A stretch of 64,000 nucleotides of DNA, taken from the NCBI GenBank assembly GCA_021324685.1, contig JAJPIQ010000005.1, positions 124,001 to 188,000 of the forward strand, in the 5' to 3' direction. The position numbers were made by a program, and so were the translations under genes. The first letter of the stretch is position 1. Each line of letters opens with the position of its first letter. This document shows positions 1 through 64,000 of this stretch, in pieces. The notes under the pieces were generated by a model. The model was not told where the DNA came from. It saw only the letters and a program-made list of their open reading frames with translations, and did no database searches. Source of the DNA: Bacteroidota bacterium. Lineage in GTDB: Bacteria > Bacteroidota > Ignavibacteria > Palsa-1295.

Positions 1-67
1 AATAGCTCCGCATAAAATTGCCGGTTTCCTGCTTTGGCGTTGCCATTGTATGAACGTTAGATTCCAT
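1..67 (-). CDS. sdhA: N-terminal fragment, probable succinate dehydrogenase flavoprotein (cut by window edge)
   Basis: An ATG at 67-65 opens a frame that stays open to the window edge (22 codons, beginning MESNVHTMATPK, with a second in-frame ATG at 46-44). It lies 14 bases downstream of the sdhC-like gene on the same strand, where the flavoprotein subunit is usually found. The visible residues precede any FAD-binding motif, so the assignment rests on gene order alone. The true start could be either ATG. Moderate to low confidence. Confidence 0.4.
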   Translation of the reverse strand, partial: MESNVHTMATPKQETGNFMRSY

Positions 68-81
68 GGTATTGCAAACTC

Positions 82-489
82 TTATTTAGCAAATAATTCG
101 CTCGAGAAAATCAAAAAGAACATGAGGACCACGACGGCAATACCCGTTACCCATACGGCTCCGAGCAGCTTTTTATGATAGCGGGCACCGTTGGCCAGAT
201 CGACCAGCGCAATACGAATTCCGTTGAACGCATGGAACATGACGAGCGCCCCCAACAACCACTCTGCCACCTTAAAGGGTGGCGACGTGAACGTCACCAT
301 TTCTTCGGCAAAGGCCGCGCGACCTTTCGTAAGCGACGATAACGCCCAGATATGGACGAAAAGATAGACGACAAGCCCGATGCCTGTCAGTCGATGGAGA
401 ATATAGGCCCAGGAACCGGAAAAGCGCCGGTACGCCATGATCAGTCTATTCCAGGCACTGAACGGCTCGCGGGGAGGAATATATGCCAT
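82..489 (-). CDS. sdhC: Succinate dehydrogenase cytochrome b556 subunit (SdhC-like)
   Basis: A 135-residue membrane protein, probably the haem- and quinone-binding anchor of complex II (succinate to fumarate, electrons to quinone). Three hydrophobic segments are visible. The family pattern S-x-x-x-x-x-HRLTG appears near residue 30 (SWAYILHRLTG), a second His follows in FVHIWA, and a third in FHAFNGIR, the usual axial haem ligand region. I chose the start MAYIPPREP because the frame continues upstream only into sequence overlapping ftsX. A second Met (MAYRRFSG) is also possible. It follows ftsX in a minus-strand operon and precedes a probable sdhA. No separate SdhD is visible, so this may be the single-polypeptide anchor type. 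Confidence 0.8.
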   Translation of the reverse strand: MAYIPPREPFSAWNRLIMAYRRFSGSWAYILHRLTGIGLVVYLFVHIWALSSLTKGRAAFAEEMVTFTSPPFKVAEWLLGALVMFHAFNGIRIALVDLANGARYHKKLLGAVWVTGIAVVVLMFFLIFSSELFAK

Positions 490-532
490 ACCGCCCCATA
501 AACAAGATTTATGTATAGAATTGTTGCCAACG

Positions 533-1438
533 TTACGAGCGGCGGCCAAAAGATGCCATGAAGACGCCTGCCGCACCGGAAAGGACTCCGATCGCGACAA
601 GCGCTGCTGCAAGGAACACAAAATCGTGACGGCTCAAATGGAACGATAAAGTTCCTATCGCTTCCCGGGCAATTCTGGTATCGATCACAAATAAAATCAG
701 GGATCCCACGATGCCGCCCAACGCGCCAGCGAGCATATTCGATAGGGCGATCGGTACGAACATCGCAGTACGAGTCGCGCCTAAGAGTTCCAGCGTTCGT
801 GTCGTTTCCGTGCGAAGCTCCACGTTATGCCGAGCAGCGAGCACAGAATAAAAAAGAGCGGCAAGGAGCAGCAGAGCGCCGAGGACGACCGCCAAACGGT
901 TGAGGGAGGTCGAACGAAGTTCCATCGCTCGTAAAACGGGAAGATCGCTACGGACTTCCTGAATTTCCGGGATCGAGCGAAGCAGCGTTTCGAGAGCGGC
1001 CGCCGAATGCATCGTGGGATCCGATAAATAAATCTTTACACTTGCAGGAAGGGGGTTCAGCCCCAGGACCTGCTCGACATCTTCACCGGACATCGTCCGA
1101 TAATCTTCGAGTGCCTGCTCTTTTGAGATCAACGAATACCTCGATATGCCCTCGATCTTCTTTAAATGTTCTTCCGCAATCGAAGCAGCATCGGATGAAG
1201 AGAGCGCCGGATCGAAAAACGCCTGAACGGCGAGATTTTCACGCAGTGACGTCATCGCGGTATGTGCGTTCCATGCCATCCCCGCGAAGAACCCGATAAT
1301 GCACATTGCGATCGCAAATGACGCTACGCTCATGAGCCAGGAGGCCCACGCATATCGAAGAAAACGAACGGTTTCTCGAAGGACGAACACGCTAAAATGT
1401 TTTAGGCCAGTGGGACCGGAGCGTTTCCAGGAACGCAT
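533..1438 (-). CDS. ftsX: Cell division protein FtsX (ABC transporter permease-like)
   Basis: A protein of 301 residues with the FtsX layout: a cytoplasmic N-terminus, TM1 around residues 33-55, a periplasmic domain of roughly 115 residues (SLISKEQALEDY is typical of the family), then three more TM helices at about 180-200, 230-250 and 275-295. FtsX works with the ATPase FtsE to control peptidoglycan hydrolases at the septum. No ftsE lies next to it. The ATG start lies 47 bases inside surE. A GTG at 1390-1388, just after the surE stop, is an alternative start that would remove 16 residues. Overlap with surE implies translational coupling. Confidence 0.88.
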   Translation of the reverse strand: MRSWKRSGPTGLKHFSVFVLRETVRFLRYAWASWLMSVASFAIAMCIIGFFAGMAWNAHTAMTSLRENLAVQAFFDPALSSSDAASIAEEHLKKIEGISRYSLISKEQALEDYRTMSGEDVEQVLGLNPLPASVKIYLSDPTMHSAAALETLLRSIPEIQEVRSDLPVLRAMELRSTSLNRLAVVLGALLLLAALFYSVLAARHNVELRTETTRTLELLGATRTAMFVPIALSNMLAGALGGIVGSLILFVIDTRIAREAIGTLSFHLSRHDFVFLAAALVAIGVLSGAAGVFMASFGRRS

Positions 1439-2168
1439 GGTTCGTCAGATCGTAATGGATGGGCGTAATGCTAATTTTGTTTTCTCGGATCGCAATATCA
1501 TCGATCGAAGGATCTTTATCCTCGAGAATATAGCGTCCTTTAAGCCAATAATAAGGACGCTCCTGGGGATCGACGCGCTTTTCGAACTCATCTTCCCAGA
1601 AGGATGCTCCCTGTTTCGTATAAACGATCCCCTCGATCTCATTCGAGGGAACCGCCGGCACATTCACATTAAGCAGGGTCCCTCGAGGAAGTCCAAGGCT
1701 GGCAACGTTCGGAGTGAACCGCTTCATAAATTCCGCCGCGGGGCCAAAATCGGCCTCGGGATGATAACTCGTAAGCGAGACTGCAATGGCGGGAACATCG
1801 AGGACGGTCGCTTCGGTCGCGGCACTTACCGTCCCGGAATAAATGATATTGACGGCGGTATTTCGCCCATGGTTAATGCCGCTCACTACGATATCGGGTT
1901 GTGGCAACCGGCGCTCATCGAAGAATGTCCGCAACGCGAGTTTTACACAGTCGGCCGGGGTACCGCTGACCGCAAAGCCGAAAAATTCCCCATTCTTATG
2001 AAATTCTGTTACGCGCAGGGGCAAGCTCACGGTGAGCGCGTGCCCGACCGCCGATTGCTCGCCCAGCGGGGCCATCACTATAACGTTCCCTATCTCGCGC
2101 AGGGCGCGCACGAGTTCGTAGATCCCACGAGAATTGATACCGTCATCGTTCGTGACCAGGATATTCAT
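1392..2168 (-). CDS. surE: 5'/3'-nucleotidase SurE
   Basis: A 258-residue SurE: a divalent-metal-dependent phosphatase that removes phosphate from nucleoside 5'- and 3'-monophosphates. The N-terminal signature ILVTNDDGINSRGI carries the adjacent metal-binding Asp pair (D8, D9). The later VSGINHGRN segment contains the conserved Asn metal ligand, and YSGTVSAATEA is the usual dimer and active-site loop. Length matches the family (about 250). It lies 2 bases downstream of pta and overlaps the start of ftsX, so it is part of the same transcript. Confidence 0.95.
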   Translation of the reverse strand: MNILVTNDDGINSRGIYELVRALREIGNVIVMAPLGEQSAVGHALTVSLPLRVTEFHKNGEFFGFAVSGTPADCVKLALRTFFDERRLPQPDIVVSGINHGRNTAVNIIYSGTVSAATEATVLDVPAIAVSLTSYHPEADFGPAAEFMKRFTPNVASLGLPRGTLLNVNVPAVPSNEIEGIVYTKQGASFWEDEFEKRVDPQERPYYWLKGRYILEDKDPSIDDIAIRENKISITPIHYDLTNHAFLETLRSHWPKTF

Positions 2169-2170
2169 GG

Positions 2171-3175
2171 CTACCCTTGTAACGCTGTAATCGCGATCAT
2201 GTTCACAATATCGCTCACGCTCGCACCCCGCGAAAGGTCGTTCATGGGGCGGCGCAGGCCTTGCAAAATCGGTCCGATGGCTTCGCCCATGCCAAGCCGT
2301 TCTGCAATTTTGTAACCGATGTTTCCTGCATCGAGATTCGGAAAAATAAACACGTTCGCTCGACCGGCAACCGTGCTCTCCTTTGCCTTGCGGGCCGCGA
2401 CCGTCGGAATGAACGCGGCATCGAACTGAAGTTCGCCGTCGATGGCCAGCGATGGAGCTTTTTTGCGAACGGCCGATACGGCCTGAGCCATCTTTTCGGT
2501 CGAGTCGGAATGCGCGCTGCCAAGCGTAGAATAGGAAAGCATTGCAACATAAGGCTCATTGCCCGTCAGTTCTCGGTACGTCGATGCCGTTGAAATTGCA
2601 ATATCCGCAGCCTGTTCAAGGGTTGGATCGACAACGACCGCAGCATCGGCAAATGCAATAGAAAACTCATGCTCGCGAAAACCGACGACAGGTGGCAACG
2701 CCAGCAGGAACATACTGGAAAGTACGGAAATCCCATCGGCGAGGCCGATACCTTTTAAGGCAGCGCGGATCACATCTGCGGTCGTCGAAAGCGAACCGGC
2801 TACCATTCCATCGACCGATCCGCCAGCCACGAGTGCGGCACCAAAAAGAAGTTCGTTCGAACGCAACTCGCTTCGAGCTTCCCCCAGAGAGCTTAGCTTC
2901 GATCTCCGCCGCTTATAATACTCCTGCGCAAGCAGTTCGGTATCGGCATAGGTCTCGGACGATAGTATTTCGATCCCCGAAATGGAAAGGCCAAGACGGG
3001 CGGCTTCTCGTTCTAAAAGTTCGCGGTCCCCGATGAGAACGATCTCCGCTAAATGTGCATCCGTGGCTTCGAAGGCAGCCCGGAGCACTCGTTCATCGAA
3101 CGCATCTCCTAAAGCTATTCTTTTTTTCGCTTTAGCCGCTTTCGCACGAATTTCCTGAAGAACTTTTGGCGACAT
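2171..3175 (-). CDS. pta: Phosphate acetyltransferase (short, catalytic domain only)
   Basis: A 334-residue PTA/PTB-family enzyme that interconverts acetyl-CoA + phosphate and acetyl phosphate + CoA. The length corresponds to the single-domain Pta, without the N-terminal DRTGG and P-loop regions of E. coli Pta. Recognisable family blocks are GSVDGMVAGSLSTTADVIRAAL, the YVAMLSYSTLGSA stretch and the C-terminal NVFIFPNLDAGNIGYKI segment. The start codon overlaps the stop of the HEAT-cyclophilin gene (TGATG). No ackA is visible in the window. A phosphate butyryltransferase cannot be excluded, but the N(L)DAGNIGYK block favours Pta. Confidence 0.92.
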   Translation of the reverse strand: MSPKVLQEIRAKAAKAKKRIALGDAFDERVLRAAFEATDAHLAEIVLIGDRELLEREAARLGLSISGIEILSSETYADTELLAQEYYKRRRSKLSSLGEARSELRSNELLFGAALVAGGSVDGMVAGSLSTTADVIRAALKGIGLADGISVLSSMFLLALPPVVGFREHEFSIAFADAAVVVDPTLEQAADIAISTASTYRELTGNEPYVAMLSYSTLGSAHSDSTEKMAQAVSAVRKKAPSLAIDGELQFDAAFIPTVAARKAKESTVAGRANVFIFPNLDAGNIGYKIAERLGMGEAIGPILQGLRRPMNDLSRGASVSDIVNMIAITALQG

Positions 3176-5301
3176 CAGCGAAAAGGGATTACCGTGTCAA
3201 CGCGGTCTCCGACGATCTTATTGAAGACCTCGTCCATTCCGCTCGTTACATCGGCCCAGATCGTATAATGGGCATCCAAATGCGGGGTGGGAGATTCGGT
3301 AATGAACCACTGGGAACCCTCTGTGTCCTTCCCATCGCTCGCCATTCCGAGCATTCCTTCGCGGTCGTACTCCTCCGGAGTAAACTCGCTGCGGATCGAA
3401 TATCCCGGGCCGCCCCAGCCGGTGCCCGTCGGATCTCCGGTCTGTATGACAAAATTCGGAACGACGCGATGAACGACGTTCCCGGAAAAATACTGCTTTC
3501 GGGCGAGCTGCACCATATTGAGTACCGTTAGCGGAGCTTCATACGTATGCAACCGAACGATAACGGACCCATGGATGAAATTGATAATCGTTCTTGGCGG
3601 AATACTTTCGATCGCGTCCCAATCGATCTTACTATATCGAAGGTTTCGTTTCGGGAGCCGGACGGAAGGTCCTTCTATGCGCCGAAGGGAGGAAGAAATC
3701 GAGTCCAGCACTTCACGATCGAACCAGCCATTTGCAGAGTCGTATGCAATATGAAGATTTTTTGCGGCTGTTTCAGAGCGGTCATCGAGCCACGAATCGG
3801 CCTCGACCGCGGAAAGAAGTTCGTCGCGATATTGGTGCTGCGAGAACATTAAGATATATTTTGCGACGTATTCGCGAGCCTCGGCCTTAAACGCACTGTC
3901 CCGCACAATACTGGTATCCTGCAGATGGGAAAGGGCGGTACAATCGACGGCGGCATCCTGAACGGCATCGCTGATATGGATCAGGAGATGGCGGTAAAGA
4001 TCCGCCGTTTTATTCGCCTCCAATTGCGCTCGAAATGAGGGCTCATGCTTCGCTCGCTGCCACATACTGTCCAGGGCATCGAGCCGCACGACCTGTTCGA
4101 CGGGCCCGACGGCGGCCATCGTTTCGACGATCGCACTGAAATACGTTGTATCCGAGAGCGTGGAAGCCGCTCGGACGGCGATATTTCGAATGATGGGATC
4201 GTTATATTGCCCATAATTTTGCAGCGCAACAAAAAGCGTCGGCGTCTTAAGCCGCGCGGCCGATATCGTGAGTTCGCAGGCGACCATCGGTGCGATCTCT
4301 TCATTTCGCCCATCGGTGCCGTTGAACCCGTCGAGCCAGTTCCGAAGATCGTTGGAATCCGAAGCGGCAAGCGTTCCGCTCGTCACAAAATGATCGACCA
4401 TCTCCGCCGCCGTGAGGCCGATCTGGATCGCAATCGTACTGTCTCGAACCGCATTGGAAACGGCAAGGCCGGCCGTCTCGATGATGGCGGAATCGGCGCG
4501 TGGGAATTGTTTTAAAGCGTTTAGGATATTGACACGGACCCGCCAGTCCTCTTCTCCTCGATACGCTTCGTTCAAAGCTTTTTCTGCGCGTACATCGTGC
4601 AGCGTGCCCATCGCCGAGGCGCCGAACATTCGCACGTACGGCGATCCCTGGTCGAGGAGCAAATCTTTAAGGAGTGCGAAGCGATTGCCCAGATCGGCCG
4701 AATCGCCCGATCGGGCAAACGCATAGGCGGCCCTCCAGCGAACATTGGGATCGCTATTGTTTGCCAGGGCACTCACGTTTTCCATCGCTTTGGAATCGAT
4801 CTCTTTATGCAATGCACAAACGACATACACCTTTGCTTCTGCGAGCGGGTCGATCGCGTTTCGATCGACGAGCGACTGAATAGCTTTAAGCATCGCGGCC
4901 TCCATTCCCCTGGGCGCCGTCCGGACCATCGCGATCAGCCGTTCTGCGGTCGGATGACGGTTCGAAGCCTCGATAAGACCTTCGCATATTTTTGCATTCG
5001 GTCCCAATAGCCCCAGAGAAAAAGCTTCTGCGTCCGCGACCGTATCGCGCGACTCGCCCTGGAGCGATTTTAAAAGTTCCGCCCGAACGGTCGTATCGCC
5101 CATGTTCCCGAGTGCCACCGCTGCTCTTCGGGCCACGCGAATATCGTCTGACGAAAGATAGGGCAGCAGGCTGTCTGCATTGCGGCGTTCGTCCGCAATG
5201 GTAATAATGCGCCGTTCGTCGGGTGAAAACGTAACTTGCGCCCGCACGTTCTGACCAACGAGCGAGCAGAGAATCAGGAGCGAAGACAGGGTGTGCTTCA
5301 T
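3175..5301 (-). CDS. Exported HEAT-repeat protein fused to a cyclophilin-type peptidyl-prolyl isomerase
   Basis: A protein of 708 residues with an N-terminal signal peptide (MKHTLSSLLILCSLVGQNVRAQ). Residues about 35-400 form HEAT-like helical repeats (units such as ARRAAVALGNMGD, VRWRAAYAFARSGD, VRMFGASAMGTLHD). Residues about 550-705 are a cyclophilin domain: HRVVPNFVIQTGDPTG holds the catalytic Arg of the HR(V/I)(V/I)P motif, followed by GSQWFITESPTPHLD and the YTIWADV strand. It should isomerise X-Pro bonds in the periplasm, with the HEAT part binding clients. It is first in the pta-surE-ftsX-sdh operon. The Trp/Phe positions lining the human CypA pocket are partly changed (QFF to QWF). 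Confidence 0.85.
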   Translation of the reverse strand: MKHTLSSLLILCSLVGQNVRAQVTFSPDERRIITIADERRNADSLLPYLSSDDIRVARRAAVALGNMGDTTVRAELLKSLQGESRDTVADAEAFSLGLLGPNAKICEGLIEASNRHPTAERLIAMVRTAPRGMEAAMLKAIQSLVDRNAIDPLAEAKVYVVCALHKEIDSKAMENVSALANNSDPNVRWRAAYAFARSGDSADLGNRFALLKDLLLDQGSPYVRMFGASAMGTLHDVRAEKALNEAYRGEEDWRVRVNILNALKQFPRADSAIIETAGLAVSNAVRDSTIAIQIGLTAAEMVDHFVTSGTLAASDSNDLRNWLDGFNGTDGRNEEIAPMVACELTISAARLKTPTLFVALQNYGQYNDPIIRNIAVRAASTLSDTTYFSAIVETMAAVGPVEQVVRLDALDSMWQRAKHEPSFRAQLEANKTADLYRHLLIHISDAVQDAAVDCTALSHLQDTSIVRDSAFKAEAREYVAKYILMFSQHQYRDELLSAVEADSWLDDRSETAAKNLHIAYDSANGWFDREVLDSISSSLRRIEGPSVRLPKRNLRYSKIDWDAIESIPPRTIINFIHGSVIVRLHTYEAPLTVLNMVQLARKQYFSGNVVHRVVPNFVIQTGDPTGTGWGGPGYSIRSEFTPEEYDREGMLGMASDGKDTEGSQWFITESPTPHLDAHYTIWADVTSGMDEVFNKIVGDRVDTVIPFR

Positions 5302-5390
5302 AGTTCCAAAATTACGAACGATTAATTAAGCATTTTACGACCGCAATAGTTTTTGTTATCTGCAGCCCAACTTGTAAACAGATTCATTTT

Positions 5391-5399
5391 TTATCCACA
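5391..5399 (+). promoter_or_regulatory. DnaA-box-like nonamer in a divergent intergenic region
   Basis: The 192-base gap between the divergent HEAT-cyclophilin and first ATP-grasp genes is AT-rich and must hold both promoters. It contains TTATCCACA, identical to the consensus high-affinity DnaA box. A TTGACT at 5415-5420 could be a -35 element, but no well-spaced -10 is convincing. A single box suggests regulation or chance rather than an origin. Confidence 0.3.
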
Positions 5400-5493
5400 T
5401 AACAGAGTAAACGCTTGACTTTCGAAGAAGGATTTTGTTTTTTAAAGTGAGATTTTGTTCGAGCCATCGCCATTCTGAACCAACGTAGCTACT

Positions 5494-6612
5494 ATGCGTG
5501 TAGGACTTTTAGCCAACATCAAACCACAGATTCAAAATCAAGCTCCTCGCAAACCGGATGAATCGAAGCGAAGCCGGTCCTTACCTCGGACGGCCACATT
5601 CTCGGCATCGTATAATGATATTTATGCAGAATGGGATGCTCCCGAAACGATCGAAGCTGTGCGCCTGGCCCTCGAATCGCACCCCGACGTCGAAGTAGAA
5701 GTGATCGAAGCCGTTCCTGATCGCGCCATCGACCGCCTACTGATCAAGGATTTTGACATTGTTTTTAATCTGGCAGAAGGATTTACCGGTTCCGCGCGGG
5801 AAGCGCAGTTCCCAGCTCTGCTCGAAATGCTCGAGATCCCATATACGGGCTCAGGCCCGCTCTCGCTTGCAATTGCGCTCGATAAAGCACGCACGAAAGA
5901 AATACTTTCGTATCATGGGATTCCGGTTGCGCGCTTTATCACCTCCGACGTTCCCATTACCTCGATTCGCGCATTATTGCCGGGGACCGATTTCCCTTTT
6001 ATCGTGAAGCCAATCTCGGAAGGCTCTTCGAAAGGAATTCGGAATTCTTCTTTTGTAACGAGCCTGGACGCCATGAACCGCGAGATCGAACGCATTGCAA
6101 TGGAATACCATCAGCCGGCACTCATCGAAGAGTTCTTGCCCGGGCGTGAGTTTACCGTGGCCGTGCTCGGCACCGGAGATAAAGCTCGGATCCTCCCGAT
6201 CGTCGAAATCAATTTTGGCGAATTACCGCCCGAAGCGAACAATATTTATTCGTTTGAAGCGAAGTGGATCTACGATGTCGCAGAGAAGCCACTCAACATT
6301 TTTACATGTCCGGCCGATATTTCTTCAAAATTGCAGGATGAAATAGAAACGGTCGTTCTTCGCGCTTATGAAGTGCTTGAATGTCGCGACTGGGCACGGA
6401 TCGATGTGCGGCTCGATTCCCGTGGCCGTGCCAATATCATTGAAATCAACCCTCTGCCCGGAATTCTTCCCAACCCCGAAGAAAATTCATGTTATCCGAA
6501 AGCCGCTCGGGCGGCCGGCCTTACGTATGAAGCCATGCTCCTTTCCGTTTTGAAATCCGGATGCGAGCGATATGGTATTCCATTTAAGTTTGAACCCAAA
6601 CACGCAAAATAG
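5494..6612 (+). CDS. ATP-grasp ligase, D-Ala-D-Ala ligase-like (first of tandem pair)
   Basis: A 372-residue ATP-grasp protein of the Ddl superfamily. PYTGSGPLSLAIALDKA (about 116-132) matches the Ddl region that ends with the conserved Asp-Lys. FIVKPISEGSSKGI (169-182) is the ATP-binding P-loop-like segment, and IIEINPLPGIL (315-325) carries the Mg-binding Glu and Asn. The N-terminal HGxxGEDG block of true Ddl is replaced by LAEGFTGSAREAQF, and the usual E-x-N-T-x-P-G reads EINPLPG. It therefore probably joins an amino acid or carboxylate other than D-Ala. Residues 15-50 hold an unusual basic insertion (KRSRSLPR). It begins a plus-strand cluster with a paralogous ligase, a GNAT and KamA. A true peptidoglycan Ddl is less likely. 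Confidence 0.82.
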   Translation: MRVGLLANIKPQIQNQAPRKPDESKRSRSLPRTATFSASYNDIYAEWDAPETIEAVRLALESHPDVEVEVIEAVPDRAIDRLLIKDFDIVFNLAEGFTGSAREAQFPALLEMLEIPYTGSGPLSLAIALDKARTKEILSYHGIPVARFITSDVPITSIRALLPGTDFPFIVKPISEGSSKGIRNSSFVTSLDAMNREIERIAMEYHQPALIEEFLPGREFTVAVLGTGDKARILPIVEINFGELPPEANNIYSFEAKWIYDVAEKPLNIFTCPADISSKLQDEIETVVLRAYEVLECRDWARIDVRLDSRGRANIIEINPLPGILPNPEENSCYPKAARAAGLTYEAMLLSVLKSGCERYGIPFKFEPKHAK

Positions 6613-6622
6613 CCGTAAGCGT

Positions 6623-6661
6623 GGAGTGCTAAGTAGCAACAGATTTAGAACTTAGCACTCC
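6623..6661 (+). other. Intercistronic hairpin (12-bp stem, 15-nt loop)
   Basis: A perfect inverted repeat sits between the two ATP-grasp genes: GGAGTGCTAAGT (6623-6634) pairs with ACTTAGCACTCC (6650-6661). No T-run follows, so it is more likely a processing, stability or attenuation element than an intrinsic terminator. The core AGTGCTAA also occurs in the stem of the terminator at 35301-35334. Confidence 0.65.
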
Positions 6662-6671
6662 GATCAAGCAC

Positions 6672-7733
6672 TTGAAAGTAGCAGTTATTTACAACGAGCC
6701 CCGGAATACCGCCGCCGAAGACCATTGGCTTCGGCGTTCGGATGCCAATTATCATCCTCCTTCCGCCGGATTTATAGATGCCTCGGAGCACGGCGTGTTG
6801 CTGCAAATGCGTTCGATCGCGACCGCGCTCGAAGTGCAGGGACACGATGTCAATATTTTTAGTGTCGACGATAATCCGAAGCGGCTCTGCTCGTTTCTCT
6901 CCAGTGAACGGCCGAATGTTATCTTCAATTGCTGCGAAGCGATCATGGGCGAATCGAAGCTCGAATCCCACGTCGCCGCGATGTATGAACTGTTTGGAAT
7001 TCCATACACTGGTTCGGGACCTCTTACTTTAGCCCTGGCGCTCGATAAAGCATTGGCAAAGTCCGTTTTCGAAGCTAATAAAATTCCTACCCCTAAACAT
7101 CAGCTATATAAGGATTCAGATTCGATCGATACACACCTTCACTTTCCTTTGATCGTAAAACCCGTTCATGAGGATGCAAGCATCGGGATCGATGCGAATG
7201 CTATCGTTCACGACGAAAATTCTTTACAACGCCGAGTAAAATTTATTCAAAAGGAATTCGATCAGCCCGCCTTGGTGGAAGAATTTATCGACGGTCGAGA
7301 ATTAAACGTCGCCGTGCTTCAAACGTCTAACGGATTGTTCGAAACGCTTCCAATTTCGGAGATTACATTCGATACGATGCCGAAAGGAATGCCGCGAATT
7401 GTAAGTTACGAAGCGAAATGGATCGAAGAATCGCCAATCTATCGTACGACCGTACCCGTCTGCCCTGCGGAACTGCCCGCCCGTATCGAGTCGCACGCCC
7501 GGGCGATCGCGCTTCAGGCAGCGGAAGCGGTCGGGCTCCGCGATTATGGGCGCGTCGATCTTCGTTTAGACGAACATGGTAATCTTTTTGTGCTCGAAGC
7601 GAATCCAAATCCCGACATCAGCGAAGACGCCGGCTTTATACGAGCGGCACTCGCGAGCGGGCGAACGTTCGCTGGCACAATAAATGAGATTCTTCTTTCC
7701 GCCATCGAACGATGGCAGGAAGGTGTGCGTTGA
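6672..7733 (+). CDS. ATP-grasp ligase, D-Ala-D-Ala ligase-like (second of tandem pair)
   Basis: A 353-residue paralogue of the preceding gene. It shares PYTGSGPLTLALALDKA (111-127), PLIVKPVHEDASIGI (159-173), ALVEEFIDGREL (200-211) and the metal-binding block VLEANPNPDIS (307-317). E309 and N311 keep the Mg ligands, but the P-G of Ddl is replaced by P-D. The N-terminal region reads FNCCEAIMGESKLESH in place of the Ddl HGxxGEDG motif, so substrate choice should differ both from Ddl and from its neighbour. The start is an in-frame TTG at 6672, and MKVAVIYNEP fits the first beta strand of the fold. It is probably cotranscribed with its paralogue across a hairpin-bearing spacer of 59 bases. Confidence 0.8.
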   Translation: MKVAVIYNEPRNTAAEDHWLRRSDANYHPPSAGFIDASEHGVLLQMRSIATALEVQGHDVNIFSVDDNPKRLCSFLSSERPNVIFNCCEAIMGESKLESHVAAMYELFGIPYTGSGPLTLALALDKALAKSVFEANKIPTPKHQLYKDSDSIDTHLHFPLIVKPVHEDASIGIDANAIVHDENSLQRRVKFIQKEFDQPALVEEFIDGRELNVAVLQTSNGLFETLPISEITFDTMPKGMPRIVSYEAKWIEESPIYRTTVPVCPAELPARIESHARAIALQAAEAVGLRDYGRVDLRLDEHGNLFVLEANPNPDISEDAGFIRAALASGRTFAGTINEILLSAIERWQEGVR

Positions 7734-7787
7734 ACGCGACAATTTATTCGAAGAGCGTTCAAAAAAAATTGCGTAACATTTGAACGA

Positions 7788-8255
7788 ATGATACGTGAGT
7801 TGCACAAAGACGATCGTGAGGATCTCCTTCGTATGCTTCGCGCGACGAAAAATTTTTCGGAAGCCGAGATCGCGATCGCGGCAGAGCTCATTGACATCTG
7901 TATCGAAAAGCCGGAGCAGAACGATTATTATGCGTTCGTAGCAACCGTCGGTGAGCAACCCGCGGGATTTTTATTGGTCGGTCCAACCCCGGCTACCGCA
8001 GGGACATACGACATGTACTGGATCGCCGTCCATCCCGACTATCAGGGGCGGGGGATTGCGCAGGACTTAGATGCCTTCGCCGTCCGGTTTGTGAAGGAGC
8101 GCGGAGGATACCAGCTTATCGCTGAGACCAGCAGCCAGCCCGGTTACGAACGGACGCGAGCGTTTTACGTCAAGCAAGGATATCAGCAGTTCGCACGAAT
8201 CGCGGACTACTATAAACTCGGGGATGATTTGATCGTCTTTGGCAAGAGAGTTTGA
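7788..8255 (+). CDS. GNAT-family N-acetyltransferase
   Basis: A 155-residue GNAT enzyme (acetyl-CoA-dependent N-acylation). The acceptor-loop strand MYWIAVHPDYQGRGIAQDLD (82-101) contains the acetyl-CoA pyrophosphate-binding Q-G-R-G-I-A signature, and FYVKQGYQQFARIADYYK (127-144) is the usual C-terminal helix-strand. It lies 54 bases after the second ATP-grasp gene and 291 bases before kamA. In methanogens a GNAT (AblB) acetylates beta-lysine made by a KamA homologue (AblA). By analogy this enzyme may act on a beta-lysine derivative; that is inference. Confidence 0.85.
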   Translation: MIRELHKDDREDLLRMLRATKNFSEAEIAIAAELIDICIEKPEQNDYYAFVATVGEQPAGFLLVGPTPATAGTYDMYWIAVHPDYQGRGIAQDLDAFAVRFVKERGGYQLIAETSSQPGYERTRAFYVKQGYQQFARIADYYKLGDDLIVFGKRV

Positions 8256-8259
8256 GAAT

Positions 8260-8285
8260 GCAGCACCTGCGTTCGCTTGTGCTGC
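8260..8285 (+). other. Hairpin after the GNAT gene
   Basis: GCAGCAC (8260-8266) and GTGCTGC (8279-8285) form a 7-bp stem with a 12-nt loop just after the GNAT stop codon. Purines rather than a T-run follow, so terminator function is doubtful. Confidence 0.4.
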
Positions 8286-8350
8286 CGAAGAAAAACAGGA
8301 TCGCAGCTCATGCTCCGTGCATGCGGAATGAAAATTTTTTAGCCTCCGAT

Positions 8351-8379
8351 TTGCTTTTTCGATACGAATGTATTATATT
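8351..8379 (+). promoter_or_regulatory. Possible promoter for kamA
   Basis: TTGCTT (8351-8356) and TATATT (8374-8379) are separated by 17 bases in an AT-rich stretch about 170 bases upstream of kamA. The pattern resembles a sigma-70 promoter. Bacteroidota promoters often differ from this consensus, so the call is tentative. Confidence 0.35.
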
Positions 8380-8546
8380 GCAAATGGAAACTCGGTCGTG
8401 AAAACGGTCGTGGAACCAAAGTCATCGAAAAAAACCGGTGGCGCATCGCAGCCGCGATTTGTGCAGCGCGATGTAAATGTATCAATTCACAACGGATCGT
8501 GCGTGCTGGGAGGCCGGCCGCAATGGTCTGAACAAATCACTTATTT

Positions 8547-9698
8547 ATGGAATACTGGCAGGAGCTGCTTCGCAAATCGATAGAGTCGAAAGACGAGATC
8601 ATCTCTCAATTCGATATCAAACCGGAAGTCGCCGAGCAACTCAATGACTTCTTTCAAACTCGCGTAAACCCTTATTATCTTTCGCTCATTCGGTACAAAG
8701 GAGATCCCATCTGGCTCCAGTGTGTGCCGGACGAAAAAGAACTCGCCGACCTCGATGCGCCGGACGATCCTCTGAATGAGGACGCGATGTCGCCCGTGCC
8801 GTCGATCACTCATCGATACCCGGACCGCGTACTCTTTCTGGTCACGAGCCAATGCTCGATGTATTGCCGTTTCTGCACGCGAAAGCGGAAAGTTGGCGAT
8901 TCGTCGAAGATCTCGATGAAGTACATTCAGGGCGGTCTCGATTATATCGCGGCGCATCCCGAAATTCGAGACGTGATCCTTTCCGGTGGCGACCCGCTCA
9001 CGCTCACGGACTTTATGCTCGAGAAGATCCTAAAAGGATTGCGCGAAATTCCGCATGTAGAGATCATTCGCCTCGGGACCAAGGTCCCGTGTGTACTTCC
9101 GCAGCGTATTACACCGGAGCTCTGCGAGATGGTTAAGAAGTATCATCCGATCTACGTCAATACACACTTCAACCATCCCTGGGAATGTACGCCGGAGGCA
9201 AAGCAAGCGTGTGAAATGCTCGCCAATGCCGGATGTCCGGTCGGAAACCAGATGGTGCTGATGAAAGGCGTCAACGACGATCCTGCCGTCGTAAAGGAAC
9301 TGATGCAAAAGTTGCTTGCGATGAGGGTGCGGCCGTATTATATCTATCAGGCCGATATCACGAAAGGCGCAAACCACTTCCGTACACCGGTGAAAGTCGG
9401 ACTCGAGATTATGGAGAAGCTTCGCGGCTGGACTTCCGGCCTTGCGATCCCCTACTACGTGATCGATGCACCCGGCGGCGGCGGAAAAATCCCGATGCTG
9501 CCCAATTACGTCGTCAGTCACGACGAAAAGAACTGGGTGCTGCGTAATTATAAGTACGACATCTATACGTATCCCGATGTCGTTGAAGAGGAAAAGCCGA
9601 CCAAGGCTCCTGCTCGCAAACGACCCGTCCGCGCACCGCGCGCTCCGAGGAAGAAGAAAGTGTTCAACAAATCCGATTCCGGACCGGAATTACACTGA
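8547..9698 (+). CDS. kamA: Lysine 2,3-aminomutase (KamA, radical SAM)
   Basis: A 383-residue radical-SAM, PLP-dependent aminomutase converting L-lysine to L-beta-lysine. The [4Fe-4S] motif CSMYCRFC supplies C103, C107 and C110. PGGGGK gives the PLP lysine K314. D270 (YQAD) and D307 (VIDAPG) match Asp293 and Asp330 of the Clostridium enzyme, the residues that bind the lysine epsilon-amino group and that glutamate 2,3-aminomutases replace with Lys/Asn. Spacing between them (37) and to K314 (7) is identical. This favours free lysine as substrate over the EpmB-type EF-P role. The C-terminus (350-371) is an unusual Lys/Arg/Pro-rich tail. It closes the ATP-grasp/GNAT cluster and is followed by a strong terminator. 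Confidence 0.93.
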   Translation: MEYWQELLRKSIESKDEIISQFDIKPEVAEQLNDFFQTRVNPYYLSLIRYKGDPIWLQCVPDEKELADLDAPDDPLNEDAMSPVPSITHRYPDRVLFLVTSQCSMYCRFCTRKRKVGDSSKISMKYIQGGLDYIAAHPEIRDVILSGGDPLTLTDFMLEKILKGLREIPHVEIIRLGTKVPCVLPQRITPELCEMVKKYHPIYVNTHFNHPWECTPEAKQACEMLANAGCPVGNQMVLMKGVNDDPAVVKELMQKLLAMRVRPYYIYQADITKGANHFRTPVKVGLEIMEKLRGWTSGLAIPYYVIDAPGGGGKIPMLPNYVVSHDEKNWVLRNYKYDIYTYPDVVEEEKPTKAPARKRPVRAPRAPRKKKVFNKSDSGPELH

Positions 9699-9722
9699 TT
9701 CTTTTTCTGATTCGCTAATTTG

Positions 9723-9757
9723 AAGGGACATGCTGAGAGGTGTGTCCCTTTTTATTT
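9723..9757 (+). terminator. Rho-independent terminator after kamA
   Basis: AAGGGACA (9723-9730) pairs with TGTCCCTT (9743-9750) around a 12-nt loop, and is followed by TTTATTT. It lies 24 bases after the kamA stop. Confidence 0.85.
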
Positions 9758-9879
9758 GAGATTGATTCTGATCGGCACGCTCCCAATCATCGTCTAAAAG
9801 GCGAAACCGCCTCGAGGCTCATGCTCGATCGAACGGTAATAATCAATCAGCGTGATTCCTCAATTAACGGAATCCGGGT

Positions 9880-10764
9880 TCACCATCCTCCGCCCGCACC
9901 GCCGCCCCCCGTCATTCCGCCGCCGCCAGAGAAACCACCGAAGCCACCGCCTCCTCCAAAACCGCCGAAGCCGCCGCCGCTAAATCCTCCGCCGCCCCAA
10001 CCGCCGCGGCCCGTATTAAAGAGCGAGGACCAGAACAGTCCCTGCAGAATCCCTCCCATACATCCGGAACCGGCACCGCCGGAACCGACGACCGTCCGCC
10101 GAACTCCTGTCCCGGCAAGAGCGCGTATAAAAAACAGAAAAAGAAAAAATCCAATAACGATTATAAGCACGCCTCCCGGCGATGGCGCATTTTGCCGCCC
10201 TCGAAACGGACTTCTTGGGTTTTCATTCTTAAATTCCCCACCGATCACCTGGAACATGGTGGTCGTCGCTTTGTCAAGGCCGCCATAGACATCGCCTTTG
10301 CGAAGGGAGGGGATTAAAATCTCCTGATAGATCATGCTTGTCGCCGCATCGGTCAGCATCGGTTCGAGCCCGTAGCCGGTCGTGATCCATCCCTGATGGT
10401 CCTCGAGTGCAAGCAAAATCAGAGCGCCATTGTTTTTATTTTTTTGCCCGATCTTATTGCTATCGTAGACGGAAACCGCAAAGTCCTCCGCAGGATAACC
10501 GCCAAGCGTTGGAATAAGGAGAATGCAGATCTGTGTCGAAGTCGAGTCTTCGTAATGCCGCAGCTTCTGGTCGAGCGCATTGAGCTCGTTCGGATTCAGC
10601 GTGTTCGTTTCATCGAGGACATAGCCCGTGCGGAACATGGGAACCGCCGGATAGCCGTTTGATTGCTGGGCAAACGCGTTCGTGCCCAGAATAAAAACTA
10701 TCGCAACGCCACCATATCCCCAGACCGCTCTTCGCCAAAACGGCGATAATCGCAAGGTCTTCAT
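9880..10764 (-). CDS. TPM-domain (YgcG-like) exported membrane protein with Gly-rich tail
   Basis: A 294-residue protein. A signal or TM segment at about residues 13-32 ends in NAFAQ and is followed by the TPM domain: VLDETNTLNPNELNALDQKL (about 49-68) and the QICILLIPTLGGYPAEDFA strand, ending with the TGYGLEPMLTDA segment. A second TM segment near 195-215 precedes a long Gly/Trp/Phe-rich tail (GGGFGGFGGGGG type). TPM proteins occur with LemA and have been linked to photosystem repair in plants and to membrane-protein quality control; a bacterial role is unsettled. Its start overlaps the lemA stop by 4 bases (ATGA), so the two are coupled. It converges on kamA. Confidence 0.85.
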   Translation of the reverse strand: MKTLRLSPFWRRAVWGYGGVAIVFILGTNAFAQQSNGYPAVPMFRTGYVLDETNTLNPNELNALDQKLRHYEDSTSTQICILLIPTLGGYPAEDFAVSVYDSNKIGQKNKNNGALILLALEDHQGWITTGYGLEPMLTDAATSMIYQEILIPSLRKGDVYGGLDKATTTMFQVIGGEFKNENPRSPFRGRQNAPSPGGVLIIVIGFFLFLFFIRALAGTGVRRTVVGSGGAGSGCMGGILQGLFWSSLFNTGRGGWGGGGFSGGGFGGFGGGGGFGGFSGGGGMTGGGGAGGGW

Positions 10765-11456
10765 CTCGATGGGCGGACAGGTCCGTGCGGTTCCGACGAT
10801 GGCGCGGGAGCGGAATTTTCAGGAGTTGGTGCCGTCGCCGGGTTCTCTGTTCCACCCGGAGCTCCAAAATTTACCTTGGGGGCGTTTTCGGCTCCGGCTG
10901 CCGCTTCGAAATAAGGGTATTCCGTAAAGCCCGACATCGACGCGATCATGCTTGCCGGGAATGAGCGAACGCGGGCGTTGAAGTCGCGGACCTCGTCGTT
11001 ATACCGGTTTCGCTCCAAACGGATGCGGTTCTCCTGCCCTTCGAGTTGCGACATGAGCACGGTGAAATTTGCCTGGCTCTTCAACTGCGGATATTGTTCG
11101 ACCACGACCATCAGTCGGGAAAGCGCACTGGAAAGATTTCCCTGAATCTGCTGGAAATTTTGAAAGGCTTGCGGATCTTTTAATGCTTCGGGTGTAAGCT
11201 GCACGCCCGTGGCCTTGCTGCGGGCGTCAATGACGTCGGTCAAGGTTTGCCGTTCGTTGATCGCGGAGCCCTGCACCGTAGCCACGAGGTTCGGAATCAG
11301 ATCGGCGCGCTGTTGATAGACGTTATTTAATTGCCCGAGCTGCGCTTTTACCCCTTCGTCCATCGTCACGAACGAATTATAGGTCGAGCGCCACCACATA
11401 AAGAGAATAAGCACGAGAAGGACGATGCCTCCTACGATCAGCGTTCCTTTTTTCAT
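10761..11456 (-). CDS. lemA: LemA family membrane protein
   Basis: A 231-residue LemA protein with one N-terminal TM helix (residues 5-23, GTLIVGGIVLLVLILFMWW), a short exposed N-terminus and a long alpha-helical coiled domain. QQRADLIPNLVATVQG (about 49-64), ERQTLTDVIDARSKA and YPQLKSQANFTVLMSQLEGQENRI are hallmark LemA blocks. The last 50 residues are an Ala/Pro/Glu-rich extension of low complexity. LemA function is unknown; it commonly pairs with TPM proteins, as here (4-base overlap). The barrel protein gene upstream lies only 12 bases away. Confidence 0.92.
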   Translation of the reverse strand: MKKGTLIVGGIVLLVLILFMWWRSTYNSFVTMDEGVKAQLGQLNNVYQQRADLIPNLVATVQGSAINERQTLTDVIDARSKATGVQLTPEALKDPQAFQNFQQIQGNLSSALSRLMVVVEQYPQLKSQANFTVLMSQLEGQENRIRLERNRYNDEVRDFNARVRSFPASMIASMSGFTEYPYFEAAAGAENAPKVNFGAPGGTENPATAPTPENSAPAPSSEPHGPVRPSR

Positions 11457-11468
11457 ATTCGATAGTTG

Positions 11469-12197
11469 TTATACTCTAAGGCCGAGATTGACCTGGAATG
11501 TCACAATCCTCCAGTTCCCAATATCGCCGCCACTGCAGGCATTTGTGTAATTGGAAATAACGTTCGTGAGCGGATACCCCGCGCGAGCTTCGAGCACCAG
11601 TTCATGACGCCCGAACTTTGCCAGTTCGACACCCAAACCCGCGCGAAGATCGAGCCGAAATACGTTCCCATACGGGCTTTGGTCCCATTGAGCGAATTGT
11701 GTGACCGTCTGGCCCTTGCTTACCGTCTCCGAAAGCACGGCGAGGCCCACGCTCGCGCCGATAATAAAGTACCCTTTTTGCCGGCCTTTCGTCTGAATTT
11801 TTAAAAAGGGCTCGATGAGGACGTATTGCCAGTAATGGTACGCATTCGCGGGCTCCAATATACTGTCCTGCCCGGCGATCGGGTTCACGCAGTTCCCATT
11901 CTGGGCAAATCCGTACATGTCCTGAAATGCGAAATCGAGCATAAGGCCGAATTTCTGGCCTTCGTTCGTGAAGTCGAATGTAAGGCCGCCGCCAATGCCG
12001 GGGCCGGTTGCATTCAGGGGGAATGCCTTCCCGGAAAAGAGATTCAGACTACCGGTAACGTATGGCATCACCGTCACGGTATCGAACAGCGTCGGCACGC
12101 GAGGCGCAGGAGTCAGAATGCCGCCGCCATCTTGTGCAAGCACGCTCGTCTCCCAGGCCAGCGAGAGCAGAAGAACGATGAGGCCCCGTTTGATCAC
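11469..12197 (-). CDS. Predicted outer-membrane beta-barrel protein
   Basis: A 242-residue protein with a signal peptide (MIKRGLIVLLLSLAWETSVLAQ) followed by alternating amphipathic strands and a C-terminal strand ending VNLGLRV. Aromatic and polar alternation such as YHYWQYVLIEPFLKIQT and GYFIIGASVGLAVLSE fits a small porin-like barrel. Two Cys pairs (GNCVNP, NACSGG) lie in predicted loops. I do not recognise a named family. It sits 12 bases upstream of lemA and may share its transcript. Confidence 0.65.
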   Translation of the reverse strand: MIKRGLIVLLLSLAWETSVLAQDGGGILTPAPRVPTLFDTVTVMPYVTGSLNLFSGKAFPLNATGPGIGGGLTFDFTNEGQKFGLMLDFAFQDMYGFAQNGNCVNPIAGQDSILEPANAYHYWQYVLIEPFLKIQTKGRQKGYFIIGASVGLAVLSETVSKGQTVTQFAQWDQSPYGNVFRLDLRAGLGVELAKFGRHELVLEARAGYPLTNVISNYTNACSGGDIGNWRIVTFQVNLGLRV

Positions 12198-12234
12198 GCG
12201 TTAAGAAAGACGGAGAGCACTAAAAAATATTGGC

Positions 12235-12777
12235 CTACCATGCGTACCCGCCGGAGAGGCCGATAAACGCCGATGCCCCTGTCGAACGCGAGGGTGATAG
12301 CGTAGGACCGAAGCCAATCCGGAATCCTACCGAAGGTTCGACTGAGAACTGGTCGAAGATCCATTTATATTCGAGATCGCCGCCTAAGTCGAACACGATA
12401 GCCGAACGCTGAGAGACTCCATTCAGGGTTTGGCGGAAAAAGAAGAGATCGGCAGCCGGAGCGACGGAAAGTCCGGTCAGCGCACGGCTATCGGCAATAT
12501 AAATGCGATAGGCCCCGCCAACTCCGAAGCCAGACCAGGTGCCATCCGAGGAAGGGCTCGGCCAGTAATGCAAGCGCAACGCCCAGCTATAGATCGGGCC
12601 GGTCTTATACTCATATTGAAACGTCAACGGGAAGTTTTGCGCGAGAGTCAGCGGATCGATGGAAATCACTTGCGTTGCAGGACTTGGCCGAGCCTGCCCA
12701 TAGCAACGATTGGAAATGAGTACGGCCACGCCGAGGATGGCGATAACGACAAATGCTTTAGAGATTAGAGATTTCAT
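12235..12777 (-). CDS. Hypothetical outer-membrane beta-barrel protein
   Basis: A 180-residue protein whose start is placed at MKSLISKAFVVIAILGVAVL, a signal peptide, rather than at an upstream in-frame Met. Strand-like segments with aromatic ends (PIYSWALRLHYWPS, GVGGAYRIYIADS, LEYKWIFDQFSVEPSVGFRIGFG) and the terminal GLSGGYAW suggest an eight-stranded barrel. It resembles the next gene upstream (12889-13452) in layout and in its GYAW ending, so the two may be diverged duplicates. Function unknown. Confidence 0.6.
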   Translation of the reverse strand: MKSLISKAFVVIAILGVAVLISNRCYGQARPSPATQVISIDPLTLAQNFPLTFQYEYKTGPIYSWALRLHYWPSPSSDGTWSGFGVGGAYRIYIADSRALTGLSVAPAADLFFFRQTLNGVSQRSAIVFDLGGDLEYKWIFDQFSVEPSVGFRIGFGPTLSPSRSTGASAFIGLSGGYAW

Positions 12778-12810
12778 AACGATGGGTTGCTCCTTCAGAC
12801 TGTTTGGCGA

Positions 12811-12848
12811 AAAACACCGCCGGGAGCGAAAGGTCACAAAGTCCCGGC
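12811..12848 (-). terminator. Possible intrinsic terminator between two barrel genes
   Basis: On the minus strand GCCGGGA (12848-12842) pairs with TCCCGGC (12825-12819) around a 16-nt loop, followed by GGTGTTTTTCG. The 7-bp GC-rich stem and T5 tract fit an intrinsic terminator for the gene ending at 12889. Confidence 0.5.
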
Positions 12849-12888
12849 CCTCAAATATACGGCAAACTTTGGCAGCCCGCCTGAACTC

Positions 12889-13452
12889 TCACCACCAGGC
12901 GTACCCGAATGGGAGCGAAATGTAGGGCAAAATCCGCTGTCCGTCGTGATTGGTAATAATATAGGCGTCCATTAAAACTCGAGGTTCGATAAAGTAATGG
13001 CCGGCCCCTCCGCCAAAAGCGATCTTATAGCCGATCTCCGCCGTCATTCGGAACGCGATCGTCTTGTTCACCATCCCAAGGCCTCCTCCCACGCCAACAT
13101 ATTGCCCAAGCATCGCGGCGTTGTCGATCAAATAGATTCGCTCGATCGCACCGAGGGTAATACCGGATTCCGGATACCAGGAGTGAAGGCCGCGATCTTC
13201 TAATTTTCGTTGATATACAAATTCGTAGATGCGAGAAAAATTCGGATCGAGCCGTTCCTCGTAATACACACTGACACGCCCCAAAATCTGCCCTAAAGGA
13301 TCGATCGTGATCGCATAGTGCTGAAGGTAGCGATAGAATTCGTATTTACCGGCGGTTTGGGCCGCGCAATTAGCGATGAAGCACGAAGACAGAAGAATGA
13401 GGACCAGAAATGAGCGTATGGGAGATCCCAAAAACGTAACCGTTTTTCTCAT
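12889..13452 (-). CDS. Hypothetical outer-membrane beta-barrel protein
   Basis: A 187-residue protein with a signal peptide (hydrophobic SFLVLILLSSCFIANCAAQ). The FIANC lipobox-like Cys is followed by Ala-Ala-Gln, so signal peptidase I cleavage after CAA is also possible. Strands ending in aromatic residues and the terminal ISLPFGYAWW suggest a small barrel. It starts 16 bases after the acyl-CoA dehydrogenase stop and could be cotranscribed with it. No named family recognised. Confidence 0.6.
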   Translation of the reverse strand: MRKTVTFLGSPIRSFLVLILLSSCFIANCAAQTAGKYEFYRYLQHYAITIDPLGQILGRVSVYYEERLDPNFSRIYEFVYQRKLEDRGLHSWYPESGITLGAIERIYLIDNAAMLGQYVGVGGGLGMVNKTIAFRMTAEIGYKIAFGGGAGHYFIEPRVLMDAYIITNHDGQRILPYISLPFGYAWW

Positions 13453-13468
13453 TCTTAACTCTTTATGT

Positions 13469-14626
13469 TTAACTCTTCTCGTATTCTTTCAGTAGTTGCC
13501 GGGCGATCACAATGTGCTGAATTTCACTCGTCCCTTCATAGATCTCCGTGATCTTCGCATCTCGCAATGCGCGTTCGACCAGGTACTCGCGAACATATCC
13601 ATAACCGCCGTGGACCTGTATCGCTTCCGTCGCAACTTCCATAGCGATGCGGGAAGCATAGAGCTTCGCCATCGCAGCTTCTTTGATATAACTGAGTCCC
13701 AGATCTTTATTCCGAGCGGCTCGAAAAATAAGCATTCGCGCAGCCTCGACTTTCACCTGCATGTCCGAAAGCTTGAATTGAATGGCCTGTAATTGATTGA
13801 TCGGCTTGCCGAAGGCATGCCGCTCGAAACTATAACGGATCGCGCGTTCCATGGCACCGCTCGCAATGCCAAGCGCCTGTGCGGCAATGCCAATACGGCC
13901 CCCGTTCAGGGTTTCCATGGCGATCTTAAATCCCTGTCCAACGGAACCGACGATCCGTTCGGGCCCGACACGTACATCGGTAAAGCCCAGCGAGCAGGTA
14001 TCGCTGGAACGAATTCCAAGCTTATCTTCCTTCTGACCGATTTCAAATCCCGGCATTCCTTTATCGACAAGAAAACAGGTAATGCCATGATGCTTTTTCG
14101 AAGCGTCGGTCTGCGCGAAGACAATATAGTGATCGGCCGTCGTGCCATTGGTGATCCAGTTCTTTGCACCGTTTAGGACATAGGTCCCATCCGGTTGCAG
14201 CGCGGCGGTCGTTGCCTGTTGTGTCGCATCGGAACCGATCCCGGGCTCGCTGAGGCAATAGGCCCCGAGTTTTTGTCCCGTGGCAAGGGGCCGGAGAAAC
14301 CGTTCCTTTTGTTCGTCGGTCCCGAACGTCTCGATCACCCAGCAGACGAGGGAATTATTCACGGACATAATGACGGCCACGCTCGCATCGATCTTTGCGA
14401 TCTCCTCGAGTGCGATCGTGTACGAAACCGTATCGAGACCCGCACCACCCCACTCCGGCGAGACCATCATTCCCACGAACCCAAGTTCGCCGAGCTTCTG
14501 CACGATCTCGTAGGGAAACTCCCCCGTTTTGTCACGCTCGACAGCGGAAGACGCGATCTCATTCTCGGCAAAATCCCGAGCGGCATCGCGAATAGCAATA
14601 TGGTCTTCAGAGAGTTGGAAATTCAT
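13469..14626 (-). CDS. Acyl-CoA dehydrogenase (short/medium-chain type)
   Basis: A 385-residue FAD flavoprotein oxidising acyl-CoA to trans-2-enoyl-CoA. The N-terminal all-alpha domain begins NFQLSEDHIAIRDAARDFAE. The FAD and substrate block YCLSEPGIGSDATQQATTA lies near 123-141, WITNGTTADHYIVFAQTD near 162-179, and the C-terminal QVHGGYGYVREYLVERALRDAKI followed by IYEGTSEIQHIVIAR holds the catalytic Glu (in EGTSEIQ). These match butyryl/short-chain enzymes (Bcd/AcdA type). No EtfAB is in the window. A 154-base gap separates it from the upstream aldehyde dehydrogenase. Confidence 0.93.
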   Translation of the reverse strand: MNFQLSEDHIAIRDAARDFAENEIASSAVERDKTGEFPYEIVQKLGELGFVGMMVSPEWGGAGLDTVSYTIALEEIAKIDASVAVIMSVNNSLVCWVIETFGTDEQKERFLRPLATGQKLGAYCLSEPGIGSDATQQATTAALQPDGTYVLNGAKNWITNGTTADHYIVFAQTDASKKHHGITCFLVDKGMPGFEIGQKEDKLGIRSSDTCSLGFTDVRVGPERIVGSVGQGFKIAMETLNGGRIGIAAQALGIASGAMERAIRYSFERHAFGKPINQLQAIQFKLSDMQVKVEAARMLIFRAARNKDLGLSYIKEAAMAKLYASRIAMEVATEAIQVHGGYGYVREYLVERALRDAKITEIYEGTSEIQHIVIARQLLKEYEKS

Positions 14627-14780
14627 TCTTCGAGTCTGGAGTATGAGAACGATTTACAGGATGAACCGAACGTGCCGGTTAACAAAGCAACCAGAGATAA
14701 GGAGCCGATTTTTTCCAAAATCCGCCTTGCACTCGTTCGAGAATGCCTCGTAAGCTGGGTCCTAATCGCAAAACCGGCTT

Positions 14781-16265
14781 TTATATATCGATTTGTGCCC
14801 GTTGCAATTTGCCGCTATAGTCGATATAGACCGATTTCCACTCCGTATAAAAGTCGAACACGGCCCAGCCCCCCTCGCGATGGCCGTTGCCCGTCGCTTT
14901 CACTCCTCCAAATGGCATGTGGGCTTCGGCGCCAATGGTCGCGGCGTTGATATACGTGATCCCGGCTTCCAAATCGCGCGCGGCGACCATCGCTCTGTTA
15001 ATATCCCGGGTGTAGATGCTCGAAGACAAACCGTAAATTACGGAATTATTGATCTCGATCGCTTCCTCGAGGGAAGAGCACGTTAAGACGGAAAGCACCG
15101 GTCCAAAGATCTCCTCTTTTGCGATTGTCATGTCGGGTGTTACCTTCGTAAAAATCGTCGGTTCGAAGAACCACCCCTTGTCCAAATTCCCGCCGGACGC
15201 AACTCGGGCTCCCAGAATGCACGCGGCCCCTTCTTTTTTCCCAATTGCAACGTATCGCTCGATATTCTTTCGTTGCTTCTCGTTGATAATCGGTCCAACA
15301 TCAATTCCGGTTTCGAGTCCATTGCCAAGCCTAAGTTTCGAAGCTTGCGATACAAGGCGTTCGACCATCTCATCGTGAATTTTCTCGTGAAGAATGAGGC
15401 GAGATGTCGCGGTACAACGCTGGCCGGTTGTCCCGAAGGCGCCCCAGAGCACTCCTTCGATGGCAAGATCGAGATCGGCGTCCTCCAGGACGATCTGGGC
15501 GTTCTTTCCTCCCATTTCGAGGCAAAGGTGTTTTGTATGTACACCGCAATTTTGGGCCACGAGCTTTCCGGTCGCTGTGGAACCGGTAAAGCTCACGGCA
15601 CGAATGAGCGGATGTTTCGTAATCGCCTCTCCGACCGTACTGCCGGCACCATGAACCAGGTTGACGCATCCTTTTGGAAGCCCGGCTTCATCGAGGATCT
15701 CGATCAGGAGATTCGCGGTCCACGGAGTATCTTCGGCCGGTTTAAAGACGAAGGTATTCCCTGCGGCCAATCCCGGAAAAATGTTCCAGGACGGGATCGC
15801 CATTGGAAAGTTCCATGGCGTGATCAGGCCGCACACGCCGACCGGAATTCGGAACGAAAGGTTCATTTTGTTCCGGAGCTCGCTCGGGGTATTGATCCCA
15901 AACATCCGGCGTGTTTCACTGGCCGAGTAAAACGCCGTATCGATCCCTTCCTGGACATCCCCGCGCGTTTCGGTAAGCGGCTTACCCATTTCGCGTGTCA
16001 TGATCGCGGCGATCTCATCTTTTCGGCGTACCAGGAGTTCGGCGGCGCGAAGGAGTATATTCCCTCGTTCGGGAGCCGGCACCAGCCGCCATGAACGAAA
16101 TGCGTCGTCTGCGGCCTGCGCCGCACGCTCGACATCGCTCGACGTCGAGAGCGGGAATATTCCCAATATTTCGTTCCAATCGGCGGGATTTCGGTTCTCG
16201 AACGTCTTGCCGTCCGAAGAATTGCACCAGGTGCCACCGATAAAATTTTGAAATGAGGTCGCCAT
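14781..16265 (-). CDS. NAD(P)-dependent aldehyde dehydrogenase
   Basis: A 494-residue ALDH-superfamily enzyme oxidising an aldehyde to its carboxylate. TPWNFP (N152) and FKPAEDTP (K175) bind cofactor, CLEMGGKN carries the general base E250, and GQRCTATSR the nucleophile C284. The C-terminal AEAHMPFGGVKATGNGHREGG and EWKSVYIDYSGKLQRAQID blocks resemble a bacterial subgroup annotated only generically, so the substrate is unknown. A lysine-derived semialdehyde is conceivable given kamA nearby, but nothing in the sequence shows it. Confidence 0.9.
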   Translation of the reverse strand: MATSFQNFIGGTWCNSSDGKTFENRNPADWNEILGIFPLSTSSDVERAAQAADDAFRSWRLVPAPERGNILLRAAELLVRRKDEIAAIMTREMGKPLTETRGDVQEGIDTAFYSASETRRMFGINTPSELRNKMNLSFRIPVGVCGLITPWNFPMAIPSWNIFPGLAAGNTFVFKPAEDTPWTANLLIEILDEAGLPKGCVNLVHGAGSTVGEAITKHPLIRAVSFTGSTATGKLVAQNCGVHTKHLCLEMGGKNAQIVLEDADLDLAIEGVLWGAFGTTGQRCTATSRLILHEKIHDEMVERLVSQASKLRLGNGLETGIDVGPIINEKQRKNIERYVAIGKKEGAACILGARVASGGNLDKGWFFEPTIFTKVTPDMTIAKEEIFGPVLSVLTCSSLEEAIEINNSVIYGLSSSIYTRDINRAMVAARDLEAGITYINAATIGAEAHMPFGGVKATGNGHREGGWAVFDFYTEWKSVYIDYSGKLQRAQIDI

Positions 16266-16379
16266 GAGAGAGTAATTTTGTAGTGTTCAAGAACATTTCT
16301 TTGGAAGAAGAAATCGTATCCCGTCAAAAAATATGCTATAAGCTGGAGTGTACCGCTCGCAAGACACGTTATTTATCCC

Positions 16380-16892
16380 ATGAAGATCATCGCTGTTCTC
16401 TTCCTTTTACTTCCATCGGTTGTTCTGGCCCAGGGAGGTATCGGCAATAAACCGCGGACGGACATTGTCATGCTTTCGCAAGCGGCACGCGACTCGCTCT
16501 CGGACGCGGTCCTGCAAAACATCGCCGATCTGAAACGCTTAGCCGAACGTATTCCCGCCGGAAAAGCGGGCGACGACTACGCTGTTATTCTGGCAGATAG
16601 CGCCGCACCGATGATCGCGTGGGAGGACTCCACGAAAATGTTCACCCGCGCGGCCAATCCGGCAAACCCGGAAGAGCGTGCGTTCGTTGCCAAAATCCTA
16701 TTGAAGCTAAGCGCGCTCTTCCGAGATTATTCCGATTCCCATCCGATGTATTATGCTGTATTTAAAACGAAAGAGACGCCGTTGGGACAGAAACACCTCT
16801 ACCAGATCAAATACACGAATGGAACGCGCTCCAAAATGATTAGCTGGGTCTTTTATCCTATCGGCGACAAGTTGCTGTTGGGAAGCTTTTAA
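16380..16892 (+). CDS. Hypothetical secreted protein
   Basis: A 170-residue protein with a clean signal peptide (MKIIAVLFLLLPSVVLAQG). The mature part has a helical stretch rich in Ala, Arg and Asp, then a C-terminal mixed region (HLYQIKYTNGTRSKMISWVFYPIGDKLLLGSF). I recognise no family. It starts a tightly packed plus-strand run, with 3 bases to the ZIP transporter, so a link to metal handling is possible but unproven. It is divergent from the aldehyde dehydrogenase across a 114-base promoter region. Confidence 0.65.
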   Translation: MKIIAVLFLLLPSVVLAQGGIGNKPRTDIVMLSQAARDSLSDAVLQNIADLKRLAERIPAGKAGDDYAVILADSAAPMIAWEDSTKMFTRAANPANPEERAFVAKILLKLSALFRDYSDSHPMYYAVFKTKETPLGQKHLYQIKYTNGTRSKMISWVFYPIGDKLLLGSF

Positions 16893-16895
16893 GGA

Positions 16896-17648
16896 ATGGC
16901 GCTCGGTCTTGTTCTTTCCCTGATAGCCGCTGCGGCTCAAATGTTGGGCGGCTTCGTCGTCCAGCGAAAGAAAGAGTGGCCTGTCGCGGTCGAAGGCTCA
17001 CTCCTGGCGCTTGGCGCGGGTTTTTTGCTCGCGCTCGCATTCCTGGAACTTATTCCCGAAAGCCTGCGCCTGACCGACAGGAATGATTTTGCAATGTTAC
17101 CCATGCTCTTCGGTTTTAGCGCTCTTCATTTTTTTGAGCATATTCTGGCCGGGCATATGCATTTTGGTGAGGAAACACATTCCGAAGCGGCGGCCCATTC
17201 CCATTCTGTGTTCGGTGCTATTGGCGGCCTCGGCATCCACGCGTTTTTCGATGGCATGTCGATCTGCGCCGCCACGAAGGCAAAGTCCTCCATCGGCGTC
17301 CTGGTCTTCGTGGCGGTACTGCTGCATAAAGTTCCAGAAGGACTGACCGTCGCGAGCGTTATGCGTGCCTCACGCAGAACACACCGCGCCTCCACGCTCG
17401 CCAATCTTCTGCTGCCGGCCGCGACGTTGGCCGGAGCCATTTTTGTCCTCATTTTTGTCGCGATCGATAATACGTTCATTGGCTTCTTATTTGCCTTCAG
17501 TGCCGGAAGCGCGGTCTATGTCGGCGCCTGCGACCTTATTCCGGAAATCAATCGTCATCGGGGACGCAGCGCGCCGGTCCTGGTGTTTCTTGGGATGCTC
17601 CTTTTTTGGGTCGGAGCGCATTTCCTGAATTTACTGGTCGGAATATGA
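16896..17648 (+). CDS. ZIP-family divalent metal transporter
   Basis: A 250-residue inner-membrane protein with about eight TM segments, belonging to the ZIP (ZupT/GufA-like) importers of Zn2+, Fe2+ or Mn2+. LGAGFLLALAFLELIPE (39-55) is a typical early helix. A His/Glu-rich loop (HMHFGEETHSEAAAHSHS, 87-104) may bind metal. TM4 GIHAFFDGMSI (113-123) carries H115 and D119, and TM5 has the signature HKVPEG (144-149) forming the binuclear site. Its stop overlaps the start of the next gene by 4 bases. Confidence 0.9.
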   Translation: MALGLVLSLIAAAAQMLGGFVVQRKKEWPVAVEGSLLALGAGFLLALAFLELIPESLRLTDRNDFAMLPMLFGFSALHFFEHILAGHMHFGEETHSEAAAHSHSVFGAIGGLGIHAFFDGMSICAATKAKSSIGVLVFVAVLLHKVPEGLTVASVMRASRRTHRASTLANLLLPAATLAGAIFVLIFVAIDNTFIGFLFAFSAGSAVYVGACDLIPEINRHRGRSAPVLVFLGMLLFWVGAHFLNLLVGI

Positions 17649-18262
17649 AATATCTGCTGCCGATTTTTGCTGTCATTCTCTTTTTCGTGGCCTGTTCACG
17701 ACGAGCGGAAGTCTCCTTGCCGCTGGATACGCTGAAGCCTGCCGGCGATACGGCTGGCATGACTGCTCCGCACAAAGACACCTCGCAGGCAAAATCCGAC
17801 ACGAACACGTTGCCCCCCATGGCGAAGGCGATGGAACCCGACCGGCTCGCATCGTTCCTTCCCAAGCTCAGCGGCTGGACACCGTCGGGGGAAATGGAAA
17901 AAGAAATTCAGGTCCGAGACAATTTCAATCGTTCTCGCATCGCACAGACCTACACCCTGGGCGCAAAAAAAGTAAAGGTCCAGATCGACGATTTCGCCTA
18001 TGTCCCCTATCTCTATGAACCGTGGCAAAAATTCAAGGGAACGTATTTGGACGACAACAACGATTCCCGCACCGAAACAACTACGGTTGCCGGGTACCGA
18101 GCAGTGCAGTCCATGGAAAAGAAAGAACCGCACGGTGAAGTGACCGTCTTTCCCGGAAGCCGGTATGTGGTCAGTGTGGTCGAAGATGGTGCCGATAATA
18201 TCAATGAAGTCCGCCGGATCGCGGAGTCGATGGACTTAAAAGGACTAGAGACCTTGCAGTGA
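17645..18262 (+). CDS. Hypothetical lipoprotein
   Basis: A 205-residue protein. The start MKYLLPIFAVILFFVACSRR (ATG at 17645, overlapping the ZIP stop) gives a lipoprotein signal with lipobox FVAC. A low-complexity linker (to about residue 60) precedes a compact domain with KVQIDDFAYVPYLYEPW and a C-terminal VFPGSRYVVSVVEDGADN. The latter resembles proteins that test a transmembrane-potential or stability-like fold, but I cannot name a family. The stop overlaps the GTG start of plsC, so translational coupling is likely. Confidence 0.7.
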   Translation: MKYLLPIFAVILFFVACSRRAEVSLPLDTLKPAGDTAGMTAPHKDTSQAKSDTNTLPPMAKAMEPDRLASFLPKLSGWTPSGEMEKEIQVRDNFNRSRIAQTYTLGAKKVKVQIDDFAYVPYLYEPWQKFKGTYLDDNNDSRTETTTVAGYRAVQSMEKKEPHGEVTVFPGSRYVVSVVEDGADNINEVRRIAESMDLKGLETLQ

Positions 18263-18981
18263 TTCTCCTTTCGCTCCTTGCCACGCTCCTGTTTATCCTC
18301 GAGACGATCGTTCTTTCGATCTTCTCGGTGTTCACATCGGTTGTCGATCGCACGGGAAAGTTTTATCTTTGGGCCGGACGCAACTGGAGCCGCATCGCTC
18401 TTCTTCTTTTCGGTATTCGACTGACGGTCAGGGGAACCGAACACATTCAGTCCGGAGCCCATTACGTTTATGCCGCCAATCACTCGAGTTATATGGACAT
18501 TCCGGTCCTGCTCGCTGGAATTCCAGACAATCTACGCCTGACGCTTCGAAAATCGCTCACGCGCATTCCGATCTGGGGCTGGGCGCTACTCATCGGTCCG
18601 TTCCTTATCCTGGACCGCACCAATCCCCATCAGGCCGAACGAACCATCGCCGTCGCGATCCGACGTATTCGCGCCGGGGCGTCCGTCCTTTTCTTCCCGG
18701 AAGGAACCCGCACACCGACCGGCCATATGCAGAGCTTCAAACGCGGAGCTTTCCACCTGGCGCAGGAAGCCGGAACGGCAGTCATGCCGGTGGCGATCGT
18801 TGGAACCTATGCTATTTTACCTCGTCACAAATGGCTTCCGCGCTGGGGCCAGCGGGTCGAACTTCGGATCGGCGAAGCCGTCCTGCCACACGCCGTCTCG
18901 CCGGGAGGTACGCGTGCCGAGGAGATCCGGCTCATGCAGGAAACCGAACGTCGCGTCCGGCAGCTTCTGGAGGAAGCTTAA
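18259..18981 (+). CDS. plsC: 1-acyl-sn-glycerol-3-phosphate acyltransferase (PlsC)
   Basis: A 240-residue membrane acyltransferase that makes phosphatidic acid from lysophosphatidic acid. An N-terminal TM anchor (residues 2-27) is followed by the four acyltransferase blocks: NHSSYMD with catalytic H75 and D80 (HX4D), LRKSLTRIPIWGW, FFPEGTRTPTG with E148, G149 and T150, and PVAIVGTYAI. The GTG start overlaps the lipoprotein stop (GTGA). Its end overlaps by 4 bases the end of the convergent gene at 18978. Confidence 0.93.
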   Translation: MILLSLLATLLFILETIVLSIFSVFTSVVDRTGKFYLWAGRNWSRIALLLFGIRLTVRGTEHIQSGAHYVYAANHSSYMDIPVLLAGIPDNLRLTLRKSLTRIPIWGWALLIGPFLILDRTNPHQAERTIAVAIRRIRAGASVLFFPEGTRTPTGHMQSFKRGAFHLAQEAGTAVMPVAIVGTYAILPRHKWLPRWGQRVELRIGEAVLPHAVSPGGTRAEEIRLMQETERRVRQLLEEA

Positions 18982-19817
18982 GGCGTCACCGTCGCCGTAA
19001 TCGGCGTCGTTCTCATGACTTCGGAGCTATTCATCCGAATGCCGAGCGAGATCGAGATGGGACCGGCCTGAATGTCGGGCGGCGCCGTGAATTCCAGGAG
19101 CATCCTCGGAGAACCGTTCCACATCTCGATTCCGCAGCCCTCGACGAACCCTCGCCACGTCTTCCCATTTTGTTCGAGATAGAGGAAATTCCCACCGGAG
19201 AGTTTATCCCAATCTTTCATGATGCGATGATTGAGGTCCGTCCACTGCTCAGCCGGCGGTAGTTTGCTGAGGCCTAAATTTTCTTCCAATTCCGCACGGG
19301 CTTTTTTCTCATCGACGAAGCCCTCTGGAACGAACCCATCTCCGAGCACCCGAAACTTCGTCAGCGGCTTAATGGTACCGCCCTCGACCCCGGCAAGTTT
19401 TGCCTCTGGTTTCGCTCCGATCGTCATGTAATACGGAATACTCGGGTCGCTGCCATTGACGAGAAAGACCGTTGCACGGCCCGCCTGAAAGGTCGTCGGT
19501 GCCATGAAGGTCGCAATGCAGGAATCGCCCACGCTTTGGTACGATCCGAGTGAGGTCCAGACCTGTTTTCCATTCTGCTCGATGCGGAGGATCGGTACGT
19601 CGGACTTCACCCACGAGATCAGCTTGTCAGCCGTGCAGTTGGACCGCGTCACCGCATGTTCGACATCTGGATTCTCGAACACGATGATCCCAAGCTGGCC
19701 CGGCACAATCGACTCGGGCAGGTGATACACTTTAAGTTTTCTCGCCAGCGCAACTTGGGTGAGGACGAAGGTGATTAAGAGCAGGACCGACCAAACGGCC
19801 AGAAAGCGTTTCATCAT
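18978..19817 (-). CDS. Hypothetical secreted beta-rich protein
   Basis: A 279-residue protein with a signal peptide (KRFLAVWSVLLLITFVLTQVALA). The rest looks like two or three Ig-like/IPT-type beta domains: ESIVPGQLGIIVFENP near the start, FQAGRATVFLVNGSDP in the middle and PPDIQAGPISISLGIRM near the end. A Glu/Lys-rich helix pair lies between (about 165-200). Two Cys (SNCTADK, DSCIAT) could form a disulphide. No named family recognised. Confidence 0.6.
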   Translation of the reverse strand: MMKRFLAVWSVLLLITFVLTQVALARKLKVYHLPESIVPGQLGIIVFENPDVEHAVTRSNCTADKLISWVKSDVPILRIEQNGKQVWTSLGSYQSVGDSCIATFMAPTTFQAGRATVFLVNGSDPSIPYYMTIGAKPEAKLAGVEGGTIKPLTKFRVLGDGFVPEGFVDEKKARAELEENLGLSKLPPAEQWTDLNHRIMKDWDKLSGGNFLYLEQNGKTWRGFVEGCGIEMWNGSPRMLLEFTAPPDIQAGPISISLGIRMNSSEVMRTTPITATVTP

Positions 19818-19904
19818 ACCTTAATTAACAGGATCTCGTCGATAACGGTTGATTGATAGCTTCGCAATAAACCCAGTTTTTAAAGAATTTGATCAGGACT
19901 TCCC

Positions 19905-19934
19905 AAAAAATCTTTTCCGGCTTTTCACGCCAGA
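19905..19934 (-). terminator. Possible terminator after pgi
   Basis: On the minus strand TCTGGC (19934-19929) pairs with GCCGGA (19921-19916, one G-T pair) around a 7-nt loop. A T6 tract follows about five bases later (19910-19905). It lies directly after the pgi stop. The short stem makes it tentative. Confidence 0.45.
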
Positions 19935-19939
19935 AACCC

Positions 19940-21562
19940 CTATGCGTTTATCGTTTCCAGGCCATTGGTACCAATATCGAAGCTGATCACCGGGCGGCCA
20001 TGTTGTTTGAGCGTTTCGAAATCGCCGATGGCCTGCGCGCGAATGAGCGTGCCGAAGGAATAGGGCTTTCCCGGAATCGCAAGGTCTTCGTTCGGCGTAT
20101 CCACGAATTGAATAAACGCTCCCGTTGGCATTCCGCCCTTGTGAAGCTGGCCGGTGCTGTGTAAAAATCGCGGTCCGAAACCGACCGTCACGGGCACACG
20201 ATACTTCGCGGAAAGCATTTCCCGAAATTTTTGAAGTGCTGCGATCGACTTCTCATCGCGTTCCCAATACGCCATTACCGCAATATACCCATCGGGTCGG
20301 ACGTTTTTGGTTAGGAATTCGTCGATCGTACCCCGTTCAAATGGGTTCCCAAAATCGTTCGGTTGCCCGAGCGGGCGCGACGCATCGTAACCCGAAAGGA
20401 CTTCGTTGGTCTTCGCCTTGCTTTCGGCAACGTTCGGCTCGTCGAACGGATTGATACCGATGAGGTGACCGGCAACCGCCGTAGCAAATTCCCATCGGAA
20501 AAATTGCGCGCCGATATCGGAACGGTCGCGTAAATGGAGTTCGATATGAGCGACCTTACGACGCTCGCTCTCTTCCATCGACGAGTCCGCAAGCGTGAGG
20601 TGCGCATACAGACGCTTGTTCGCTTCCTCTTCCTGCGAAGCCGGAGCTTCGCCCTCGATCGGAAGGATCCCTTTCGCCGATTTCCCCGTGCTTTCGGCAA
20701 TTAACTGCTCCGCCCAATATCCGAAGGACCGGAGTTCCGGCGGCGTCACAATGGTGAGCTTATCGCGACCTTCGCAGGCGCCGTTCCCCAGAAAAAATCC
20801 GAACGTGAGCGCCATGTTGCGCTCGTCCTCTGCCTTAGAAAGACCGGCTTCGGAGGCGGCACTCGAAAGCACGGCTTCGATATCGATGCCGGCAAGCGCC
20901 GCGGGGACCATCCCGAAATAAGAGAGCACCGAATAGCGCCCGCCGATATCGGGCGGGTTCCCAAAGACCCGGCGAAAGCCATATTCCACTCCCATTTTTT
21001 CGAGCGGCGTGCCGCGGTCCGTGATCGCTGCAAAACAGAGCCGGCGGTCGTGCGCGACGGTTTCCATTTTGTTCCAGAAATACTCGAAATAGCACTGCGG
21101 CTCGAGCGTCGTGCCCGATTTACTCGAAACGATAAACATCGTTTTTTTCAGATCGACCGCCCGCTCGATGGCTCGGACCTGATCGGGATGCGTACTGTCC
21201 AGGACCAGCAGTTTTGGATAGCCCGATTTCGAACCGAAGGTATCGCGCAACGTCTCGACACAGAGGCTGCTGCCACCCATGCCGAGAATGACGACCCACT
21301 CCACATCTTTTCGAATGTCGTCGGCAAAATCGGTCATTTCCTTCAGGTGTTCGAGGGACCAATCTGGCACATCGAGCCAACCTAAGCGGCCTTCGATCGC
21401 CCGCTGGACGTTTTCATCGCCCGACCAAAGGGTCGCGTCCTTGTCCCATAACCGGCCGGGAAGTTTTTGTTCGATCGCGTGATCGACCCCCTCCCGGACG
21501 CCCGCGGAAAGGACACTCTCTTCACTTCCGGATACCGTTCCTGGAGCCGACATATCAGGCAA
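19940..21562 (-). CDS. pgi: Glucose-6-phosphate isomerase
   Basis: A 540-residue SIS-fold isomerase interconverting glucose-6-phosphate and fructose-6-phosphate. WVVILGMGGSSLCVETLRD (about 93-111) is the first SIS sugar-phosphate site and MFIVSSKSGTTLEPQ (about 143-157) the second. FFLGNGACEGRDK and the later PFDEPNVAESK (about 371-381) carry conserved catalytic-region residues. The length and sequence style match the form often found adjacent or fused to transaldolase. Its start lies 8 bases inside the transaldolase gene, so the two are translated together. Confidence 0.93.
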   Translation of the reverse strand: MPDMSAPGTVSGSEESVLSAGVREGVDHAIEQKLPGRLWDKDATLWSGDENVQRAIEGRLGWLDVPDWSLEHLKEMTDFADDIRKDVEWVVILGMGGSSLCVETLRDTFGSKSGYPKLLVLDSTHPDQVRAIERAVDLKKTMFIVSSKSGTTLEPQCYFEYFWNKMETVAHDRRLCFAAITDRGTPLEKMGVEYGFRRVFGNPPDIGGRYSVLSYFGMVPAALAGIDIEAVLSSAASEAGLSKAEDERNMALTFGFFLGNGACEGRDKLTIVTPPELRSFGYWAEQLIAESTGKSAKGILPIEGEAPASQEEEANKRLYAHLTLADSSMEESERRKVAHIELHLRDRSDIGAQFFRWEFATAVAGHLIGINPFDEPNVAESKAKTNEVLSGYDASRPLGQPNDFGNPFERGTIDEFLTKNVRPDGYIAVMAYWERDEKSIAALQKFREMLSAKYRVPVTVGFGPRFLHSTGQLHKGGMPTGAFIQFVDTPNEDLAIPGKPYSFGTLIRAQAIGDFETLKQHGRPVISFDIGTNGLETINA

Positions 21563-22688
21563 TGGTCTCCTCGATGGAATGACGCTTCTGCTCTAAATTT
21601 TTTGCGAGCGAGTCGAATGCATCGATGAACTTTTTGACCCCTTCGACCTGGAGTTCCACAGCGACCTGTTCGGTATCGATCCCATGGTTTCTCAACTTTT
21701 CGATCGTTTCATGCGCTTCGACCATCCCTTGCGCGAGTGTATCGGCGACCGTTCCGTGATCGGCGAACGCCTCGATCGTTTCGTCGGGAACCGTCGTCAC
21801 GGTCTCCGGGCCGATCAATGGCTCGATGTATAGGACATCGCTGTACTTCGGGTTCTTCGTACTGACACTCGCCCACAAACAACGCTGGGGCCGTGCTCCC
21901 ACTGCTTTTAATTCCGCAAATTCGGGCCCGTGAAAAATCTTTAGGAATTGTTCATAGGCAAGCTTGGCATTCGCATTCGCGGCTTTGCCAGCCAACGTGC
22001 GGAGTTCGTGCGCCGCGCCATCGGCCGCGCCGATCTTGGCATCGAGTTTTTTATCCACATTCGTATCGACGCGTGAAAGGAAAAAGCTCGCCACACTCGC
22101 AATGCGCGATATGTCCTCACCCCGTTTTTTCCGTTCGCGAAGGGCTGCCAAATAGGCATGTGCAACCTGAACGTAGCTTTCGATCCCGAAGAGCAGTGTA
22201 ATATTAATATTGATGCCTTCCGAAAGGCACTGTCGAATGGCGGGAATGCCTTCCTCGGTACCGGGGATCTTTATCATAACGTTCGGGCGGTCCACCGTCT
22301 TCCAGAGCCGCCGCGCAGCCTGGATCGTCTCGTCTGTTTTTTTCGCAAGCCGGGCATCGACTTCGATCGAGACGTAGCCGTCCAAACCGTTCGTGCGGTC
22401 GAAGACCGGCCGCATCACGTCCGCGGCATTCCGGACGTCGTCCGTCGTAAGACGTTCATAAAGTTCCGATGTCGATAGTCCGTCGCGAATGCCCTGCTCG
22501 ATGTCCTCATCGTACTCGTCGCTCGTGGAAATCGACTTTTCGAAGATCGAGGGGTTGGAGGTAATCCCACGCAGACCGAGCTCCTCGATCATGCGGGCAA
22601 TCTGTCCATTCGTGATAAAATTTCGGCTTAAGTTATCGTACCACAGGCTCTGGCCATGGCGTTCGAGCTCTTTCCAGCGATTTGACAT
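21555..22688 (-). CDS. tal: Transaldolase
   Basis: A 377-residue transaldolase of the non-oxidative pentose phosphate pathway (sedoheptulose-7-P + glyceraldehyde-3-P to erythrose-4-P + fructose-6-P). The catalytic Schiff-base lysine is K140 in NVMIKIPGT. GLRGITSNPSIFEKSIS (38-54) and GININITLLFG are further family blocks, and KNPKYSDVLYIEPLIG lies near the C-terminus. The length fits the longer subgroup paired with Pgi. It overlaps pgi by 8 bases; the shared transcript couples fructose-6-phosphate entry and use. Confidence 0.94.
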   Translation of the reverse strand: MSNRWKELERHGQSLWYDNLSRNFITNGQIARMIEELGLRGITSNPSIFEKSISTSDEYDEDIEQGIRDGLSTSELYERLTTDDVRNAADVMRPVFDRTNGLDGYVSIEVDARLAKKTDETIQAARRLWKTVDRPNVMIKIPGTEEGIPAIRQCLSEGININITLLFGIESYVQVAHAYLAALRERKKRGEDISRIASVASFFLSRVDTNVDKKLDAKIGAADGAAHELRTLAGKAANANAKLAYEQFLKIFHGPEFAELKAVGARPQRCLWASVSTKNPKYSDVLYIEPLIGPETVTTVPDETIEAFADHGTVADTLAQGMVEAHETIEKLRNHGIDTEQVAVELQVEGVKKFIDAFDSLAKNLEQKRHSIEETIA

Positions 22689-22730
22689 AGAATAAAAATG
22701 TCCTTCTTTCTTTCAGAACGAACAGGCAGC

Positions 22731-22760
22731 AAAAAATAAGCCCCTAATTGCTTAGGGGCT
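22731..22760 (-). terminator. Rho-independent terminator of the 22786-27033 gene
   Basis: On the minus strand AGCCCCTAA (22760-22752) and TTAGGGGCT (22747-22739) form a 9-bp stem with a 4-nt loop, followed by TATTTTTTG. It sits between the stop of the large T9SS gene and the start of tal. Confidence 0.9.
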
Positions 22761-22785
22761 TTCATCCTCTACATTTTTTCCCCGA

Positions 22786-25700
22786 TTACTTTTGAACGAC
22801 GAACTCCTGCGAGTGTACGAAACTTCCGTCAGACATCCGGAGCACATATGTCCCGGACGGAAGATTCGAAGTATCGAACGAGATCGAATGTTCTCCGGTC
22901 GCTGCCTGCAGGCCCGAAACGATCGCCCACTGCCGTTTACCAAGACTATTGTATACTTCAATGGTGAGCGTTTCGCCCGAACGCAGCACTTGGAAGTCGA
23001 CCTTTGCCTCGGAACCTGCCGGATTTGGACTGATCTGAACGATATCGAAATTCGGACCGACCCCTGACAGGAAATTACGAATTGTGACATCGCCGCAACG
23101 ATCGAGACCCGCAAATGCACCCGGGATCGTATCGTGTGAAACCCAGCACGCCGGATTGCCCGATTTATCCAGAAATACCGGATTTAGCACGGTAAGCGTC
23201 GAAATCGAATCCTTGTTCAGGACATACTCCATTTGTAAATGGGCAATCGTTCCGACCTGTGTGATCGGCGTGTTGGAGCCGACCGTGATCTTCGTCAGGA
23301 CATAATTCGTATCGGCTGGATCGAAGGTCGTAGTCGGCGGCCCGATGACTTGCAGACCACCCGCCGCCAGGACCGGCGTCGGATTGGGTACGAACATATC
23401 ACGCCGATAGCGGAGGGTGAATTGAATTTGGTAGATCCCCGCATTGGCATCGAGCGTTGTGTTCATTTGGACCGGTACATCGACCGGATCGCCGGGATAT
23501 GCGGTATAAACACCACTGCTACCGGTATTCTGCACACTGAGAGTATTCGTGTAGTGCAGCGGTACACCCGAAAGCGGCTCATCGATAATGGAGATCTCTC
23601 CCGTCAGTGGATTGTAGATCGTGTATGCAATGAACGCGCTCGTTCCACCACCGACCACCGGATTGTAATTGATGGTGAACAGCATCGAGTCATTCGTATG
23701 GAGGGTCGTCGTGTCAGTAAAATTCATGGTTTGCGAGCCATCCGAAAAATGGTATTGCGACGCGCCGGTCGTTCCCATCGTATCGAGAATTTGTGCGCGC
23801 TCGATGACGGCGTCTTTCAAGCCAATGTTCTTTACATGGACATCGGCCGAGCCATTCTGACACACGTACACATTGCCAAAATCATGTCCGGTCGCTGTGA
23901 CCAGGAAGTTCGAAGCGAATGCGACGATGTCCGCATGTCCCGTGTCGGTGCAAGGAACCGGGCCGCTCGCAATGAGCGCAGTTAGCGTCTGGCCAGGCTG
24001 GACGGAGTCCGCAACCGTGACCATTGCACTGTCTCCCGGCAAGATCTGCTGGCCCGGAGTAAAGCCGGAAATGGTGAAGCCACCGCCAATTGAGAGAGAT
24101 GTCAAATCAAGGGTTGTATCCCCATCATTGTGAATCCAGAAATTCGACGTTACATACGCGTTCGGTTCGACCGTATCGAAATTATGTGTCGACGGTGTAA
24201 TGCGAATCGTCGAATGCCGGACCGTGCCCGTCAGCGTAATCGATGGATTGAACGATTTGTCACCCGAAGATCCGTACGCTGTAATAACAGCGTTGCGTGG
24301 ACCGTAGCCTTTCGACAAATTCGGAGCGAATCTCAAGAGTACCCATTTCACATCTCCGCTTCCTAACGCCCATTTCGGAAGATATCCAAATTGATTGGTT
24401 ACCATCGAAAATTCGTCCGCATCGGGACCAGAGATAACGACGCTATCGACCGTCATTGGGCTGCCGGTTCCGCCGGTGCTCGGATTCATAATATAGACCG
24501 TGTCCATGACCGTGTCGCTGCACTCCGTGAAGAATGCCTGCTTAGGCCGGTCCCAGTTGAGGCCTGCCTGCACTCCAAAGCCAAGAAGTTGCGAGGTATC
24601 CTTGATCTGGTGAGCAAACCAGCCAGGAAGATCGGTCCCCCAATGCTGAAGCGTTTGCGCGGCACCGACGTTTTGCGGATGGAAGCAGAACGTAAGCGTT
24701 GTTCTGGCTCCCGGAGCAAGGGTTAGCGGCAATTGGCTCGCGTCAGAGAACGAAAAGTTCGCGTTATCGTCCAACAGCCAATTCTTATTGAGCGTGAGCG
24801 GAGCTTTCCCAACATTTTTAACAGTGAGCGTTTTGCAGGCCGTATCGCCGACCGTCACGTTGCCGAAATCGAGGTCCCCGGCAACAATAAGCGGAGTGAT
24901 CCCAAGTGCTTGAATCGGATACTTGAACTGGGTGCAGCCCGTTTCGAGCGTTACGACCAGCGTATCGAAGGACGTTAACGTATCCTTCGGCGTATAACAT
25001 AACTGGAGTTTAAGCGTGTCACCGGAATGCAGGGTCTCGGAAACCGTCGATGGCGAAAGGGTGAAGGTTCCCATAGTATCGCCCGCCTCGATACTTGCGC
25101 CTGAAATCACAAGATCTCCGGCCTGCTGATTGACCAGCGTTTCGATTTGGCAGGAATCCGACGAAACAACCACCGGTTGGATCGCGATCGGCAGCGGCGG
25201 CGTAAAATCGATCTTGGGTGGATAGTAGTAATATTGATAGACCGTATCGTTACCCGCTTTGTCCGTCGTCCACACTGCCGCGTAGGCGTTCTGTCCAGGA
25301 TTGATAACATTGAGATCGTAATACGCAATGCTGTCTCCCGGCGTAAAGGGGTGCTGGGGATCGAATGAGAACGTGAAATTATACGAGGGAATGGGCCAGC
25401 GCGTATCGAGCGTATCGGTAATCAGAGCGACGTCCGAAATCCGTGTATCTTCGAAACTGAATTGGGGCATATGGCGAAGCTCCATCAGTTCCGCCTGGAA
25501 TCCCCCGCACGTAGAGTCGTGCTTCTCGAGCGGTGGCAGGGTGTCCGGAGAAGGAGTTCCAAGTGCCATTCCAGCCGGATGGCCGTAGCTCTCGTAGGTG
25601 GACCATCCATATAAGTAACAGCCAAAAGGCGCTCCGCATGTCGCAAGATAGGTCGTGCCATTTCCGGGAAGTTGCAGCCGGTAGGCGCTCATGGGAGGGT

Positions 25701-27033
25701 TCGTTCCCGGAATAGGCAACTCGCCAGCCGCGACATAACTGCTGATCGATTTGCCGTTGATCTGAATTTTCAGGATCGAATCGGTCCGGCATAGGAAGGT
25801 TCCATAATGGACGAATCCCGCCACGCCGGTGCGGTCCGGCGTATTAAAGATCATTTTTTTCTGGAACTGCTGTTTCGGGGTCAGCACGATCGAGAATGGA
25901 TCGGACAGCCCGGGATCTCCGAGATAATTCTGGCTGTACGCCATCTGGACAGCGAGGAACTTCTTTCCGCCTTGCGAGGCGAAGACCGTGGGGTCCGTCA
26001 CCTGATCGAAATCGTAAAAATCGCCAGGATTTGTAAGCGTCGTGACGCGAGTCCCGCTATCGCTCGTCGCACTGACGACCACTCCGGGCTCGCCGGCGAT
26101 GACACGGACCAGGTCTCCGCAAATCGTTCGCGTTGCCGTAGGCATATCGTAATATTCGGATCCCCATTCGCTCACAGGAGGAATTTCTTCCATCACTTCG
26201 TCTTTGGAACCATTCGAAGCCGCCAGCTCGCCGATCGGAATCGAGGCAAGCTGATGCCCGGAGATCAGAGCGATCGGCTCCGAACTGGTGATGTGCGTCC
26301 CGGTGAGATCGGCATCCCCATAGTGAAGGCCCGTCGATTGCACCAGATACGTCTGGCCCTTTTGTAACGTAATGCTCCAGGTCTCGCCCTGGTGATGAAG
26401 GATCGTGGAGGCATTGGCGTCCTGGCGAGTATCGGTCGTTACCGGTCCAATAGTGACCGTATTATTATCGTAAGGAGAAATAATGAGGAACTGGCCGGCC
26501 AGCGGGTTATTTGGTCCGAGCGTATATTGATCGTCGTAATAACAGGAAGGATAATATTCGGTACCTAACGCTGGCGTCGGAATTCCAAGATAGCTGTCCG
26601 TAGAAGACGTGTTGACACCGGTATATTGATATCCATACACGACGATCGGGTTCTTCGAATACACGTGAATCGCCTTGTATTGGACTTCCTCGGCGGGGTT
26701 AAGCGTTTCCCAGGTCCCTTCGGAAACCGCCGGCAGCGACCAGACCGTATTCGCCTGCATCTTCTGATGATAGGTCAGCGACGGAGGATTTGTGCCGGCG
26801 TAAACATCGACGTGCACATCGTTATCGGTGCCGCTTCCAATAAAAAGTTCTACGTTTTCAGGCGGACAGCAATTCAAATAAAACGAGTTCGGCATAAAGC
26901 CGACCCAAAAATCGGTGCCGAGTGAAGTCTGCCCTTGAGCGAACGCGGCGCTCGAACAGGTCAGAGCTGCAACTCCGACGAGCAAAATACCGGCGCAGTG
27001 AAGCGCAAAATTTGGAGCGAAAAATTTTTTCAT
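22786..27033 (-). CDS. Giant secreted protein: IgGFc-binding-like domain, ASH repeats, T9SS type A sorting signal
   Basis: A protein of 1415 residues. I placed the start at MKKFFAPNFALHCAGILLVG because a signal peptide ending SAAFAQ follows. LGTDFWVGFMPN opens an IgGFc-binding-like domain of about 430 residues that contains GTEYYPSCYYDDQYTLG and ends near FGCYLYGWSTYESYGHP. Choice-of-anchor D/ASH-type modules follow (DLDFGNVTVG, GHDFGNVYVCQNG). A cohesin-like domain (PGDPVDVPVQMNTTLD) precedes the last 85 residues, a T9SS type A domain (ISPNPAGSEAKVDFQV to SGTYVLRMSDGSFVHSQEFVVQK). It is probably exported by T9SS and displayed on the cell surface; an adhesin role is inferred. It has its own terminator. 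Confidence 0.85.
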   Translation of the reverse strand: MKKFFAPNFALHCAGILLVGVAALTCSSAAFAQGQTSLGTDFWVGFMPNSFYLNCCPPENVELFIGSGTDNDVHVDVYAGTNPPSLTYHQKMQANTVWSLPAVSEGTWETLNPAEEVQYKAIHVYSKNPIVVYGYQYTGVNTSSTDSYLGIPTPALGTEYYPSCYYDDQYTLGPNNPLAGQFLIISPYDNNTVTIGPVTTDTRQDANASTILHHQGETWSITLQKGQTYLVQSTGLHYGDADLTGTHITSSEPIALISGHQLASIPIGELAASNGSKDEVMEEIPPVSEWGSEYYDMPTATRTICGDLVRVIAGEPGVVVSATSDSGTRVTTLTNPGDFYDFDQVTDPTVFASQGGKKFLAVQMAYSQNYLGDPGLSDPFSIVLTPKQQFQKKMIFNTPDRTGVAGFVHYGTFLCRTDSILKIQINGKSISSYVAAGELPIPGTNPPMSAYRLQLPGNGTTYLATCGAPFGCYLYGWSTYESYGHPAGMALGTPSPDTLPPLEKHDSTCGGFQAELMELRHMPQFSFEDTRISDVALITDTLDTRWPIPSYNFTFSFDPQHPFTPGDSIAYYDLNVINPGQNAYAAVWTTDKAGNDTVYQYYYYPPKIDFTPPLPIAIQPVVVSSDSCQIETLVNQQAGDLVISGASIEAGDTMGTFTLSPSTVSETLHSGDTLKLQLCYTPKDTLTSFDTLVVTLETGCTQFKYPIQALGITPLIVAGDLDFGNVTVGDTACKTLTVKNVGKAPLTLNKNWLLDDNANFSFSDASQLPLTLAPGARTTLTFCFHPQNVGAAQTLQHWGTDLPGWFAHQIKDTSQLLGFGVQAGLNWDRPKQAFFTECSDTVMDTVYIMNPSTGGTGSPMTVDSVVISGPDADEFSMVTNQFGYLPKWALGSGDVKWVLLRFAPNLSKGYGPRNAVITAYGSSGDKSFNPSITLTGTVRHSTIRITPSTHNFDTVEPNAYVTSNFWIHNDGDTTLDLTSLSIGGGFTISGFTPGQQILPGDSAMVTVADSVQPGQTLTALIASGPVPCTDTGHADIVAFASNFLVTATGHDFGNVYVCQNGSADVHVKNIGLKDAVIERAQILDTMGTTGASQYHFSDGSQTMNFTDTTTLHTNDSMLFTINYNPVVGGGTSAFIAYTIYNPLTGEISIIDEPLSGVPLHYTNTLSVQNTGSSGVYTAYPGDPVDVPVQMNTTLDANAGIYQIQFTLRYRRDMFVPNPTPVLAAGGLQVIGPPTTTFDPADTNYVLTKITVGSNTPITQVGTIAHLQMEYVLNKDSISTLTVLNPVFLDKSGNPACWVSHDTIPGAFAGLDRCGDVTIRNFLSGVGPNFDIVQISPNPAGSEAKVDFQVLRSGETLTIEVYNSLGKRQWAIVSGLQAATGEHSISFDTSNLPSGTYVLRMSDGSFVHSQEFVVQK

Positions 27034-27040
27034 AGGAAAT

Positions 27041-27080
27041 GACAGGTCAAAACGAAACTGGGCGGCACATCGCCGCCCAG
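27041..27080 (-). terminator. Rho-independent terminator after the 27138-27950 gene
   Basis: On the minus strand CTGGGCGGC (27080-27072) and GCCGCCCAG (27066-27058) make a perfect 9-bp stem with a 5-nt loop, followed by TTTCGTTTT. It separates the barrel gene from the T9SS gene downstream. Confidence 0.8.
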
Positions 27081-27137
27081 CAAAAAGGATAGTCAAATTC
27101 GGAGGTACGGAGTGGCGAGCCGTACCCCGCCGTGCAA

Positions 27138-27950
27138 TTATCCACGGATGAAATAACGGATCGCAAGACCGGCGAAGAGCGCGGACGCGCGCCAGTTCTC
27201 GGTGTTATCGACTCTCGTGATCGGGAAATCGTAGCCGACGGTTGGCGTCCCGATCCAGTCGTTCGAGAACGATATATCATAGGTCGCCTGCGCGCGGAGC
27301 GCGATGCGAAGGGAGGAGGCCGTGCTAACGGTCGTCGAAGACGTGACTGTCTGCGTTTGCACGCCGCCGCCGACATTCATATCGCCGCTCGAAGCACTGA
27401 CAGTGACCGTCTTATTGAAATTCGCTCCCATTTTAATTCCGACCGACGGACCGACCTGAATTCCAGGGCCGACCGGGCTCGGGCCGGGAGTGAAATTATA
27501 CTTATACTGCAAGTTCACGACAAGGTACGAAAGCGTTGCATCGAGCGCCGTTGTTACGCCCGAATTATTATCGACCACCCCATTCAACTTTGTCGGCGTG
27601 CTGGCGGCAGCACCGCTGAGGTTCGTGAACTTAGAGGATTTCGAATCGTAGATAACTTCACCGACGATGAAGTTCTGGAGTTCGTTCGGATTCCCCATCG
27701 GGAATTCGAGCGATGCTCCACCCCATGGCGCCACACCCGACCCGTTCTGGGCCAGGAAGCAGCTCGGCTCCGAGTTCAGGATCGGAAACGCATCGGAATT
27801 GTACGCGACGAGATTGATACCACCGACCGGACCGGCCAAAAACCCGACCTGGACTTCCGGAGTGAGAACACCGCCCTTTTGGGCCCGTGCATTCCCACCC
27901 ATAGCAAGAATGGCGAAAGCAGAAAGTATAAGCAGAAGACGATTACGCAT
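27138..27950 (-). CDS. Predicted outer-membrane beta-barrel protein
   Basis: A 270-residue protein starting at MRNRLLLILSAFAILAMGG (signal peptide ending ARAQ); an upstream in-frame ATG would add 13 unlikely residues. Strand-rich sequence with VVNLQYKYNFTPG, PGIQVGPSVGIKMGANF and a C-terminal LFAGLAIRYFIRG strand fits an outer-membrane porin-like barrel. The N-terminus LTPEVQVGFLAGPVGGINLV resembles small barrel proteins annotated only as outer membrane protein. It is embedded among the T9SS genes, with a structured-looking leader and its own terminator, so it is probably monocistronic. Function unknown. Confidence 0.68.
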   Translation of the reverse strand: MRNRLLLILSAFAILAMGGNARAQKGGVLTPEVQVGFLAGPVGGINLVAYNSDAFPILNSEPSCFLAQNGSGVAPWGGASLEFPMGNPNELQNFIVGEVIYDSKSSKFTNLSGAAASTPTKLNGVVDNNSGVTTALDATLSYLVVNLQYKYNFTPGPSPVGPGIQVGPSVGIKMGANFNKTVTVSASSGDMNVGGGVQTQTVTSSTTVSTASSLRIALRAQATYDISFSNDWIGTPTVGYDFPITRVDNTENWRASALFAGLAIRYFIRG

Positions 27951-28090
27951 AGTTGTATGTCCAAAAAAAGAAGTTAAACACTTGTTCATGGGATTGCACG
28001 GTCCCGCGCAGGCTGTTTAAGCCGAAGTCCGGCGTTTCCGCCGTCGCAAGCCTTATTTCATCATTTCCCATGAGCCTTAAGTTCCGTTTA
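27951..28090 (-). promoter_or_regulatory. Structured-looking leader upstream of the barrel gene
   Basis: This 140-base stretch on the minus strand can form CGGCG-GAAA-CGCCG (28043-28030), a 5-bp GNRA hairpin, inside a longer AGGCT (28053-28049)/AGCCT (28014-28010) pairing. Upstream of it, GGAACTTAAGG and CATGGGAA (about 28084-28064) match a motif in the leader of the gene starting at 39691. I recognise no named riboswitch. Regulatory function is inferred from structure potential only. Confidence 0.35.
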
Positions 28091-31000
28091 TTAACGTTCT
28101 ATCACAAATTGTTTTGAAACGATGTTTTCGGCGCCCGTCGCAGCATCCACCGTGCTTAAGCGGCAGGTGTAGGTCCCATTCGGGAGCTTCGATACATCGC
28201 AGGTTACCGTACGCTCTCCAGCCGCCTGGGCCACAGCATCCACGGGCCGGGCGACAGCCTTGCCAAGCACATCGTATACACCAAGCGTGACGATCGCCGG
28301 TGCGCGGTTCGCATAATTAATGACGACCGAAGAGCCCGTCACTGGATTTGGCGAGACAGGCCGGATCATGCTGACAACGTTACCCGTCTGCATGTACGTC
28401 CGAAGAATATCGTCCCCGCACACCAGAATCAGCGTGAAATTGCTGTCCTTTTTGAGCGGCACCACGCAGCCGGTCAGAACCCCATTGCTGAAAAGCTGAA
28501 GTGAGGTGAGCGATACGTTGGTCGTGGTATCGGACTTCGTCAGCATTGCATCGAACTTGATATTACCCAGGCTTTGAACGTTCGATGAAAGCTTGGGCCC
28601 GCGAAGAATAAGGACGATGGAATCGCCTTTTGCCGTTACATACGAAGCAGGATCGACGCTCCATCCCGAAGGAAGCCCGCTGAGCGAAGAAGCGATATTG
28701 GTCGGCTTATCGACACTGAGCAGGTCCGGATTGGAAAGCACATACACCAGTTTTACCGATGTAATATCGAGATCGGTATCGCCGATCGGAAGCCCGTTCG
28801 TATTGATCGAAATATTTATCGGCAGCGACAGCGAACTACCGGAGGTCGCCGACGGCGTCGAGAACTGCGACGTCACCAGTGCCGTCGCGATATCCGCGGA
28901 GTTCTGGACCACACTATACGTGCCGACCCTGGCCTGTCCGTTCTTTAAAATAAACTGTACCGAATCGACGTGGACCTGTTTCGATCCCGAATCCGGCATA
29001 AATTGTACGGGAATTTTTATGCTATCGTTACCGGCGACCGATGAACCGATCAGGTTCGGAAGCATGAAGGTCGTGCTGTCCGGACCCATCCATTTCACAT
29101 CGATGACGGTATCGGGCAACGCGAACGTATTCTTCAAAACGACCGTATCGGTCGCAAAACCGCAGGCTAAAACAGGCTGCGCGAGAATGCTTTGCGCGGT
29201 AACCCCGGTCGAGAGGATGACGGCGCTCGAGTAGTAGAGCGTATCGCAGGCGGTCCCCACGAACGCCATATCGATCCACTGTGAATCCACGAAGCTGACC
29301 GATGGGTCGAACGTCACATACACGGTCAGGGAATCACCCTGGTTGAGCGTGACCGGAAGCCCATTGCCCGAGCTTGGCACAACGCTAAACGAACTCGGCG
29401 AACTGCCGTTTTGCTGACCATACACAATATTCGTATAGGTCACGGGCGTGGCATTCGGATTTTTGATCGTAAACGAACGCTTCACCGGGGCCGTCTTATA
29501 CGTCACCGCACCAAAATCGAGCGATGGCGGATTGAACGTCATATTGAGTTCATTCACGACCATGGTCGCGATCACTTTCCCGAGCAGGTTTCCCTCGTTA
29601 TCGAACGCGTAGAGAGTATCGCGGGCTACTTCGTTGATGCCGGTGGGAACCGGAAAATCGACAAAGATCGTGTCGGACCCGCCCGCCTTGGCAAGAATGT
29701 CCGGCTTCGTAACATCCCACACCGAATCGTTCTGGTGCACGGCGGTAGGAGCTGAAAACTGCGTCACGTTCGATGCCTGGATGCCGTTGACCACCTGGGA
29801 AGCCGTACCCGAATTCGCAAGCACGAATGAAAGATGGATGACGTCGCCCGAGGAAGGACAGTTAATAACGTCGTTAACATCCTGGGTGAACGTGACCTGC
29901 GCGGTCACGGGATTGCCATGCAGAGAATCGTTCTTTATGACCGGCGTTACACCATCCGCCTGCAGCACTTGGGGGCTTTCCCAGGACCCCTTCGCCCCGT
30001 CCTGCTCGATGACCGTCGGCTGATAGATAAACCAAACGGAATCGATGCCGTCGGGCGCCGCAGCGCTCGCTTTTTTGGGAACGGTTACCGTGCTCGCCTG
30101 ATAGGGCGCGAGATAAAAGTGCGTCGGATCGGAAACATTATCGAACTTGACGGTCACATCGGTGAGCGCGGAGGTATTATGCACCACGACCGCTTTCTGG
30201 ACCCAGCCGGTATCTTTTTGGAGTGGAACGTCCTTCCAGGTCTGGTCTGTCACATAAAAATCGGGCGCACCGGCATTGCCTTGTACGATCACCGGCAAAA
30301 TAAAACACGGATCGCCGAACTTGATGGTATCGAAAGCCTCCTGGCCGATCACGGGCGAGAATTGGATCTCGACGAGACGCATCGAGTCCGGCGGGATCGG
30401 GCTCAAATCGGGGTTCACCAGGGTAAAGCCCTGGTTCCCTAACGCCAAAGCAAGCTTGGTAATATTGAACGGGGTATCGCTCACGTTCCGAATCGTATCG
30501 TAGAGCGTGGCACTGCCCGGCTTGGGAACGGTTCCGAAATCGCGGACCGGCGGCCCGATCGTGGCGTACTGCGGCTTATAGGTGCTCGTGATCGTCGTCA
30601 GGTTCCCGGCAATATCGTACACAGACACATGCAGATAGGCGGGTTTCGACGGATCGGCGACCGACATGCCATAGCCTCCGGTGTCGATGCCCAGCCCCTC
30701 GACCCAACTCGTATCGAGTTGAAATCCCATGTTGGTAATGCTATCGATCTCGATCTTTCCCAGGCCCGTTTGAAGGTTCCCAGTATCCGAAAGCTCGATA
30801 TACGCATCGTAACACGCGCCGTTCGGAATAGCCGCGGGCGAGACGGTGTCCGTCGGATGGAACGTTCCGGTTCCCAAAAGGCCCGCCCAGGCATAGGACT
30901 CGTCATAGCCGTACCCGTAAATATAGACTCCTACGCCGGCCGAATCGCCGGTAATGATATGCACACCAGGCGAAAGTTGTTTTGGGGGGACGGTATAAAG

Positions 31001-32344
31001 ATCGAAGGTGTCGTCCAAACTCTGTTTGGTGGAATTATATTTTGCGATCGGCTGGCCGTCGACCGTCGTTCGGGCTTCATCGTTCACGTTCACGATCACG
31101 GTCGCATAGTTATCGTAGGGTTGTTGCGAGCCTTTGGCGACCGGTGTTTCGAACACGACGGTTTTCGTATATTGCTCGCGTGGATTGATCACGACTTCCG
31201 CGGGATCGCCCAGGCCATTCTTGTTGTCCGGATAGCTGGAACTATTAATGTATTCGACGAGCATGAACGGCGCATCGCTCCAAAACTTTTGCGCGTTCTG
31301 CAATTCGGACCAATAGGTCCCGTACTTACTCTGGATCTGACAGACCTGGTTGACGCCTTGCGTCGTATTATAGTCCCAAATGGTTTGGTTCGGCTGGGAA
31401 GAAACGAAAAGATAAAGACCTAAATCATGCCCCGGCTGGCCAACCGGTTGGGCGAAATAGGTGCCGTAGTAAGTATTCGCCCACGTCCGCATCGCCGGCA
31501 TCATGTCCTCGACGTGATCGCAATAGGGAAAGTCGATCGGAATATTGGTACACATCGAGCCGCCCAGCACTCCAATAGGGTTACTGGAATGAATGATCGT
31601 TCCCGTTACATCGTAATTGTCGGCACTTTGTGCGAGCACCGAAAGGAATTGTACGCTTTGCCCTCGGTTCAGCGAGACCTGGAATGTTTGTCCCTGTGGA
31701 TAGACGACGACCGTATTGGGACCAGAACCGCGAAGGTCGGTCGCAGGGGTGATCGTAACATTGGTATTATCGGTGCTGGCTACGATCGTAAATTCGGACG
31801 GAAGGTCGTTGCTGCCTTCGAAGAGCGCCTGGAACCCGGCCACAACATAATCGGTCCCCCATCCGATCGTAGGAATGATATACGATCCGTCCGAGGTCTG
31901 GTTATTATGCGACATAAAATAGACCGTCAGGTCCGCATTCGTGGACCAGACATGGACGCCGTTATCCTGGACTTCCCCACTCGATTCCATTTCCCAACCG
32001 GAAAGCGGAACATCGTACGTCGCAATACTCAAGGCCTTCACCGGTAAGGATGCAACCGTTTTCTTTCCCAGCCCGATATTCGCTGTTGTGTTATACGGCG
32101 AAGTAATATATATGCGCATATATTTTCCGCCTAAGTCCTGGCCCCAAAAATTCGAGGGGATAGCGAACCAGAACTCACGGCCCATCGCCGGAGGGGATTG
32201 GTGCAGCTTTGCGATCTGGTGCTGAATACGGGCGTTCTGCGCACGGAGCGTAACCGTCGCGAACATGCAAACGAGCGCAGCGAGTACGCAGAGAGTTTCG
32301 CGAACGCTACCGAAAAAAAATTGCCTTGGACGGGTAAGTCTCAT
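28091..32344 (-). CDS. Giant secreted IgGFc-binding-like/T9SS protein (tandem paralogue A)
   Basis: A protein of 1417 residues. The start at MRLTRPRQFFFGSVRE is chosen because a signal peptide (LCVLAALVCMFATVTLRAQ) follows; the frame extends 48 codons upstream without sense. An N-terminal IgGFc-binding-like domain begins AMGREFWFAIPSNFWGQDLGG and includes VGWGTDYVVAGFQALFEG-type blocks and PYCDHVEDMMPAMRTWANTYY. ASH-type repeats (VRDFGTVPKP, SLDFGAVTYK) and a cohesin-like region follow. The T9SS type A tail runs from VSPNPVTGSSVVINYANR to NGTYTCRLSTVD...SKQFVIER. It is closely related to the genes at 32517 and 35354. A surface-exposed adhesin is the likely role. Confidence 0.85.
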   Translation of the reverse strand: MRLTRPRQFFFGSVRETLCVLAALVCMFATVTLRAQNARIQHQIAKLHQSPPAMGREFWFAIPSNFWGQDLGGKYMRIYITSPYNTTANIGLGKKTVASLPVKALSIATYDVPLSGWEMESSGEVQDNGVHVWSTNADLTVYFMSHNNQTSDGSYIIPTIGWGTDYVVAGFQALFEGSNDLPSEFTIVASTDNTNVTITPATDLRGSGPNTVVVYPQGQTFQVSLNRGQSVQFLSVLAQSADNYDVTGTIIHSSNPIGVLGGSMCTNIPIDFPYCDHVEDMMPAMRTWANTYYGTYFAQPVGQPGHDLGLYLFVSSQPNQTIWDYNTTQGVNQVCQIQSKYGTYWSELQNAQKFWSDAPFMLVEYINSSSYPDNKNGLGDPAEVVINPREQYTKTVVFETPVAKGSQQPYDNYATVIVNVNDEARTTVDGQPIAKYNSTKQSLDDTFDLYTVPPKQLSPGVHIITGDSAGVGVYIYGYGYDESYAWAGLLGTGTFHPTDTVSPAAIPNGACYDAYIELSDTGNLQTGLGKIEIDSITNMGFQLDTSWVEGLGIDTGGYGMSVADPSKPAYLHVSVYDIAGNLTTITSTYKPQYATIGPPVRDFGTVPKPGSATLYDTIRNVSDTPFNITKLALALGNQGFTLVNPDLSPIPPDSMRLVEIQFSPVIGQEAFDTIKFGDPCFILPVIVQGNAGAPDFYVTDQTWKDVPLQKDTGWVQKAVVVHNTSALTDVTVKFDNVSDPTHFYLAPYQASTVTVPKKASAAAPDGIDSVWFIYQPTVIEQDGAKGSWESPQVLQADGVTPVIKNDSLHGNPVTAQVTFTQDVNDVINCPSSGDVIHLSFVLANSGTASQVVNGIQASNVTQFSAPTAVHQNDSVWDVTKPDILAKAGGSDTIFVDFPVPTGINEVARDTLYAFDNEGNLLGKVIATMVVNELNMTFNPPSLDFGAVTYKTAPVKRSFTIKNPNATPVTYTNIVYGQQNGSSPSSFSVVPSSGNGLPVTLNQGDSLTVYVTFDPSVSFVDSQWIDMAFVGTACDTLYYSSAVILSTGVTAQSILAQPVLACGFATDTVVLKNTFALPDTVIDVKWMGPDSTTFMLPNLIGSSVAGNDSIKIPVQFMPDSGSKQVHVDSVQFILKNGQARVGTYSVVQNSADIATALVTSQFSTPSATSGSSLSLPINISINTNGLPIGDTDLDITSVKLVYVLSNPDLLSVDKPTNIASSLSGLPSGWSVDPASYVTAKGDSIVLILRGPKLSSNVQSLGNIKFDAMLTKSDTTTNVSLTSLQLFSNGVLTGCVVPLKKDSNFTLILVCGDDILRTYMQTGNVVSMIRPVSPNPVTGSSVVINYANRAPAIVTLGVYDVLGKAVARPVDAVAQAAGERTVTCDVSKLPNGTYTCRLSTVDAATGAENIVSKQFVIER

Positions 32345-32420
32345 ACGAATAAGACACTCAGCTTTATAAAAACGCACGGGGTACCTCTGGTTACAAATAA
32401 TTTTCGTGAATATTGCAACA

Positions 32421-32446
32421 AAGGACGGATTTTTAAGTCTGAAAGA
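32421..32446 (-). promoter_or_regulatory. Conserved 26-base upstream element (copy 1)
   Basis: On the plus strand this reads AAGGAC, two variable bases, ATTTTTAAG, one variable base, CTGAA, then NGA. It matches 39842-39867 at about 22 of 26 positions. Both copies lie upstream of paralogous T9SS genes (77 and 151 bases before the start codons). A promoter or activator site is possible, or simply shared ancestry from the gene duplication. Confidence 0.4.
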
Positions 32447-32516
32447 AAACAGCCCCGCTAAGCAAAAGCAATCCCGGAAATTCGTCAAAATAACCGTTTA
32501 CTCGCCAAATCGCCCG

Positions 32517-35231
32517 TCAGCGCAGGACCTCAAATTCCTTGGAAACAAGACGGTTTTCATCAGCGCCCAAAACCTGCACACGATAGGTGTACGTCCCAGG
32601 CGGAAGGCCGGAAATCTCACAGGTGATCGTCCATGAGCCGGGCGCTCGCCAGGCATCTGAAACCGGCCGCAGAACCTCTCGGCCAAGTGCGTCGAAAATC
32701 TGAAGCGTGACTCGACATTCCTCGGAATTCGAGTACTCGAATGTTGCCTCCGGACCGAAAACAAGATCGGACACAATAGAAAAATGGAAGGACTTTTGAC
32801 CCAAAACCTCCATATTGGTGCTGGCGGCAATGCCTCTCAGCGTATCGGTTCGAAGTAAAGGGGTGATCCCGTCCGAAGCGAGAACTTGAGGGCTGTGCCA
32901 GTATGCAACAGCGGTTTTTGCAAGGGAATCCGTCGGTTCATAAATAAACCATATTGAATCGAGACCCGAACCTGGCTGGCCGGTTCGATTCGGAACCGTT
33001 AGGGTACTTGCTTGAAACGGTGCAAGCCCAAAATGCACCGGGTCTGAAACCGAATCGAAAAGAACATGGATTGCTTCCGTGTTCGACAAATTATGAATCA
33101 GCACCGGCTTCGCGATCCATCCCGTATCTTTCGTTAGCGGCACAGGAAGCCACGCCTGATTGTCCACATAAAAATCACGAGCAGCATTCGCAATGAGCGT
33201 TGCCTCGACGATCCGGCATTCATCGCCGAACAGGATCGTGTCGGACACGGCGAACACTGACGTGTCCTGGAATTTTATTTTTATGAGCGCTTTCTGACCG
33301 GGCGGGATCGGAGAGGCAGGAACGCTATCGAGCGTGAAGCCGACATCTCCTTTTACCAGCTTGAGCGTTTGGAATGCGAACGCCGATGCGGTCGGATTGA
33401 CCAGCGTGTCGTAAACAACTCGAACGGTATCTGCAGGAACGTTCCCAACGTCCTGAACGGCCGGCACGACGGTATCGAGGTCGGGCTCATACGTACTCAC
33501 GATCGTTGTGCGATTGCCCGCCAAATCAAAAACATCGACCGAAAGATATCCGGGGTTCGATCCGTCGATCACAGATACATTATAACCGCTGGTGTCAAAG
33601 CCAACTCCTTCTATCCAATTGCTATCCAGTTGGAATGTCATATTGTATTGAGAGTCGACGCGAATGAACGAGAGATGACTTTGCGGACCATTCGCACTGC
33701 CGGAATCGGAAAGATGAACATGCGAACTGAAACACGTACTCGTAATCTGAGCAACAGGACCGACGGTGTCGGGCGACTGATACGTCGCAATACCTAACGG
33801 CCCGGACCACGCATACGACTCATCAAATCCGTAGCCATATCCATAAATACCTACTCCGAGAGAATCGCCTTGTATGGGATGAGCGCCGGGTTGAATTTTT
33901 GGAACCAGAAAAATCTCGAACGTATCATCGATGGGCTGATGAGTATATGAGAGAATATTCTTGCCGTCGAATGTGGTATAAGGCTCATCCTTGACGTTGA
34001 CTATAATATTCAGATAGTTATCATAGGGTTGTTGTGAGCCTTTTGCTATAGGAGTTTCAAAAATAGGATCACGTGAAAATTGCTCCCGTGAAGGGACAAC
34101 GACTTCTGCCGGATCGCCATTGGCGTTGTGATTATCGGGGTAGCTTGAGCTATTTATATACTCCACCAGCATGAACGGGGCGTCGCTCCAAAATTTTTGA
34201 GCATTCTGAAGTTCGTCCCAGTATATTCCGTACTGGCTGGGAATCACGCACTCCTGGTGAGTTCCAATTGCCGTACTGAATCCCCAGATGGTCTGGTTCG
34301 GTTTTGATGACACAAATAAATACATTCCAGAATTGTGACCGGCCGTTCCGGCAGGCTGGGCAAAATTGGTGGCATAGTACGTTTGCCCCCATATGCGCAG
34401 GGGCGGCAGCATGTGCTCAACATGATCGCAATAGGGAAAGTCAATCGGAATATTGGTACACATCGATCCACCAATGACACCGATCGGATTGCTTGAATGA
34501 ATCACCGTTCCAGTGACATCCATATCGCTGGAACTTTGCGCCTGCACAGACATAAATTGCACAGACTGGCCGCGATTAAGTGTGAGTCGAAACGTTTGAC
34601 CCGCAGCATGGGCCGTCGCGGATGCATTGGTGGTGGACCGAAGGTCGGTCGAAGGAGTAATATCGACGTTGGTATTGTCCATACCGGAAGCGATTGTGAA
34701 CTCCGAAGGCAAGTCGCTACTACCTTCGAAAAGTGCTTGAAATCCCGCAATAACGTAATCCGTACCGCATCCAATCGTTGGAATGATATAGGTTCCATCG
34801 GAGGTTTCGCTGTTGTGCGACATGAAATAAACCGTCAGCTCTGCACCGGTGGACCAGACATGGACACCCCTATTTTCGACATCCCCACTCGTTTCCATTT
34901 CCCAGCCGTTAAGCGGAATTTGATAGGTGGAGACAGCATATGCCTTCACAGGAATGGAATCGACTTCGTTCGTGCCCAACCCGATATGCGCCACCGTGTT
35001 CCGTTGCGAGGTAATACTAATCTGTAGATACTTCCCTCCCAGGTCCTGCCCCCAGAAATTGGAAGGGATCGCAAACCAGAAATCCCGGCCCATCGTGGGT
35101 GGCGCATGCTTCTGGGACGTAATTTGGCTCGTAATGCCAATGCTTTGGGAGCGGCCTGGTTGTATGAAGAAACTCGCGCTCAGCACAACTATTCCGAGCG
35201 CGCCAAGAGGGAATCGCGACCTGTCACTCAT
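32517..35231 (-). CDS. Secreted IgGFc-binding-like/T9SS protein, internally shortened (tandem paralogue B)
   Basis: A protein of 904 residues with a signal peptide (FPLGALGIVVLSASFFIQPG). Residues about 45-500 match its neighbours block by block (TMGRDFWFAIPSNFWGQDLGG, IPTIGCGTDYVIAGFQALFEG, PYCDHVEHMLPPLRIWGQTYY). After SPQVLASDGITPLLRTDTLRG the sequence jumps directly to a C-terminal sorting-like domain (VTLQIFDALGREVLRPVS, PPGTYTYRVQVLG, VSKEFEVLR). About 500 residues of ASH and cohesin-like sequence present in paralogues A and C are missing. The usual P-N-P entry to the T9SS domain is also absent (reads FGPEATFEYSN), so export competence is uncertain. The frame is intact, so it may be a functional short form. 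Confidence 0.82.
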   Translation of the reverse strand: MSDRSRFPLGALGIVVLSASFFIQPGRSQSIGITSQITSQKHAPPTMGRDFWFAIPSNFWGQDLGGKYLQISITSQRNTVAHIGLGTNEVDSIPVKAYAVSTYQIPLNGWEMETSGDVENRGVHVWSTGAELTVYFMSHNSETSDGTYIIPTIGCGTDYVIAGFQALFEGSSDLPSEFTIASGMDNTNVDITPSTDLRSTTNASATAHAAGQTFRLTLNRGQSVQFMSVQAQSSSDMDVTGTVIHSSNPIGVIGGSMCTNIPIDFPYCDHVEHMLPPLRIWGQTYYATNFAQPAGTAGHNSGMYLFVSSKPNQTIWGFSTAIGTHQECVIPSQYGIYWDELQNAQKFWSDAPFMLVEYINSSSYPDNHNANGDPAEVVVPSREQFSRDPIFETPIAKGSQQPYDNYLNIIVNVKDEPYTTFDGKNILSYTHQPIDDTFEIFLVPKIQPGAHPIQGDSLGVGIYGYGYGFDESYAWSGPLGIATYQSPDTVGPVAQITSTCFSSHVHLSDSGSANGPQSHLSFIRVDSQYNMTFQLDSNWIEGVGFDTSGYNVSVIDGSNPGYLSVDVFDLAGNRTTIVSTYEPDLDTVVPAVQDVGNVPADTVRVVYDTLVNPTASAFAFQTLKLVKGDVGFTLDSVPASPIPPGQKALIKIKFQDTSVFAVSDTILFGDECRIVEATLIANAARDFYVDNQAWLPVPLTKDTGWIAKPVLIHNLSNTEAIHVLFDSVSDPVHFGLAPFQASTLTVPNRTGQPGSGLDSIWFIYEPTDSLAKTAVAYWHSPQVLASDGITPLLRTDTLRGIAASTNMEVLGQKSFHFSIVSDLVFGPEATFEYSNSEECRVTLQIFDALGREVLRPVSDAWRAPGSWTITCEISGLPPGTYTYRVQVLGADENRLVSKEFEVLR

Positions 35232-35293
35232 AGAATTTGAAATTGATTATATTAAAAACCTCCACAACCCAGTATCGTTACACCGCCATATCG

Positions 35294-35334
35294 AAAAAAA
35301 CGAAGTGCTAACCGTATGAACGGTTAGCACTTCG
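35294..35334 (-). terminator. Strong rho-independent terminator after paralogue C
   Basis: CGAAGTGCTAACCGT and ACGGTTAGCACTTCG (35301-35315 and 35320-35334) form a perfect 15-bp stem with a 4-nt loop. On the minus strand it is followed by T7 (35300-35294). It lies 19 bases after the stop of the gene at 35354-39691. Confidence 0.93.
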
Positions 35335-35353
35335 TTTACTCAGACCGGTTAGT

Positions 35354-38300
35354 TCATCGCCGGACCACGAACTGTTTCGAGATGACAACGGGGCCCATTG
35401 CATTTTGGGCACTCAGGCGATACGTGTATGTACCACTCGTGAGCTTCGAAACGTCGCAGGCGACCTGCCATGCACCCGCATCGTGGTGCAGATTATTGAC
35501 CGGCCGCGCGACCTCATTACCGAGTTCATCATAGACGGAGATCGTGATATCCGTAGCACCACGGTTCGCATAGTAGAACGTTACTGCATTGCCAGTAACC
35601 GGGTCCGGCGTGGCGGGCTTGATGAAATCCACGAGCGTGCCCTGGTTGTCCATGACGAGTCGCATCGTCGAATCGCCGCAACGCAAAACGAGCGAGAAGT
35701 CCTGGCTATTGACGCTCGGAATGATGCACGGTCCTACTGGCGCACCGTTGCTAAAGAGCTGCATCGAGTTCAGCGTTACAGGTGTCTCCTCTGCCGATTT
35801 ATCGAGCATGACCTGGAAGCCAAGCTGACCGAAGGAACTGATCGTGTTATCGATCGGCACCGCACCCGCACCCGTTCCGTCCAGCGTGACGACAATGGTG
35901 TCACCCGCGTTATTCGACTGCACAGTGGGAACCCACCCCGTCGGCTGGCCCGAGAATTGGCCGACATTGAGCAGATCGGGATTCGGAATGACGTAGGTCA
36001 GGATGACTTTGTTGATCCCAAGTTGCGGAATCGGAATCGCAAGTCCATTTGTATTGACCGTAAATGCCGCCGGGAGTGCCATCTGGTCGTTGGCTGCCCC
36101 ATTTTGTCCTTCGCCGGGATTCGTCACGTTCTTCATAACTGAAGTGGCCGTAACTCCGACCGAACCGGCAATACCGGTGACGGGCTGAACGATCGTATCG
36201 AACATTCCCCGAGAATTTAGTAGCACGAACTGCACAGAATCCGTATAAGTCACCAGGCCCGGCTGAGGCGTCGCCCTGAATGTTACGGGAACCGGCAACT
36301 GGTTCGGCGATGGGAACGTCGAACTCCCATTCAGCACGGTTCCAACGATCGAATTGGGAACCGAAAAGTTCGTCCCCGCACCAAGCCACTGAATGCTCTC
36401 GATCGTATCGGAAAGATTTGCATCTACCGAGGGATCATTGGGGTTTCTCGGCTTGAAGTTAAGCAGCGTGATCGTATCGACCTGATTGTCGCAGGAAAGG
36501 ATCGGCGCCGGCGTGTATCCGGTCGAGGCGACGCCGGGAACTGTAACATACGCCGAAAGCCTGATTTCCGTATCATGACACGCGTTCGTTACTACATAGA
36601 TCTGAGCCTCCTGGAGGGTATCGAAACTTGTCGAAGGATCGAAGACAACGGTGATCTGCATGGTTTTACCTGGTCCAAGGATCGTCCCGATGGAGGTAAG
36701 GTTCAGGGGGGGCCATTCGGTCAGTGTAAAAGCATTATTATAGGTTCCTCCCGGTGCGAGATTTACCGTATCGATTAATAAGCTCTCCGATGTCGGATTT
36801 GTGATCGTAAACACTGCGGTGTCTATCGCTGAGGGCTTGCTTTGATACATCACCGGGCCGAACGTGAGTTGCGCCGGCGCAACTTGATCCGTCCGATAAT
36901 TGACATGCACGATCACACGGACCGAAAGTGAATCCCCTTCGATCGTCTTTGTCGTAAGGATATCGGTATCGTCCTCATTGATCCCAATTGGCGGGAAATA
37001 ATCGACGGTGACATTCATCGTCTGTCCGAGCAGGGTCTGCACGCTCCCCAGATCGAGCGTGTCACCATTTTCCAGAACCCCCGTGAGGTTAAGGAATTTC
37101 GTCGGGTTCGTTTGCCGGATCGGATTGAACGTGCTCTTCTGCGTTCCTAATGCCGACAGCTGGAACGTAATGGGAATCATATCGCCCGGCTTTGCACAAT
37201 CGATCGTAATTTCGGTATCGTCACGGAATGCTTGCTGCGGAGCAATTCCCCATCCGATCAGGCGGTCGGTGCGAGCCGTTTCCGTCCCATTGATGTTGCT
37301 TTGCCAATTGCCGATCGTGGTGTCCGGTTTATTCACGGAGTTTACATCGGGGAAATAAGCGACCGCAAATTTCGCCGTGCCCTGTTTGCCGTTCAGGACG
37401 GAAGCGGGAACGTTAAGCGGGAATGATTGTGCCGGCTTGAAGTGGATAGTATCCGCCCACCAGGCTTTATCGATAGCAATCGGAATATTCGAAAGATTAT
37501 GAACATGGACCGAGTCCACATATCCGTTCGGAGGCACACCGTTGATCGGTTCATTCGGCCATGTCTGGTCTTCGACCAGGAAGTCGGCCGCCCCGCCGTT
37601 ACCGGTAAGCGCAACCGAAAGCGTCCGGCAAGCATCTTCGAGTAACAGGGAATCGATCACGGTAGAAGATTTTACGGCTACGAACTTTATCTTGACCAAT
37701 TCTTTCTTTCCTACTGGAATAGGGGAAGCTGGCAGACTGTCGATCGAAAAACCAAGGCCGGCATCCTGCAATACGATATTAGAGACCGGCATTGGCGCCT
37801 GTCCTGTGTTTACGATCGTATCGTAGGCATAGAGCGCCGTGCCGGAAACAGAAGTACCGAGATTCGTCAGAGGCGGCACTAATGTATCGACCTGAGGGAG
37901 ATAGGTACTGATGATCGTCGTTTGATTGCCAGCCTCATCGTATGCTTCGACACTCAAATATGCTGGTTTTGTGGGATCGAGCACAAACATGCTATATCCC
38001 CCCGTGTCGAGTGCAGCGCCTTCGATCCAGTCCGGGTTCAGAAGATACGCCATATTATAATCAGAGTCGAGCCGGATTTCTGAAAGCCGACTTTGTGAAT
38101 CGCCGCTGGGGAGCAAACCGGAATCCGATATATGAATCGTAGCATTATAACAGATGCCCATCGTATCTACCCGCGGTGAGATCGTGTCCGGCGAGTGAAA
38201 CGTACCGGTCCCGAACGAACCGGTCCACGCGTACGATTCATCGTTCCCATAGCCATAGATATACACACCGACGCCCAGCGAATCTCCGGTCACGACATGT

Positions 38301-39691
38301 GCGCCGGGCGCAATATGCGGTACACAGAAGACATCGAAGGTATCATCGACCATTTGATGGGTGTACGATAATATTTTTATTTTATCGAAGGTCGTATTCA
38401 GTTCATCCTTCACATTCACAATAATCGTCGCATAGTTATCGTACGGCGATTGCGAACCGACGCTTACGGGTGTTTGGAAGACAACGGTCTGGGTGTACTG
38501 CTCGCGGGGATTAACCACCACTTCCGCTGGATCCCCGGGAATTGGAACATGTAAACCTGCTTCGTCCGGATAGGACGCACTGTTGATATACTCGACCAAT
38601 AAAAATGGGGCGTCGCTCCACATTTTTTGAGCCGACTCTAATTCATCCCAATAAACTCCATATTTATTATCGATAATACACTCGACATGATCTCCGGTTA
38701 TCGCATCATGCCGAAAAATCTTTTGGCCTGGCTTCGAAGAAATTATCAGATACAACGAAACATCGTGCAGGGGATAGCCCGGCGGCGCAATAAAATTCGT
38801 GGTATAGTAGGTCTGGGCCCACGCACGCACCGGCGGCATCATATCTTCGACATGGTCGCAATATGGATAATCTGCAGGAATGTTTGGACACGATGATCCG
38901 CCGATCACACCTACCGGATAGTTCGAATGGACAACGGACCCTGAAACATCGTAGTCGTCGGCATTTTGCGCAAGGACGCTCTCATATTGCACGCATTGCC
39001 CTCGATTCAGCGAGACCTGAAATGGAATTCCTCTTTGATAGGCAACGGAATTTTGTCCGGCCGGCCATGCGGCCGATTGGCGAAGGTCTGTCGAAGGAGT
39101 GATCGTAACGACCGTATTGTCGACGTTTGCTGTAATCGTAAACTCGGAAGGGACGTCGAACACGTACGCGCCGAATCCCTCGAACAACGCCCCATAGCCA
39201 GCAACAACGTAATCGGTACCCCAGCCGACGGTAGGAACGATATACTCACCGTCGGACGTCGCTGCATTATGTGACATCACATAAACGGTAAGATCGGCAT
39301 CGTTCGACCAAACGTGGACCGACGTATTCTCGACCACGCCGCTCGAATTCAACTCGTACGTTTTCGGCATTGCGAACGTACCAATAGTATAGGCTTTGAC
39401 AGCCACCGGTGTTACTGAACCTTGTCCCAATAATTGAACGTAGGCGGTCGTATTTTTGGGCGACGTGATATAAACGCGCAAATATTTTCCGCCGAGATCC
39501 TGGTCGTTATAATTTGCCGGCTGCGCCCACCAGAACTCTCGCCCCATAGCGGGCGGATGCTCTGTTTGTTTTATGATCTTATGATGAATGCGCGGCTGTT
39601 GAGCCAGGATGGAGCCGTAAGCGACTACCATCATACCCACCAGGAGGGTTAGCACACGGCTGACAGTTCGCACAGAATGAAAACGATTCAT
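35354..39691 (-). CDS. Giant secreted IgGFc-binding-like/T9SS protein (tandem paralogue C)
   Basis: A protein of 1445 residues with a signal peptide (VLTLLVGMMVVAYGSILAQQ). The IgGFc-binding-like domain starts AMGREFWWAQPANYNDQDLGG and includes VGWGTDYVVAGYGALFEG, PYCDHVEDMMPPVRAWAQTYY and DAPFLLVEYINSASYPDEAG. Several beta-sandwich ASH-like modules follow (for example APAQLTFGPVMYQSKPSAID), then a cohesin-like domain (LPAAFTVNTNGLAIPIPQLG). The T9SS tail runs from ATPDPVTGNAVTFYYANR to SGTYTYRLSAQNAMG...ISKQFVVRR. P-D-P replaces the common P-N-P. It is the first and probably ancestral-length member of the tandem trio. It has a 320-base leader and a strong terminator. Confidence 0.86.
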   Translation of the reverse strand: MNRFHSVRTVSRVLTLLVGMMVVAYGSILAQQPRIHHKIIKQTEHPPAMGREFWWAQPANYNDQDLGGKYLRVYITSPKNTTAYVQLLGQGSVTPVAVKAYTIGTFAMPKTYELNSSGVVENTSVHVWSNDADLTVYVMSHNAATSDGEYIVPTVGWGTDYVVAGYGALFEGFGAYVFDVPSEFTITANVDNTVVTITPSTDLRQSAAWPAGQNSVAYQRGIPFQVSLNRGQCVQYESVLAQNADDYDVSGSVVHSNYPVGVIGGSSCPNIPADYPYCDHVEDMMPPVRAWAQTYYTTNFIAPPGYPLHDVSLYLIISSKPGQKIFRHDAITGDHVECIIDNKYGVYWDELESAQKMWSDAPFLLVEYINSASYPDEAGLHVPIPGDPAEVVVNPREQYTQTVVFQTPVSVGSQSPYDNYATIIVNVKDELNTTFDKIKILSYTHQMVDDTFDVFCVPHIAPGAHVVTGDSLGVGVYIYGYGNDESYAWTGSFGTGTFHSPDTISPRVDTMGICYNATIHISDSGLLPSGDSQSRLSEIRLDSDYNMAYLLNPDWIEGAALDTGGYSMFVLDPTKPAYLSVEAYDEAGNQTTIISTYLPQVDTLVPPLTNLGTSVSGTALYAYDTIVNTGQAPMPVSNIVLQDAGLGFSIDSLPASPIPVGKKELVKIKFVAVKSSTVIDSLLLEDACRTLSVALTGNGGAADFLVEDQTWPNEPINGVPPNGYVDSVHVHNLSNIPIAIDKAWWADTIHFKPAQSFPLNVPASVLNGKQGTAKFAVAYFPDVNSVNKPDTTIGNWQSNINGTETARTDRLIGWGIAPQQAFRDDTEITIDCAKPGDMIPITFQLSALGTQKSTFNPIRQTNPTKFLNLTGVLENGDTLDLGSVQTLLGQTMNVTVDYFPPIGINEDDTDILTTKTIEGDSLSVRVIVHVNYRTDQVAPAQLTFGPVMYQSKPSAIDTAVFTITNPTSESLLIDTVNLAPGGTYNNAFTLTEWPPLNLTSIGTILGPGKTMQITVVFDPSTSFDTLQEAQIYVVTNACHDTEIRLSAYVTVPGVASTGYTPAPILSCDNQVDTITLLNFKPRNPNDPSVDANLSDTIESIQWLGAGTNFSVPNSIVGTVLNGSSTFPSPNQLPVPVTFRATPQPGLVTYTDSVQFVLLNSRGMFDTIVQPVTGIAGSVGVTATSVMKNVTNPGEGQNGAANDQMALPAAFTVNTNGLAIPIPQLGINKVILTYVIPNPDLLNVGQFSGQPTGWVPTVQSNNAGDTIVVTLDGTGAGAVPIDNTISSFGQLGFQVMLDKSAEETPVTLNSMQLFSNGAPVGPCIIPSVNSQDFSLVLRCGDSTMRLVMDNQGTLVDFIKPATPDPVTGNAVTFYYANRGATDITISVYDELGNEVARPVNNLHHDAGAWQVACDVSKLTSGTYTYRLSAQNAMGPVVISKQFVVRR

Positions 39692-40012
39692 GGTCTTTTG
39701 TCCAATTATTTGAAAGCGGTAAGCAGTAAATAAATTTACCTCGAGAACAGAGATTGTTCTCTACATAGACAGCGAAGCAGAAAGGAGGACCCTCTTAAAA
39801 TCTCTTCCCATGGGTCCTAAAGTTCCTTTTTTGCCTAAAGGAAGGACACATTTTTAAGCCTGAACGATTCAAAGAAGGATGCTTAAATAGTAAAACGCGG
39901 GATCCCGGTCGGGTTACAAAAAATATTACGAATAAAAATCCAGACGTTCCTCCATATAGAACAAGAGGCGAGTAATGATACTCGCCCCTTGATTTTCGTC
40001 TAAAAAAGACAA
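39692..40012 (-). promoter_or_regulatory. Leader/intergenic region upstream of paralogue C
   Basis: A 321-base gap with no gene. It holds the second copy of the 26-base element (39842-39867); a block at about 39804-39825 similar to one upstream of the barrel gene at 27950 (TTCCCATG followed by an AAGTTCC end); a 7-bp stem AGGACCC/GGGTCCT (39786-39792 and 39812-39818); and a 7-bp stem GAGAACA/TGTTCTC (39743-39749 and 39755-39761). Together these suggest a regulated 5' leader. No known riboswitch recognised. Confidence 0.4.
39967..39986 (-). terminator. Hairpin after the PD40/OmpA gene
   Basis: GGCGAGTA and TACTCGCC form a perfect 8-bp stem with a 4-nt loop (ATGA on the plus strand), about 25 bases after the stop at 40013. 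The tract that follows on the minus strand is only moderately T-rich, so termination strength is uncertain. Confidence 0.5.
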
Positions 40013-42565
40013 TTAGGGTGTCGCTGTGATCGGTGTCTCGACTAACACCTGAACCGTACGATTGTAATAGCGACCCTCCGGAAGATCGTTCGGGTAGAGC
40101 GGCTGAGTCTTGCCATAACCGTGCGAGGTCAGCGAACTCACATGACCCTTGATATGGCCGGCAATATCCGATTTAACCGCATTCGCGCGATTGGTCGAAA
40201 GCCTGGCATTATATTCTTCGGTCCCTAAAATATCGGTGTAACCGTTCACCGTCACATCCGAATTCGGTTGGATACGGCCGTAAACATACGTATCCAGAAT
40301 CTTATGATTCCATTTCCCCATGTCGGACTTATTATACGTGAACAGGATGAGATTATAGGTCTCGAGTGTCTTACCCGTCGTGTGCGAAGCGACCATATTA
40401 CTGATCGAGAATTGCTTGACATCGACGTTATCAACGTTCGAAAGCACTTCGCGCCCATTATTATCGGTGACCTTTAGCTGAACAGCCATTTTATCTTCGC
40501 CCGATGGCAATTGATTTCCCTGCGAAGAACGCCAGTTGTAGCCACTATAGGTGGTTGTGCTGAGCGGGTCCGTGATCGGGATCGTTGCCCATGGCTTGCC
40601 CTGGTAACTAATAACAAGTTCACGACTCTTGATCACCTGATCCCGAAGTCCGTTCTCAAATGTGAACCCAGCGGTTGGCGCGTCGGGACGCTTTACCGTC
40701 GTCTTATACAGCACGGGATGAATGATCTCCCACGAATCTGTCGTAAGCTCGACGCGACGGTTTTCGGCAATGCCTTCGGGAGTGGTAGGAAGCGTCGGAT
40801 TTTCCGGAAGCTTGCGCGCATCGACTTTAATTCGCTCCGGTTGGATGCCCCAGATTTCGACAAGATATTTTTTAACGCTCTCGGCACGCTGACGCGAAAG
40901 GTCGATCGACATTTCGACGCTGGTGTCCTGGGAGTTTGTGCCCGTTAGCGTGATCGACGTCGAAGGATTATTCCTCATGCGCAGCCCGATGATATTCAAA
41001 TAGTTGTAGTACGAATTGAGCGTACTGCTTAGAGTATCTTCCGAAAAACCGTTCGTTTGCTGAGGGCTTGTGTACAACACATAGCGGGATGGGAGCGCAC
41101 TGGAGCCGGCATCGAAGAAAAGCATAGGAAGCAGCGCAAACAGGTCGATCGTCTGCTGCTCGCGAATGATGACGCCTTTGAAATTCGGAAATAGAGCCGG
41201 TTTTTCCGTCACAAGTTGCGGCGTTTCCGTTACCCAATGCACGATCGGAGGCTTTTCGTTATTCATCGGAATATCGTGCGTCCAGATACGCGAGGTATCG
41301 TTGCGCAACGGGATTTCGTCCTTCGTAGGCGGATAGGGGAAGTGATCGCCTTCCGTCGCACTGATGATATAGGGTCCCCCTAAGTTACCCTGAGCATCGC
41401 TTGAAAGCACGGCAAGATATTCGCCCGTCGCACTGTTCGTTATTTTATTATAGACCGTATCGCCTGTACGCGCATCGGTAATCACGACGTGCGCGGCAAG
41501 ATTTGCCTGAGTGTTTACATCGAACGCACGGCCCTTGAGTACGAGCGTCGGTTTTGGAGCCGGCGGGTTCGTAGCAACATAAAGATCGTACCCTCCCTGG
41601 CCTCCATCGCGATTGCTCGTGAAGAACAATACGTTACCCGAAGCCGGGATCGTAAGGAAGAAATCGTCAGCCGTGGAATTGATGGGCGGTGGAAGAGCTA
41701 CAGGGTCGGTCCAGTCGGTATCGCTTGGCCCTTTCCACTCGGACTGAAATATATCATATCCTCCCATACTGCCATGACCTTCAGAGGCGAAATACAGCGT
41801 CGTTCCGTCGGCGGCCATGAATGGAGATCCGTCGAAAAGCGGAGTATTGATCTTCGAGCCGAGATTTACCGGATCGCTCCATCGTCCATCGGGAAGCTGA
41901 TGACTTACAAAAATATCGACGTTCTTTTTACTTTCGTCGCCGATCTTACCGGGGCGGTTCGAAGCAAAAAATAACTTTTTTCCATCGGGCGATATCGCCG
42001 GCTGCGACTCCCAAAGCGAAGTATTGATCGGTGCACCGACCTCATGGACGTTCTTCCAGTGCGTACCGTCAAGCGTTGCAACCCAGATATTGACATCGTT
42101 CGGCGCGCTCGTATTTCGGCTCGATGCGAAATAGATCGTTTGACCGTCGGCGGCAATTGACGCTGCACCATCGTCGGCATCGGAATTAATTTCTTCTACA
42201 TTGAGCGGAGACCCCCACACCGTGTCATTGCCTTCAGAACTTGTTGTCATCCAGAAGTCCTGCCGGCGGCTCGGCTTACGGTCGGAAACGAAAAACATGG
42301 TACGACCGTCGGCGGTGATGGTCGGGGAAAAGTCCTGGTCCGAGGAATTCACGAGTGGTCCTAAATTCTTGACCACGAGTTTTGCAAAGGGATTTTTAAT
42401 AGCGCTATCCGGCGTCACCGAAGGTTTTGGCATTACCGAATCGATCGGAGGGGCAATCTTAAAAAAGCTAGCCGCAGAAGATCGGCCGGGGCTTTCCATC
42501 GATGCGCCAAAAAACAAAAGAAGCGAAAAAACGAGGATTCGATGGGTACTGAGATGGAGCTTCAT
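40013..42565 (-). CDS. Outer-membrane OmpA-family protein with PD40 propeller repeats
   Basis: An 850-residue protein with a signal peptide (HRILVFSLLLFFGASMESPG). Residues about 65-330 hold five PD40/WD40-like repeats, each with a D-G-x-x-x-(F/Y)F(A/V)S core (ITADGRTMFFVSDR, IAADGQTIYFASSR, ISPDGKKLFFASNR, MAADGTTLYFASEG, and a degenerate fifth, IPASGNVLFFTSNR). A carboxypeptidase-regulatory-like domain follows (VLKGRAFDVNTQ). There are then two OmpA-like stretches: RQRAESVKKYLVEIWGIQPERI near 535-556, and DVTVNGYTDILGTEEYNARLS near 770-790 ending in RTVQVLVET. The order PD40, beta domain, OmpA resembles the T9SS accessory protein PorE. That it anchors the T9SS machine to peptidoglycan is an inference. 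Confidence 0.83.
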   Translation of the reverse strand: MKLHLSTHRILVFSLLLFFGASMESPGRSSAASFFKIAPPIDSVMPKPSVTPDSAIKNPFAKLVVKNLGPLVNSSDQDFSPTITADGRTMFFVSDRKPSRRQDFWMTTSSEGNDTVWGSPLNVEEINSDADDGAASIAADGQTIYFASSRNTSAPNDVNIWVATLDGTHWKNVHEVGAPINTSLWESQPAISPDGKKLFFASNRPGKIGDESKKNVDIFVSHQLPDGRWSDPVNLGSKINTPLFDGSPFMAADGTTLYFASEGHGSMGGYDIFQSEWKGPSDTDWTDPVALPPPINSTADDFFLTIPASGNVLFFTSNRDGGQGGYDLYVATNPPAPKPTLVLKGRAFDVNTQANLAAHVVITDARTGDTVYNKITNSATGEYLAVLSSDAQGNLGGPYIISATEGDHFPYPPTKDEIPLRNDTSRIWTHDIPMNNEKPPIVHWVTETPQLVTEKPALFPNFKGVIIREQQTIDLFALLPMLFFDAGSSALPSRYVLYTSPQQTNGFSEDTLSSTLNSYYNYLNIIGLRMRNNPSTSITLTGTNSQDTSVEMSIDLSRQRAESVKKYLVEIWGIQPERIKVDARKLPENPTLPTTPEGIAENRRVELTTDSWEIIHPVLYKTTVKRPDAPTAGFTFENGLRDQVIKSRELVISYQGKPWATIPITDPLSTTTYSGYNWRSSQGNQLPSGEDKMAVQLKVTDNNGREVLSNVDNVDVKQFSISNMVASHTTGKTLETYNLILFTYNKSDMGKWNHKILDTYVYGRIQPNSDVTVNGYTDILGTEEYNARLSTNRANAVKSDIAGHIKGHVSSLTSHGYGKTQPLYPNDLPEGRYYNRTVQVLVETPITATP

Positions 42566-43362
42566 GTGTTATTTGAATTCAGTCACGAAAAAAGAGAAAT
42601 CCTTCTTGGAATTCGTCTTCGGTAAGCAGAGAAGCCGAAGGCGAATCCTGAATAAATTTGCAGCAGAGTTCTTACGGATAGGCGACGGTCCGCAGCCTTC
42701 CCGGTACAGAGAAAGACCGATCCATGATCGTCGCATGGTCACCCGGCTTCGCAACAAACGCCGGAACGACACTTCACCAAAAGAAAGCAGCCGATTGTGA
42801 ACGCCCTGTCACCGGATTGGTTCAAAAGGCGGGAAGAACGAAGGATCGATCTTACGATTGCGAAAATAATACTATTTTTCAGAAGAAGCAAGGAAAATGG
42901 CTGATTTTTGCAAAATTTATCAAAAATATTACCCACAATTCAACACAGTCTTTACTTTATCCTACACATATATAAATTTTCGTGGAAATGTGAAACCGTA
43001 CCTCATCGGGCAAAGTTTGACTTTTCCCTTTCGGTTCATTTCTGATGAATTGAATCGGGCTTTGCCCCCTAAAGCTACTATCGTGATCATGCCGTTGCCC
43101 CGATCACACAGAACCGCAAGTGAGCAATCACAGTGCTCCGGCGATCCACTTCTTTTGACATTCCGCATGCCCGCGTGACACTGAAGAGCGAAGGTCGCTT
43201 TTCGGTCAAACGATTTTGGATCACAACGCGCTCTTCGTATGCCCCGAAGAGGTGCGTGTAAGAAAACATCGAACGAGAAAGGACACCGAGAAGCGATCTG
43301 ATTTATCGGATTCGTAATGAATCAGACTTCACCTTGCTCTGTTCCAAAATGGCTCTGTATCT
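42566..43362. other. Gene-free divergent intergenic region (797 bases)
   Basis: It lies between the minus-strand PD40/OmpA gene and the plus-strand ASH-repeat gene and should carry both promoters. The middle (about 42870-43020) is strongly AT-rich, with homopolymeric A/T runs and TTACCCACA and TTATCCTACACA sequences that weakly resemble DnaA boxes. Short reading frames on both strands have no recognisable product, ribosome site or family, so I call none of them. No hairpin with a T-run is evident. Confidence 0.5.
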
Positions 43363-46300
43363 ATGAGACTTCGAACGATCCCGTTTCCCATTCGAACACG
43401 AACCCATCGCGTCCGCCGATGCATCTTGGCGCTTGCGACGTTTGTCCTTCTTGCGGCTGCAAATAGTTCCGCCAACGCCGTCTGGAAGCCGTGGCAGATC
43501 AATACGCCGCGCGATACCTTTTACGTCAATGCCAAAAATCATGAGTGGACGACTTCGAACCAGTCGGTCGAGCTCGGCGTGCGGACGATCTTTTACTTCA
43601 GCGGAACGTTCGGGATTTTTCCCTGGCAGGACTCCGCCGGCTTCGATGCGCGCTATCTGTATAGCGACAACGCCTGGTCGAACGCGCCGTTTCCGCTCGC
43701 GAACCCTCCGTCCTGGAACGGGACCAGCTACCAGGTCTATCTTCAGGTCGATACCAATAGCTCCGACCCGTCTTCCGGCAGTGGGATCCGCATCAACGAA
43801 GCGGGATATCAGGCGGACCACGAGTACACGGCGATCTATGGCGGCACGGGCGACCGTTACGCGTTTCGCATTTACGACCGCATCAGCGAAGACCCAAGCT
43901 ACTCCGATTACTCCATTGCGACCGGCGGCGTCCATATCCATATGGCGCGCTTTACCGCCGGCGTGGCCCTCGAATATGCGAGCCTTTCGTTCCCCGTCAC
44001 CAATGTCGGGGAGCGGTCCACGCTACTCGACTCGATCGAAAGCTACGGCCTCGATCCGTTGAACGTCGATAGCGTCTGGATCTCCGGCGTACGTTCGAGC
44101 GATTTTAGTTTTACTTCCCAAAGCGGAAACCAGTTCGTGCTCCCGACGGAAACGACGAACGCGTTCGCCATCTCCTTCGCGCCCTCGATCCCGGACTCGA
44201 CCAGCATCGACACGCTCTATATTCGTTCGAAGAATGCCGATCCGGCTCATCGGATCATCCGCATCGTTCTTGTGGGGACCGGCGCCGCCCCCAGCGGCGC
44301 GATCGGACCGAACGAGATCGACTTCGGATTGCAGCGCGTCGGCGTCCCGACGTCCCCGCAGTATGTCTATATTTTCAATTCGGGGAACGCGCCGTTCGTC
44401 ATTGCCGACACAGCATTCCTTCCCGCCGGAGCGTTCTGCACCTACTCGCATGTGCCCGATACGATCGGCGCGGAGTCCAAAGGGATCCCGGGCCGCGGGC
44501 AGTTCTCGTTTTCCTTCACGCCCCGGGCCGCCACGAGCTACAGCACCATCGCACAACTGAAAACGAACCAGGGGGTCACGCAGATCCTCCTGACTGGGCA
44601 GGGCGCGATGCCGGACTTCCGGATGACCGATTCCAGCCTGAATTTTGGAACGCTCTTTACCGGGAACGATACCGTGCTCTACGATACCGTCCGTAACGTT
44701 GGGAACTGGACGGCGCACGTGACGCTCGCCCAAATGGGCTGCCAGAACCCGCAGTTCTTCTCGTTCTCGCCGCCGGACCAGGATTTTTATCTTGCGGCCG
44801 GCGCTTCGCGCATCTACGCCATTACGTTCCGGCCCGGAACGACCACCCATGCCACGCTCCGCGCGTGCCTCACCTTTTATTTCGACGACGCGACGGCGCC
44901 CAAATCGATCGATCTCGTTGGGATCGAAAAACAGCGGGAAATCAAGTACGACGATTCGGTCATCGACTTCGGGACCGTTAAAATTGGCAACAAAGGCTTC
45001 GATACGCTGGGCGTCATGAATTCGAGCGGCTACAGCGCTACGTTCACCGATGCGTTGGCGACGAACAATCCGGTGCTCGAATTCGCCGCTTCGCACCGGA
45101 TCGATTCCGGATGGTTCCGAGCCGGGCGAGATTCCGTTCCGCTCGTGTTTCAGCCCGTCTTCCATGGCCCGGCGAGCGCGGAACTTTATCTACATGCCAA
45201 CGGACAGGACGATTCCGTTCGACTGATCGGGTTCGGCGCCGTCACGGCACCCGTCTTCACGCCCGATTCGATCTACTATCAGGCCTGTAAGGTCACCACG
45301 CAGAATTACGGCTCGACCGTCCTTAGCGATACGGGCGATTATCCGCTCTACATTTGCAACTTACAGATCGTCGGTCCGGACGCCGGCGAATTCTCGCTCT
45401 ATCCGCTCCAGCATCCGTTGCCGGATACCGTGCGTGCCGGCGGCCTCGATAAGCGGACGTTCGGTGTGAACTTTACGACCAACGTGCTGACCGGCCAGGA
45501 CCATACCGCAACGCTCATCGTCGAATATTGCGACGGAAGCTCCGACAGCGTCCATTTGCGCGCCAAAGAGGCCGATCAGTACATTCAATTTTGTTCGCAA
45601 TCGATCGATTTCGGCACCGTGCGCGTCGGCCGCACCGCGGACTCCAATGCCTGCTTCTGGAATAATGCGCTGATCGCATTCCCCGATTCGAGCGTGTGGA
45701 TCACCCCGGCGGGCGGAGTATTCTCGGTGGCCCAGGACTCCCTGATGGTCCCGGCAAACGCACGGGCCTTCGACCTCGTGACGTTCCGGCCGAACCATCG
45801 CGGACTCTTCACCGGGTATTTACACTCCAAGGGTGAGTATTTCAAGGACGATTCGATCCCGGTCACCGGCATTGGCGTACAATCCGTTGCCGCGCTTTCG
45901 TATCACTGGCTCGACTTCGGCAAAGTTCCGCTCCAGGTCTCGAGCCTGGGGCAGGCGCTCTGGCTCAAGGATTCCGGCGACTTCCCGCTCGTCGCCAACG
46001 TCCAGAAAATTAACGACCCCTATCAGGAGTTTACCGTTACGCTCGATACGGGAACTTCTGTCGTCCCCGTCGATCCGACGGCACAGGCAAAGGTCGGGAT
46101 CGGAGATTCGGTCGTCTTCTCGATCACGTTCACTCCCCAGCGCCAGGCACTCCCCGACCATGAATCGGAACTCGTATTTACCTACGATAATGGCTCGAGC
46201 GATACGGTTCACCTTGTGGGTCGAGATCGTTCGGACTATCTCGCCTTCGACCGGGACACGCTCGATTTCGGCAAAGTGCGTTTGGGAACGACTCCGCCCT

Positions 46301-47586
46301 CGCGTACGGTCCGCCTGTTGAACACCAGTGATACCACGCTCCTGGCAAAGAATGTGACGGCGCCGAATAGCCCGTTTTCGGCCACCATCACCACTCCCAT
46401 TTCAGTCGATTCGAATGGCTCGTCCCCGATCCAGGTCGGGTTCATTCCGCAGTCCATCGGTAATTTTAGTTCTATTATGACGGGCGAGGGCGTTCCCTTT
46501 AAATCCGGATTTGGCGACACCGTCGTTCTTACAGGGACCGGCGCCGCGCCGATTCCGCAGCTTTCGGTCGATACGCTCGATTTCGGAACCATTGCGCTCG
46601 GACGGTCGGTCGCGCGGACGTTTACGCTCGCTAATAATGGGAACTGGCCGCTCGCCGTAACGTCCGCACCGGTCGCGGGCACGAACGCCGCGGACTTTAC
46701 CGCGCTCCTTCCGGCCGATACGACGATCGCCGACAGCGAAGCTACGACCTACACCGTGACCTACCGTGCGACCACGCCGCGCCAGCTGACCCCGCGCACC
46801 GGCATGATCACCTGGACGATGGACGACGGTTCCCAGTTTACCCTCTATCTGATCGCCCGCGATGTGCCACCCATCTCCGTAAAGCTCGGCTTTCCGCATG
46901 CCTATTTTGGCCGGCCCGGAGATAAGGTGGCGGCCGAACTCGATCTTCAGAACTTCGTTCCGGACACGGCGAAGATCGATTCGATCGTGGGAACGATCAC
47001 GTACGATCCCTCCATCGTCGATCTCAAACAGTTCGGCGCGGCGGATACCTCGCTCAAACTCCAGTCCATCGAGCAGCCGGGAACCCTCCAGTTCAAGCTG
47101 GCTTCGGACTCCCTGCTGACCCATCCGAAGCCCCTGCTCAACTTCACGTTCCAGTTTCACCTGGACCTCTCGGACGGCGCGAGCACGCCCTTTATCAGCC
47201 TCGACACGCTGCCGGACACGAAGGAAGCCGTCGTGACCGATGCGCGGACGACGATCTTCCTCGATTCGACCTGTGGAACGATTCATTTGATCAGCGACGC
47301 TCCGCCGATCGCGAACTTCGTACGCCAAAACTCACCGAATCCGTTCGGCATTGTGAGCGCGACGACCACAGTCCCGTTCGATGTCGGTACGGATAATACG
47401 ATGGTCACGATCCGCATTCTGGACCCCACGGGCCGCGAGATCCTGCGTCCGGTGGACGCCCAGGCGTTTCAACGCGGCCGTTACGAGGTCTCGATCGACG
47501 CGAATACGCTGCACCCCGGCGTCTATTTCTACGAATTCCGCGCCGGCACGGACGAGCCACAGATGCTGAAAATGGTCGTGGAATAA
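43363..47586 (+). CDS. Giant secreted choice-of-anchor D (ASH) repeat protein with T9SS sorting domain
   Basis: A protein of 1407 residues with a signal peptide (RCILALATFVLLAAANSSANA). At least seven beta-sandwich ASH/choice-of-anchor D modules are marked by the motif (I/L)DFG-x-V-x-x-G: EIDFGLQRVG, SLNFGTLFTG, VIDFGTVKIG, SIDFGTVRVG, WLDFGKVPLQ, TLDFGKVRLG, TLDFGTIALG. A cohesin-like domain follows (FGRPGDKVAAELDLQN). The tail is T9SS type A: NSPNPFGIVSATTTVPFDVG, RILDPTGREILRPVDA and LHPGVYFYEFRAG. The gene is distinctly GC-rich compared with the T9SS genes to its left. It lacks the IgGFc-binding-like head. A surface or secreted structural role is likely, but no ligand can be inferred. Confidence 0.87.
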   Translation: MRLRTIPFPIRTRTHRVRRCILALATFVLLAAANSSANAVWKPWQINTPRDTFYVNAKNHEWTTSNQSVELGVRTIFYFSGTFGIFPWQDSAGFDARYLYSDNAWSNAPFPLANPPSWNGTSYQVYLQVDTNSSDPSSGSGIRINEAGYQADHEYTAIYGGTGDRYAFRIYDRISEDPSYSDYSIATGGVHIHMARFTAGVALEYASLSFPVTNVGERSTLLDSIESYGLDPLNVDSVWISGVRSSDFSFTSQSGNQFVLPTETTNAFAISFAPSIPDSTSIDTLYIRSKNADPAHRIIRIVLVGTGAAPSGAIGPNEIDFGLQRVGVPTSPQYVYIFNSGNAPFVIADTAFLPAGAFCTYSHVPDTIGAESKGIPGRGQFSFSFTPRAATSYSTIAQLKTNQGVTQILLTGQGAMPDFRMTDSSLNFGTLFTGNDTVLYDTVRNVGNWTAHVTLAQMGCQNPQFFSFSPPDQDFYLAAGASRIYAITFRPGTTTHATLRACLTFYFDDATAPKSIDLVGIEKQREIKYDDSVIDFGTVKIGNKGFDTLGVMNSSGYSATFTDALATNNPVLEFAASHRIDSGWFRAGRDSVPLVFQPVFHGPASAELYLHANGQDDSVRLIGFGAVTAPVFTPDSIYYQACKVTTQNYGSTVLSDTGDYPLYICNLQIVGPDAGEFSLYPLQHPLPDTVRAGGLDKRTFGVNFTTNVLTGQDHTATLIVEYCDGSSDSVHLRAKEADQYIQFCSQSIDFGTVRVGRTADSNACFWNNALIAFPDSSVWITPAGGVFSVAQDSLMVPANARAFDLVTFRPNHRGLFTGYLHSKGEYFKDDSIPVTGIGVQSVAALSYHWLDFGKVPLQVSSLGQALWLKDSGDFPLVANVQKINDPYQEFTVTLDTGTSVVPVDPTAQAKVGIGDSVVFSITFTPQRQALPDHESELVFTYDNGSSDTVHLVGRDRSDYLAFDRDTLDFGKVRLGTTPPSRTVRLLNTSDTTLLAKNVTAPNSPFSATITTPISVDSNGSSPIQVGFIPQSIGNFSSIMTGEGVPFKSGFGDTVVLTGTGAAPIPQLSVDTLDFGTIALGRSVARTFTLANNGNWPLAVTSAPVAGTNAADFTALLPADTTIADSEATTYTVTYRATTPRQLTPRTGMITWTMDDGSQFTLYLIARDVPPISVKLGFPHAYFGRPGDKVAAELDLQNFVPDTAKIDSIVGTITYDPSIVDLKQFGAADTSLKLQSIEQPGTLQFKLASDSLLTHPKPLLNFTFQFHLDLSDGASTPFISLDTLPDTKEAVVTDARTTIFLDSTCGTIHLISDAPPIANFVRQNSPNPFGIVSATTTVPFDVGTDNTMVTIRILDPTGREILRPVDAQAFQRGRYEVSIDANTLHPGVYFYEFRAGTDEPQMLKMVVE

Positions 47587-48140
47587 GGCGGCAAGCGCCA
47601 CCATTGATGTATTTCATCGACTAGCCTGCCCTCGACCGATCGAGGGCAGGAATACGGCCCTTAAACGTTTATAAAGTTTCAATCGCCCACAAGGGCAAAC
47701 GGTTGTCAGCTCTTCCCTGGCGAAGGTACAGCATTCCTTTTTGCACCCTTGGAAGGAATTCGTATATCTTCGGCAATTTCATTTGGATTTCCGACAATGT
47801 TTTGCGATAGACATCGAACTCGATGACGGCTATTTCCAACCTCGAAATATTTTATTGATGCCTGATATTTTCATCGGCCGTGAGAAAAATATCGCTAATC
47901 CATCCCGACGATTTCCCTGAATGAAATTGTTGCATGATGAGTGTGTTCCGGAGGATTGGAAGGAATGTAGCACGGAACATGAGGTCGTATCGATTGCCGA
48001 AATGGGGTGAAAGGGAATTAAAAATGCCGAATGCGCCAAGCCGTTCAGGCCGAAGTTGGCACGGAATGGTTTCCTTCAGGTCACTCCGATTTCCCAGCTC
48101 CCATGGGCACGAATGCAATAAATTCCCATGTTCCACTTGT
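47587..48140. other. Gene-free region (554 bases) before the Asp-box gene
   Basis: No gene is called here. Base composition drops from GC-rich to AT-richer within it. The second half (about 47930-48130) stays open in one frame on each strand (plus: in frame with the downstream gene; minus: 48325 to 47852), without a recognisable product or plausible signal. GGAACATG, GGCACGGAATGG and CCCATG-like words recur there. It may hold a non-coding repeat or the promoter of the next gene. Confidence 0.45.
47625..47650 (+). other. Strong hairpin after the ASH-repeat gene
   Basis: CCTGCCCTCGA (47625-47635) and TCGAGGGCAGG (47640-47650) form a perfect 11-bp stem with a 4-nt loop, 38 bases past the stop codon. 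No T-run follows on either strand. It could block 3' exonucleases or act as a factor-assisted terminator. Confidence 0.6.
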
Positions 48141-50198
48141 ATGAACCGCTTCTTCATGCTTCTTTTTTTTGCATTGCTCGCCGCCGTTCCGACGGCTGAG
48201 GGGCAGTGGGAGAAAGTGAATGGACCGAATGGTGGCAATGTATTGAACCTTACTTCGAGTGGAGCGGGCCTTTTTGCACAAATTATCTCTGGTAGCTCTG
48301 GTGAAGTCTTTATCTCAACTGACACTGGAACGAATTGGAATTCCTTCAGACTTCGGAGTAGAGTTGTTCAAAACGTTGGTGGATGCGGGCCATACCTTTT
48401 CGCATGGACTCAGGATACTTTTTATGTTTCTACAAACAGTGGCAAAACATGGATTGAGGATAGCAACTGGATTGACTCTAAACATTACTACTTAAATCTT
48501 TTTGCACAGGTCGGTTCGAACCTTTATGCTGCTGGAGGCGGTATTTTTCAATCCTCTGACGGCGGACTTACCTGGACAGCTTTGAACAGCAACTTACCAA
48601 ATTGTTATATAAATGGACTTACCGCGTGTAACAATAACCTTTACACTTTGCTTGCTGCTGATAGTGGTCTTTTCCGTTCAACCAACAATGGGAAAAGCTG
48701 GACAGAAGCAGATCGTGGCTTACCGTACGATACAAACGTTCATGGCTATACTGCACTACATTCCATTGCGACAATTGGCACAAGTCTATTTGTCGGAACT
48801 AACAGCGGTGTGTATCGCTCAACCGATAGCGGGAACACTTGGAATAAGGTCAATATGGTCACTCCGCTTAATGTCTGGGCACTGACGGCAGATGGCACAA
48901 AACTCTATGCGGCTACCCTCAGTCAGGGAGTTTTTCTTTCTATTGATAGTGGAATAAGCTGGACTCAACATGGTCAAGGAGAAACGTTGAATGAACAATA
49001 CAACTACTATAACTTGATTACCGTCGTCGGTTCTGAAATATTTGTGGCGTCCGCAGATGGGATTTATCGTTCAAACGACACAAGTGGAGTTGGAACTTTA
49101 GTTGGATTGCCGTGTTTAGGAATTTCTTCCTTTTCTGCGAATGGTAACAATCTATATGCTGATGGGTTTGTCTCGACAGATGAAGGATTGAATTGGAGTT
49201 TAAATCAAAATACTTTATCGAGTACATCAAACTTGCCGAACACTCTGAAATATCCTTTTTTGGTTAGAATGGGAAAATACTTGTTCGTATCCACCTCGAG
49301 GTTTGCTTTCGGTGAAGCGGATACTGATGTGTTTCGATCTTCCGATAACGGAAAAACATGGTACGTTGACTTCGAAGGACTTCGTCCCGTTGTATATGGC
49401 ACGCTTGCACGGCTGACAGGTAATAGATTGATATATGCCGGCAGCTCGGATGATAATCACTTTGCTTGCTTTGAGACCGACGATTTTGGTATAAGCTGGA
49501 ATGCTGTGGATTCCACTTCCATATTTTGTTGTGGCAATAGTAATGGGCCGTTTCTCCCTAAAGACATTTGCTGCCCGGTTCCGGCTACAGCGGCGCAGAT
49601 TGGCACTGTACTAATTGGCATAGATAGTGGCATGCTCTTTCGCTCCTCAGACGATGGATCCACATGGGGAGTTCTTGACAGTTCCATAGTGAATGACTCT
49701 GTAACAAGCGCAGCCGCGCTCGATAATAATCTTTTTGCTTGCACAAAGGGTGGGAATCTATTTGTCTCTGCCGACACCGGTGTGTCATGGAAGCAAATCA
49801 ATAATGGACTTATCGATAGCACAATCTCGTTTGTTTCTGTCACTGGTGAGTTTATATTCGCTGCAAACACCAACGATAGTTTCTGGCGGCGGCCTCTATC
49901 GGATTTTGGAATTGCGATAGTTAGTAATCAACTTCAGCCCAAAGAACCCTTAAGAACCTTCCCAAACCCCTTCTCTTCCAACACCCAAATCTCCTTCACT
50001 GCACCCGAATCCGGCTACGCCGAAATCTCCATCGTAAATTCATTCGGCGCGGAAGTGGCGCGGATCTATTCGGGAGAACTGGCTGCCGGGAATCATTCCT
50101 TCGCATTCGATGGCAGCGATCTCACGCCGGGGAATTACTGGTGCGTGGTGCGGATGAATGGTCAGGTGCAAACGTTGCCTTTGGCGCTTTTGCGGTAA
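48141..50198 (+). CDS. Secreted Asp-box (BNR/sortilin-like) propeller protein with T9SS sorting domain
   Basis: A 685-residue protein. I placed the start at MNRFFMLLFFALLAAVPTAEGQ, a signal peptide; the frame stays open 69 codons upstream but without sense. About eleven Asp-box repeats of the form (F/Y)-x-S-x-D-x-G-x-(T/S)-W are visible (FISTDTGTNW, FQSSDGGLTW, YRSTDSGNTW, FRSSDNGKTW, FVSADTGVSW and others), enough for one or two beta-propellers. The last 85 residues are T9SS type A (FPNPFSSNTQISFTAP, IVNSFGAEVARIYSGE, TPGNYWCVVRMNG). The propeller-coding part is much AT-richer than its neighbours, while the sorting-domain part returns to local composition. Acquisition or domain swapping is likely. 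Function unknown. Confidence 0.84.
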   Translation: MNRFFMLLFFALLAAVPTAEGQWEKVNGPNGGNVLNLTSSGAGLFAQIISGSSGEVFISTDTGTNWNSFRLRSRVVQNVGGCGPYLFAWTQDTFYVSTNSGKTWIEDSNWIDSKHYYLNLFAQVGSNLYAAGGGIFQSSDGGLTWTALNSNLPNCYINGLTACNNNLYTLLAADSGLFRSTNNGKSWTEADRGLPYDTNVHGYTALHSIATIGTSLFVGTNSGVYRSTDSGNTWNKVNMVTPLNVWALTADGTKLYAATLSQGVFLSIDSGISWTQHGQGETLNEQYNYYNLITVVGSEIFVASADGIYRSNDTSGVGTLVGLPCLGISSFSANGNNLYADGFVSTDEGLNWSLNQNTLSSTSNLPNTLKYPFLVRMGKYLFVSTSRFAFGEADTDVFRSSDNGKTWYVDFEGLRPVVYGTLARLTGNRLIYAGSSDDNHFACFETDDFGISWNAVDSTSIFCCGNSNGPFLPKDICCPVPATAAQIGTVLIGIDSGMLFRSSDDGSTWGVLDSSIVNDSVTSAAALDNNLFACTKGGNLFVSADTGVSWKQINNGLIDSTISFVSVTGEFIFAANTNDSFWRRPLSDFGIAIVSNQLQPKEPLRTFPNPFSSNTQISFTAPESGYAEISIVNSFGAEVARIYSGELAAGNHSFAFDGSDLTPGNYWCVVRMNGQVQTLPLALLR

Positions 50199-50228
50199 AG
50201 CCTCATTCAGTAATGTTATGAGAACTGG

Positions 50229-50248
50229 ATTCCCGCTTTCGCGGGAAT
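50229..50248. repeat. dRS3-like 20-bp palindrome (ATTCCC-N8-GGGAAT)
   Basis: The perfect palindrome has outer hexamers ATTCCC and GGGAAT around GCTTTCGC, giving an 8-bp stem with a 4-nt loop. The pattern equals the neisserial dRS3 repeat consensus and the widespread intergenic repeat whose translation gives peptides like SRESGNP. It lies between convergent genes, so it could also act as a hairpin terminator. Confidence 0.75.
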
Positions 50249-50292
50249 AACAGATTGAAGTTGTGTCATACGCTTCTGAGGATCCCATAGTA

Positions 50293-50323
50293 ATCCTGGG
50301 AATCCGCATCATCCGCGTAATCC
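50293..50323 (-). repeat. Degenerate GGAT nonamer array (copy 1)
   Basis: Read on the minus strand, GGAT recurs every 9 bases (unit starts 50323, 50314, 50305, 50296; units GGATTACGC, GGATGATGC, GGATTCCCA, GGATT...). It is preceded by GGAACCTGAACCT, which contains the topA stop codon. The same array with an identical first unit occurs at 62926-62956. Confidence 0.7.
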
Positions 50324-50327
50324 AGGT

Positions 50328-52670
50328 TCAGGTTCCCGCCATCTCATTCAGCTCCGGCGTGAATTCCTTCTTGCAGTTCGGGCATTTGAGGAATTCGCCG
50401 CGGTCGCGGACCCATTTCGTGGCGAGCCAGTTGTTGTTGCAGCTCGGGCAGTTGGTGTTGACCGGCTTATCGTTCGAGATAAAATCGCAATCGGGGTAGC
50501 GCGTGCATCCCCAGAACTTTCGCTTGCCTTTTCCGCCGCGCCGCTCGGCAATGTCTCCCACGAGGCACTTGGGGCATTTAATTCCCGTCGGCATTTGTCG
50601 CGTAAAACGGCACTTGGGGTACCGCGAACAGCCAATGAATTTGCCATAGCGGCTCGAGCGGACCAGCAATTCGCCTTCGTGGCATTCGGGGCACGCCTCG
50701 CCGGTCTTTTCGGGCGCGGGTTTGCCTTCGTTCTTGAGCGACGTCTTCTTGCCGCAGTCCGGACAATCGAGATACATCCCAAACCAGCCCGATTTTACTT
50801 CGGTGTTCTTCGAGCCGCAGGCGGGACACGGACGAACGGGAAGTTCCTCCACCAACCGCTCCTCGACTTTATCGAGCACCTCTTTGAACGGCAAATAAAA
50901 ATCGGTCATCACCGATTCGTAGCTCCGCTCGCGCGCCGCGATGGTATCGAGCTCCTCTTCCATTCGTACCGTGAAATCGACGTTGAAGATTTCCGGGAAG
51001 GATTTTACCAGGATGCGGTTCACTTCGATGCCCAGCGTGGTCGGATAGAGCCGGCGCTCTTCCTGCTCCACGTACGCGCGCTCCTGGATCGTTCCCACGA
51101 TCGAGGCGTAGGTCGAAGGCCGCCCGATGCCGAGCGATTCCAATTCTTTGACGAGCGTACTTTCGGAGAATCGCGGCGGCGGCTTCGTGGCGCTCTGCGC
51201 CAGATCGACCTCCTCGATATTCGCCTGCTGGCCTTCTTTGATGCCATTCGGTAATCGGGTCGCGCGGCCATCGGCGGCAGCCGTGGCATCGTCGGAAATC
51301 TTTGCCGGAGCGTCATCGACGTCGTCCATGACCTGCATATAGCCGTTGAACGTCACGACCGATCCGGAAGCGCGGAAGCGGTATCTACTCCCCTCGTGTT
51401 CCTGCGATTCGATCTCGACCGTGGTCTGGTCCATGAGCGCCGGGGCCATCTGGCTCGAAATAAATCGCTCCCAGATCAACTCGTACAACTGATAGAGCGC
51501 CTTGTCCTGGGCTTCCAAAAAGCGTCGCACGCTTTTGGGGTCGCGCATCGCGGAGGTCGGGCGGATCGCCTCATGCGCTTCCTGCGCGTTCTTTCCCTGC
51601 TTTGCTTTTCGTTCCTCGCCGAGGTAGCGCGCGCCGTAACTTTTTTCGATATACGCCAGCGCTTCGTTCCGGGCTTCGGGGGCGATACGGGTGGAATCCG
51701 TTCGCATGTAGGTGATGAGCCCGGTCAACCCTTCGTCGCCCAATTCCACGCCTTCATAGAGCTTTTGCGCAAGGCCCATGGTCTTGCGGGGATTGAACCG
51801 GAGCTTGCTCGATGCCGCGGCCTGAAGGGAACTGGTGATGAAGGGGTGCGGCGGGTTCTTTTTTACTTCCCGCTTTGCGAGCGAAACGATCTTGTAGGTC
51901 TTTTGCCGTGCATCGCTCGCATAGCCGCGGGCGGTCGGTTCGTTGCCGATAAACGTTTTCTTCTCGTCCTCGGAAAGGTCCTGCGCGCTGCCTTCGGGAT
52001 TCCGAATTTCGCTCCCATCGACCGAAATAAGCCGAGCGTGGATTGGGAACTCCGTGGACTCGGTCGTGAACTCCGCCCACAGGTTCCAATACTCGATCGG
52101 CTGGAACCGCTGGATCGCTTCCTCCCGCTCACAGATGAGGCGCAACGCGACCGACTGGACGCGCCCCGCCGAAAGCGCCTCCGCGCTCTTGCCGATAAAT
52201 GCTTTCCACAAGATCGGCGAGACCTGGTAGCCGATGATGCGGTCCATGACGCGGCGCGCCTGCTGGGCATCGAAGAGTGCGCGATCGACATCGCGCGGGT
52301 GCTTCATCGCTTCCGTAATGCCCGCTTTGGTGATCTCAGAGAACAGGACCCGTTTGATCTTCGAATTTTTGTCCGATACGATGCCGGCCAGGTGATAAGC
52401 GATGGCCTCGCCTTCGCGGTCAGGATCGGTCGCGAGGAAGACCTCTTTTGCGGTGCCGGCGAGCTTTTTCAACCGGTCGATGATGTCCTTTTTGCCTTTA
52501 ACGGTCGTATAGGAGGGTGTAAATCCCTGCTCGAGGTCTACCCCGAGCTTCGACTTGGGCAAATCCTTGATGTGACCGACCGAGGCTTCGACAATGTAGC
52601 CGGAGCCTAGATATTTATTGATGGTCTTCGCCTTGGCGGGCGATTCGACAATAACGAGCGACTTAGCCAA
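50328..52670 (-). CDS. topA: DNA topoisomerase I (type IA)
   Basis: A 780-residue enzyme relaxing negative supercoils by single-strand passage. The Toprim domain starts at residue 2 (SLVIVESPAKAKTI) and carries the acidic triad TDPDREGE (D82, D84, E86). The nucleophile is Y321 in GLITYMRTDSTRI. The C-terminus has four Cys4 zinc ribbons (CPACGSKN..., CPECHEGELL..., CPKCLVGDIA..., CPSCNNNWLA...). The TTG start (52670-52668) gives MAKSLVIVES, the exact family N-terminus, so a rare start codon is used. An alternative ATG would truncate Toprim. The stop codon lies at the edge of a repeat array. Confidence 0.97.
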   Translation of the reverse strand: MAKSLVIVESPAKAKTINKYLGSGYIVEASVGHIKDLPKSKLGVDLEQGFTPSYTTVKGKKDIIDRLKKLAGTAKEVFLATDPDREGEAIAYHLAGIVSDKNSKIKRVLFSEITKAGITEAMKHPRDVDRALFDAQQARRVMDRIIGYQVSPILWKAFIGKSAEALSAGRVQSVALRLICEREEAIQRFQPIEYWNLWAEFTTESTEFPIHARLISVDGSEIRNPEGSAQDLSEDEKKTFIGNEPTARGYASDARQKTYKIVSLAKREVKKNPPHPFITSSLQAAASSKLRFNPRKTMGLAQKLYEGVELGDEGLTGLITYMRTDSTRIAPEARNEALAYIEKSYGARYLGEERKAKQGKNAQEAHEAIRPTSAMRDPKSVRRFLEAQDKALYQLYELIWERFISSQMAPALMDQTTVEIESQEHEGSRYRFRASGSVVTFNGYMQVMDDVDDAPAKISDDATAAADGRATRLPNGIKEGQQANIEEVDLAQSATKPPPRFSESTLVKELESLGIGRPSTYASIVGTIQERAYVEQEERRLYPTTLGIEVNRILVKSFPEIFNVDFTVRMEEELDTIAARERSYESVMTDFYLPFKEVLDKVEERLVEELPVRPCPACGSKNTEVKSGWFGMYLDCPDCGKKTSLKNEGKPAPEKTGEACPECHEGELLVRSSRYGKFIGCSRYPKCRFTRQMPTGIKCPKCLVGDIAERRGGKGKRKFWGCTRYPDCDFISNDKPVNTNCPSCNNNWLATKWVRDRGEFLKCPNCKKEFTPELNEMAGT

Positions 52671-52829
52671 TACTTTTCTTTCAGATGATGAGTGGGCCGT
52701 TAAGACGCGGCGAACATAAGACTAACAAGAGAGGATTCCTGAGCCTCAAAACGCCAGGCTTGTGACATTCCGGAAAAGAAATCCTGTTTGCGCACAAAAA
52801 CAGCCTACCACCGCCGTATTTTTGTGACT

Positions 52830-54404
52830 GTGATAATATTAGATGGCAATTCGCTAACGATTCCGGACGTTTCCCGCGTCGCCCGGGGCGAAGAACGAGA
52901 AGTTCATATTCCAGAACAAGCGAAAGCACGCATCGCCCGTTCCCGCGAGCTGGTGGACCACTGGGTCGAAGCGGGCGAAGTGATCTACGGCGTAACCACG
53001 GGATTTGGCGAGTTCGCCAATGTGACGATCCCCAAAAACGACCTCCTCCGGCTTCAGCAGAACCTTATTCGGTCCCATGCGGCCGGCGTCGGCGAACCGC
53101 TCACGCCAGAAGTCGTACGGGCCATGCTTTTGCTCCGCGCAAACGCGCTTGCGAAGGGTTTTTCCGGAGTGCGACTTGCCGTCATCGAACAACTACTCGC
53201 ATTTCTCAAGAACGATATTCTTCCTATCATCCCCTCTCGTGGAAGCGTCGGTTCCTCGGGCGATCTTGCGCCGCTCGCGCACCTGGCCCTGGCGCTTACA
53301 GGAGAAGGAAATGTGCTGCAAACCGAATCTTACGGAACAGGGCCACAAATTAGAATGCGTCCCACCGGCGAAGCATTGAAGCAAGCCGGTATCGCTCCGC
53401 TTGTTTTAGAAGCCAAAGAGGGACTTGCCCTCATCAACGGGACGCAAATGATGGCGGCAATCGGCTGCCTTGCGCTCGATCGGGCGAAGCAACTCGCCGA
53501 TCTGGCGGATATTGCCGGCGCGATGTCCTTCGAAGCGCTACGAGCGACCGACCGCGCGTTCGATCCGCGCATTCACGCCGCACGCGCTCATGCCGGGCAA
53601 CGGTTCGTCGCCGAACGAATGCTGCAGCTTACAGCCGGGAGCGAAATTCGCCGTTCACATGCGGAAAACGATCCTCGCGTCCAGGACGCCTATTCGGTCC
53701 GCTGTATCCCCCAGGTCCATGGCGCGGTGCGCGATACCATCGCATTCGTCGAACGGACGCTTTCGATCGAAATCAACTCCGCAACGGATAACCCGCTGAT
53801 TTTTGCGATCGAAGATTCAACGCCCCGCACCCCGCACTCCGCACTCGACACGCATCTCGAAGGCGGCAACTTCCACGGCGAGCCGATCGCGCTCGCGCTT
53901 GATTATCTCGCGATCGCACTTTCGGAACTCGCTTCGATCTCCGAGCGCCGTACGGAACGGATGGTCAACGGCGCGCTCTCGAACGGACTTCCGCGATTCC
54001 TGACAAAGCATGGCGGACTGAACTCCGGCTATATGATCGCCCAGTACACCGCCGCCGCGCTCGTAAGTGAGAACAAAGTCCTCGCGCATCCCGCGAGCGT
54101 CGATTCGATTCCCACCAGTGCGAATATGGAGGACCACAATTCAATGGGATCCATTTCCGCGCTCAAGCTGCAAACGGTGGTAAAGAACGTCGAGACCGTA
54201 CTCGCCATCGAACTGCTCTCCGCCGCGCAGGGCATCGACTTTCTCGCGCCGCTCACACCCGGCCGCGGCACCGCAAAAGCGCACGAGCTTGTCCGACGCC
54301 GTGTCCCGCATCTGGAAGAAGACCGTATGGTCTCCGAGGATATTGCGAGGATGCTCGAAATGGGATTTGATAGCCTCATTAAGGAAGTGTGGCGCATGCT
54401 TTAG
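52830..54404 (+). CDS. hutH: Histidine ammonia-lyase
   Basis: A protein of 524 residues that deaminates L-histidine to urocanate. GTG at 52830 gives MIILDGNSLTIPDV, aligning with family N-termini; GTG at 52824 or ATG at 52788 are alternatives. YGVTTGFGEFAN holds the catalytic Tyr. RSHAAGVGE carries the Ser-His pair typical of histidine- rather than Phe/Tyr-specific lyases, and HPASVDSIPTSANMEDH keeps the Glu that acts in HutH (usually Q-E-D-H; here M-E-D-H). The MIO-forming triad, normally Ala-Ser-Gly, reads Ser-Ser-Gly in GSVGSSGDLAPLAH. No other hut genes are visible nearby. It converges on the SDR gene. Confidence 0.92.
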   Translation: MIILDGNSLTIPDVSRVARGEEREVHIPEQAKARIARSRELVDHWVEAGEVIYGVTTGFGEFANVTIPKNDLLRLQQNLIRSHAAGVGEPLTPEVVRAMLLLRANALAKGFSGVRLAVIEQLLAFLKNDILPIIPSRGSVGSSGDLAPLAHLALALTGEGNVLQTESYGTGPQIRMRPTGEALKQAGIAPLVLEAKEGLALINGTQMMAAIGCLALDRAKQLADLADIAGAMSFEALRATDRAFDPRIHAARAHAGQRFVAERMLQLTAGSEIRRSHAENDPRVQDAYSVRCIPQVHGAVRDTIAFVERTLSIEINSATDNPLIFAIEDSTPRTPHSALDTHLEGGNFHGEPIALALDYLAIALSELASISERRTERMVNGALSNGLPRFLTKHGGLNSGYMIAQYTAAALVSENKVLAHPASVDSIPTSANMEDHNSMGSISALKLQTVVKNVETVLAIELLSAAQGIDFLAPLTPGRGTAKAHELVRRRVPHLEEDRMVSEDIARMLEMGFDSLIKEVWRML

Positions 54405-54414
54405 CTTGCGCCAC
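54389..54414. other. Hairpin spanning the hutH stop codon
   Basis: GTGGCGCA (54389-54396) and TGCGCCAC (54407-54414) form a perfect 8-bp stem whose 10-nt loop holds the first two bases or so of the hutH stop region (TAG at 54402-54404). It lies between convergent genes, so it may serve as a bidirectional terminator, but T-runs are poor on both strands. Confidence 0.45.
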
Positions 54415-54450
54415 GGGACAACCTAAAGGACGTCCCTCATTATAAAGTAC

Positions 54451-55137
54451 TCATAAATATTCGGCTGCGGTAAGCCTTGCCATAGTCGGCTCATAGACGG
54501 CGGCAACATCGAACAATACGCGTGCGATCATTTCAGGCGTCGGGTGCTGCGTGGGATCTTCATTCGGATAGGCGGACGCACGCATGTCGGTCTGCATCGC
54601 GCCGGGATCGAAGGCGTGGACGCGAATGTGTGAATCGAGCAATTCATCGCGTAACACCTGCGTGAATCCTTCCAGAGCAAATTTGCTCGCGGCATAGGCA
54701 CCCCAGCGTTTTTTGCCTTTGATTCCCGCGCCGCTCGAAACATTGACGATCACTCCGGACTTCGCTTCGAGCATCGGGCGCAACACTGCCTTCGCAAAAT
54801 AAACGCTCCCGTTCAGGTTGATCTCGATCACCTGGCGCCAGGTCTCTTCGGAATAGTTTTGGATCGTTTCTCGCGGTCCCAGAATGCTGGCATTATTGAT
54901 CAGGACGTCGATCGCGTTCCATTTCCCCAACACGCGTTCGACAAAGCCGCGGACCGCCGTTGCATCGGAGACATCGAAGGCCTGCGTAAGGAGGTTCGGA
55001 TTGTTTATTTCCTCTTCGAGCCGTGCCAGGTCCGCTTCGTCCCGGGCACAGGTCGCGACCTGCCAGCCTTCGCCGAGCCATTTTTTGACCGAAGCGCGGC
55101 CTAAGCCTTTCGTACCTCCGGTAATGACGACCACCAT
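54451..55137 (-). CDS. Short-chain dehydrogenase/reductase
   Basis: A 228-residue SDR with a Rossmann fold. The cofactor motif TGGTKGLG (residues 6-13) fits the G-x-x-x-G-x-G pattern. NNAS lies at 81-84, the catalytic Ser at 134/135 in VNVSSGAG, and Y148 and K152 in YAASK. The substrate is unknown; an acidic or basic residue that would fix NAD versus NADP is not decisive (CARDEADL after beta-2 favours NADP through Arg32). It sits downstream of smg with a 65-base gap, on the same strand. Confidence 0.9.
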   Translation of the reverse strand: MVVVITGGTKGLGRASVKKWLGEGWQVATCARDEADLARLEEEINNPNLLTQAFDVSDATAVRGFVERVLGKWNAIDVLINNASILGPRETIQNYSEETWRQVIEINLNGSVYFAKAVLRPMLEAKSGVIVNVSSGAGIKGKKRWGAYAASKFALEGFTQVLRDELLDSHIRVHAFDPGAMQTDMRASAYPNEDPTQHPTPEMIARVLFDVAAVYEPTMARLTAAEYL

Positions 55138-55202
55138 GGAGCAGAACGGATTGGGAAAATTTGGGAACGTTCAGAACGGCACCGCGCCGTACAGATAAAA
55201 AA

Positions 55203-55748
55203 TCAGTGAACGCGGTCGGAGCCGTTCAGCATGACGCGTCCGGCCGGACTGCTGGGATGCTCGAAATGGAAGAGCAGGTTCGCAACCAGTTCCTTCACGT
55301 CTTCGAGCGTGGCGGTCGGGGTTCCGGCGAGCATGATGCGGTCGATCACGAATTCCTGTTCGGCATCGCTGATGAGTCCCAGTTCGAGCATCTGCGAAAG
55401 AAATCCGCGCGCTTCGGCCGTAATGACCATCCGCTCGGCATCGTGATAAATTCGAAAGCTCGCCTCCTCACCGCTTTTTGCAGGATCGAGCATATTCCGT
55501 TTTCCGAAGGGAACGGAAAGGACCACGGGGTTTTCTACCGGACCCTCCGCGAATTTATCGATGAGCCAGGAAAACGCCGTCGAGATTTCGGTCTCACTGA
55601 AACCACGGACCGAAAGGGGCTTGAGGTCGATCTCGGTCAGCGGAGTATTCTCCTTTATTTCCGAAAGAAGGAAATAAATGATCTCCATGATCCGATCACG
55701 ACCGGAATCCGTGGAAATCATTCTTTCGAGAGCGCGATCGGCGTTCAT
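55203..55748 (-). CDS. smg: Smg/DUF494 family protein
   Basis: A 181-residue protein of the DUF494 (Smg) family, whose E. coli member lies near topA/dprA; the biochemical role is unknown. The sequence IMEIIYFLLSEIKENTPLTE at the start, the GFSETEISTAFSWLIDKF helix, RIYHDAERMVITAEARGFLSQMLELGLI and the C-terminal EFVIDRIMLAG follow the family pattern. The frame is open further upstream (to 56114) but overlaps ybeY; MNADRALERM at 55748 is the sensible start. It is part of a minus-strand set with ybeY and an SDR. Confidence 0.78.
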   Translation of the reverse strand: MNADRALERMISTDSGRDRIMEIIYFLLSEIKENTPLTEIDLKPLSVRGFSETEISTAFSWLIDKFAEGPVENPVVLSVPFGKRNMLDPAKSGEEASFRIYHDAERMVITAEARGFLSQMLELGLISDAEQEFVIDRIMLAGTPTATLEDVKELVANLLFHFEHPSSPAGRVMLNGSDRVH

Positions 55749-55813
55749 ATGGTCACGAAAAGGCTGAACAGTACAACAGGAAGAACAGGCTCGCCCGCGC
55801 CAGCAAATGGTTC

Positions 55814-56269
55814 TTACACATCTGGGCGTAGTTGAGCGAGATACCAACGCTCCCGTGCTCGCATTCGTTTCTTTTCGGCCGCCGTTTTGTCCCCAAAGCC
55901 AGCAACATGCAGGAGTCCGTGCACGACCAGATGAACCAGTTCTAATGCAAAGGTCGCTCGATAGGTCTGTGCATTTTCTTTCGCCCGATCTGCGCTGATA
56001 TACAGTTCGACTTCGAGTTCGTCCGCGGTTCGTTCGATCTCGAACGTCAGAATGTCGGTAAGCCAGTCGTGCCCGAGGGTGGAACGGTTCATCGCGAGAA
56101 GTTCCTCGTCGCACAGGAGCACAATGGAAAGTTCGAGGCTGTGAAGTTCCGGGAATTCGTTCCGGGCTACCAGCGCCGCGGCATTTTTAAAGGACGAGCG
56201 GAGCGAGGGACGGACCGTATATTTTTTCTTTGCGTCCGGGCTTGCCGTAACCGAACAATGGAGCTTCAC
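55814..56269 (-). CDS. ybeY: Endoribonuclease YbeY (16S rRNA maturation factor)
   Basis: A 151-residue metalloprotein acting in 16S rRNA 3'-end processing and 70S ribosome quality control. NRSTLGHDWLTDILTFEI (61-78) contains the conserved TD(I/V)L(S/T)F block. The metal site HGLLHVAGFGD has H117 and H121, but D127 replaces the third His of H-x3-H-x5-H, followed by KTAAEKKRM. As I recall, the Asp variant is usual in Bacteroidota YbeY, so this is likely still functional and is a lineage marker. It starts 21 bases after the gene at 56291. Confidence 0.92.
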   Translation of the reverse strand: MKLHCSVTASPDAKKKYTVRPSLRSSFKNAAALVARNEFPELHSLELSIVLLCDEELLAMNRSTLGHDWLTDILTFEIERTADELEVELYISADRAKENAQTYRATFALELVHLVVHGLLHVAGFGDKTAAEKKRMRARERWYLAQLRPDV

Positions 56270-56290
56270 CGGGATTACTGCTGCGCTGAG

Positions 56291-56779
56291 TTATTCCGCG
56301 CTGAAGACTTCCGCATGTTCCGCAAAGATCTTGAGCGCGACGGCGGCGCGAAGGTCGTCGTCGCGAACATCGGAAAGTTCCATATTGCCGAGCGATTCCG
56401 GAATGTTCATATAGACCTGCAGGATACCGCGAGAACTTACGGTCAGCACGGAAAGCGTTTCGTCCGTCCCATGCGAGTAGAACGCCGCCTCTTCCGTCGC
56501 AATGAGAAGTCGGACTTCATCGATCTCGTGGAGTTCCACAATTCCGAGCGCGGAACTCGCCGTGAGCGACGTCTTCCCGTCGGTTTCCGAAAGCGTAAGC
56601 TCGACGAGCGGACTTTCGCCGGCGACGGGACCTCCGGCGGCGGACGTGCTCGAATGATAGATAAGAACGCTGGCGTCCCGACGGCTGCCGGCATTCATTG
56701 CGCCATCCCTGCCGTTCGAGACGGCAATCCCTTCGAGTGTTTCGGCAAGCCGATCGATCAATTCCGGTCGAATTAACAT
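56291..56779 (-). CDS. Hypothetical acidic protein
   Basis: A 162-residue soluble protein, Glu/Asp-rich, without signal peptide or TM segment. It has an N-terminal helix (PELIDRLAETLEGIAV), a beta-rich middle (LVELTLSETDGKTSLTAS, VELHEIDEVRLLIATEE) and a C-terminal helix (LRAAVALKIFAEHAEVF). No family recognised. It heads the minus-strand ybeY-smg-SDR set with 21 bases to ybeY, so a role linked to translation is possible but speculative. Confidence 0.6.
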   Translation of the reverse strand: MLIRPELIDRLAETLEGIAVSNGRDGAMNAGSRRDASVLIYHSSTSAAGGPVAGESPLVELTLSETDGKTSLTASSALGIVELHEIDEVRLLIATEEAAFYSHGTDETLSVLTVSSRGILQVYMNIPESLGNMELSDVRDDDLRAAVALKIFAEHAEVFSAE

Positions 56780-56915
56780 TACTTCTGAAATTCCTCTATG
56801 TGCAAGAGGGTTCTGGGGCTACGAAAATACGAAGAATTCGGGACCGCCCGGCGCATCCAGTCTCTAAAGACCTGCCCTGCTTCCCAAAAATTTGTGTATC
56901 TTAGAAGAAACGACG

Positions 56916-57629
56916 ATGGGCACCTATACCGCAGAAACCATCCTGCACGAGCTTTCCCGCATGGGTAGCGGTGCGACAAAACGCATCCTCCAAAAGCATG
57001 GCGCAAAAGAGCCGCTTTTCGGAGTAAAAGTGGGCGATATGAAAACGATCGTGAAGAAAGTAAAAAAGGACCACGATCTTTCGCTCGCGCTGTTTTCCAC
57101 CGGCAATTACGATGCGATGTACCTGGCCGGCCTCATCGCGGATGAGAAGAAGATTTCCGCAAAAGAGTTGGACACCTGGGCCCAACACGCCTACGCCGGC
57201 ATCAGCGACTATACGGTCCCCTGGATCGCGTCCGAAAGCCGGCATGGATGGGAACTCGGTATGAAATGGATCGAGTCCTCGCGCGAGCAGATTGCCTCGG
57301 CAGGATGGCTGACACTCGCGAACGTCCTGACGCTCCAGCCCGATGAGATGCTGGACACGAACGCGATCGAACACCTCCTGGCGCGCGTGAAGAAAGAGAT
57401 TTCCACGGCCCACCACCGGGTGCGCTATGCGATGAATATGTTCCTGATCTGCGTCGGGGGGTACGTCGCCCCGCTCACCGCGAAGGCGAAAGCGATCGCA
57501 AACACGATCGGCACTGTGACCGTTGTCATGGACGGAACGAATTCCAAGCTCCCGAATGCCGCAGAATATATTTCGAAGATGGAAAAAACGGGGCGGATCG
57601 GAAAGAAGAAAAAGCAAGCGAGGTGTTAA
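56916..57629 (+). CDS. DNA alkylation repair (AlkD-like) HEAT-repeat protein
   Basis: A 237-residue all-helical protein of the DNA-alkylation-repair family (AlkD/AlkC-type DNA glycosylases, which excise N3/N7-alkylated purines). The ATG start (MGTYTAETILHEL) is preferred over an in-frame TTG eight codons upstream. GVKVGDMKTIVKKVKK (near 37-52), YDAMYLAGLIADEKKIS, ISDYTVPWIASESRHGWELG and TAHHRVRYAMNMFLICVG are family blocks. The C-terminus is Lys-rich. It is divergent from the ybeY set and 7 bases upstream of a repeat that leads into mutS, forming a DNA-repair pair. Confidence 0.85.
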   Translation: MGTYTAETILHELSRMGSGATKRILQKHGAKEPLFGVKVGDMKTIVKKVKKDHDLSLALFSTGNYDAMYLAGLIADEKKISAKELDTWAQHAYAGISDYTVPWIASESRHGWELGMKWIESSREQIASAGWLTLANVLTLQPDEMLDTNAIEHLLARVKKEISTAHHRVRYAMNMFLICVGGYVAPLTAKAKAIANTIGTVTVVMDGTNSKLPNAAEYISKMEKTGRIGKKKKQARC

Positions 57630-57636
57630 GCAACCG

Positions 57637-57676
57637 ATGAAGGAAGCACAGAGCGAATGAAGGAAGTACAGAGCGA
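57637..57676 (+). repeat. Tandem 20-bp duplication at the mutS start
   Basis: Two adjacent 20-mers (57637-57656 and 57657-57676) differ at one base (C to T at unit position 11). Each starts with ATG AAG GAA G. The first copy encodes a 7-codon frame (MKEAQSE) whose TGA overlaps the ATG of the second copy (ATGA), out of frame with it. The second copy is the N-terminus of MutS as called. Confidence 0.85.
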
Positions 57677-60323
57677 AAAAATGACGCCCCTGATGAAGCA
57701 ATACCACTCCATCAAGGCGAAGTACCCCGAGACGATCCTCTTCTTTCGCATGGGGGATTTTTTCGAGACATTCGGGGACGATGCGATCACGACCGCAACC
57801 GTGACCGGCATTGTGCTTACCAAGCGTGGGAATGGTTCTGCCAGTGAGATCGAACTGGCGGGGTTCCCTCACCATCAGCTCGACGCGTACCTCCCAAAGA
57901 TGATCCGCGCCGGCTATCGCGTCGCCGTCTGCGAGCAGTTGGAGGACCCGAAACTTGCCAAGGGGATTGTCAAGCGGGACGTCGTGGAAGTCGTCACGCC
58001 CGGAGTACAGACGAACGAAAAGCTGCTCGATCTTGCGAAAAATACCTATGTGGGAGCGGTCGTCGTGCAAAGTGGCCTGGCGGGGATCGCCTATGCGGAC
58101 GTATCGACCGGACAGTTCACCGTCGGGGAACTTGCCGAACACCAACTGGCGGAACATCTCGAAACGATCGGGCTTTCGGAACTCCTCGTCGCCCGGAAGG
58201 ACGTCGCTCGGACCGAGCTCGCTCCCTATTACATCGCGCTTTCCAAAAAGCCCTCGATCACGAAACGCGAGGACTGGATCTTCCATGAAGAAACGGCACG
58301 GGAACTGTTGCTGCAGCATTTTAAAACCAGTTCCCTTAAGGGGTTTGGGGTTCAGGACCTTTCTCTCGGCGTCATCGCAGCCGGCGCGGTGCTCGATTAT
58401 TTGCGTGAAACGCGTTCCGAAGCCAGCCTTTCGCACCTGACCCATATTTCTCGCTACGATGCGAAGGAATATCTGACGCTCGACACGACCACGCGCCGCA
58501 ATCTCGAAATTTTTTCTCCGCTCATGGGCGAAGAAAAGGAGGCGTCGCTCCTCGGGGTGCTCGATGAAACGGTAACGCCCATGGGGGCCCGGCTGTTGCG
58601 CGCATGGCTGGCGCGGCCCCTGCGCAGCTCCGAACGGATCGAACAACGCCTGAATGCCGTCGAACGATTATCGAACGAACGGGAACTTCGGGATCGGCTC
58701 CGCATGGAGCTTCGGAACGTGGGCGATCTCGAACGGCTCATCGGGCGCTTTGCCGGGGCCCGGATTCTTTCGCCGCGCGATTTCCTCATGCTGAAGTTCT
58801 CCCTCTGGCACGTCCCGGAGATCAAGACCATGGCCGAAGGGCTGGCCGAAGGAACGAATGCTCAAAGCCTGCTTACGACCGCTCATGAGAGCATTCAACT
58901 GCTGGGAGCACTGGCCGAAGAGATCGATCGGATTATTTCGCCCGAGCCGCCGGCGACGATCGCGCACTTAGGAGTCGTTCGCGATGGCGCGAATGCCGAA
59001 CTCGATAATCTTCGCGCGATCACGCATACCAGCCGCGATCGTCTCGCGCAGATCCAGGCCCGGGAGCGCGAACGGACCGGCATCACCTCGCTCAAGGTCG
59101 ATTACAATAACGTCTTCGGATATTACATCGAAGTTTCGAAAGCGAACCAGGCGCGGGTCCCAGCGGACTACGAACGGCGGCAGACCATGACGAACGCCGA
59201 ACGCTACATCACGCCGGAGCTAAAAGAATACGAAGCCACGATCGCAGGTGCCGAGGAGCGCATGCAGACGATCGAACGCGACACGATTGAAGCGCTCCGC
59301 GCCCGCATTTTGCAGGACATGGAACCGCTCCGCCGCAATGCCGAAGCGCTCGCCGTGCTGGACGTCCTCGTAAACTATTCCCTGCTGGCGACGAAACAGC
59401 AATGGTGCCGCCCGAGCTTTACCACTTCCGGCGAGTTCCGGATCGAAAACGGACGGCATCCCGTCGTCGAGCGGCGCATGCCAGTCGGGGAACGCTTTAC
59501 GCCGAACAGCGTCTTTTTTTCACCAGGGGAGTTCGAGTTTTATATCATTACCGGCCCCAACATGTCCGGCAAATCGGTCTATCTTCGTCAGGCCGGGGTC
59601 CTGGCGTATCTGGCCCATACCGGATCGTTCGTTCCAGCCGACGGAGCGTCCTTTCCCATCCTGGACCGGATTTTTACCCGCGTCGGCGCGAGCGATAACG
59701 TCGCAAGCGGCGAATCGACGTTTCTTGTCGAGATGAACGAAGCCGCGAACATCCTTTCGAACGCCACAAAAGATTCCCTCCTGCTGTTCGACGAATTGGG
59801 GCGTGGCACATCGACCTTTGACGGAATTTCCATCGCCTGGGCCATCGCGGAACACATTCACGACACGCTGCCGGGCGCTCGAACGCTCTTCGCAACGCAT
59901 TATCACGAATTGAACGCGCTCGCCGAACGGCATGCTCGGATTCATAACCTCAAGGTAGAGGTCCGCGAAGCCGAAGGGAAAGTTCACTTCCTCCATAAGA
60001 TCGCACCGGGATTTGCCGACCATTCCTATGGGATCGAGGTCGCGGCCATGGCGGGCATTCCACTGGACGTGATCCGCCGCGCTCGCGAGATCCTTCGCTC
60101 GCTCGAGGAGACAGAACTAAAAGTCGCCGAAGCGAAGATCCAGCGCGATATTCCGTTCGTCGAACGAACGACGCGAAAAGAACACGAGCATAAACTTCGG
60201 AAAGCGTTCGAAGATGAACGCGCCATGGCCGTCGCTCAGGAACTCCGCAGTCTCGAAGTCAATGCACTCACGCCGCTCGAAGCCCTGAATACGCTCTCCG
60301 GCTTGAAGCAGAAGCTGGGATAG
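57657..60323 (+). CDS. mutS: DNA mismatch repair protein MutS
   Basis: An 888-residue MutS that recognises mismatches and recruits MutL. The N-terminal FFRMGDFFETF contains the Phe-x-Glu mismatch-reading motif. Connector, lever and clamp domains fill the middle (YFGYYIEVSKAN-like core: FGYYIEVSKANQARVP). The ATPase has Walker A GPNMSGKS (residues 633-640), Walker B LLFDELGRGTSTFDG and the ATHYHEL switch. A start at ATG 57681 (MTPLMKQY) would match B. subtilis-like N-termini as well as the ATG at 57657. Upstream is a 20-bp tandem duplication. Confidence 0.97.
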   Translation: MKEVQSEKMTPLMKQYHSIKAKYPETILFFRMGDFFETFGDDAITTATVTGIVLTKRGNGSASEIELAGFPHHQLDAYLPKMIRAGYRVAVCEQLEDPKLAKGIVKRDVVEVVTPGVQTNEKLLDLAKNTYVGAVVVQSGLAGIAYADVSTGQFTVGELAEHQLAEHLETIGLSELLVARKDVARTELAPYYIALSKKPSITKREDWIFHEETARELLLQHFKTSSLKGFGVQDLSLGVIAAGAVLDYLRETRSEASLSHLTHISRYDAKEYLTLDTTTRRNLEIFSPLMGEEKEASLLGVLDETVTPMGARLLRAWLARPLRSSERIEQRLNAVERLSNERELRDRLRMELRNVGDLERLIGRFAGARILSPRDFLMLKFSLWHVPEIKTMAEGLAEGTNAQSLLTTAHESIQLLGALAEEIDRIISPEPPATIAHLGVVRDGANAELDNLRAITHTSRDRLAQIQARERERTGITSLKVDYNNVFGYYIEVSKANQARVPADYERRQTMTNAERYITPELKEYEATIAGAEERMQTIERDTIEALRARILQDMEPLRRNAEALAVLDVLVNYSLLATKQQWCRPSFTTSGEFRIENGRHPVVERRMPVGERFTPNSVFFSPGEFEFYIITGPNMSGKSVYLRQAGVLAYLAHTGSFVPADGASFPILDRIFTRVGASDNVASGESTFLVEMNEAANILSNATKDSLLLFDELGRGTSTFDGISIAWAIAEHIHDTLPGARTLFATHYHELNALAERHARIHNLKVEVREAEGKVHFLHKIAPGFADHSYGIEVAAMAGIPLDVIRRAREILRSLEETELKVAEAKIQRDIPFVERTTRKEHEHKLRKAFEDERAMAVAQELRSLEVNALTPLEALNTLSGLKQKLG

Positions 60324-60325
60324 CC

Positions 60326-60808
60326 TCACGCAATTTTTGGGGGCAAATAGGCACGCAATACTCCGCGCATTCCCGGAACATCGAAGCGGGTGAGTTCGAA
60401 GACCGCAACCGCACTTTTTTTCATTTCGATCGCCTGCTCGGTCCCGCTCACGAGTACACTCGCCAGGCGTGAAAAGAGCGGATCGTGACCTGCGAGCATG
60501 AGCACACTGCACTCTTTTTTCTTCGACGCGACAATGGACATCGGGCTTTCGAGTTCCCGGCCCGGGCGAAGACCGTCATTGATTTCGAATGTCGCCTTCG
60601 GAGCGAACTCTTCGCACATAATACGCGCTGTTTGTTCGGCGCGCGGCAGCGGGCTGGTCACGATGACCTCCGGCGGATCGAATTCCTTTTCTTTCAGGAG
60701 TTTCGCCATCGCCTGCGTGATGCGTATGCCTTTCTTGGAAAGCACACGGTCATCGTCCCGCTCGGCGGGAGTATCGGCATCGCCATGGCGAACGAGATAA
60801 ACGATCAT
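60326..60808 (-). CDS. sixA: Phosphohistidine phosphatase SixA-like (histidine phosphatase family)
   Basis: A 160-residue histidine phosphatase. The N-terminal VYLVRHGDAD carries the catalytic RHG (R7, H8). TSPLPRAEQTARI provides the second Arg and LMLAGHDPLFSRL the second catalytic His. SixA removes phosphate from phosphohistidine in phosphorelay proteins; small members with this pattern may also act on other phospho-substrates. It converges with mutS, with 2 bases between stop codons, and is divergent from the small lipoprotein gene. Confidence 0.85.
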   Translation of the reverse strand: MIVYLVRHGDADTPAERDDDRVLSKKGIRITQAMAKLLKEKEFDPPEVIVTSPLPRAEQTARIMCEEFAPKATFEINDGLRPGRELESPMSIVASKKKECSVLMLAGHDPLFSRLASVLVSGTEQAIEMKKSAVAVFELTRFDVPGMRGVLRAYLPPKIA

Positions 60809-60853
60809 GGAAACCTCGGGTAGTGTGATGATGGGTGATGACTGGGATCCGAT

Positions 60854-61069
60854 ATGCTAAAACTCGTCGTAATAGCATCCGTCCTCCTTTTTGGCTGTGC
60901 AAAGCAAACCGCGACTTCTCGCGTCACGGATTCCACAACAAATTCCGTGCGAAAGACTTCGGATGTCCGTCCGTTCGGTCCACCGACCCGCACGTTTCGC
61001 GGTCCCGCCGATATTATAGGCGACACCGCGAAAAATGCGCGTAATCCTGCGATGGTCCGCGAGAAATAG
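60854..61069 (+). CDS. Small hypothetical lipoprotein
   Basis: A 71-residue protein with a short lipoprotein signal, MLKLVVIASVLLFGCAKQ (lipobox LFGC, Cys15). The mature part is Thr/Ser/Arg/Pro-rich, without predicted structure. It lies between the divergent sixA and the convergent binding-protein gene; its stop directly abuts the stop of that gene. A lipidated tether or entericidin-like peptide is possible, but no family is recognised. Confidence 0.6.
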   Translation: MLKLVVIASVLLFGCAKQTATSRVTDSTTNSVRKTSDVRPFGPPTRTFRGPADIIGDTAKNARNPAMVREK

Positions 61070-62887
61070 TTACTGTTTTGGCTCGGACCGCTGCGAAGGG
61101 TTCATGCTCATGACCGCGGCATTCGGAAGCCGCTTCGCCCCGGAACCACGGACGATCCAATAGCGCGGATCGAACGGGGGCCGCGTCGGGAAGAACTCGA
61201 AGTTATCGAAGCGGTCCAGCCAGCCGATACGGTCTGGTGTCGAGAACATGAACGTCACCGGCTGATCGTCCACGATGACATGCTGGAGCCGATGGCTAAG
61301 CTCATATCGTTTTGCACGGTCCGGCTCGATTTTGATCGCTTCCAGCAACGAGTCTGCCAGAGGGTTGGAATAGCAATAATAATTCGATCCTTTATTCTTG
61401 ATTTGCGTCGATTCCCACTCCTGGCTGATCTCATCGGCCGTGCCTTCGGACCCGGTTTGATTCCCAACCCAACCGCCATACATCGCATCGTAATTGTGAT
61501 CGCGTTGATTGTCCCCGAGCACGGTCAACTCCAATTGTGTGATCTGTGCATCGATACCTGCTTTTTTAAGGTCGTTTCCTACGATCAGCAGCATCTGTTT
61601 ATTGACGTCGCTGCCACTTGCGATTTGGAACGTAAACCGGAAGGGCGTCATCTTCCCGTTGATCATTTTTTGCAGAATTCCGTCCGGACCCGGTGCCCAT
61701 CCCGCAGCCGCCAATAATTTTTTCGCAGAATCGGGATTAAAGGCGGGCTGCTTCACGGTCGGGTCGTAATCCGGCTGGCACGGCGCGACCGGCCCTTCGA
61801 TTTCTTTATTGAGACCGTGTGAGAGTGCCTTAAGGATTTCATCCCGGTTGATAAGCATCGTCAGTGCTTTGCGTACATTCTTATCGGAAAACAGCGGACG
61901 GGAATTATTCCAGGCAATGAATTGGACGATATTCTCGTAGATGGTGTCTTTTTTAATGTCCGGAAATTTTGTGGAATCTAATTCATTGAGATACTGGGAG
62001 GACGTCAGCGTATTATCGATATCGATGTCCTGGTGCTTCAGTGCGATCAGCGCCGCATTCTGATCTTTGATCGTCTTAAAGGTGATCTTATCGGGATACG
62101 CTTCGAGCCAGGGATGATTCTTCGCCCAATAATTCGTGTCTCGCACGAGCGTCACATGATCGTTCGTGACCCAGGCGTCGAATTTATACGGACCGCTGCC
62201 AATGATATGGGCGGCATCGCGCTGGATGGAAGGATTTTGAAACGCATCCGCCATTTGTTTGACGGCCGGATTCGTGGGGTTCGCTTTCTTCAGGTCTGCC
62301 CAGCCGATCTTATCGCTGATATTGGATGGATCCCAGATATGCTTCGGGATAATTCTCGTATAGGTTGTAATCTTCAGCAGATCGAAACGATACTTGTTAA
62401 AATGGAACACGACCTGATCGGGATGTCCGGCGGGAACCCAGCAACTGTCCAGAATTCCATAGTAACTGCGGAGCGGTGCGACGTTAATGATAAAGGGGTT
62501 ATTGACGATCTTATAGGAGAAGACCACATCTTCGGCGGTCACCGGCTTTCCATCGGACCAATGGGCGGTCGGGTCCATCGTGAACGTCAGCGTTAAATGA
62601 TCGGAACTTTCCTCTGGCATTTTCGCCAGCAAGGGAATAAATCCCTGCGTCCGGGGATTGTTTCCGACTAACGCTTCGAACATTTCGTTCTCGATGTAGG
62701 TCGACAATTCGAAGCTGGAGAGCATCGGATTAAGTTCGTCGACATCGGTCGGAGCATACCAGACGACCTCGTTCTTGGTGGAGAGCCCGCCTGCCGGACC
62801 TCCGGCGGTGTGACAACTTGAGAGAAATGAGGCAAAAATGAGGAATATGGAGAGAGCGAGGAAATTTTTCAGTGTTGTCATGGTCAT
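61070..62887 (-). CDS. Peptide/nickel-type ABC transporter substrate-binding lipoprotein
   Basis: A 605-residue SBP_bac_5 (DppA/OppA-like) binding protein that captures a peptide or similar ligand for an ABC importer. The signal FLALSIFLIFASFLSSCHT gives lipobox LSSC. WYAPTDVDELNPMLSSFELS, then LTFTMDPTAHWSDGKPVTAEDVVFSY (about 99-124), is the classic family signature; IGSGPYKFDAW and VRKALTMLINRDEILKAL follow. No permease or ATPase genes are in view, so it may be an orphan or serve a distant transporter. An intergenic repeat element lies just upstream of its start. Confidence 0.9.
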   Translation of the reverse strand: MTMTTLKNFLALSIFLIFASFLSSCHTAGGPAGGLSTKNEVVWYAPTDVDELNPMLSSFELSTYIENEMFEALVGNNPRTQGFIPLLAKMPEESSDHLTLTFTMDPTAHWSDGKPVTAEDVVFSYKIVNNPFIINVAPLRSYYGILDSCWVPAGHPDQVVFHFNKYRFDLLKITTYTRIIPKHIWDPSNISDKIGWADLKKANPTNPAVKQMADAFQNPSIQRDAAHIIGSGPYKFDAWVTNDHVTLVRDTNYWAKNHPWLEAYPDKITFKTIKDQNAALIALKHQDIDIDNTLTSSQYLNELDSTKFPDIKKDTIYENIVQFIAWNNSRPLFSDKNVRKALTMLINRDEILKALSHGLNKEIEGPVAPCQPDYDPTVKQPAFNPDSAKKLLAAAGWAPGPDGILQKMINGKMTPFRFTFQIASGSDVNKQMLLIVGNDLKKAGIDAQITQLELTVLGDNQRDHNYDAMYGGWVGNQTGSEGTADEISQEWESTQIKNKGSNYYCYSNPLADSLLEAIKIEPDRAKRYELSHRLQHVIVDDQPVTFMFSTPDRIGWLDRFDNFEFFPTRPPFDPRYWIVRGSGAKRLPNAAVMSMNPSQRSEPKQ

Positions 62888-62925
62888 AAAGAAATTGTCG
62901 CTGCAAAAATACGTAATTTGAACCC

Positions 62926-62956
62926 GGATTACGCGGATTGGATGGATTTTCCGGAT
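62926..62956 (+). repeat. Degenerate GGAT nonamer array (copy 2)
   Basis: GGAT recurs exactly every 9 bases at 62926, 62935, 62944 and 62953 (units GGATTACGC, GGATTGGAT, GGATTTTCC, GGAT...). It is preceded by TTTGAACCC. The first unit and its GAACC lead are the same as copy 1 at 50293-50323, in opposite orientation. Confidence 0.7.
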
Positions 62957-63032
62957 CGCTCTTTCCAGAATCCTCTTTTGCCGAACGAGCTATTTTATGC
63001 TCTGGAAAGGCAGTTTTTTCGCTCTCCGGATT

Positions 63033-63077
63033 TTTAATAATGCAGCATTTAATAATGCAGCATTTAATAATGCTGCA
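63033..63077. repeat. Three tandem 15-bp palindrome-bearing repeats
   Basis: TTTAATAATGCAGCA occurs three times head to tail (63033-63047, 63048-63062, 63063-63077); the last copy has T for A at position 12. Each junction creates the palindrome AATGC-W-GCATT. It lies upstream of the binding-protein gene and downstream of the ClC gene. It could be an operator-like or iteron-like site. Confidence 0.8.
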
Positions 63078-63114
63078 TTCGAAATAGATTGTGCGAGTCC
63101 ATCCAATTTCAGGT

Positions 63115-64000
63115 TCAGGCTTTTTTCCAGAATGGGGTGAGGGCGATGGACTGCTGTGAATCGTTCTCTTCTTCGAGCCGCGATTCGTGCGCATGCAAGA
63201 GATCGCTGCGGGTGAGAATGCCGACGATCTGCAGCGGGTCTTCGCGAAGCACGACCGGCAAACGCCCTACTTTCTCTACGATCATGAGGTCCGCAGCTTC
63301 GCGTAGGGTATTGTCTTCGAAGACGACCGCCGGGGTGCGATGGATCGCCGATGCGATCGCGGCGGACTCGTCCCGTTCGGCCGAAAAAATGTCTTTGCGG
63401 GAGACGACTCCCATAAGTTCCCCCTGTTCGTCTACGATCGGATAGCCACCGTGTTCGGAACCTTCGTCGTGCCGGCGGCACCAGGCGCGAATATCGGCGA
63501 TGGTCTGGTCAGCGCGGAGCGTGGTCACGTTGCGCGAAAGGCTGTCGCGCACGAGCGTGCGAGCGAGAAAATCGGCACCGTATTCGCTGGGGACATGCAG
63601 CCCGCGACGCGCGATCTTTTCGGTCATGATCGTGTGCTTCATAAACGTCGTCGAAATAAGATACGCCGCCGCACAACCCCCTAAGAGTGGAAGCAGGCCG
63701 GAAGACTGGAGCGTCGTTTCGAACGCAAAGACGACCGAAGCCAGGAGTGCACGCGAAGCGCCCGCAAACATCGCGGCCATTCCGATCAGGCCGGCCATGC
63801 GGGGATCGATATAAATATCCGGGAAGATCCCATGCACCGCAACGGCCATTACGGCCCCTAAGGCACCGCCGATCGTGAACAATGGAGCGAGCGTTCCGCC
63901 GGAGGTCCCGCTGCCGAGCGCGATCGCCCAGCTTAAAAATTTGAAGGCACACAAGAAGAGGAGCGCTTCCGTGGTGAAGGAGCCGTTCAGGAACCCCGAA
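63115..64000 (-). CDS. ClC-type chloride channel/transporter with C-terminal CBS pair (5' end outside window)
   Basis: The C-terminal part (about 294 residues) of a voltage-gated ClC-family Cl- channel or Cl-/H+ exchanger. The frame remains open to the window edge. Visible are the selectivity-filter helix ALGSGTSGGTLAPLFTIGG (the GSGxxGG-xx-P motif), further TM helices (AGLIGMAAMFAGASRALLAS, LPLLGGCAAAYLISTTFM), and two CBS domains, VTTLRADQTIADIRAWC...YPIVDEQGELMGVVSRKDI and AVVFEDNTLREAADLMIVEKVGRLPVVL...GILTRSDL. CBS pairs usually bind adenine nucleotides. The stop codon lies within the repeat end at 63117. Confidence 0.92.
   Translation of the reverse strand, partial: SGFLNGSFTTEALLFLCAFKFLSWAIALGSGTSGGTLAPLFTIGGALGAVMAVAVHGIFPDIYIDPRMAGLIGMAAMFAGASRALLASVVFAFETTLQSSGLLPLLGGCAAAYLISTTFMKHTIMTEKIARRGLHVPSEYGADFLARTLVRDSLSRNVTTLRADQTIADIRAWCRRHDEGSEHGGYPIVDEQGELMGVVSRKDIFSAERDESAAIASAIHRTPAVVFEDNTLREAADLMIVEKVGRLPVVLREDPLQIVGILTRSDLLHAHESRLEEENDSQQSIALTPFWKKA

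Follow-up and report, generated by a model that had tools for sequence, protein, structure and literature searches.

A lysine 2,3-aminomutase, an acetyltransferase and two Ddl-like ATP-grasp ligases form a conserved module in bacteria and archaea

In the window, by which we mean the whole stretch of 64,000 nucleotides of a Bacteroidota genome that was analysed here, two neighboring genes encode ATP-grasp ligases that resemble D-alanine–D-alanine ligase (Ddl), and they are followed by genes for a GNAT N-acetyltransferase and for KamA, a radical SAM/PLP enzyme of the lysine 2,3-aminomutase type. These four genes make up a module that is real, ancient, shared by bacteria and archaea and, as far as our searches go, undescribed; the kinds of enzyme are known, and their combination is new. 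What might two such ligases be doing beside a lysine aminomutase? We are highly confident that the ligases (here ATPG1 and ATPG2), GNAT and KamA act in one pathway, and we give an even chance to a particular and undescribed four-enzyme route, predicted from sequence, in which KamA would supply beta-lysine, the ligases would make amide bonds, and GNAT would acetylate, to give a small N-acetylated beta-lysine peptide. The first-pass annotation of this DNA had considered only the ligases, leaving out GNAT and KamA, which are the strongest clue to function.

The locus and its distribution

All four genes lie on the forward strand. ATPG1 (5494–6612; 372 amino acids) begins with ATG, and ATPG2 (6672–7733; 353 amino acids) begins with TTG, a start that agrees with those of close relatives, whose proteins have the same MKVA.IYNE beginning. 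Each ligase has a Pfam match to Dala_Dala_lig_C, GNAT (7788–8255; 155 amino acids) matches Acetyltransf_7 and Acetyltransf_1, and KamA (8547–9698; 383 amino acids) matches LAM_C and Radical_SAM. A terminator-like stem-loop, by consensus match only, stands 3' of KamA at 9722–9751 (forward strand); the region holds 11 such stem-loops against a shuffled mean of 6.1, and its promoter-like sites are at chance level (3 against a shuffled mean of 4.4). With 291 bases between GNAT and KamA, a single transcript is no more than a possibility in the window. Where the surroundings of the module were scanned, they held varied genes, chiefly housekeeping. MFS-type genes lie near KamA and ATPG1 in Tritonobacter (L134) and in a Spirochaetales MAG (L135, where the end of the contig truncates the copy, which scores below the Pfam cut-off), and these two have no mutual match at E 1e-3. 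Upstream of the window's ligases, on the opposite strand, positions 3175–5301 encode a 708-residue protein, whose likely counterpart at another locus (L035, 2473–4611) has HEAT repeats and a cyclophilin domain.

How regularly do the four genes keep company? Both ligases are present in 30 of 41 genomes (the window's own and 40 relatives). In 28 of the 30 they sit side by side on one contig, in two they are on different contigs, and in all 30 KamA lies on the contig of ATPG2 within about 3.4 kb of it. KamA occurs in three of the 11 pair-less genomes, at 56–58% identity, the very three in which AblB is over its cut-off. The association of KamA with the pair has a Fisher p of 1.7e-6, uncorrected for kinship and with G009, a genome that is 67% complete and in which absence is therefore weak, counted as pair-less. 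GNAT, sought at 1e-20 in 40 chosen genomes, was found in 20. Within the window's phylum these include 13 of 13 pair-bearing genomes (seven relatives from among the 30 and six genomes with scattered genes) and none of 12 pair-less ones, with G045, which is absent from the 47 listed ATPG2-like matches, counted as pair-less. Beyond that phylum they include G273, G274 and five of six genomes of G274's phylum; the sixth, G307, has KamA and no GNAT at 1e-20, and the single ligase examined there (L155) belongs, by its residues, with another group of ligases. All four genes were found in each of the six scattered-gene genomes (five of one family and one of another). A tree or residues served to distinguish the ligases of G109, G162 and G166 and one of the two in G117, and score alone those of G155 and G263 and the other one in G117. 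In wider samples, ATPG2-like matches at E 1e-50 or better occur in 47 of 247 genomes of the phylum sample, and matches at 1e-60 occur in 38 of 198 genomes of G274's phylum and 7 of 194 of G275's, counts that include other ligase subfamilies.

The module is also joined and divided in ways that differ between lineages. In the spirochaete phylum, L149 and L151 have all four genes in a row or nearly so. In Thermoplasmatota, KamA is fused to ATPG1 at two loci (L136 and L138) and ATPG2 to GNAT at three (L136, L137 and L038). The module is not invariant: the archaeal loci L140 and L141 have KamA, ATPG1 and a 305-residue ATPG2 that, judged by its length, is too short to include a GNAT domain. The archaeal GNAT domain belongs to another subfamily, with Acetyltransf_3 as its best Pfam match, and the bacterial model finds nothing at 1e-20 in seven genomes of this archaeal phylum; the acetyltransferase thus seems to have been recruited twice. 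In Tritonobacter and in the Spirochaetales MAG, ATPG2 and GNAT (L036 and L037) lie apart from KamA and ATPG1 (L134 and L135), and one might take this separation, together with a related Thioflavicoccus ligase (L083) whose neighbors include KamA and also genes of the 2,3-diaminopropionate type, to mean that the ligases and GNAT form one pathway to which KamA is only loosely coupled, perhaps by way of an amino acid that has nothing to do with beta-lysine. We regard this as improbable, given that both of those genomes carry the KamA–ATPG1 pair elsewhere, that KamA and ATPG1 can be a single protein and that KamA is present in every one of the 30 pair-bearing genomes. In Tritonobacter, a 449-residue protein encoded between ATPG2 and GNAT (L036, 7686–9035) weakly resembles MurL epimerase, with an E of 3.7e-4 and a score well under the cut-off.

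KamA, GNAT and the known users of beta-lysine

The window's KamA matches the lysine 2,3-aminomutase 2a5h at E 6.3e-117, and all 32 sequences compared have C125, C129, C132, R134, D293, D330 and the PLP lysine Lys337, Asp293 and Asp330 being residues that we take to mark lysine, rather than glutamate, as the substrate. It passes the cut-off of the KamA subfamily model TIGR00238 (298.7 against 199.2) and falls below those of the AblA equivalog TIGR03820, still its best aminomutase model (466.5 against 525.4), and of EpmB (223.0 against 369.3). The nearest solved chain to the window's GNAT is 2r7h (E 2e-24), presumably of Desulfovibrio, which by the title of its entry is a GNAT-family protein and a putative D-alanine N-acetyltransferase.

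An aminomutase of the KamA type together with a GNAT recalls the AblA–AblB system (TIGR03820/TIGR03827), whose product is N-epsilon-acetyl-beta-lysine, but in the module described here the GNAT is short and of a different subfamily, there are two ligases in addition and AblB is missing. The AblB model (cut-off 205.1) has no match to the window's GNAT at 0.001, and only one of 17 GNAT members matches it, at 4.9e-4. The window's own genome has no AblB at 1e-10, and we reject the classical AblB route there. AblB over its cut-off is found in none of the 30 pair-bearing genomes and only in three KamA genomes, which themselves lack the ligase pair. EpmA (TIGR00462) is over its cut-off in none of the 41 genomes. 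Because AblB and EpmA are missing in this way, the enzymes encoded beside KamA are likely to be the users of its product.

Could the beta-lysine instead be attached to a protein, in the way that EpmB and EpmA modify EF-P? There is some precedent, in that enterobacterial KamA relatives serve EpmA and that RimK is one of the ATP-grasp enzymes by which proteins are modified, and the EpmB–EpmA system resembles ours in that a KamA-family aminomutase provides beta-lysine for an ATP-dependent ligation. EpmA, however, has a tRNA-synthetase fold, whereas the ligases here are ATP-grasp enzymes with compact, Ddl-sized folds, and two ligases with an acetyltransferase suit a small molecule better; the low EpmB score of KamA also speaks against attachment to a protein, which we consider very unlikely. 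Modification of EF-P by EpmA itself we reject on the count of EpmA across the 41 genomes.

The ligases and their altered substrate ends

In both window ligases, the ATP-grasp fold of Ddl and its ATP and Mg residues are present. AlphaFold models have mean pLDDT values of 89.7 for ATPG2 and 81.7 for ATPG1, and the best solved chains among the matches listed align with Z 34.6 and rmsd 2.1 over 294 residues (ATPG2) and with Z 31.7 and rmsd 2.5 over 292 (ATPG1); every match listed by Foldseek and VIA-align for either ligase is of the Ddl/Van type. Carnosine-synthase-like ligases are absent among the matches listed for both, by sequence and by fold. L-amino acid ligases of the BacD/BL00235 type, which also synthesize dipeptides with an ATP-grasp fold, give no more than a weak sequence match (3vot, E 2.4e-5 for ATPG2), far below Ddl.

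Are these, then, simply Ddl? The best-scoring models for both ligase groups are those of D-Ala-D-Ala ligase, but on NF002378 (cut-off 243 bits) ATPG1 scores 180.1 and ATPG2 161.7, against 324.8 for the genome's own Ddl, and on TIGR01205 (cut-off 245.65) the three score 157.1, 136.7 and 290.4. Since the Ddl cut-offs are missed and the genome's real Ddl is encoded on another contig (contig 49, L001), neither window ligase is a canonical Ddl. The cut-offs of the Van-type NCBIfam models, at 495–775 bits, lie much further off: the best Van-type scores among the 25 top families listed are 104.1 for ATPG1 (VanG) and 81.6 for ATPG2 (D_ala_D_lac).

The phylogeny agrees. Canonical Ddl sequences form one clade, with 14 rows and support of 100 in a large tree (cut to 100 rows, with 16 dropped) and with nine rows and support of 100/100 in a smaller tree of 52 chosen rows, and both window ligases lie outside it, not inside, where they would have to be for the first-pass annotation to be refuted; this is in keeping with the two paralogues of differing substrate ends that the annotation had described. 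In the smaller tree, ATPG1 is a clade of 20 rows (98/93) drawn from the class of the window, from a further family in the same phylum, from spirochaetes and Thermoplasmatota and from an Auribacterota MAG; in the 100-row tree, it has 30 rows at a support of 95, including one archaeal ligase of other context and one S58 fusion. Both ligase types are found in the spirochaetes, in the Auribacterota MAG and in the archaea. A constraint that joined ATPG1 and ATPG2 of the window's family (six rows) was rejected with a p-AU of 1.85e-62, and this, with the span of the ATPG1 clade across phyla and domains, indicates that the tandem arrangement was inherited and is not a recent copy. The two are 31.6% identical over 342 aligned positions, about as close to each other as to the Ddl of this genome, to which ATPG1 is identical at 32.6% of 298 positions and ATPG2 at 32.1% of 296. 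Thus, the tandem duplication does not survive as a recent event; by sequence, the duplication that separated ATPG1 from ATPG2 is ancient.

One might still suppose that these are cell-wall ligases of shifted specificity (D-Ala-D-Ala, D-Ala-D-Lac or D-Ser). Fold and family would fit, but the missed cut-offs, the position outside the Ddl clade, the loss of Tyr216 described below and the linkage to KamA and GNAT do not, nor does the presence of the ligases in Thermoplasmatota, which are not known to have murein. We consider the idea largely refuted, with barely any chance of being right, and we have rejected both specific identities, canonical Ddl (scores, clade and a real Ddl elsewhere in the genome) and Van-type ligase (scores far under the curated cut-offs, and again the clade).

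Where the ligases depart from Ddl can be seen in an alignment of 116 rows, comprising 14 canonical Ddl, 33 ATPG1, 37 ATPG2, 16 of a third paralogue and 16 others outside these four named groups (fusions, rhizobial and Thioflavicoccus ligases and other spirochaete or archaeal ligases). We use the numbering of Escherichia coli DdlB, and some groups contain rows from closely related genomes. Across the 100 rows of the named groups, K97, K144, E180, E187, D257 and N272 are identical, K215 and R255 are unchanged and position 270 is always Glu or Asp. The first-pass annotation was, therefore, right that the ATP and Mg residues are intact in both ligases, and the residues that it quoted are exact: in ATPG1, the EINPLPG loop (E317–G323; 6442–6462 on the forward strand, by arithmetic from the start of the open reading frame), at the Mg and oxyanion end, begins at E317 and includes N319, and in ATPG2, the corresponding EANPNPD (E309–D315; 7596–7616, forward strand) begins at E309 and includes N311.

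At the substrate positions of DdlB, the picture is different. Tyr216, present in 14 of 14 Ddl, is Trp in 37 of 37 ATPG2 and in 29 of 33 ATPG1 (Ala in two, Glu in two). At Ser150, ATPG1 has Ser (29) or Thr (4) and ATPG2 has Ala (34) or Gly (3). Gly276 is kept in 33 of 33 ATPG1 and is Asp in 25 of 37 ATPG2, a change that is not universal (Cys 7, Gly 3, Ser 1, Trp 1). Ser281 is likewise kept in 33 of 33 ATPG1, whereas ATPG2 has Ala (20), Ser (11), Gly (3), Thr (2) or Cys (1), and in place of Leu282 ATPG1 has Cys (21), Arg (6), Asp (4) or Ser (2) and ATPG2 has Gly (36) or Leu (1). A pattern that extends across whole clades in this way is not due to chance. The window's ATPG1 keeps S178, K257, R302, G323 and S332 and has W258 for Tyr216 and C333 for Leu282; its ATPG2 has A169 (codon at 7176–7178, forward strand), W250, D315, A320 and G321 at Ser150, Tyr216, Gly276, Ser281 and Leu282.

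The Glu15–Ser150–Tyr216 triad of canonical Ddl is, therefore, incomplete in both, through Trp at position 216 and, in ATPG2, through the loss of Ser150 as well. Glu15, presumably the contact for the first D-Ala, is probably kept in ATPG1 as E46, in 33 of 33 rows by MAFFT, an assignment that hangs on MAFFT, since hhalign left the N-terminal part of ATPG1 unaligned and another MAFFT alignment has gaps at this position in most rows of both ligases. In ATPG2, MAFFT places it at E39 (Glu in 26 of 37), and hhalign, one residue off, at S38. With Glu15 probably in place in ATPG1, the changes concern mainly Tyr216, Ser150 and the second-substrate end. In other words, the first-pass annotation was correct in that the substrate positions differ from those of Ddl and between the two ligases, and it went too far in assigning the divergence simply to the site of the first D-Ala. 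What remains of Ddl is the fold (PF07478), the ATP and Mg residues, Lys215 and Arg255; what differs is Trp for Tyr216, the second-substrate end, the clade, the scores and the neighbors.

The remodeling of ATPG2 allows another reading, that only one ligase makes a peptide bond to beta-lysine and that the other amidates the acid with ammonia or another amine, yielding N-acetyl-beta-lysine amide or a dipeptide amide. ATPG2 does lack the DdlB residues of the second-substrate end at Ser281, Leu282 and Gly276, and L147 and L154 have KamA, a single ATPG2-type ligase and GNAT without an ATPG1 alongside. Against this, ATPG2 keeps K215 and R255 in 37 of 37 rows and the full Ddl fold, and nothing indicates ammonia; we think this reading unlikely, if still worth bearing in mind.

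Several other ligases of this wider family deserve mention. A third paralogue (L039, 7143–8225, on contig 64 of G000; 360 amino acids) arose from within ATPG2, has Trp, Gly and Asn at the positions of Tyr216, Ser150 and Gly276 and has no KamA or GNAT adjoining. Long open reading frames of ~640–710 codons (L095, 5996–7939; L096; L097; L145; L146) carry a Ddl-like ligase at the C-terminal end and form their own clade; the scan of one of them, L095, identified its N-terminal part as a methyltransferase. As a control on the link between KamA and the pair, G253, G191, G044 and G285, in which only the long fused ligase was seen, have no KamA at 1e-30, and G324, another such genome, carries a KamA at 43% identity. 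In the phylum of the Spirochaetales MAG, a single open reading frame (L152, 6332–8488) encodes an ATPG1-side ligase and a peptidase S58 domain as one fused protein and adjoins a histone-deacetylase-like amidohydrolase (8475–9485). The S58 family includes beta-aminopeptidases, so L152 may be a related pair for synthesis and breakdown. By annotation, a plasmid of Thioflavicoccus mobilis (L083, 4557–10038) encodes a diaminobutyrate transaminase, SbnA, an ornithine-cyclodeaminase-like protein and a Ddl-like ligase, followed by KamA on the other strand. Rhizobial plasmids (L080, L081, L082) have Ddl-like ATP-grasp genes in a separate clade, two of the three with Tyr at position 216. Two Neisseria records of 2.17 Mb labelled as plasmids (NZ_CP119142.1 and NZ_CP119140.1) are chromosome-like in size.

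A putative beta-lysine peptide pathway

The make-up of the module, its ancestry, the kept and altered residues, the fusions and the co-occurrence are observed. What we infer is each reaction, the order of the reactions, which amino acids are the partners, what is made and what it is used for, and the scheme would run as follows. KamA would convert L-lysine to L-beta-lysine. ATPG1, which has kept the oxyanion and carboxylate end of Ddl, would join this product to another amino acid in an amide bond formed by way of an acyl-phosphate. ATPG2, with its acceptor end rebuilt, would carry out a second ligation or an amidation, and GNAT would acetylate an amine of the peptide. The pathway would end in a small N-acetylated beta-lysine peptide that might act as a compatible solute, although use as an osmolyte is only an analogy, drawn from the likeness to AblA–AblB. 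The first-pass annotation had suggested two consecutive ligations or different acceptors for the two ligases, a sensible reading that is strengthened by the conservation of the four-gene module. A bolder proposal, to which we give somewhat less than an even chance, is that this undescribed, cross-domain pathway makes N-acetylated beta-lysine oligopeptides by means of two dedicated Ddl-like ligases, that it replaces AblA–AblB where it is present and that its product serves as a stress solute or a signal.

No description of the four-gene module was found in the open-access literature searched, subscription journals lying mostly outside that search, and the excerpts of PMC3543383, in which ablA/ablB are proposed for N-epsilon-acetyl-beta-lysine, mention neither "ATP-grasp" nor "alanine ligase." Because D-Ala-D-Ala ligase models score best for both ligase groups, both risk being filed as Ddl. 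Here is a separate branch of ligases kept in bacteria and archaea alike in the company of a lysine aminomutase and, at most loci seen, of an acetyltransferase, and if our reading of it is true, the name of a cell-wall enzyme would have hidden a whole pathway and its metabolite from view.

Follow-up and report, generated by a model that had tools for sequence, protein, structure and literature searches.

A conserved locus for IgGFc-headed T9SS surface proteins, an outer-membrane barrel and a PD40/OmpA protein: a candidate cell-wall-tethered adhesin module

Described adhesin systems and the locus compared with them

In well-studied Bacteroidota, type B adhesins have PorP/SprF barrels of their own, and some of them are tied to the cell wall via PorE-like proteins. 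Type A cargo of the studied species uses PorV and PorU and needs no dedicated barrel. PorE, PorP and PG1035 of P. gingivalis associate in a complex (PMC9143113), and F. johnsoniae possesses five operons composed of genes for a PorE-like protein, a type B adhesin and an SprF-like shuttle (PMC12618676).

We analyzed a stretch of 64,000 nucleotides (hereafter the window) located on contig C15 of a genome of 3.47 Mb that is 98% complete (G000, hereafter the host genome). The locus at 22786-42565, on the minus strand, presents in this gene order a PD40/OmpA gene, three genes for IgGFc-headed proteins (H4, H3, H2), a barrel gene (BAR) and a fourth head gene (H1), followed by genes for a transaldolase and PGI. 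The transaldolase gene (21555..22688, minus strand; PF00923, 281 bits) has the same position in relatives and constitutes the conserved right-hand neighbour, outside the module. The conserved left-hand neighbour is a divergently oriented gene (43363..47586, plus strand) for a 1407-aa ASH-repeat protein (Pfam ASH/HYDIN Ig), which also stands beside the PD40/OmpA gene in five relatives (G001, G002, G004, G005, G006). Residues 1-950 of this protein are without any Pfam match. A Sortilin/BNR propeller protein with a T9SS tail is encoded at 47934-50198 of the window.

As in the F. johnsoniae operons (e.g., Fjoh_3952-3951-3950), a giant T9SS surface protein, a barrel and a PD40/CRD/OmpA protein are encoded together, and peptidoglycan-binding residues are common to the PD40/OmpA protein of the window and the F. 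johnsoniae and P. gingivalis systems. The corresponding parts of P. gingivalis (PorE, PorP, PG1035) are bound together. The window locus differs from both systems in several features: the tails are type A-like and not type B, the barrel is of the OMP_b-brl_2 type without detectable PorP/SprF homology, the PorE-like protein has two OmpA-like domains and lacks TPR and lipobox, the gene order is different, and the head genes are multiplied. A Bacteroidales locus (L048, Paludibacteraceae) encodes an IgGFc head with a type B tail, then a PD40/OmpA protein, then a PorP/SprF barrel (179.8 bits). Both loci combine genes for an IgGFc head, a PD40/OmpA protein and a barrel, but the tail in L048 is CHU_C (type B) and its barrel is a true PorP/SprF. 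L048 therefore indicates that the IgGFc head does occur on the known type B / PorE-like / PorP-SprF layout.

With moderate confidence, we propose that the locus encodes a T9SS adhesin module tethered to the cell wall, a variant of the PorE/PorP/type B arrangement in which parts have been replaced. By analogy, it would work like the PorE/PorP/type B system, of which we do not class it as a member. The giant head proteins would exit the cell via SprA and carry their IgGFc-type heads outermost, on Ig/ASH stalks. BAR, in the outer membrane, would hold the adhesin tail or its base, and the PD40/OmpA protein, below BAR in the periplasm, would clamp it to peptidoglycan via its OmpA domain. Such a physical complex, anchored through BAR, would adhere to a ligand. 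With type A-like tails and another barrel, the lineage thus seems to arrive at the known arrangement, so that carrier selection becomes a testable question.

Heads, stalks and tails of the four surface proteins

The preliminary description of this DNA had recognized IgGFc-binding-like heads, and all four indeed match PF17517 over its full length (E 9e-44 to 4e-49, 150-168 bits for a cut-off of 25.6), the Pfam search covering profile positions 1-297 or nearly. H4 (35354..39691, minus strand; 1445 aa) has its head at about 38162-39598 (150.3 bits) and its T9SS tail at about 35402-35608. H3 (32517..35231, minus strand; 904 aa) presents a short stalk and a head at about 33762-35147 (155.5 bits). 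H2 corresponds to a 1465-aa ORF (28091..32488, minus strand) with a head at about 30824-32236 (167.8 bits) and a T9SS tail; the ORF as listed starts too far upstream, and the actual start is probably about 32344. H1 (22786..27096, minus strand) has a head at about 25522-26934 (150.1 bits), a choice-of-anchor D domain at about 24658-24882 and a T9SS tail. Its start is probably at 27033, downstream of the listed TTG-extended start, because a terminator-like hairpin (27081-27057) falls inside the TTG-extended ORF. The three tandem paralogues previously noticed are H2, H3 and H4 (28091-39691), whose heads are 58-67% identical among themselves. The head of H1 is more distant from them (28% identity) and forms a separate clade in the head tree.

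The structure of a 587-residue piece of H3, comprising the head and an Ig domain, was predicted from 77 alignment rows. The model is almost all beta (mean pLDDT 90.2, pTM 0.87); in it, a head of about 460 residues precedes an Ig-like domain of about 110 residues. Foldseek of the head model against the PDB gave poor matches only, to Ig-like and other beta proteins (TM <=0.16 by query length), and the head profile found in the PDB a best E of 0.29. The head, as confidently modelled, is an all-beta structure without a solved counterpart. Near-invariant residues of the head alignment include DNT...I.P and GDP motifs. The GDP motif, whose Asp and Pro are nearly invariant, occupies head residues 344-346 in the modelled piece and recalls, probably by chance, the GDPH motif, which is the cleavage motif in VWD domains of FCGBP. 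Among viral models (BFVD), the best match of the head model was Q6XLX4, FirrV-1-C4 of the algal virus Feldmannia irregularis virus a (probability 1.00, TM 0.38/0.42), and this protein may share the fold of the IgGFc head.

The family owes its name to human FCGBP, the N-terminal 450 residues of which have been termed the Fc-binding domain (PMC9354016). PF17517 is common to this N-terminal domain and the H1-H4 heads, but the heads described here are bacterial, stand on T9SS stalks and have no VWD repeats. That they truly bind IgG Fc or animal mucus appears highly improbable: the closest named relatives of the locus, such as palsa_1295 and Chersky.7_45, are metagenome bins, none with an animal source by title, and Geobacter, Gallionella, Planctomycetota and others possess related heads, so that the name reflects one animal member only. 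Widespread among bacteria and without a solved structure, this head family bears the name of an animal mucus protein, which is misleading. Among the papers searched, we found none linking IgGFc-binding with type IX secretion; the confident head model and the conserved genetic setting together give a first functional context for the family.

T9SS tails had been assigned to all four proteins. Those of H1 and H2 exceed the cut-offs of both Pfam PF18962 and NCBIfam TIGR04183 (38.0 and 30.2 bits, respectively, with the latter). The tails of H4 and H3 stay below and are recognized mainly by homology: H4 narrowly misses the cut-offs (25.0 of 27 bits with Por_Secre_tail, and 17.1 of 23 bits), and H3 is weak (15.6 bits), its last 80 residues nevertheless aligning with the other H tails. 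The supposed ASH/cohesin-like stalk was retained in part, as choice-of-anchor D is clear in H1 (93.3 bits) and weak in H2 and H4, while a cohesin-like component is unsupported (best E 0.08, in H1 only). The T9SS core, the absence of which would have refuted the preliminary description, is present in the genome with SprA (546 bits), PorV (293 bits) and PorU (677 bits), and the PorV family has four members over cut-off. The type A tail model has about 150 matches in the host genome, and the type B tail model TIGR04131 had no match there in a profile search with few positive controls. CHU_C (type B) reaches only E 0.01-0.05 on H3 and H4.

These data would also be compatible with head proteins that are ordinary type A substrates of the T9SS: PorV would carry them, PorU would cut them, and they would then be attached to lipopolysaccharide or released. 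BAR and the PD40/OmpA protein would in this case be conserved neighbours that serve envelope integrity and take no direct part in display. We consider this explanation, the main rival of the tethered module, possible, though on the unlikely side. In its favour are the type A-like tails of H1 and H2, which exceed the cut-offs, the presence of PorU and of four PorV-family proteins, and the profile searches of the genome, in which neither the type B tail nor PorP/SprF was found.

The barrel and the PD40/OmpA protein

The barrel protein reported beside the heads is real. BAR (27138..27989, minus strand; probable start 27950) is a 283-aa outer-membrane barrel of the OMP_b-brl_2 type (PF13568, 29.7 bits over a cut-off of 27), and its orthologue occupies the equivalent place in relatives. 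For PorP/SprF (TIGR03519/PF11751), there was no NCBIfam match on BAR at E up to 1, the same PorP model giving 179.8 bits on L048, and hhalign of BAR against PorP/SprF returned a probability of 0.6%. Also, profile searches found no PorP/SprF in the host genome or in 13 family genomes, with few positive controls, the PorP model being positive on L048. The AlphaFold model of BAR, built from four alignment rows only, was too poor (pLDDT 29) to show its fold.

In the SprB-SprF gliding adhesin system, too, a barrel gene is linked to that of a giant T9SS adhesin. SprF has a Cys-X-Cys motif in its periplasmic C-tail, with a disulfide link to GldK (PMC12635249). In contrast, the C terminus of BAR (...LAIRYFIRG) is without cysteine and therefore without this motif, so that the GldK disulfide link cannot form in the same way, and there is no evidence of motility. 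BAR might serve type A-like T9SS adhesins as their dedicated carrier or anchor and be unrelated to both PorV and PorP/SprF. It would then represent a third T9SS shuttle class, lineage-wide where PorP/SprF and type B tails appear missing, a suggestion that we make tentatively and regard as rather doubtful.

The gene at 40013..42565 (minus strand) encodes an 850-aa protein with a PD40 beta-propeller, a CRD-like domain and two OmpA-like domains (Pfam PD40 119.6 bits, OmpA 73.3 bits), a putative PorE-like cell-wall anchor. It had been called PorE-like from the outset. The propeller (four PD40 matches) and OmpA are real, but the PorE model NF052230 gives 178.6 bits against a cut-off of 600, Pfam finds no N-terminal TPR, and the signal region MKLHLSTHRILVFSLLLFFGASMESPG contains no cysteine, hence no lipobox for a lipoprotein signal. 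In the C-terminal (second) OmpA domain, the peptidoglycan-binding motif GxTD...LSxxRA is conserved, with its Asp and Arg aligned with those of 3td3 and 5u1h; in OmpA-family structures, these positions belong to the peptidoglycan-binding site. The best NCBIfam model for the whole protein is CHU_0125 (187.7 bits, far below cut-off). This model is named outer membrane integrity protein, which speaks for type A substrates that merely have envelope-integrity genes as neighbours.

Transcription signals have the same tendency. Four terminator-like hairpins were detected on the minus strand, in the H4-H3 gap (35298..35337; an 18-pair stem with a T tail, the strongest of 28 pattern matches), in the PD40/OmpA-H4 gap (39962..39991, 13 pairs), in the BAR-H1 gap (27057..27081, 11 pairs) and after H1 (22738..22761, 10 pairs). 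The number of pattern matches is slightly above chance (28 observed vs 21 +/- 4.4 in shuffles); these four have the longest stems among them, and all lie in gaps. As they split the locus, it is probably not one operon, and the signals suggest that PD40/OmpA, H4, H3-H2-BAR and H1 are separate transcription units. The parting of the PD40/OmpA, H4 and H1 transcripts is a further point for independent, PorV-carried substrates. The Bacteroidota promoter pattern was not found in the locus gaps, except for one half-site upstream of the PD40/OmpA gene.

Gene order, fusions and recombination among relatives

The order kept in the family is ASH protein, PD40/OmpA, head(s), BAR, optional H1, transaldolase and PGI. 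PD40/OmpA, long head and BAR are found on one contig in six genomes (G000, G002, G003, G004, G005, G007), and three others, whose contigs are broken there, are compatible with this order (G001, G006, G008). Between PD40/OmpA and BAR there is one long head in G002, G003, G004, G005 and G007, three in the host genome, and more than one in G001, G006 and G008. The locus includes H1 in G000, G001, G002, G005 and G006, and lacks it in G003, G004, G007 and G008. The ancestral family unit would probably have held a single gene each for PD40/OmpA, a long head protein and a barrel, and the extra heads would have arisen by tandem duplication in the window species and some relatives. Outside the family, in regions that are a sample among the matches listed and not a census, the full PD40/OmpA - long head - BAR order occurs in G015, G034 and G052 (family f4; loci L123, L179, L184), and a head with BAR, without a PD40/OmpA gene within the examined stretch, in G043 (f4; locus L173), G046 and G055 (f14; loci L153, L156). 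The examined regions around shorter heads outside the family have no such neighbours, except L154 and L158.

Fusion proteins of 675-722 aa combine an N-terminal BAR homologue with the double OmpA part of the PD40/OmpA protein. They are encoded in the host genome (L129 6169-8202, L130 4278-6443, L139 2828-4852) and in G008 (L133 3572-5626), and such a fusion of barrel paralogues to the OmpA part suggests a physical complex. These fusions argue against a mere neighbourhood of type A substrates and envelope genes, as do the three-gene order, which, with changing flanks, is kept across the family and found again in another family of the class, and the distribution of the heads: long heads adjoin the barrel, whereas nearly all of the examined shorter heads outside the family are without one. 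The dedicated surface-display module that had been proposed is thus supported by the gene order in two families and by the fusions, with the restriction that heads occur genome-wide, most of them without such neighbours. In L129, the fusion gene immediately follows a TamB-family gene and precedes that for a 1937-aa ASH/cohesin protein.

Within the genus, identity is 75-79% for the PD40/OmpA protein, 72-76% for BAR, 80-82% for the transaldolase, 57-75% for the heads and 38-58% for the stalks, the heads being the best-conserved part of the adhesins. The PD40/OmpA protein and BAR thus come close to the transaldolase in conservation. The counterparts of H2 and H3 in G006 are named H2' and H3' (L015 1953-9410). 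In the head trees, H2 is paired with H3 (100/99) and H2' with H3' (93/93), an H2/H2' pair being rejected (p-AU 0.0009), while the Ig domain and first stalk stretch pair H2 with H2' (100/99) and reject both H2/H3 (p 0.008) and H2'/H3' (p 1e-7); the clades for these tests were named with the first tree already known, which makes these p-values somewhat optimistic. Orthology of H3 and H3' is supported neither by the heads nor by the stalk pieces. The simplest reading of these trees would be that gene conversion or unequal exchange homogenizes the heads within the array and that the stalks are vertically inherited. In the tethered adhesin module, recombination would keep neighbouring heads alike while the stalks diverge and vary in length. 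Homogenized heads carried by diverging stalks are an argument for a ligand that stays constant and is reached at varied distances, and against antigenic variation. We rejected antigenic variation of the heads, as these are conserved and homogenized.

Heads that are the best-conserved adhesin part and are homogenized between tandem copies could also belong to a coat or matrix scaffold, in which they would bind each other or a self-made polymer to build a surface layer or biofilm matrix, with the varied stalks as spacers in one lattice. The approximately 17 copies in one genome agree with such a scaffold, and the family namesake FCGBP is a structural mucus protein (PMC9354016). Nevertheless, self-binding is without direct evidence and the heads at other loci of the genome are only distantly related, and we judge this explanation improbable compared with a tethered adhesin.

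PF17517 has 18 matches in the host genome, corresponding to about 17 genes, most of which have no BAR or PD40/OmpA neighbours. It has 9-26 matches in each of 12 other family genomes and none in about two thirds of the sampled class-level relatives. The heads thus rank among the major surface-protein families of this lineage. The term island, used in the preliminary description, is misleading, as this is a conserved syntenic locus adjoining the transaldolase and PGI genes, and about 13 more IgGFc genes lie elsewhere in the genome. With about 17 IgGFc genes here and 9-26 in family relatives, it is one locus of a lineage-wide expansion and not a mobile island. The mobile-island reading was rejected, as GC shows no sharp change and the flanks are conserved.

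In the host genome, three more IgGFc-headed genes form another array (L134, C10:89764-97071), whose heads are distantly related and which has no adjoining barrel. Two IgGFc genes look broken (L135, G000 C54:4956-6014; L147, C30:11938-12419), one frame having an internal TAG and one head being split over two frames. Also, the genus possesses a headless version of the module (L131 813-7751, L126 1008-7820), in which PD40/OmpA and BAR are accompanied by a T9SS-tailed protein of 1,316-1,346 aa with no other known domain.
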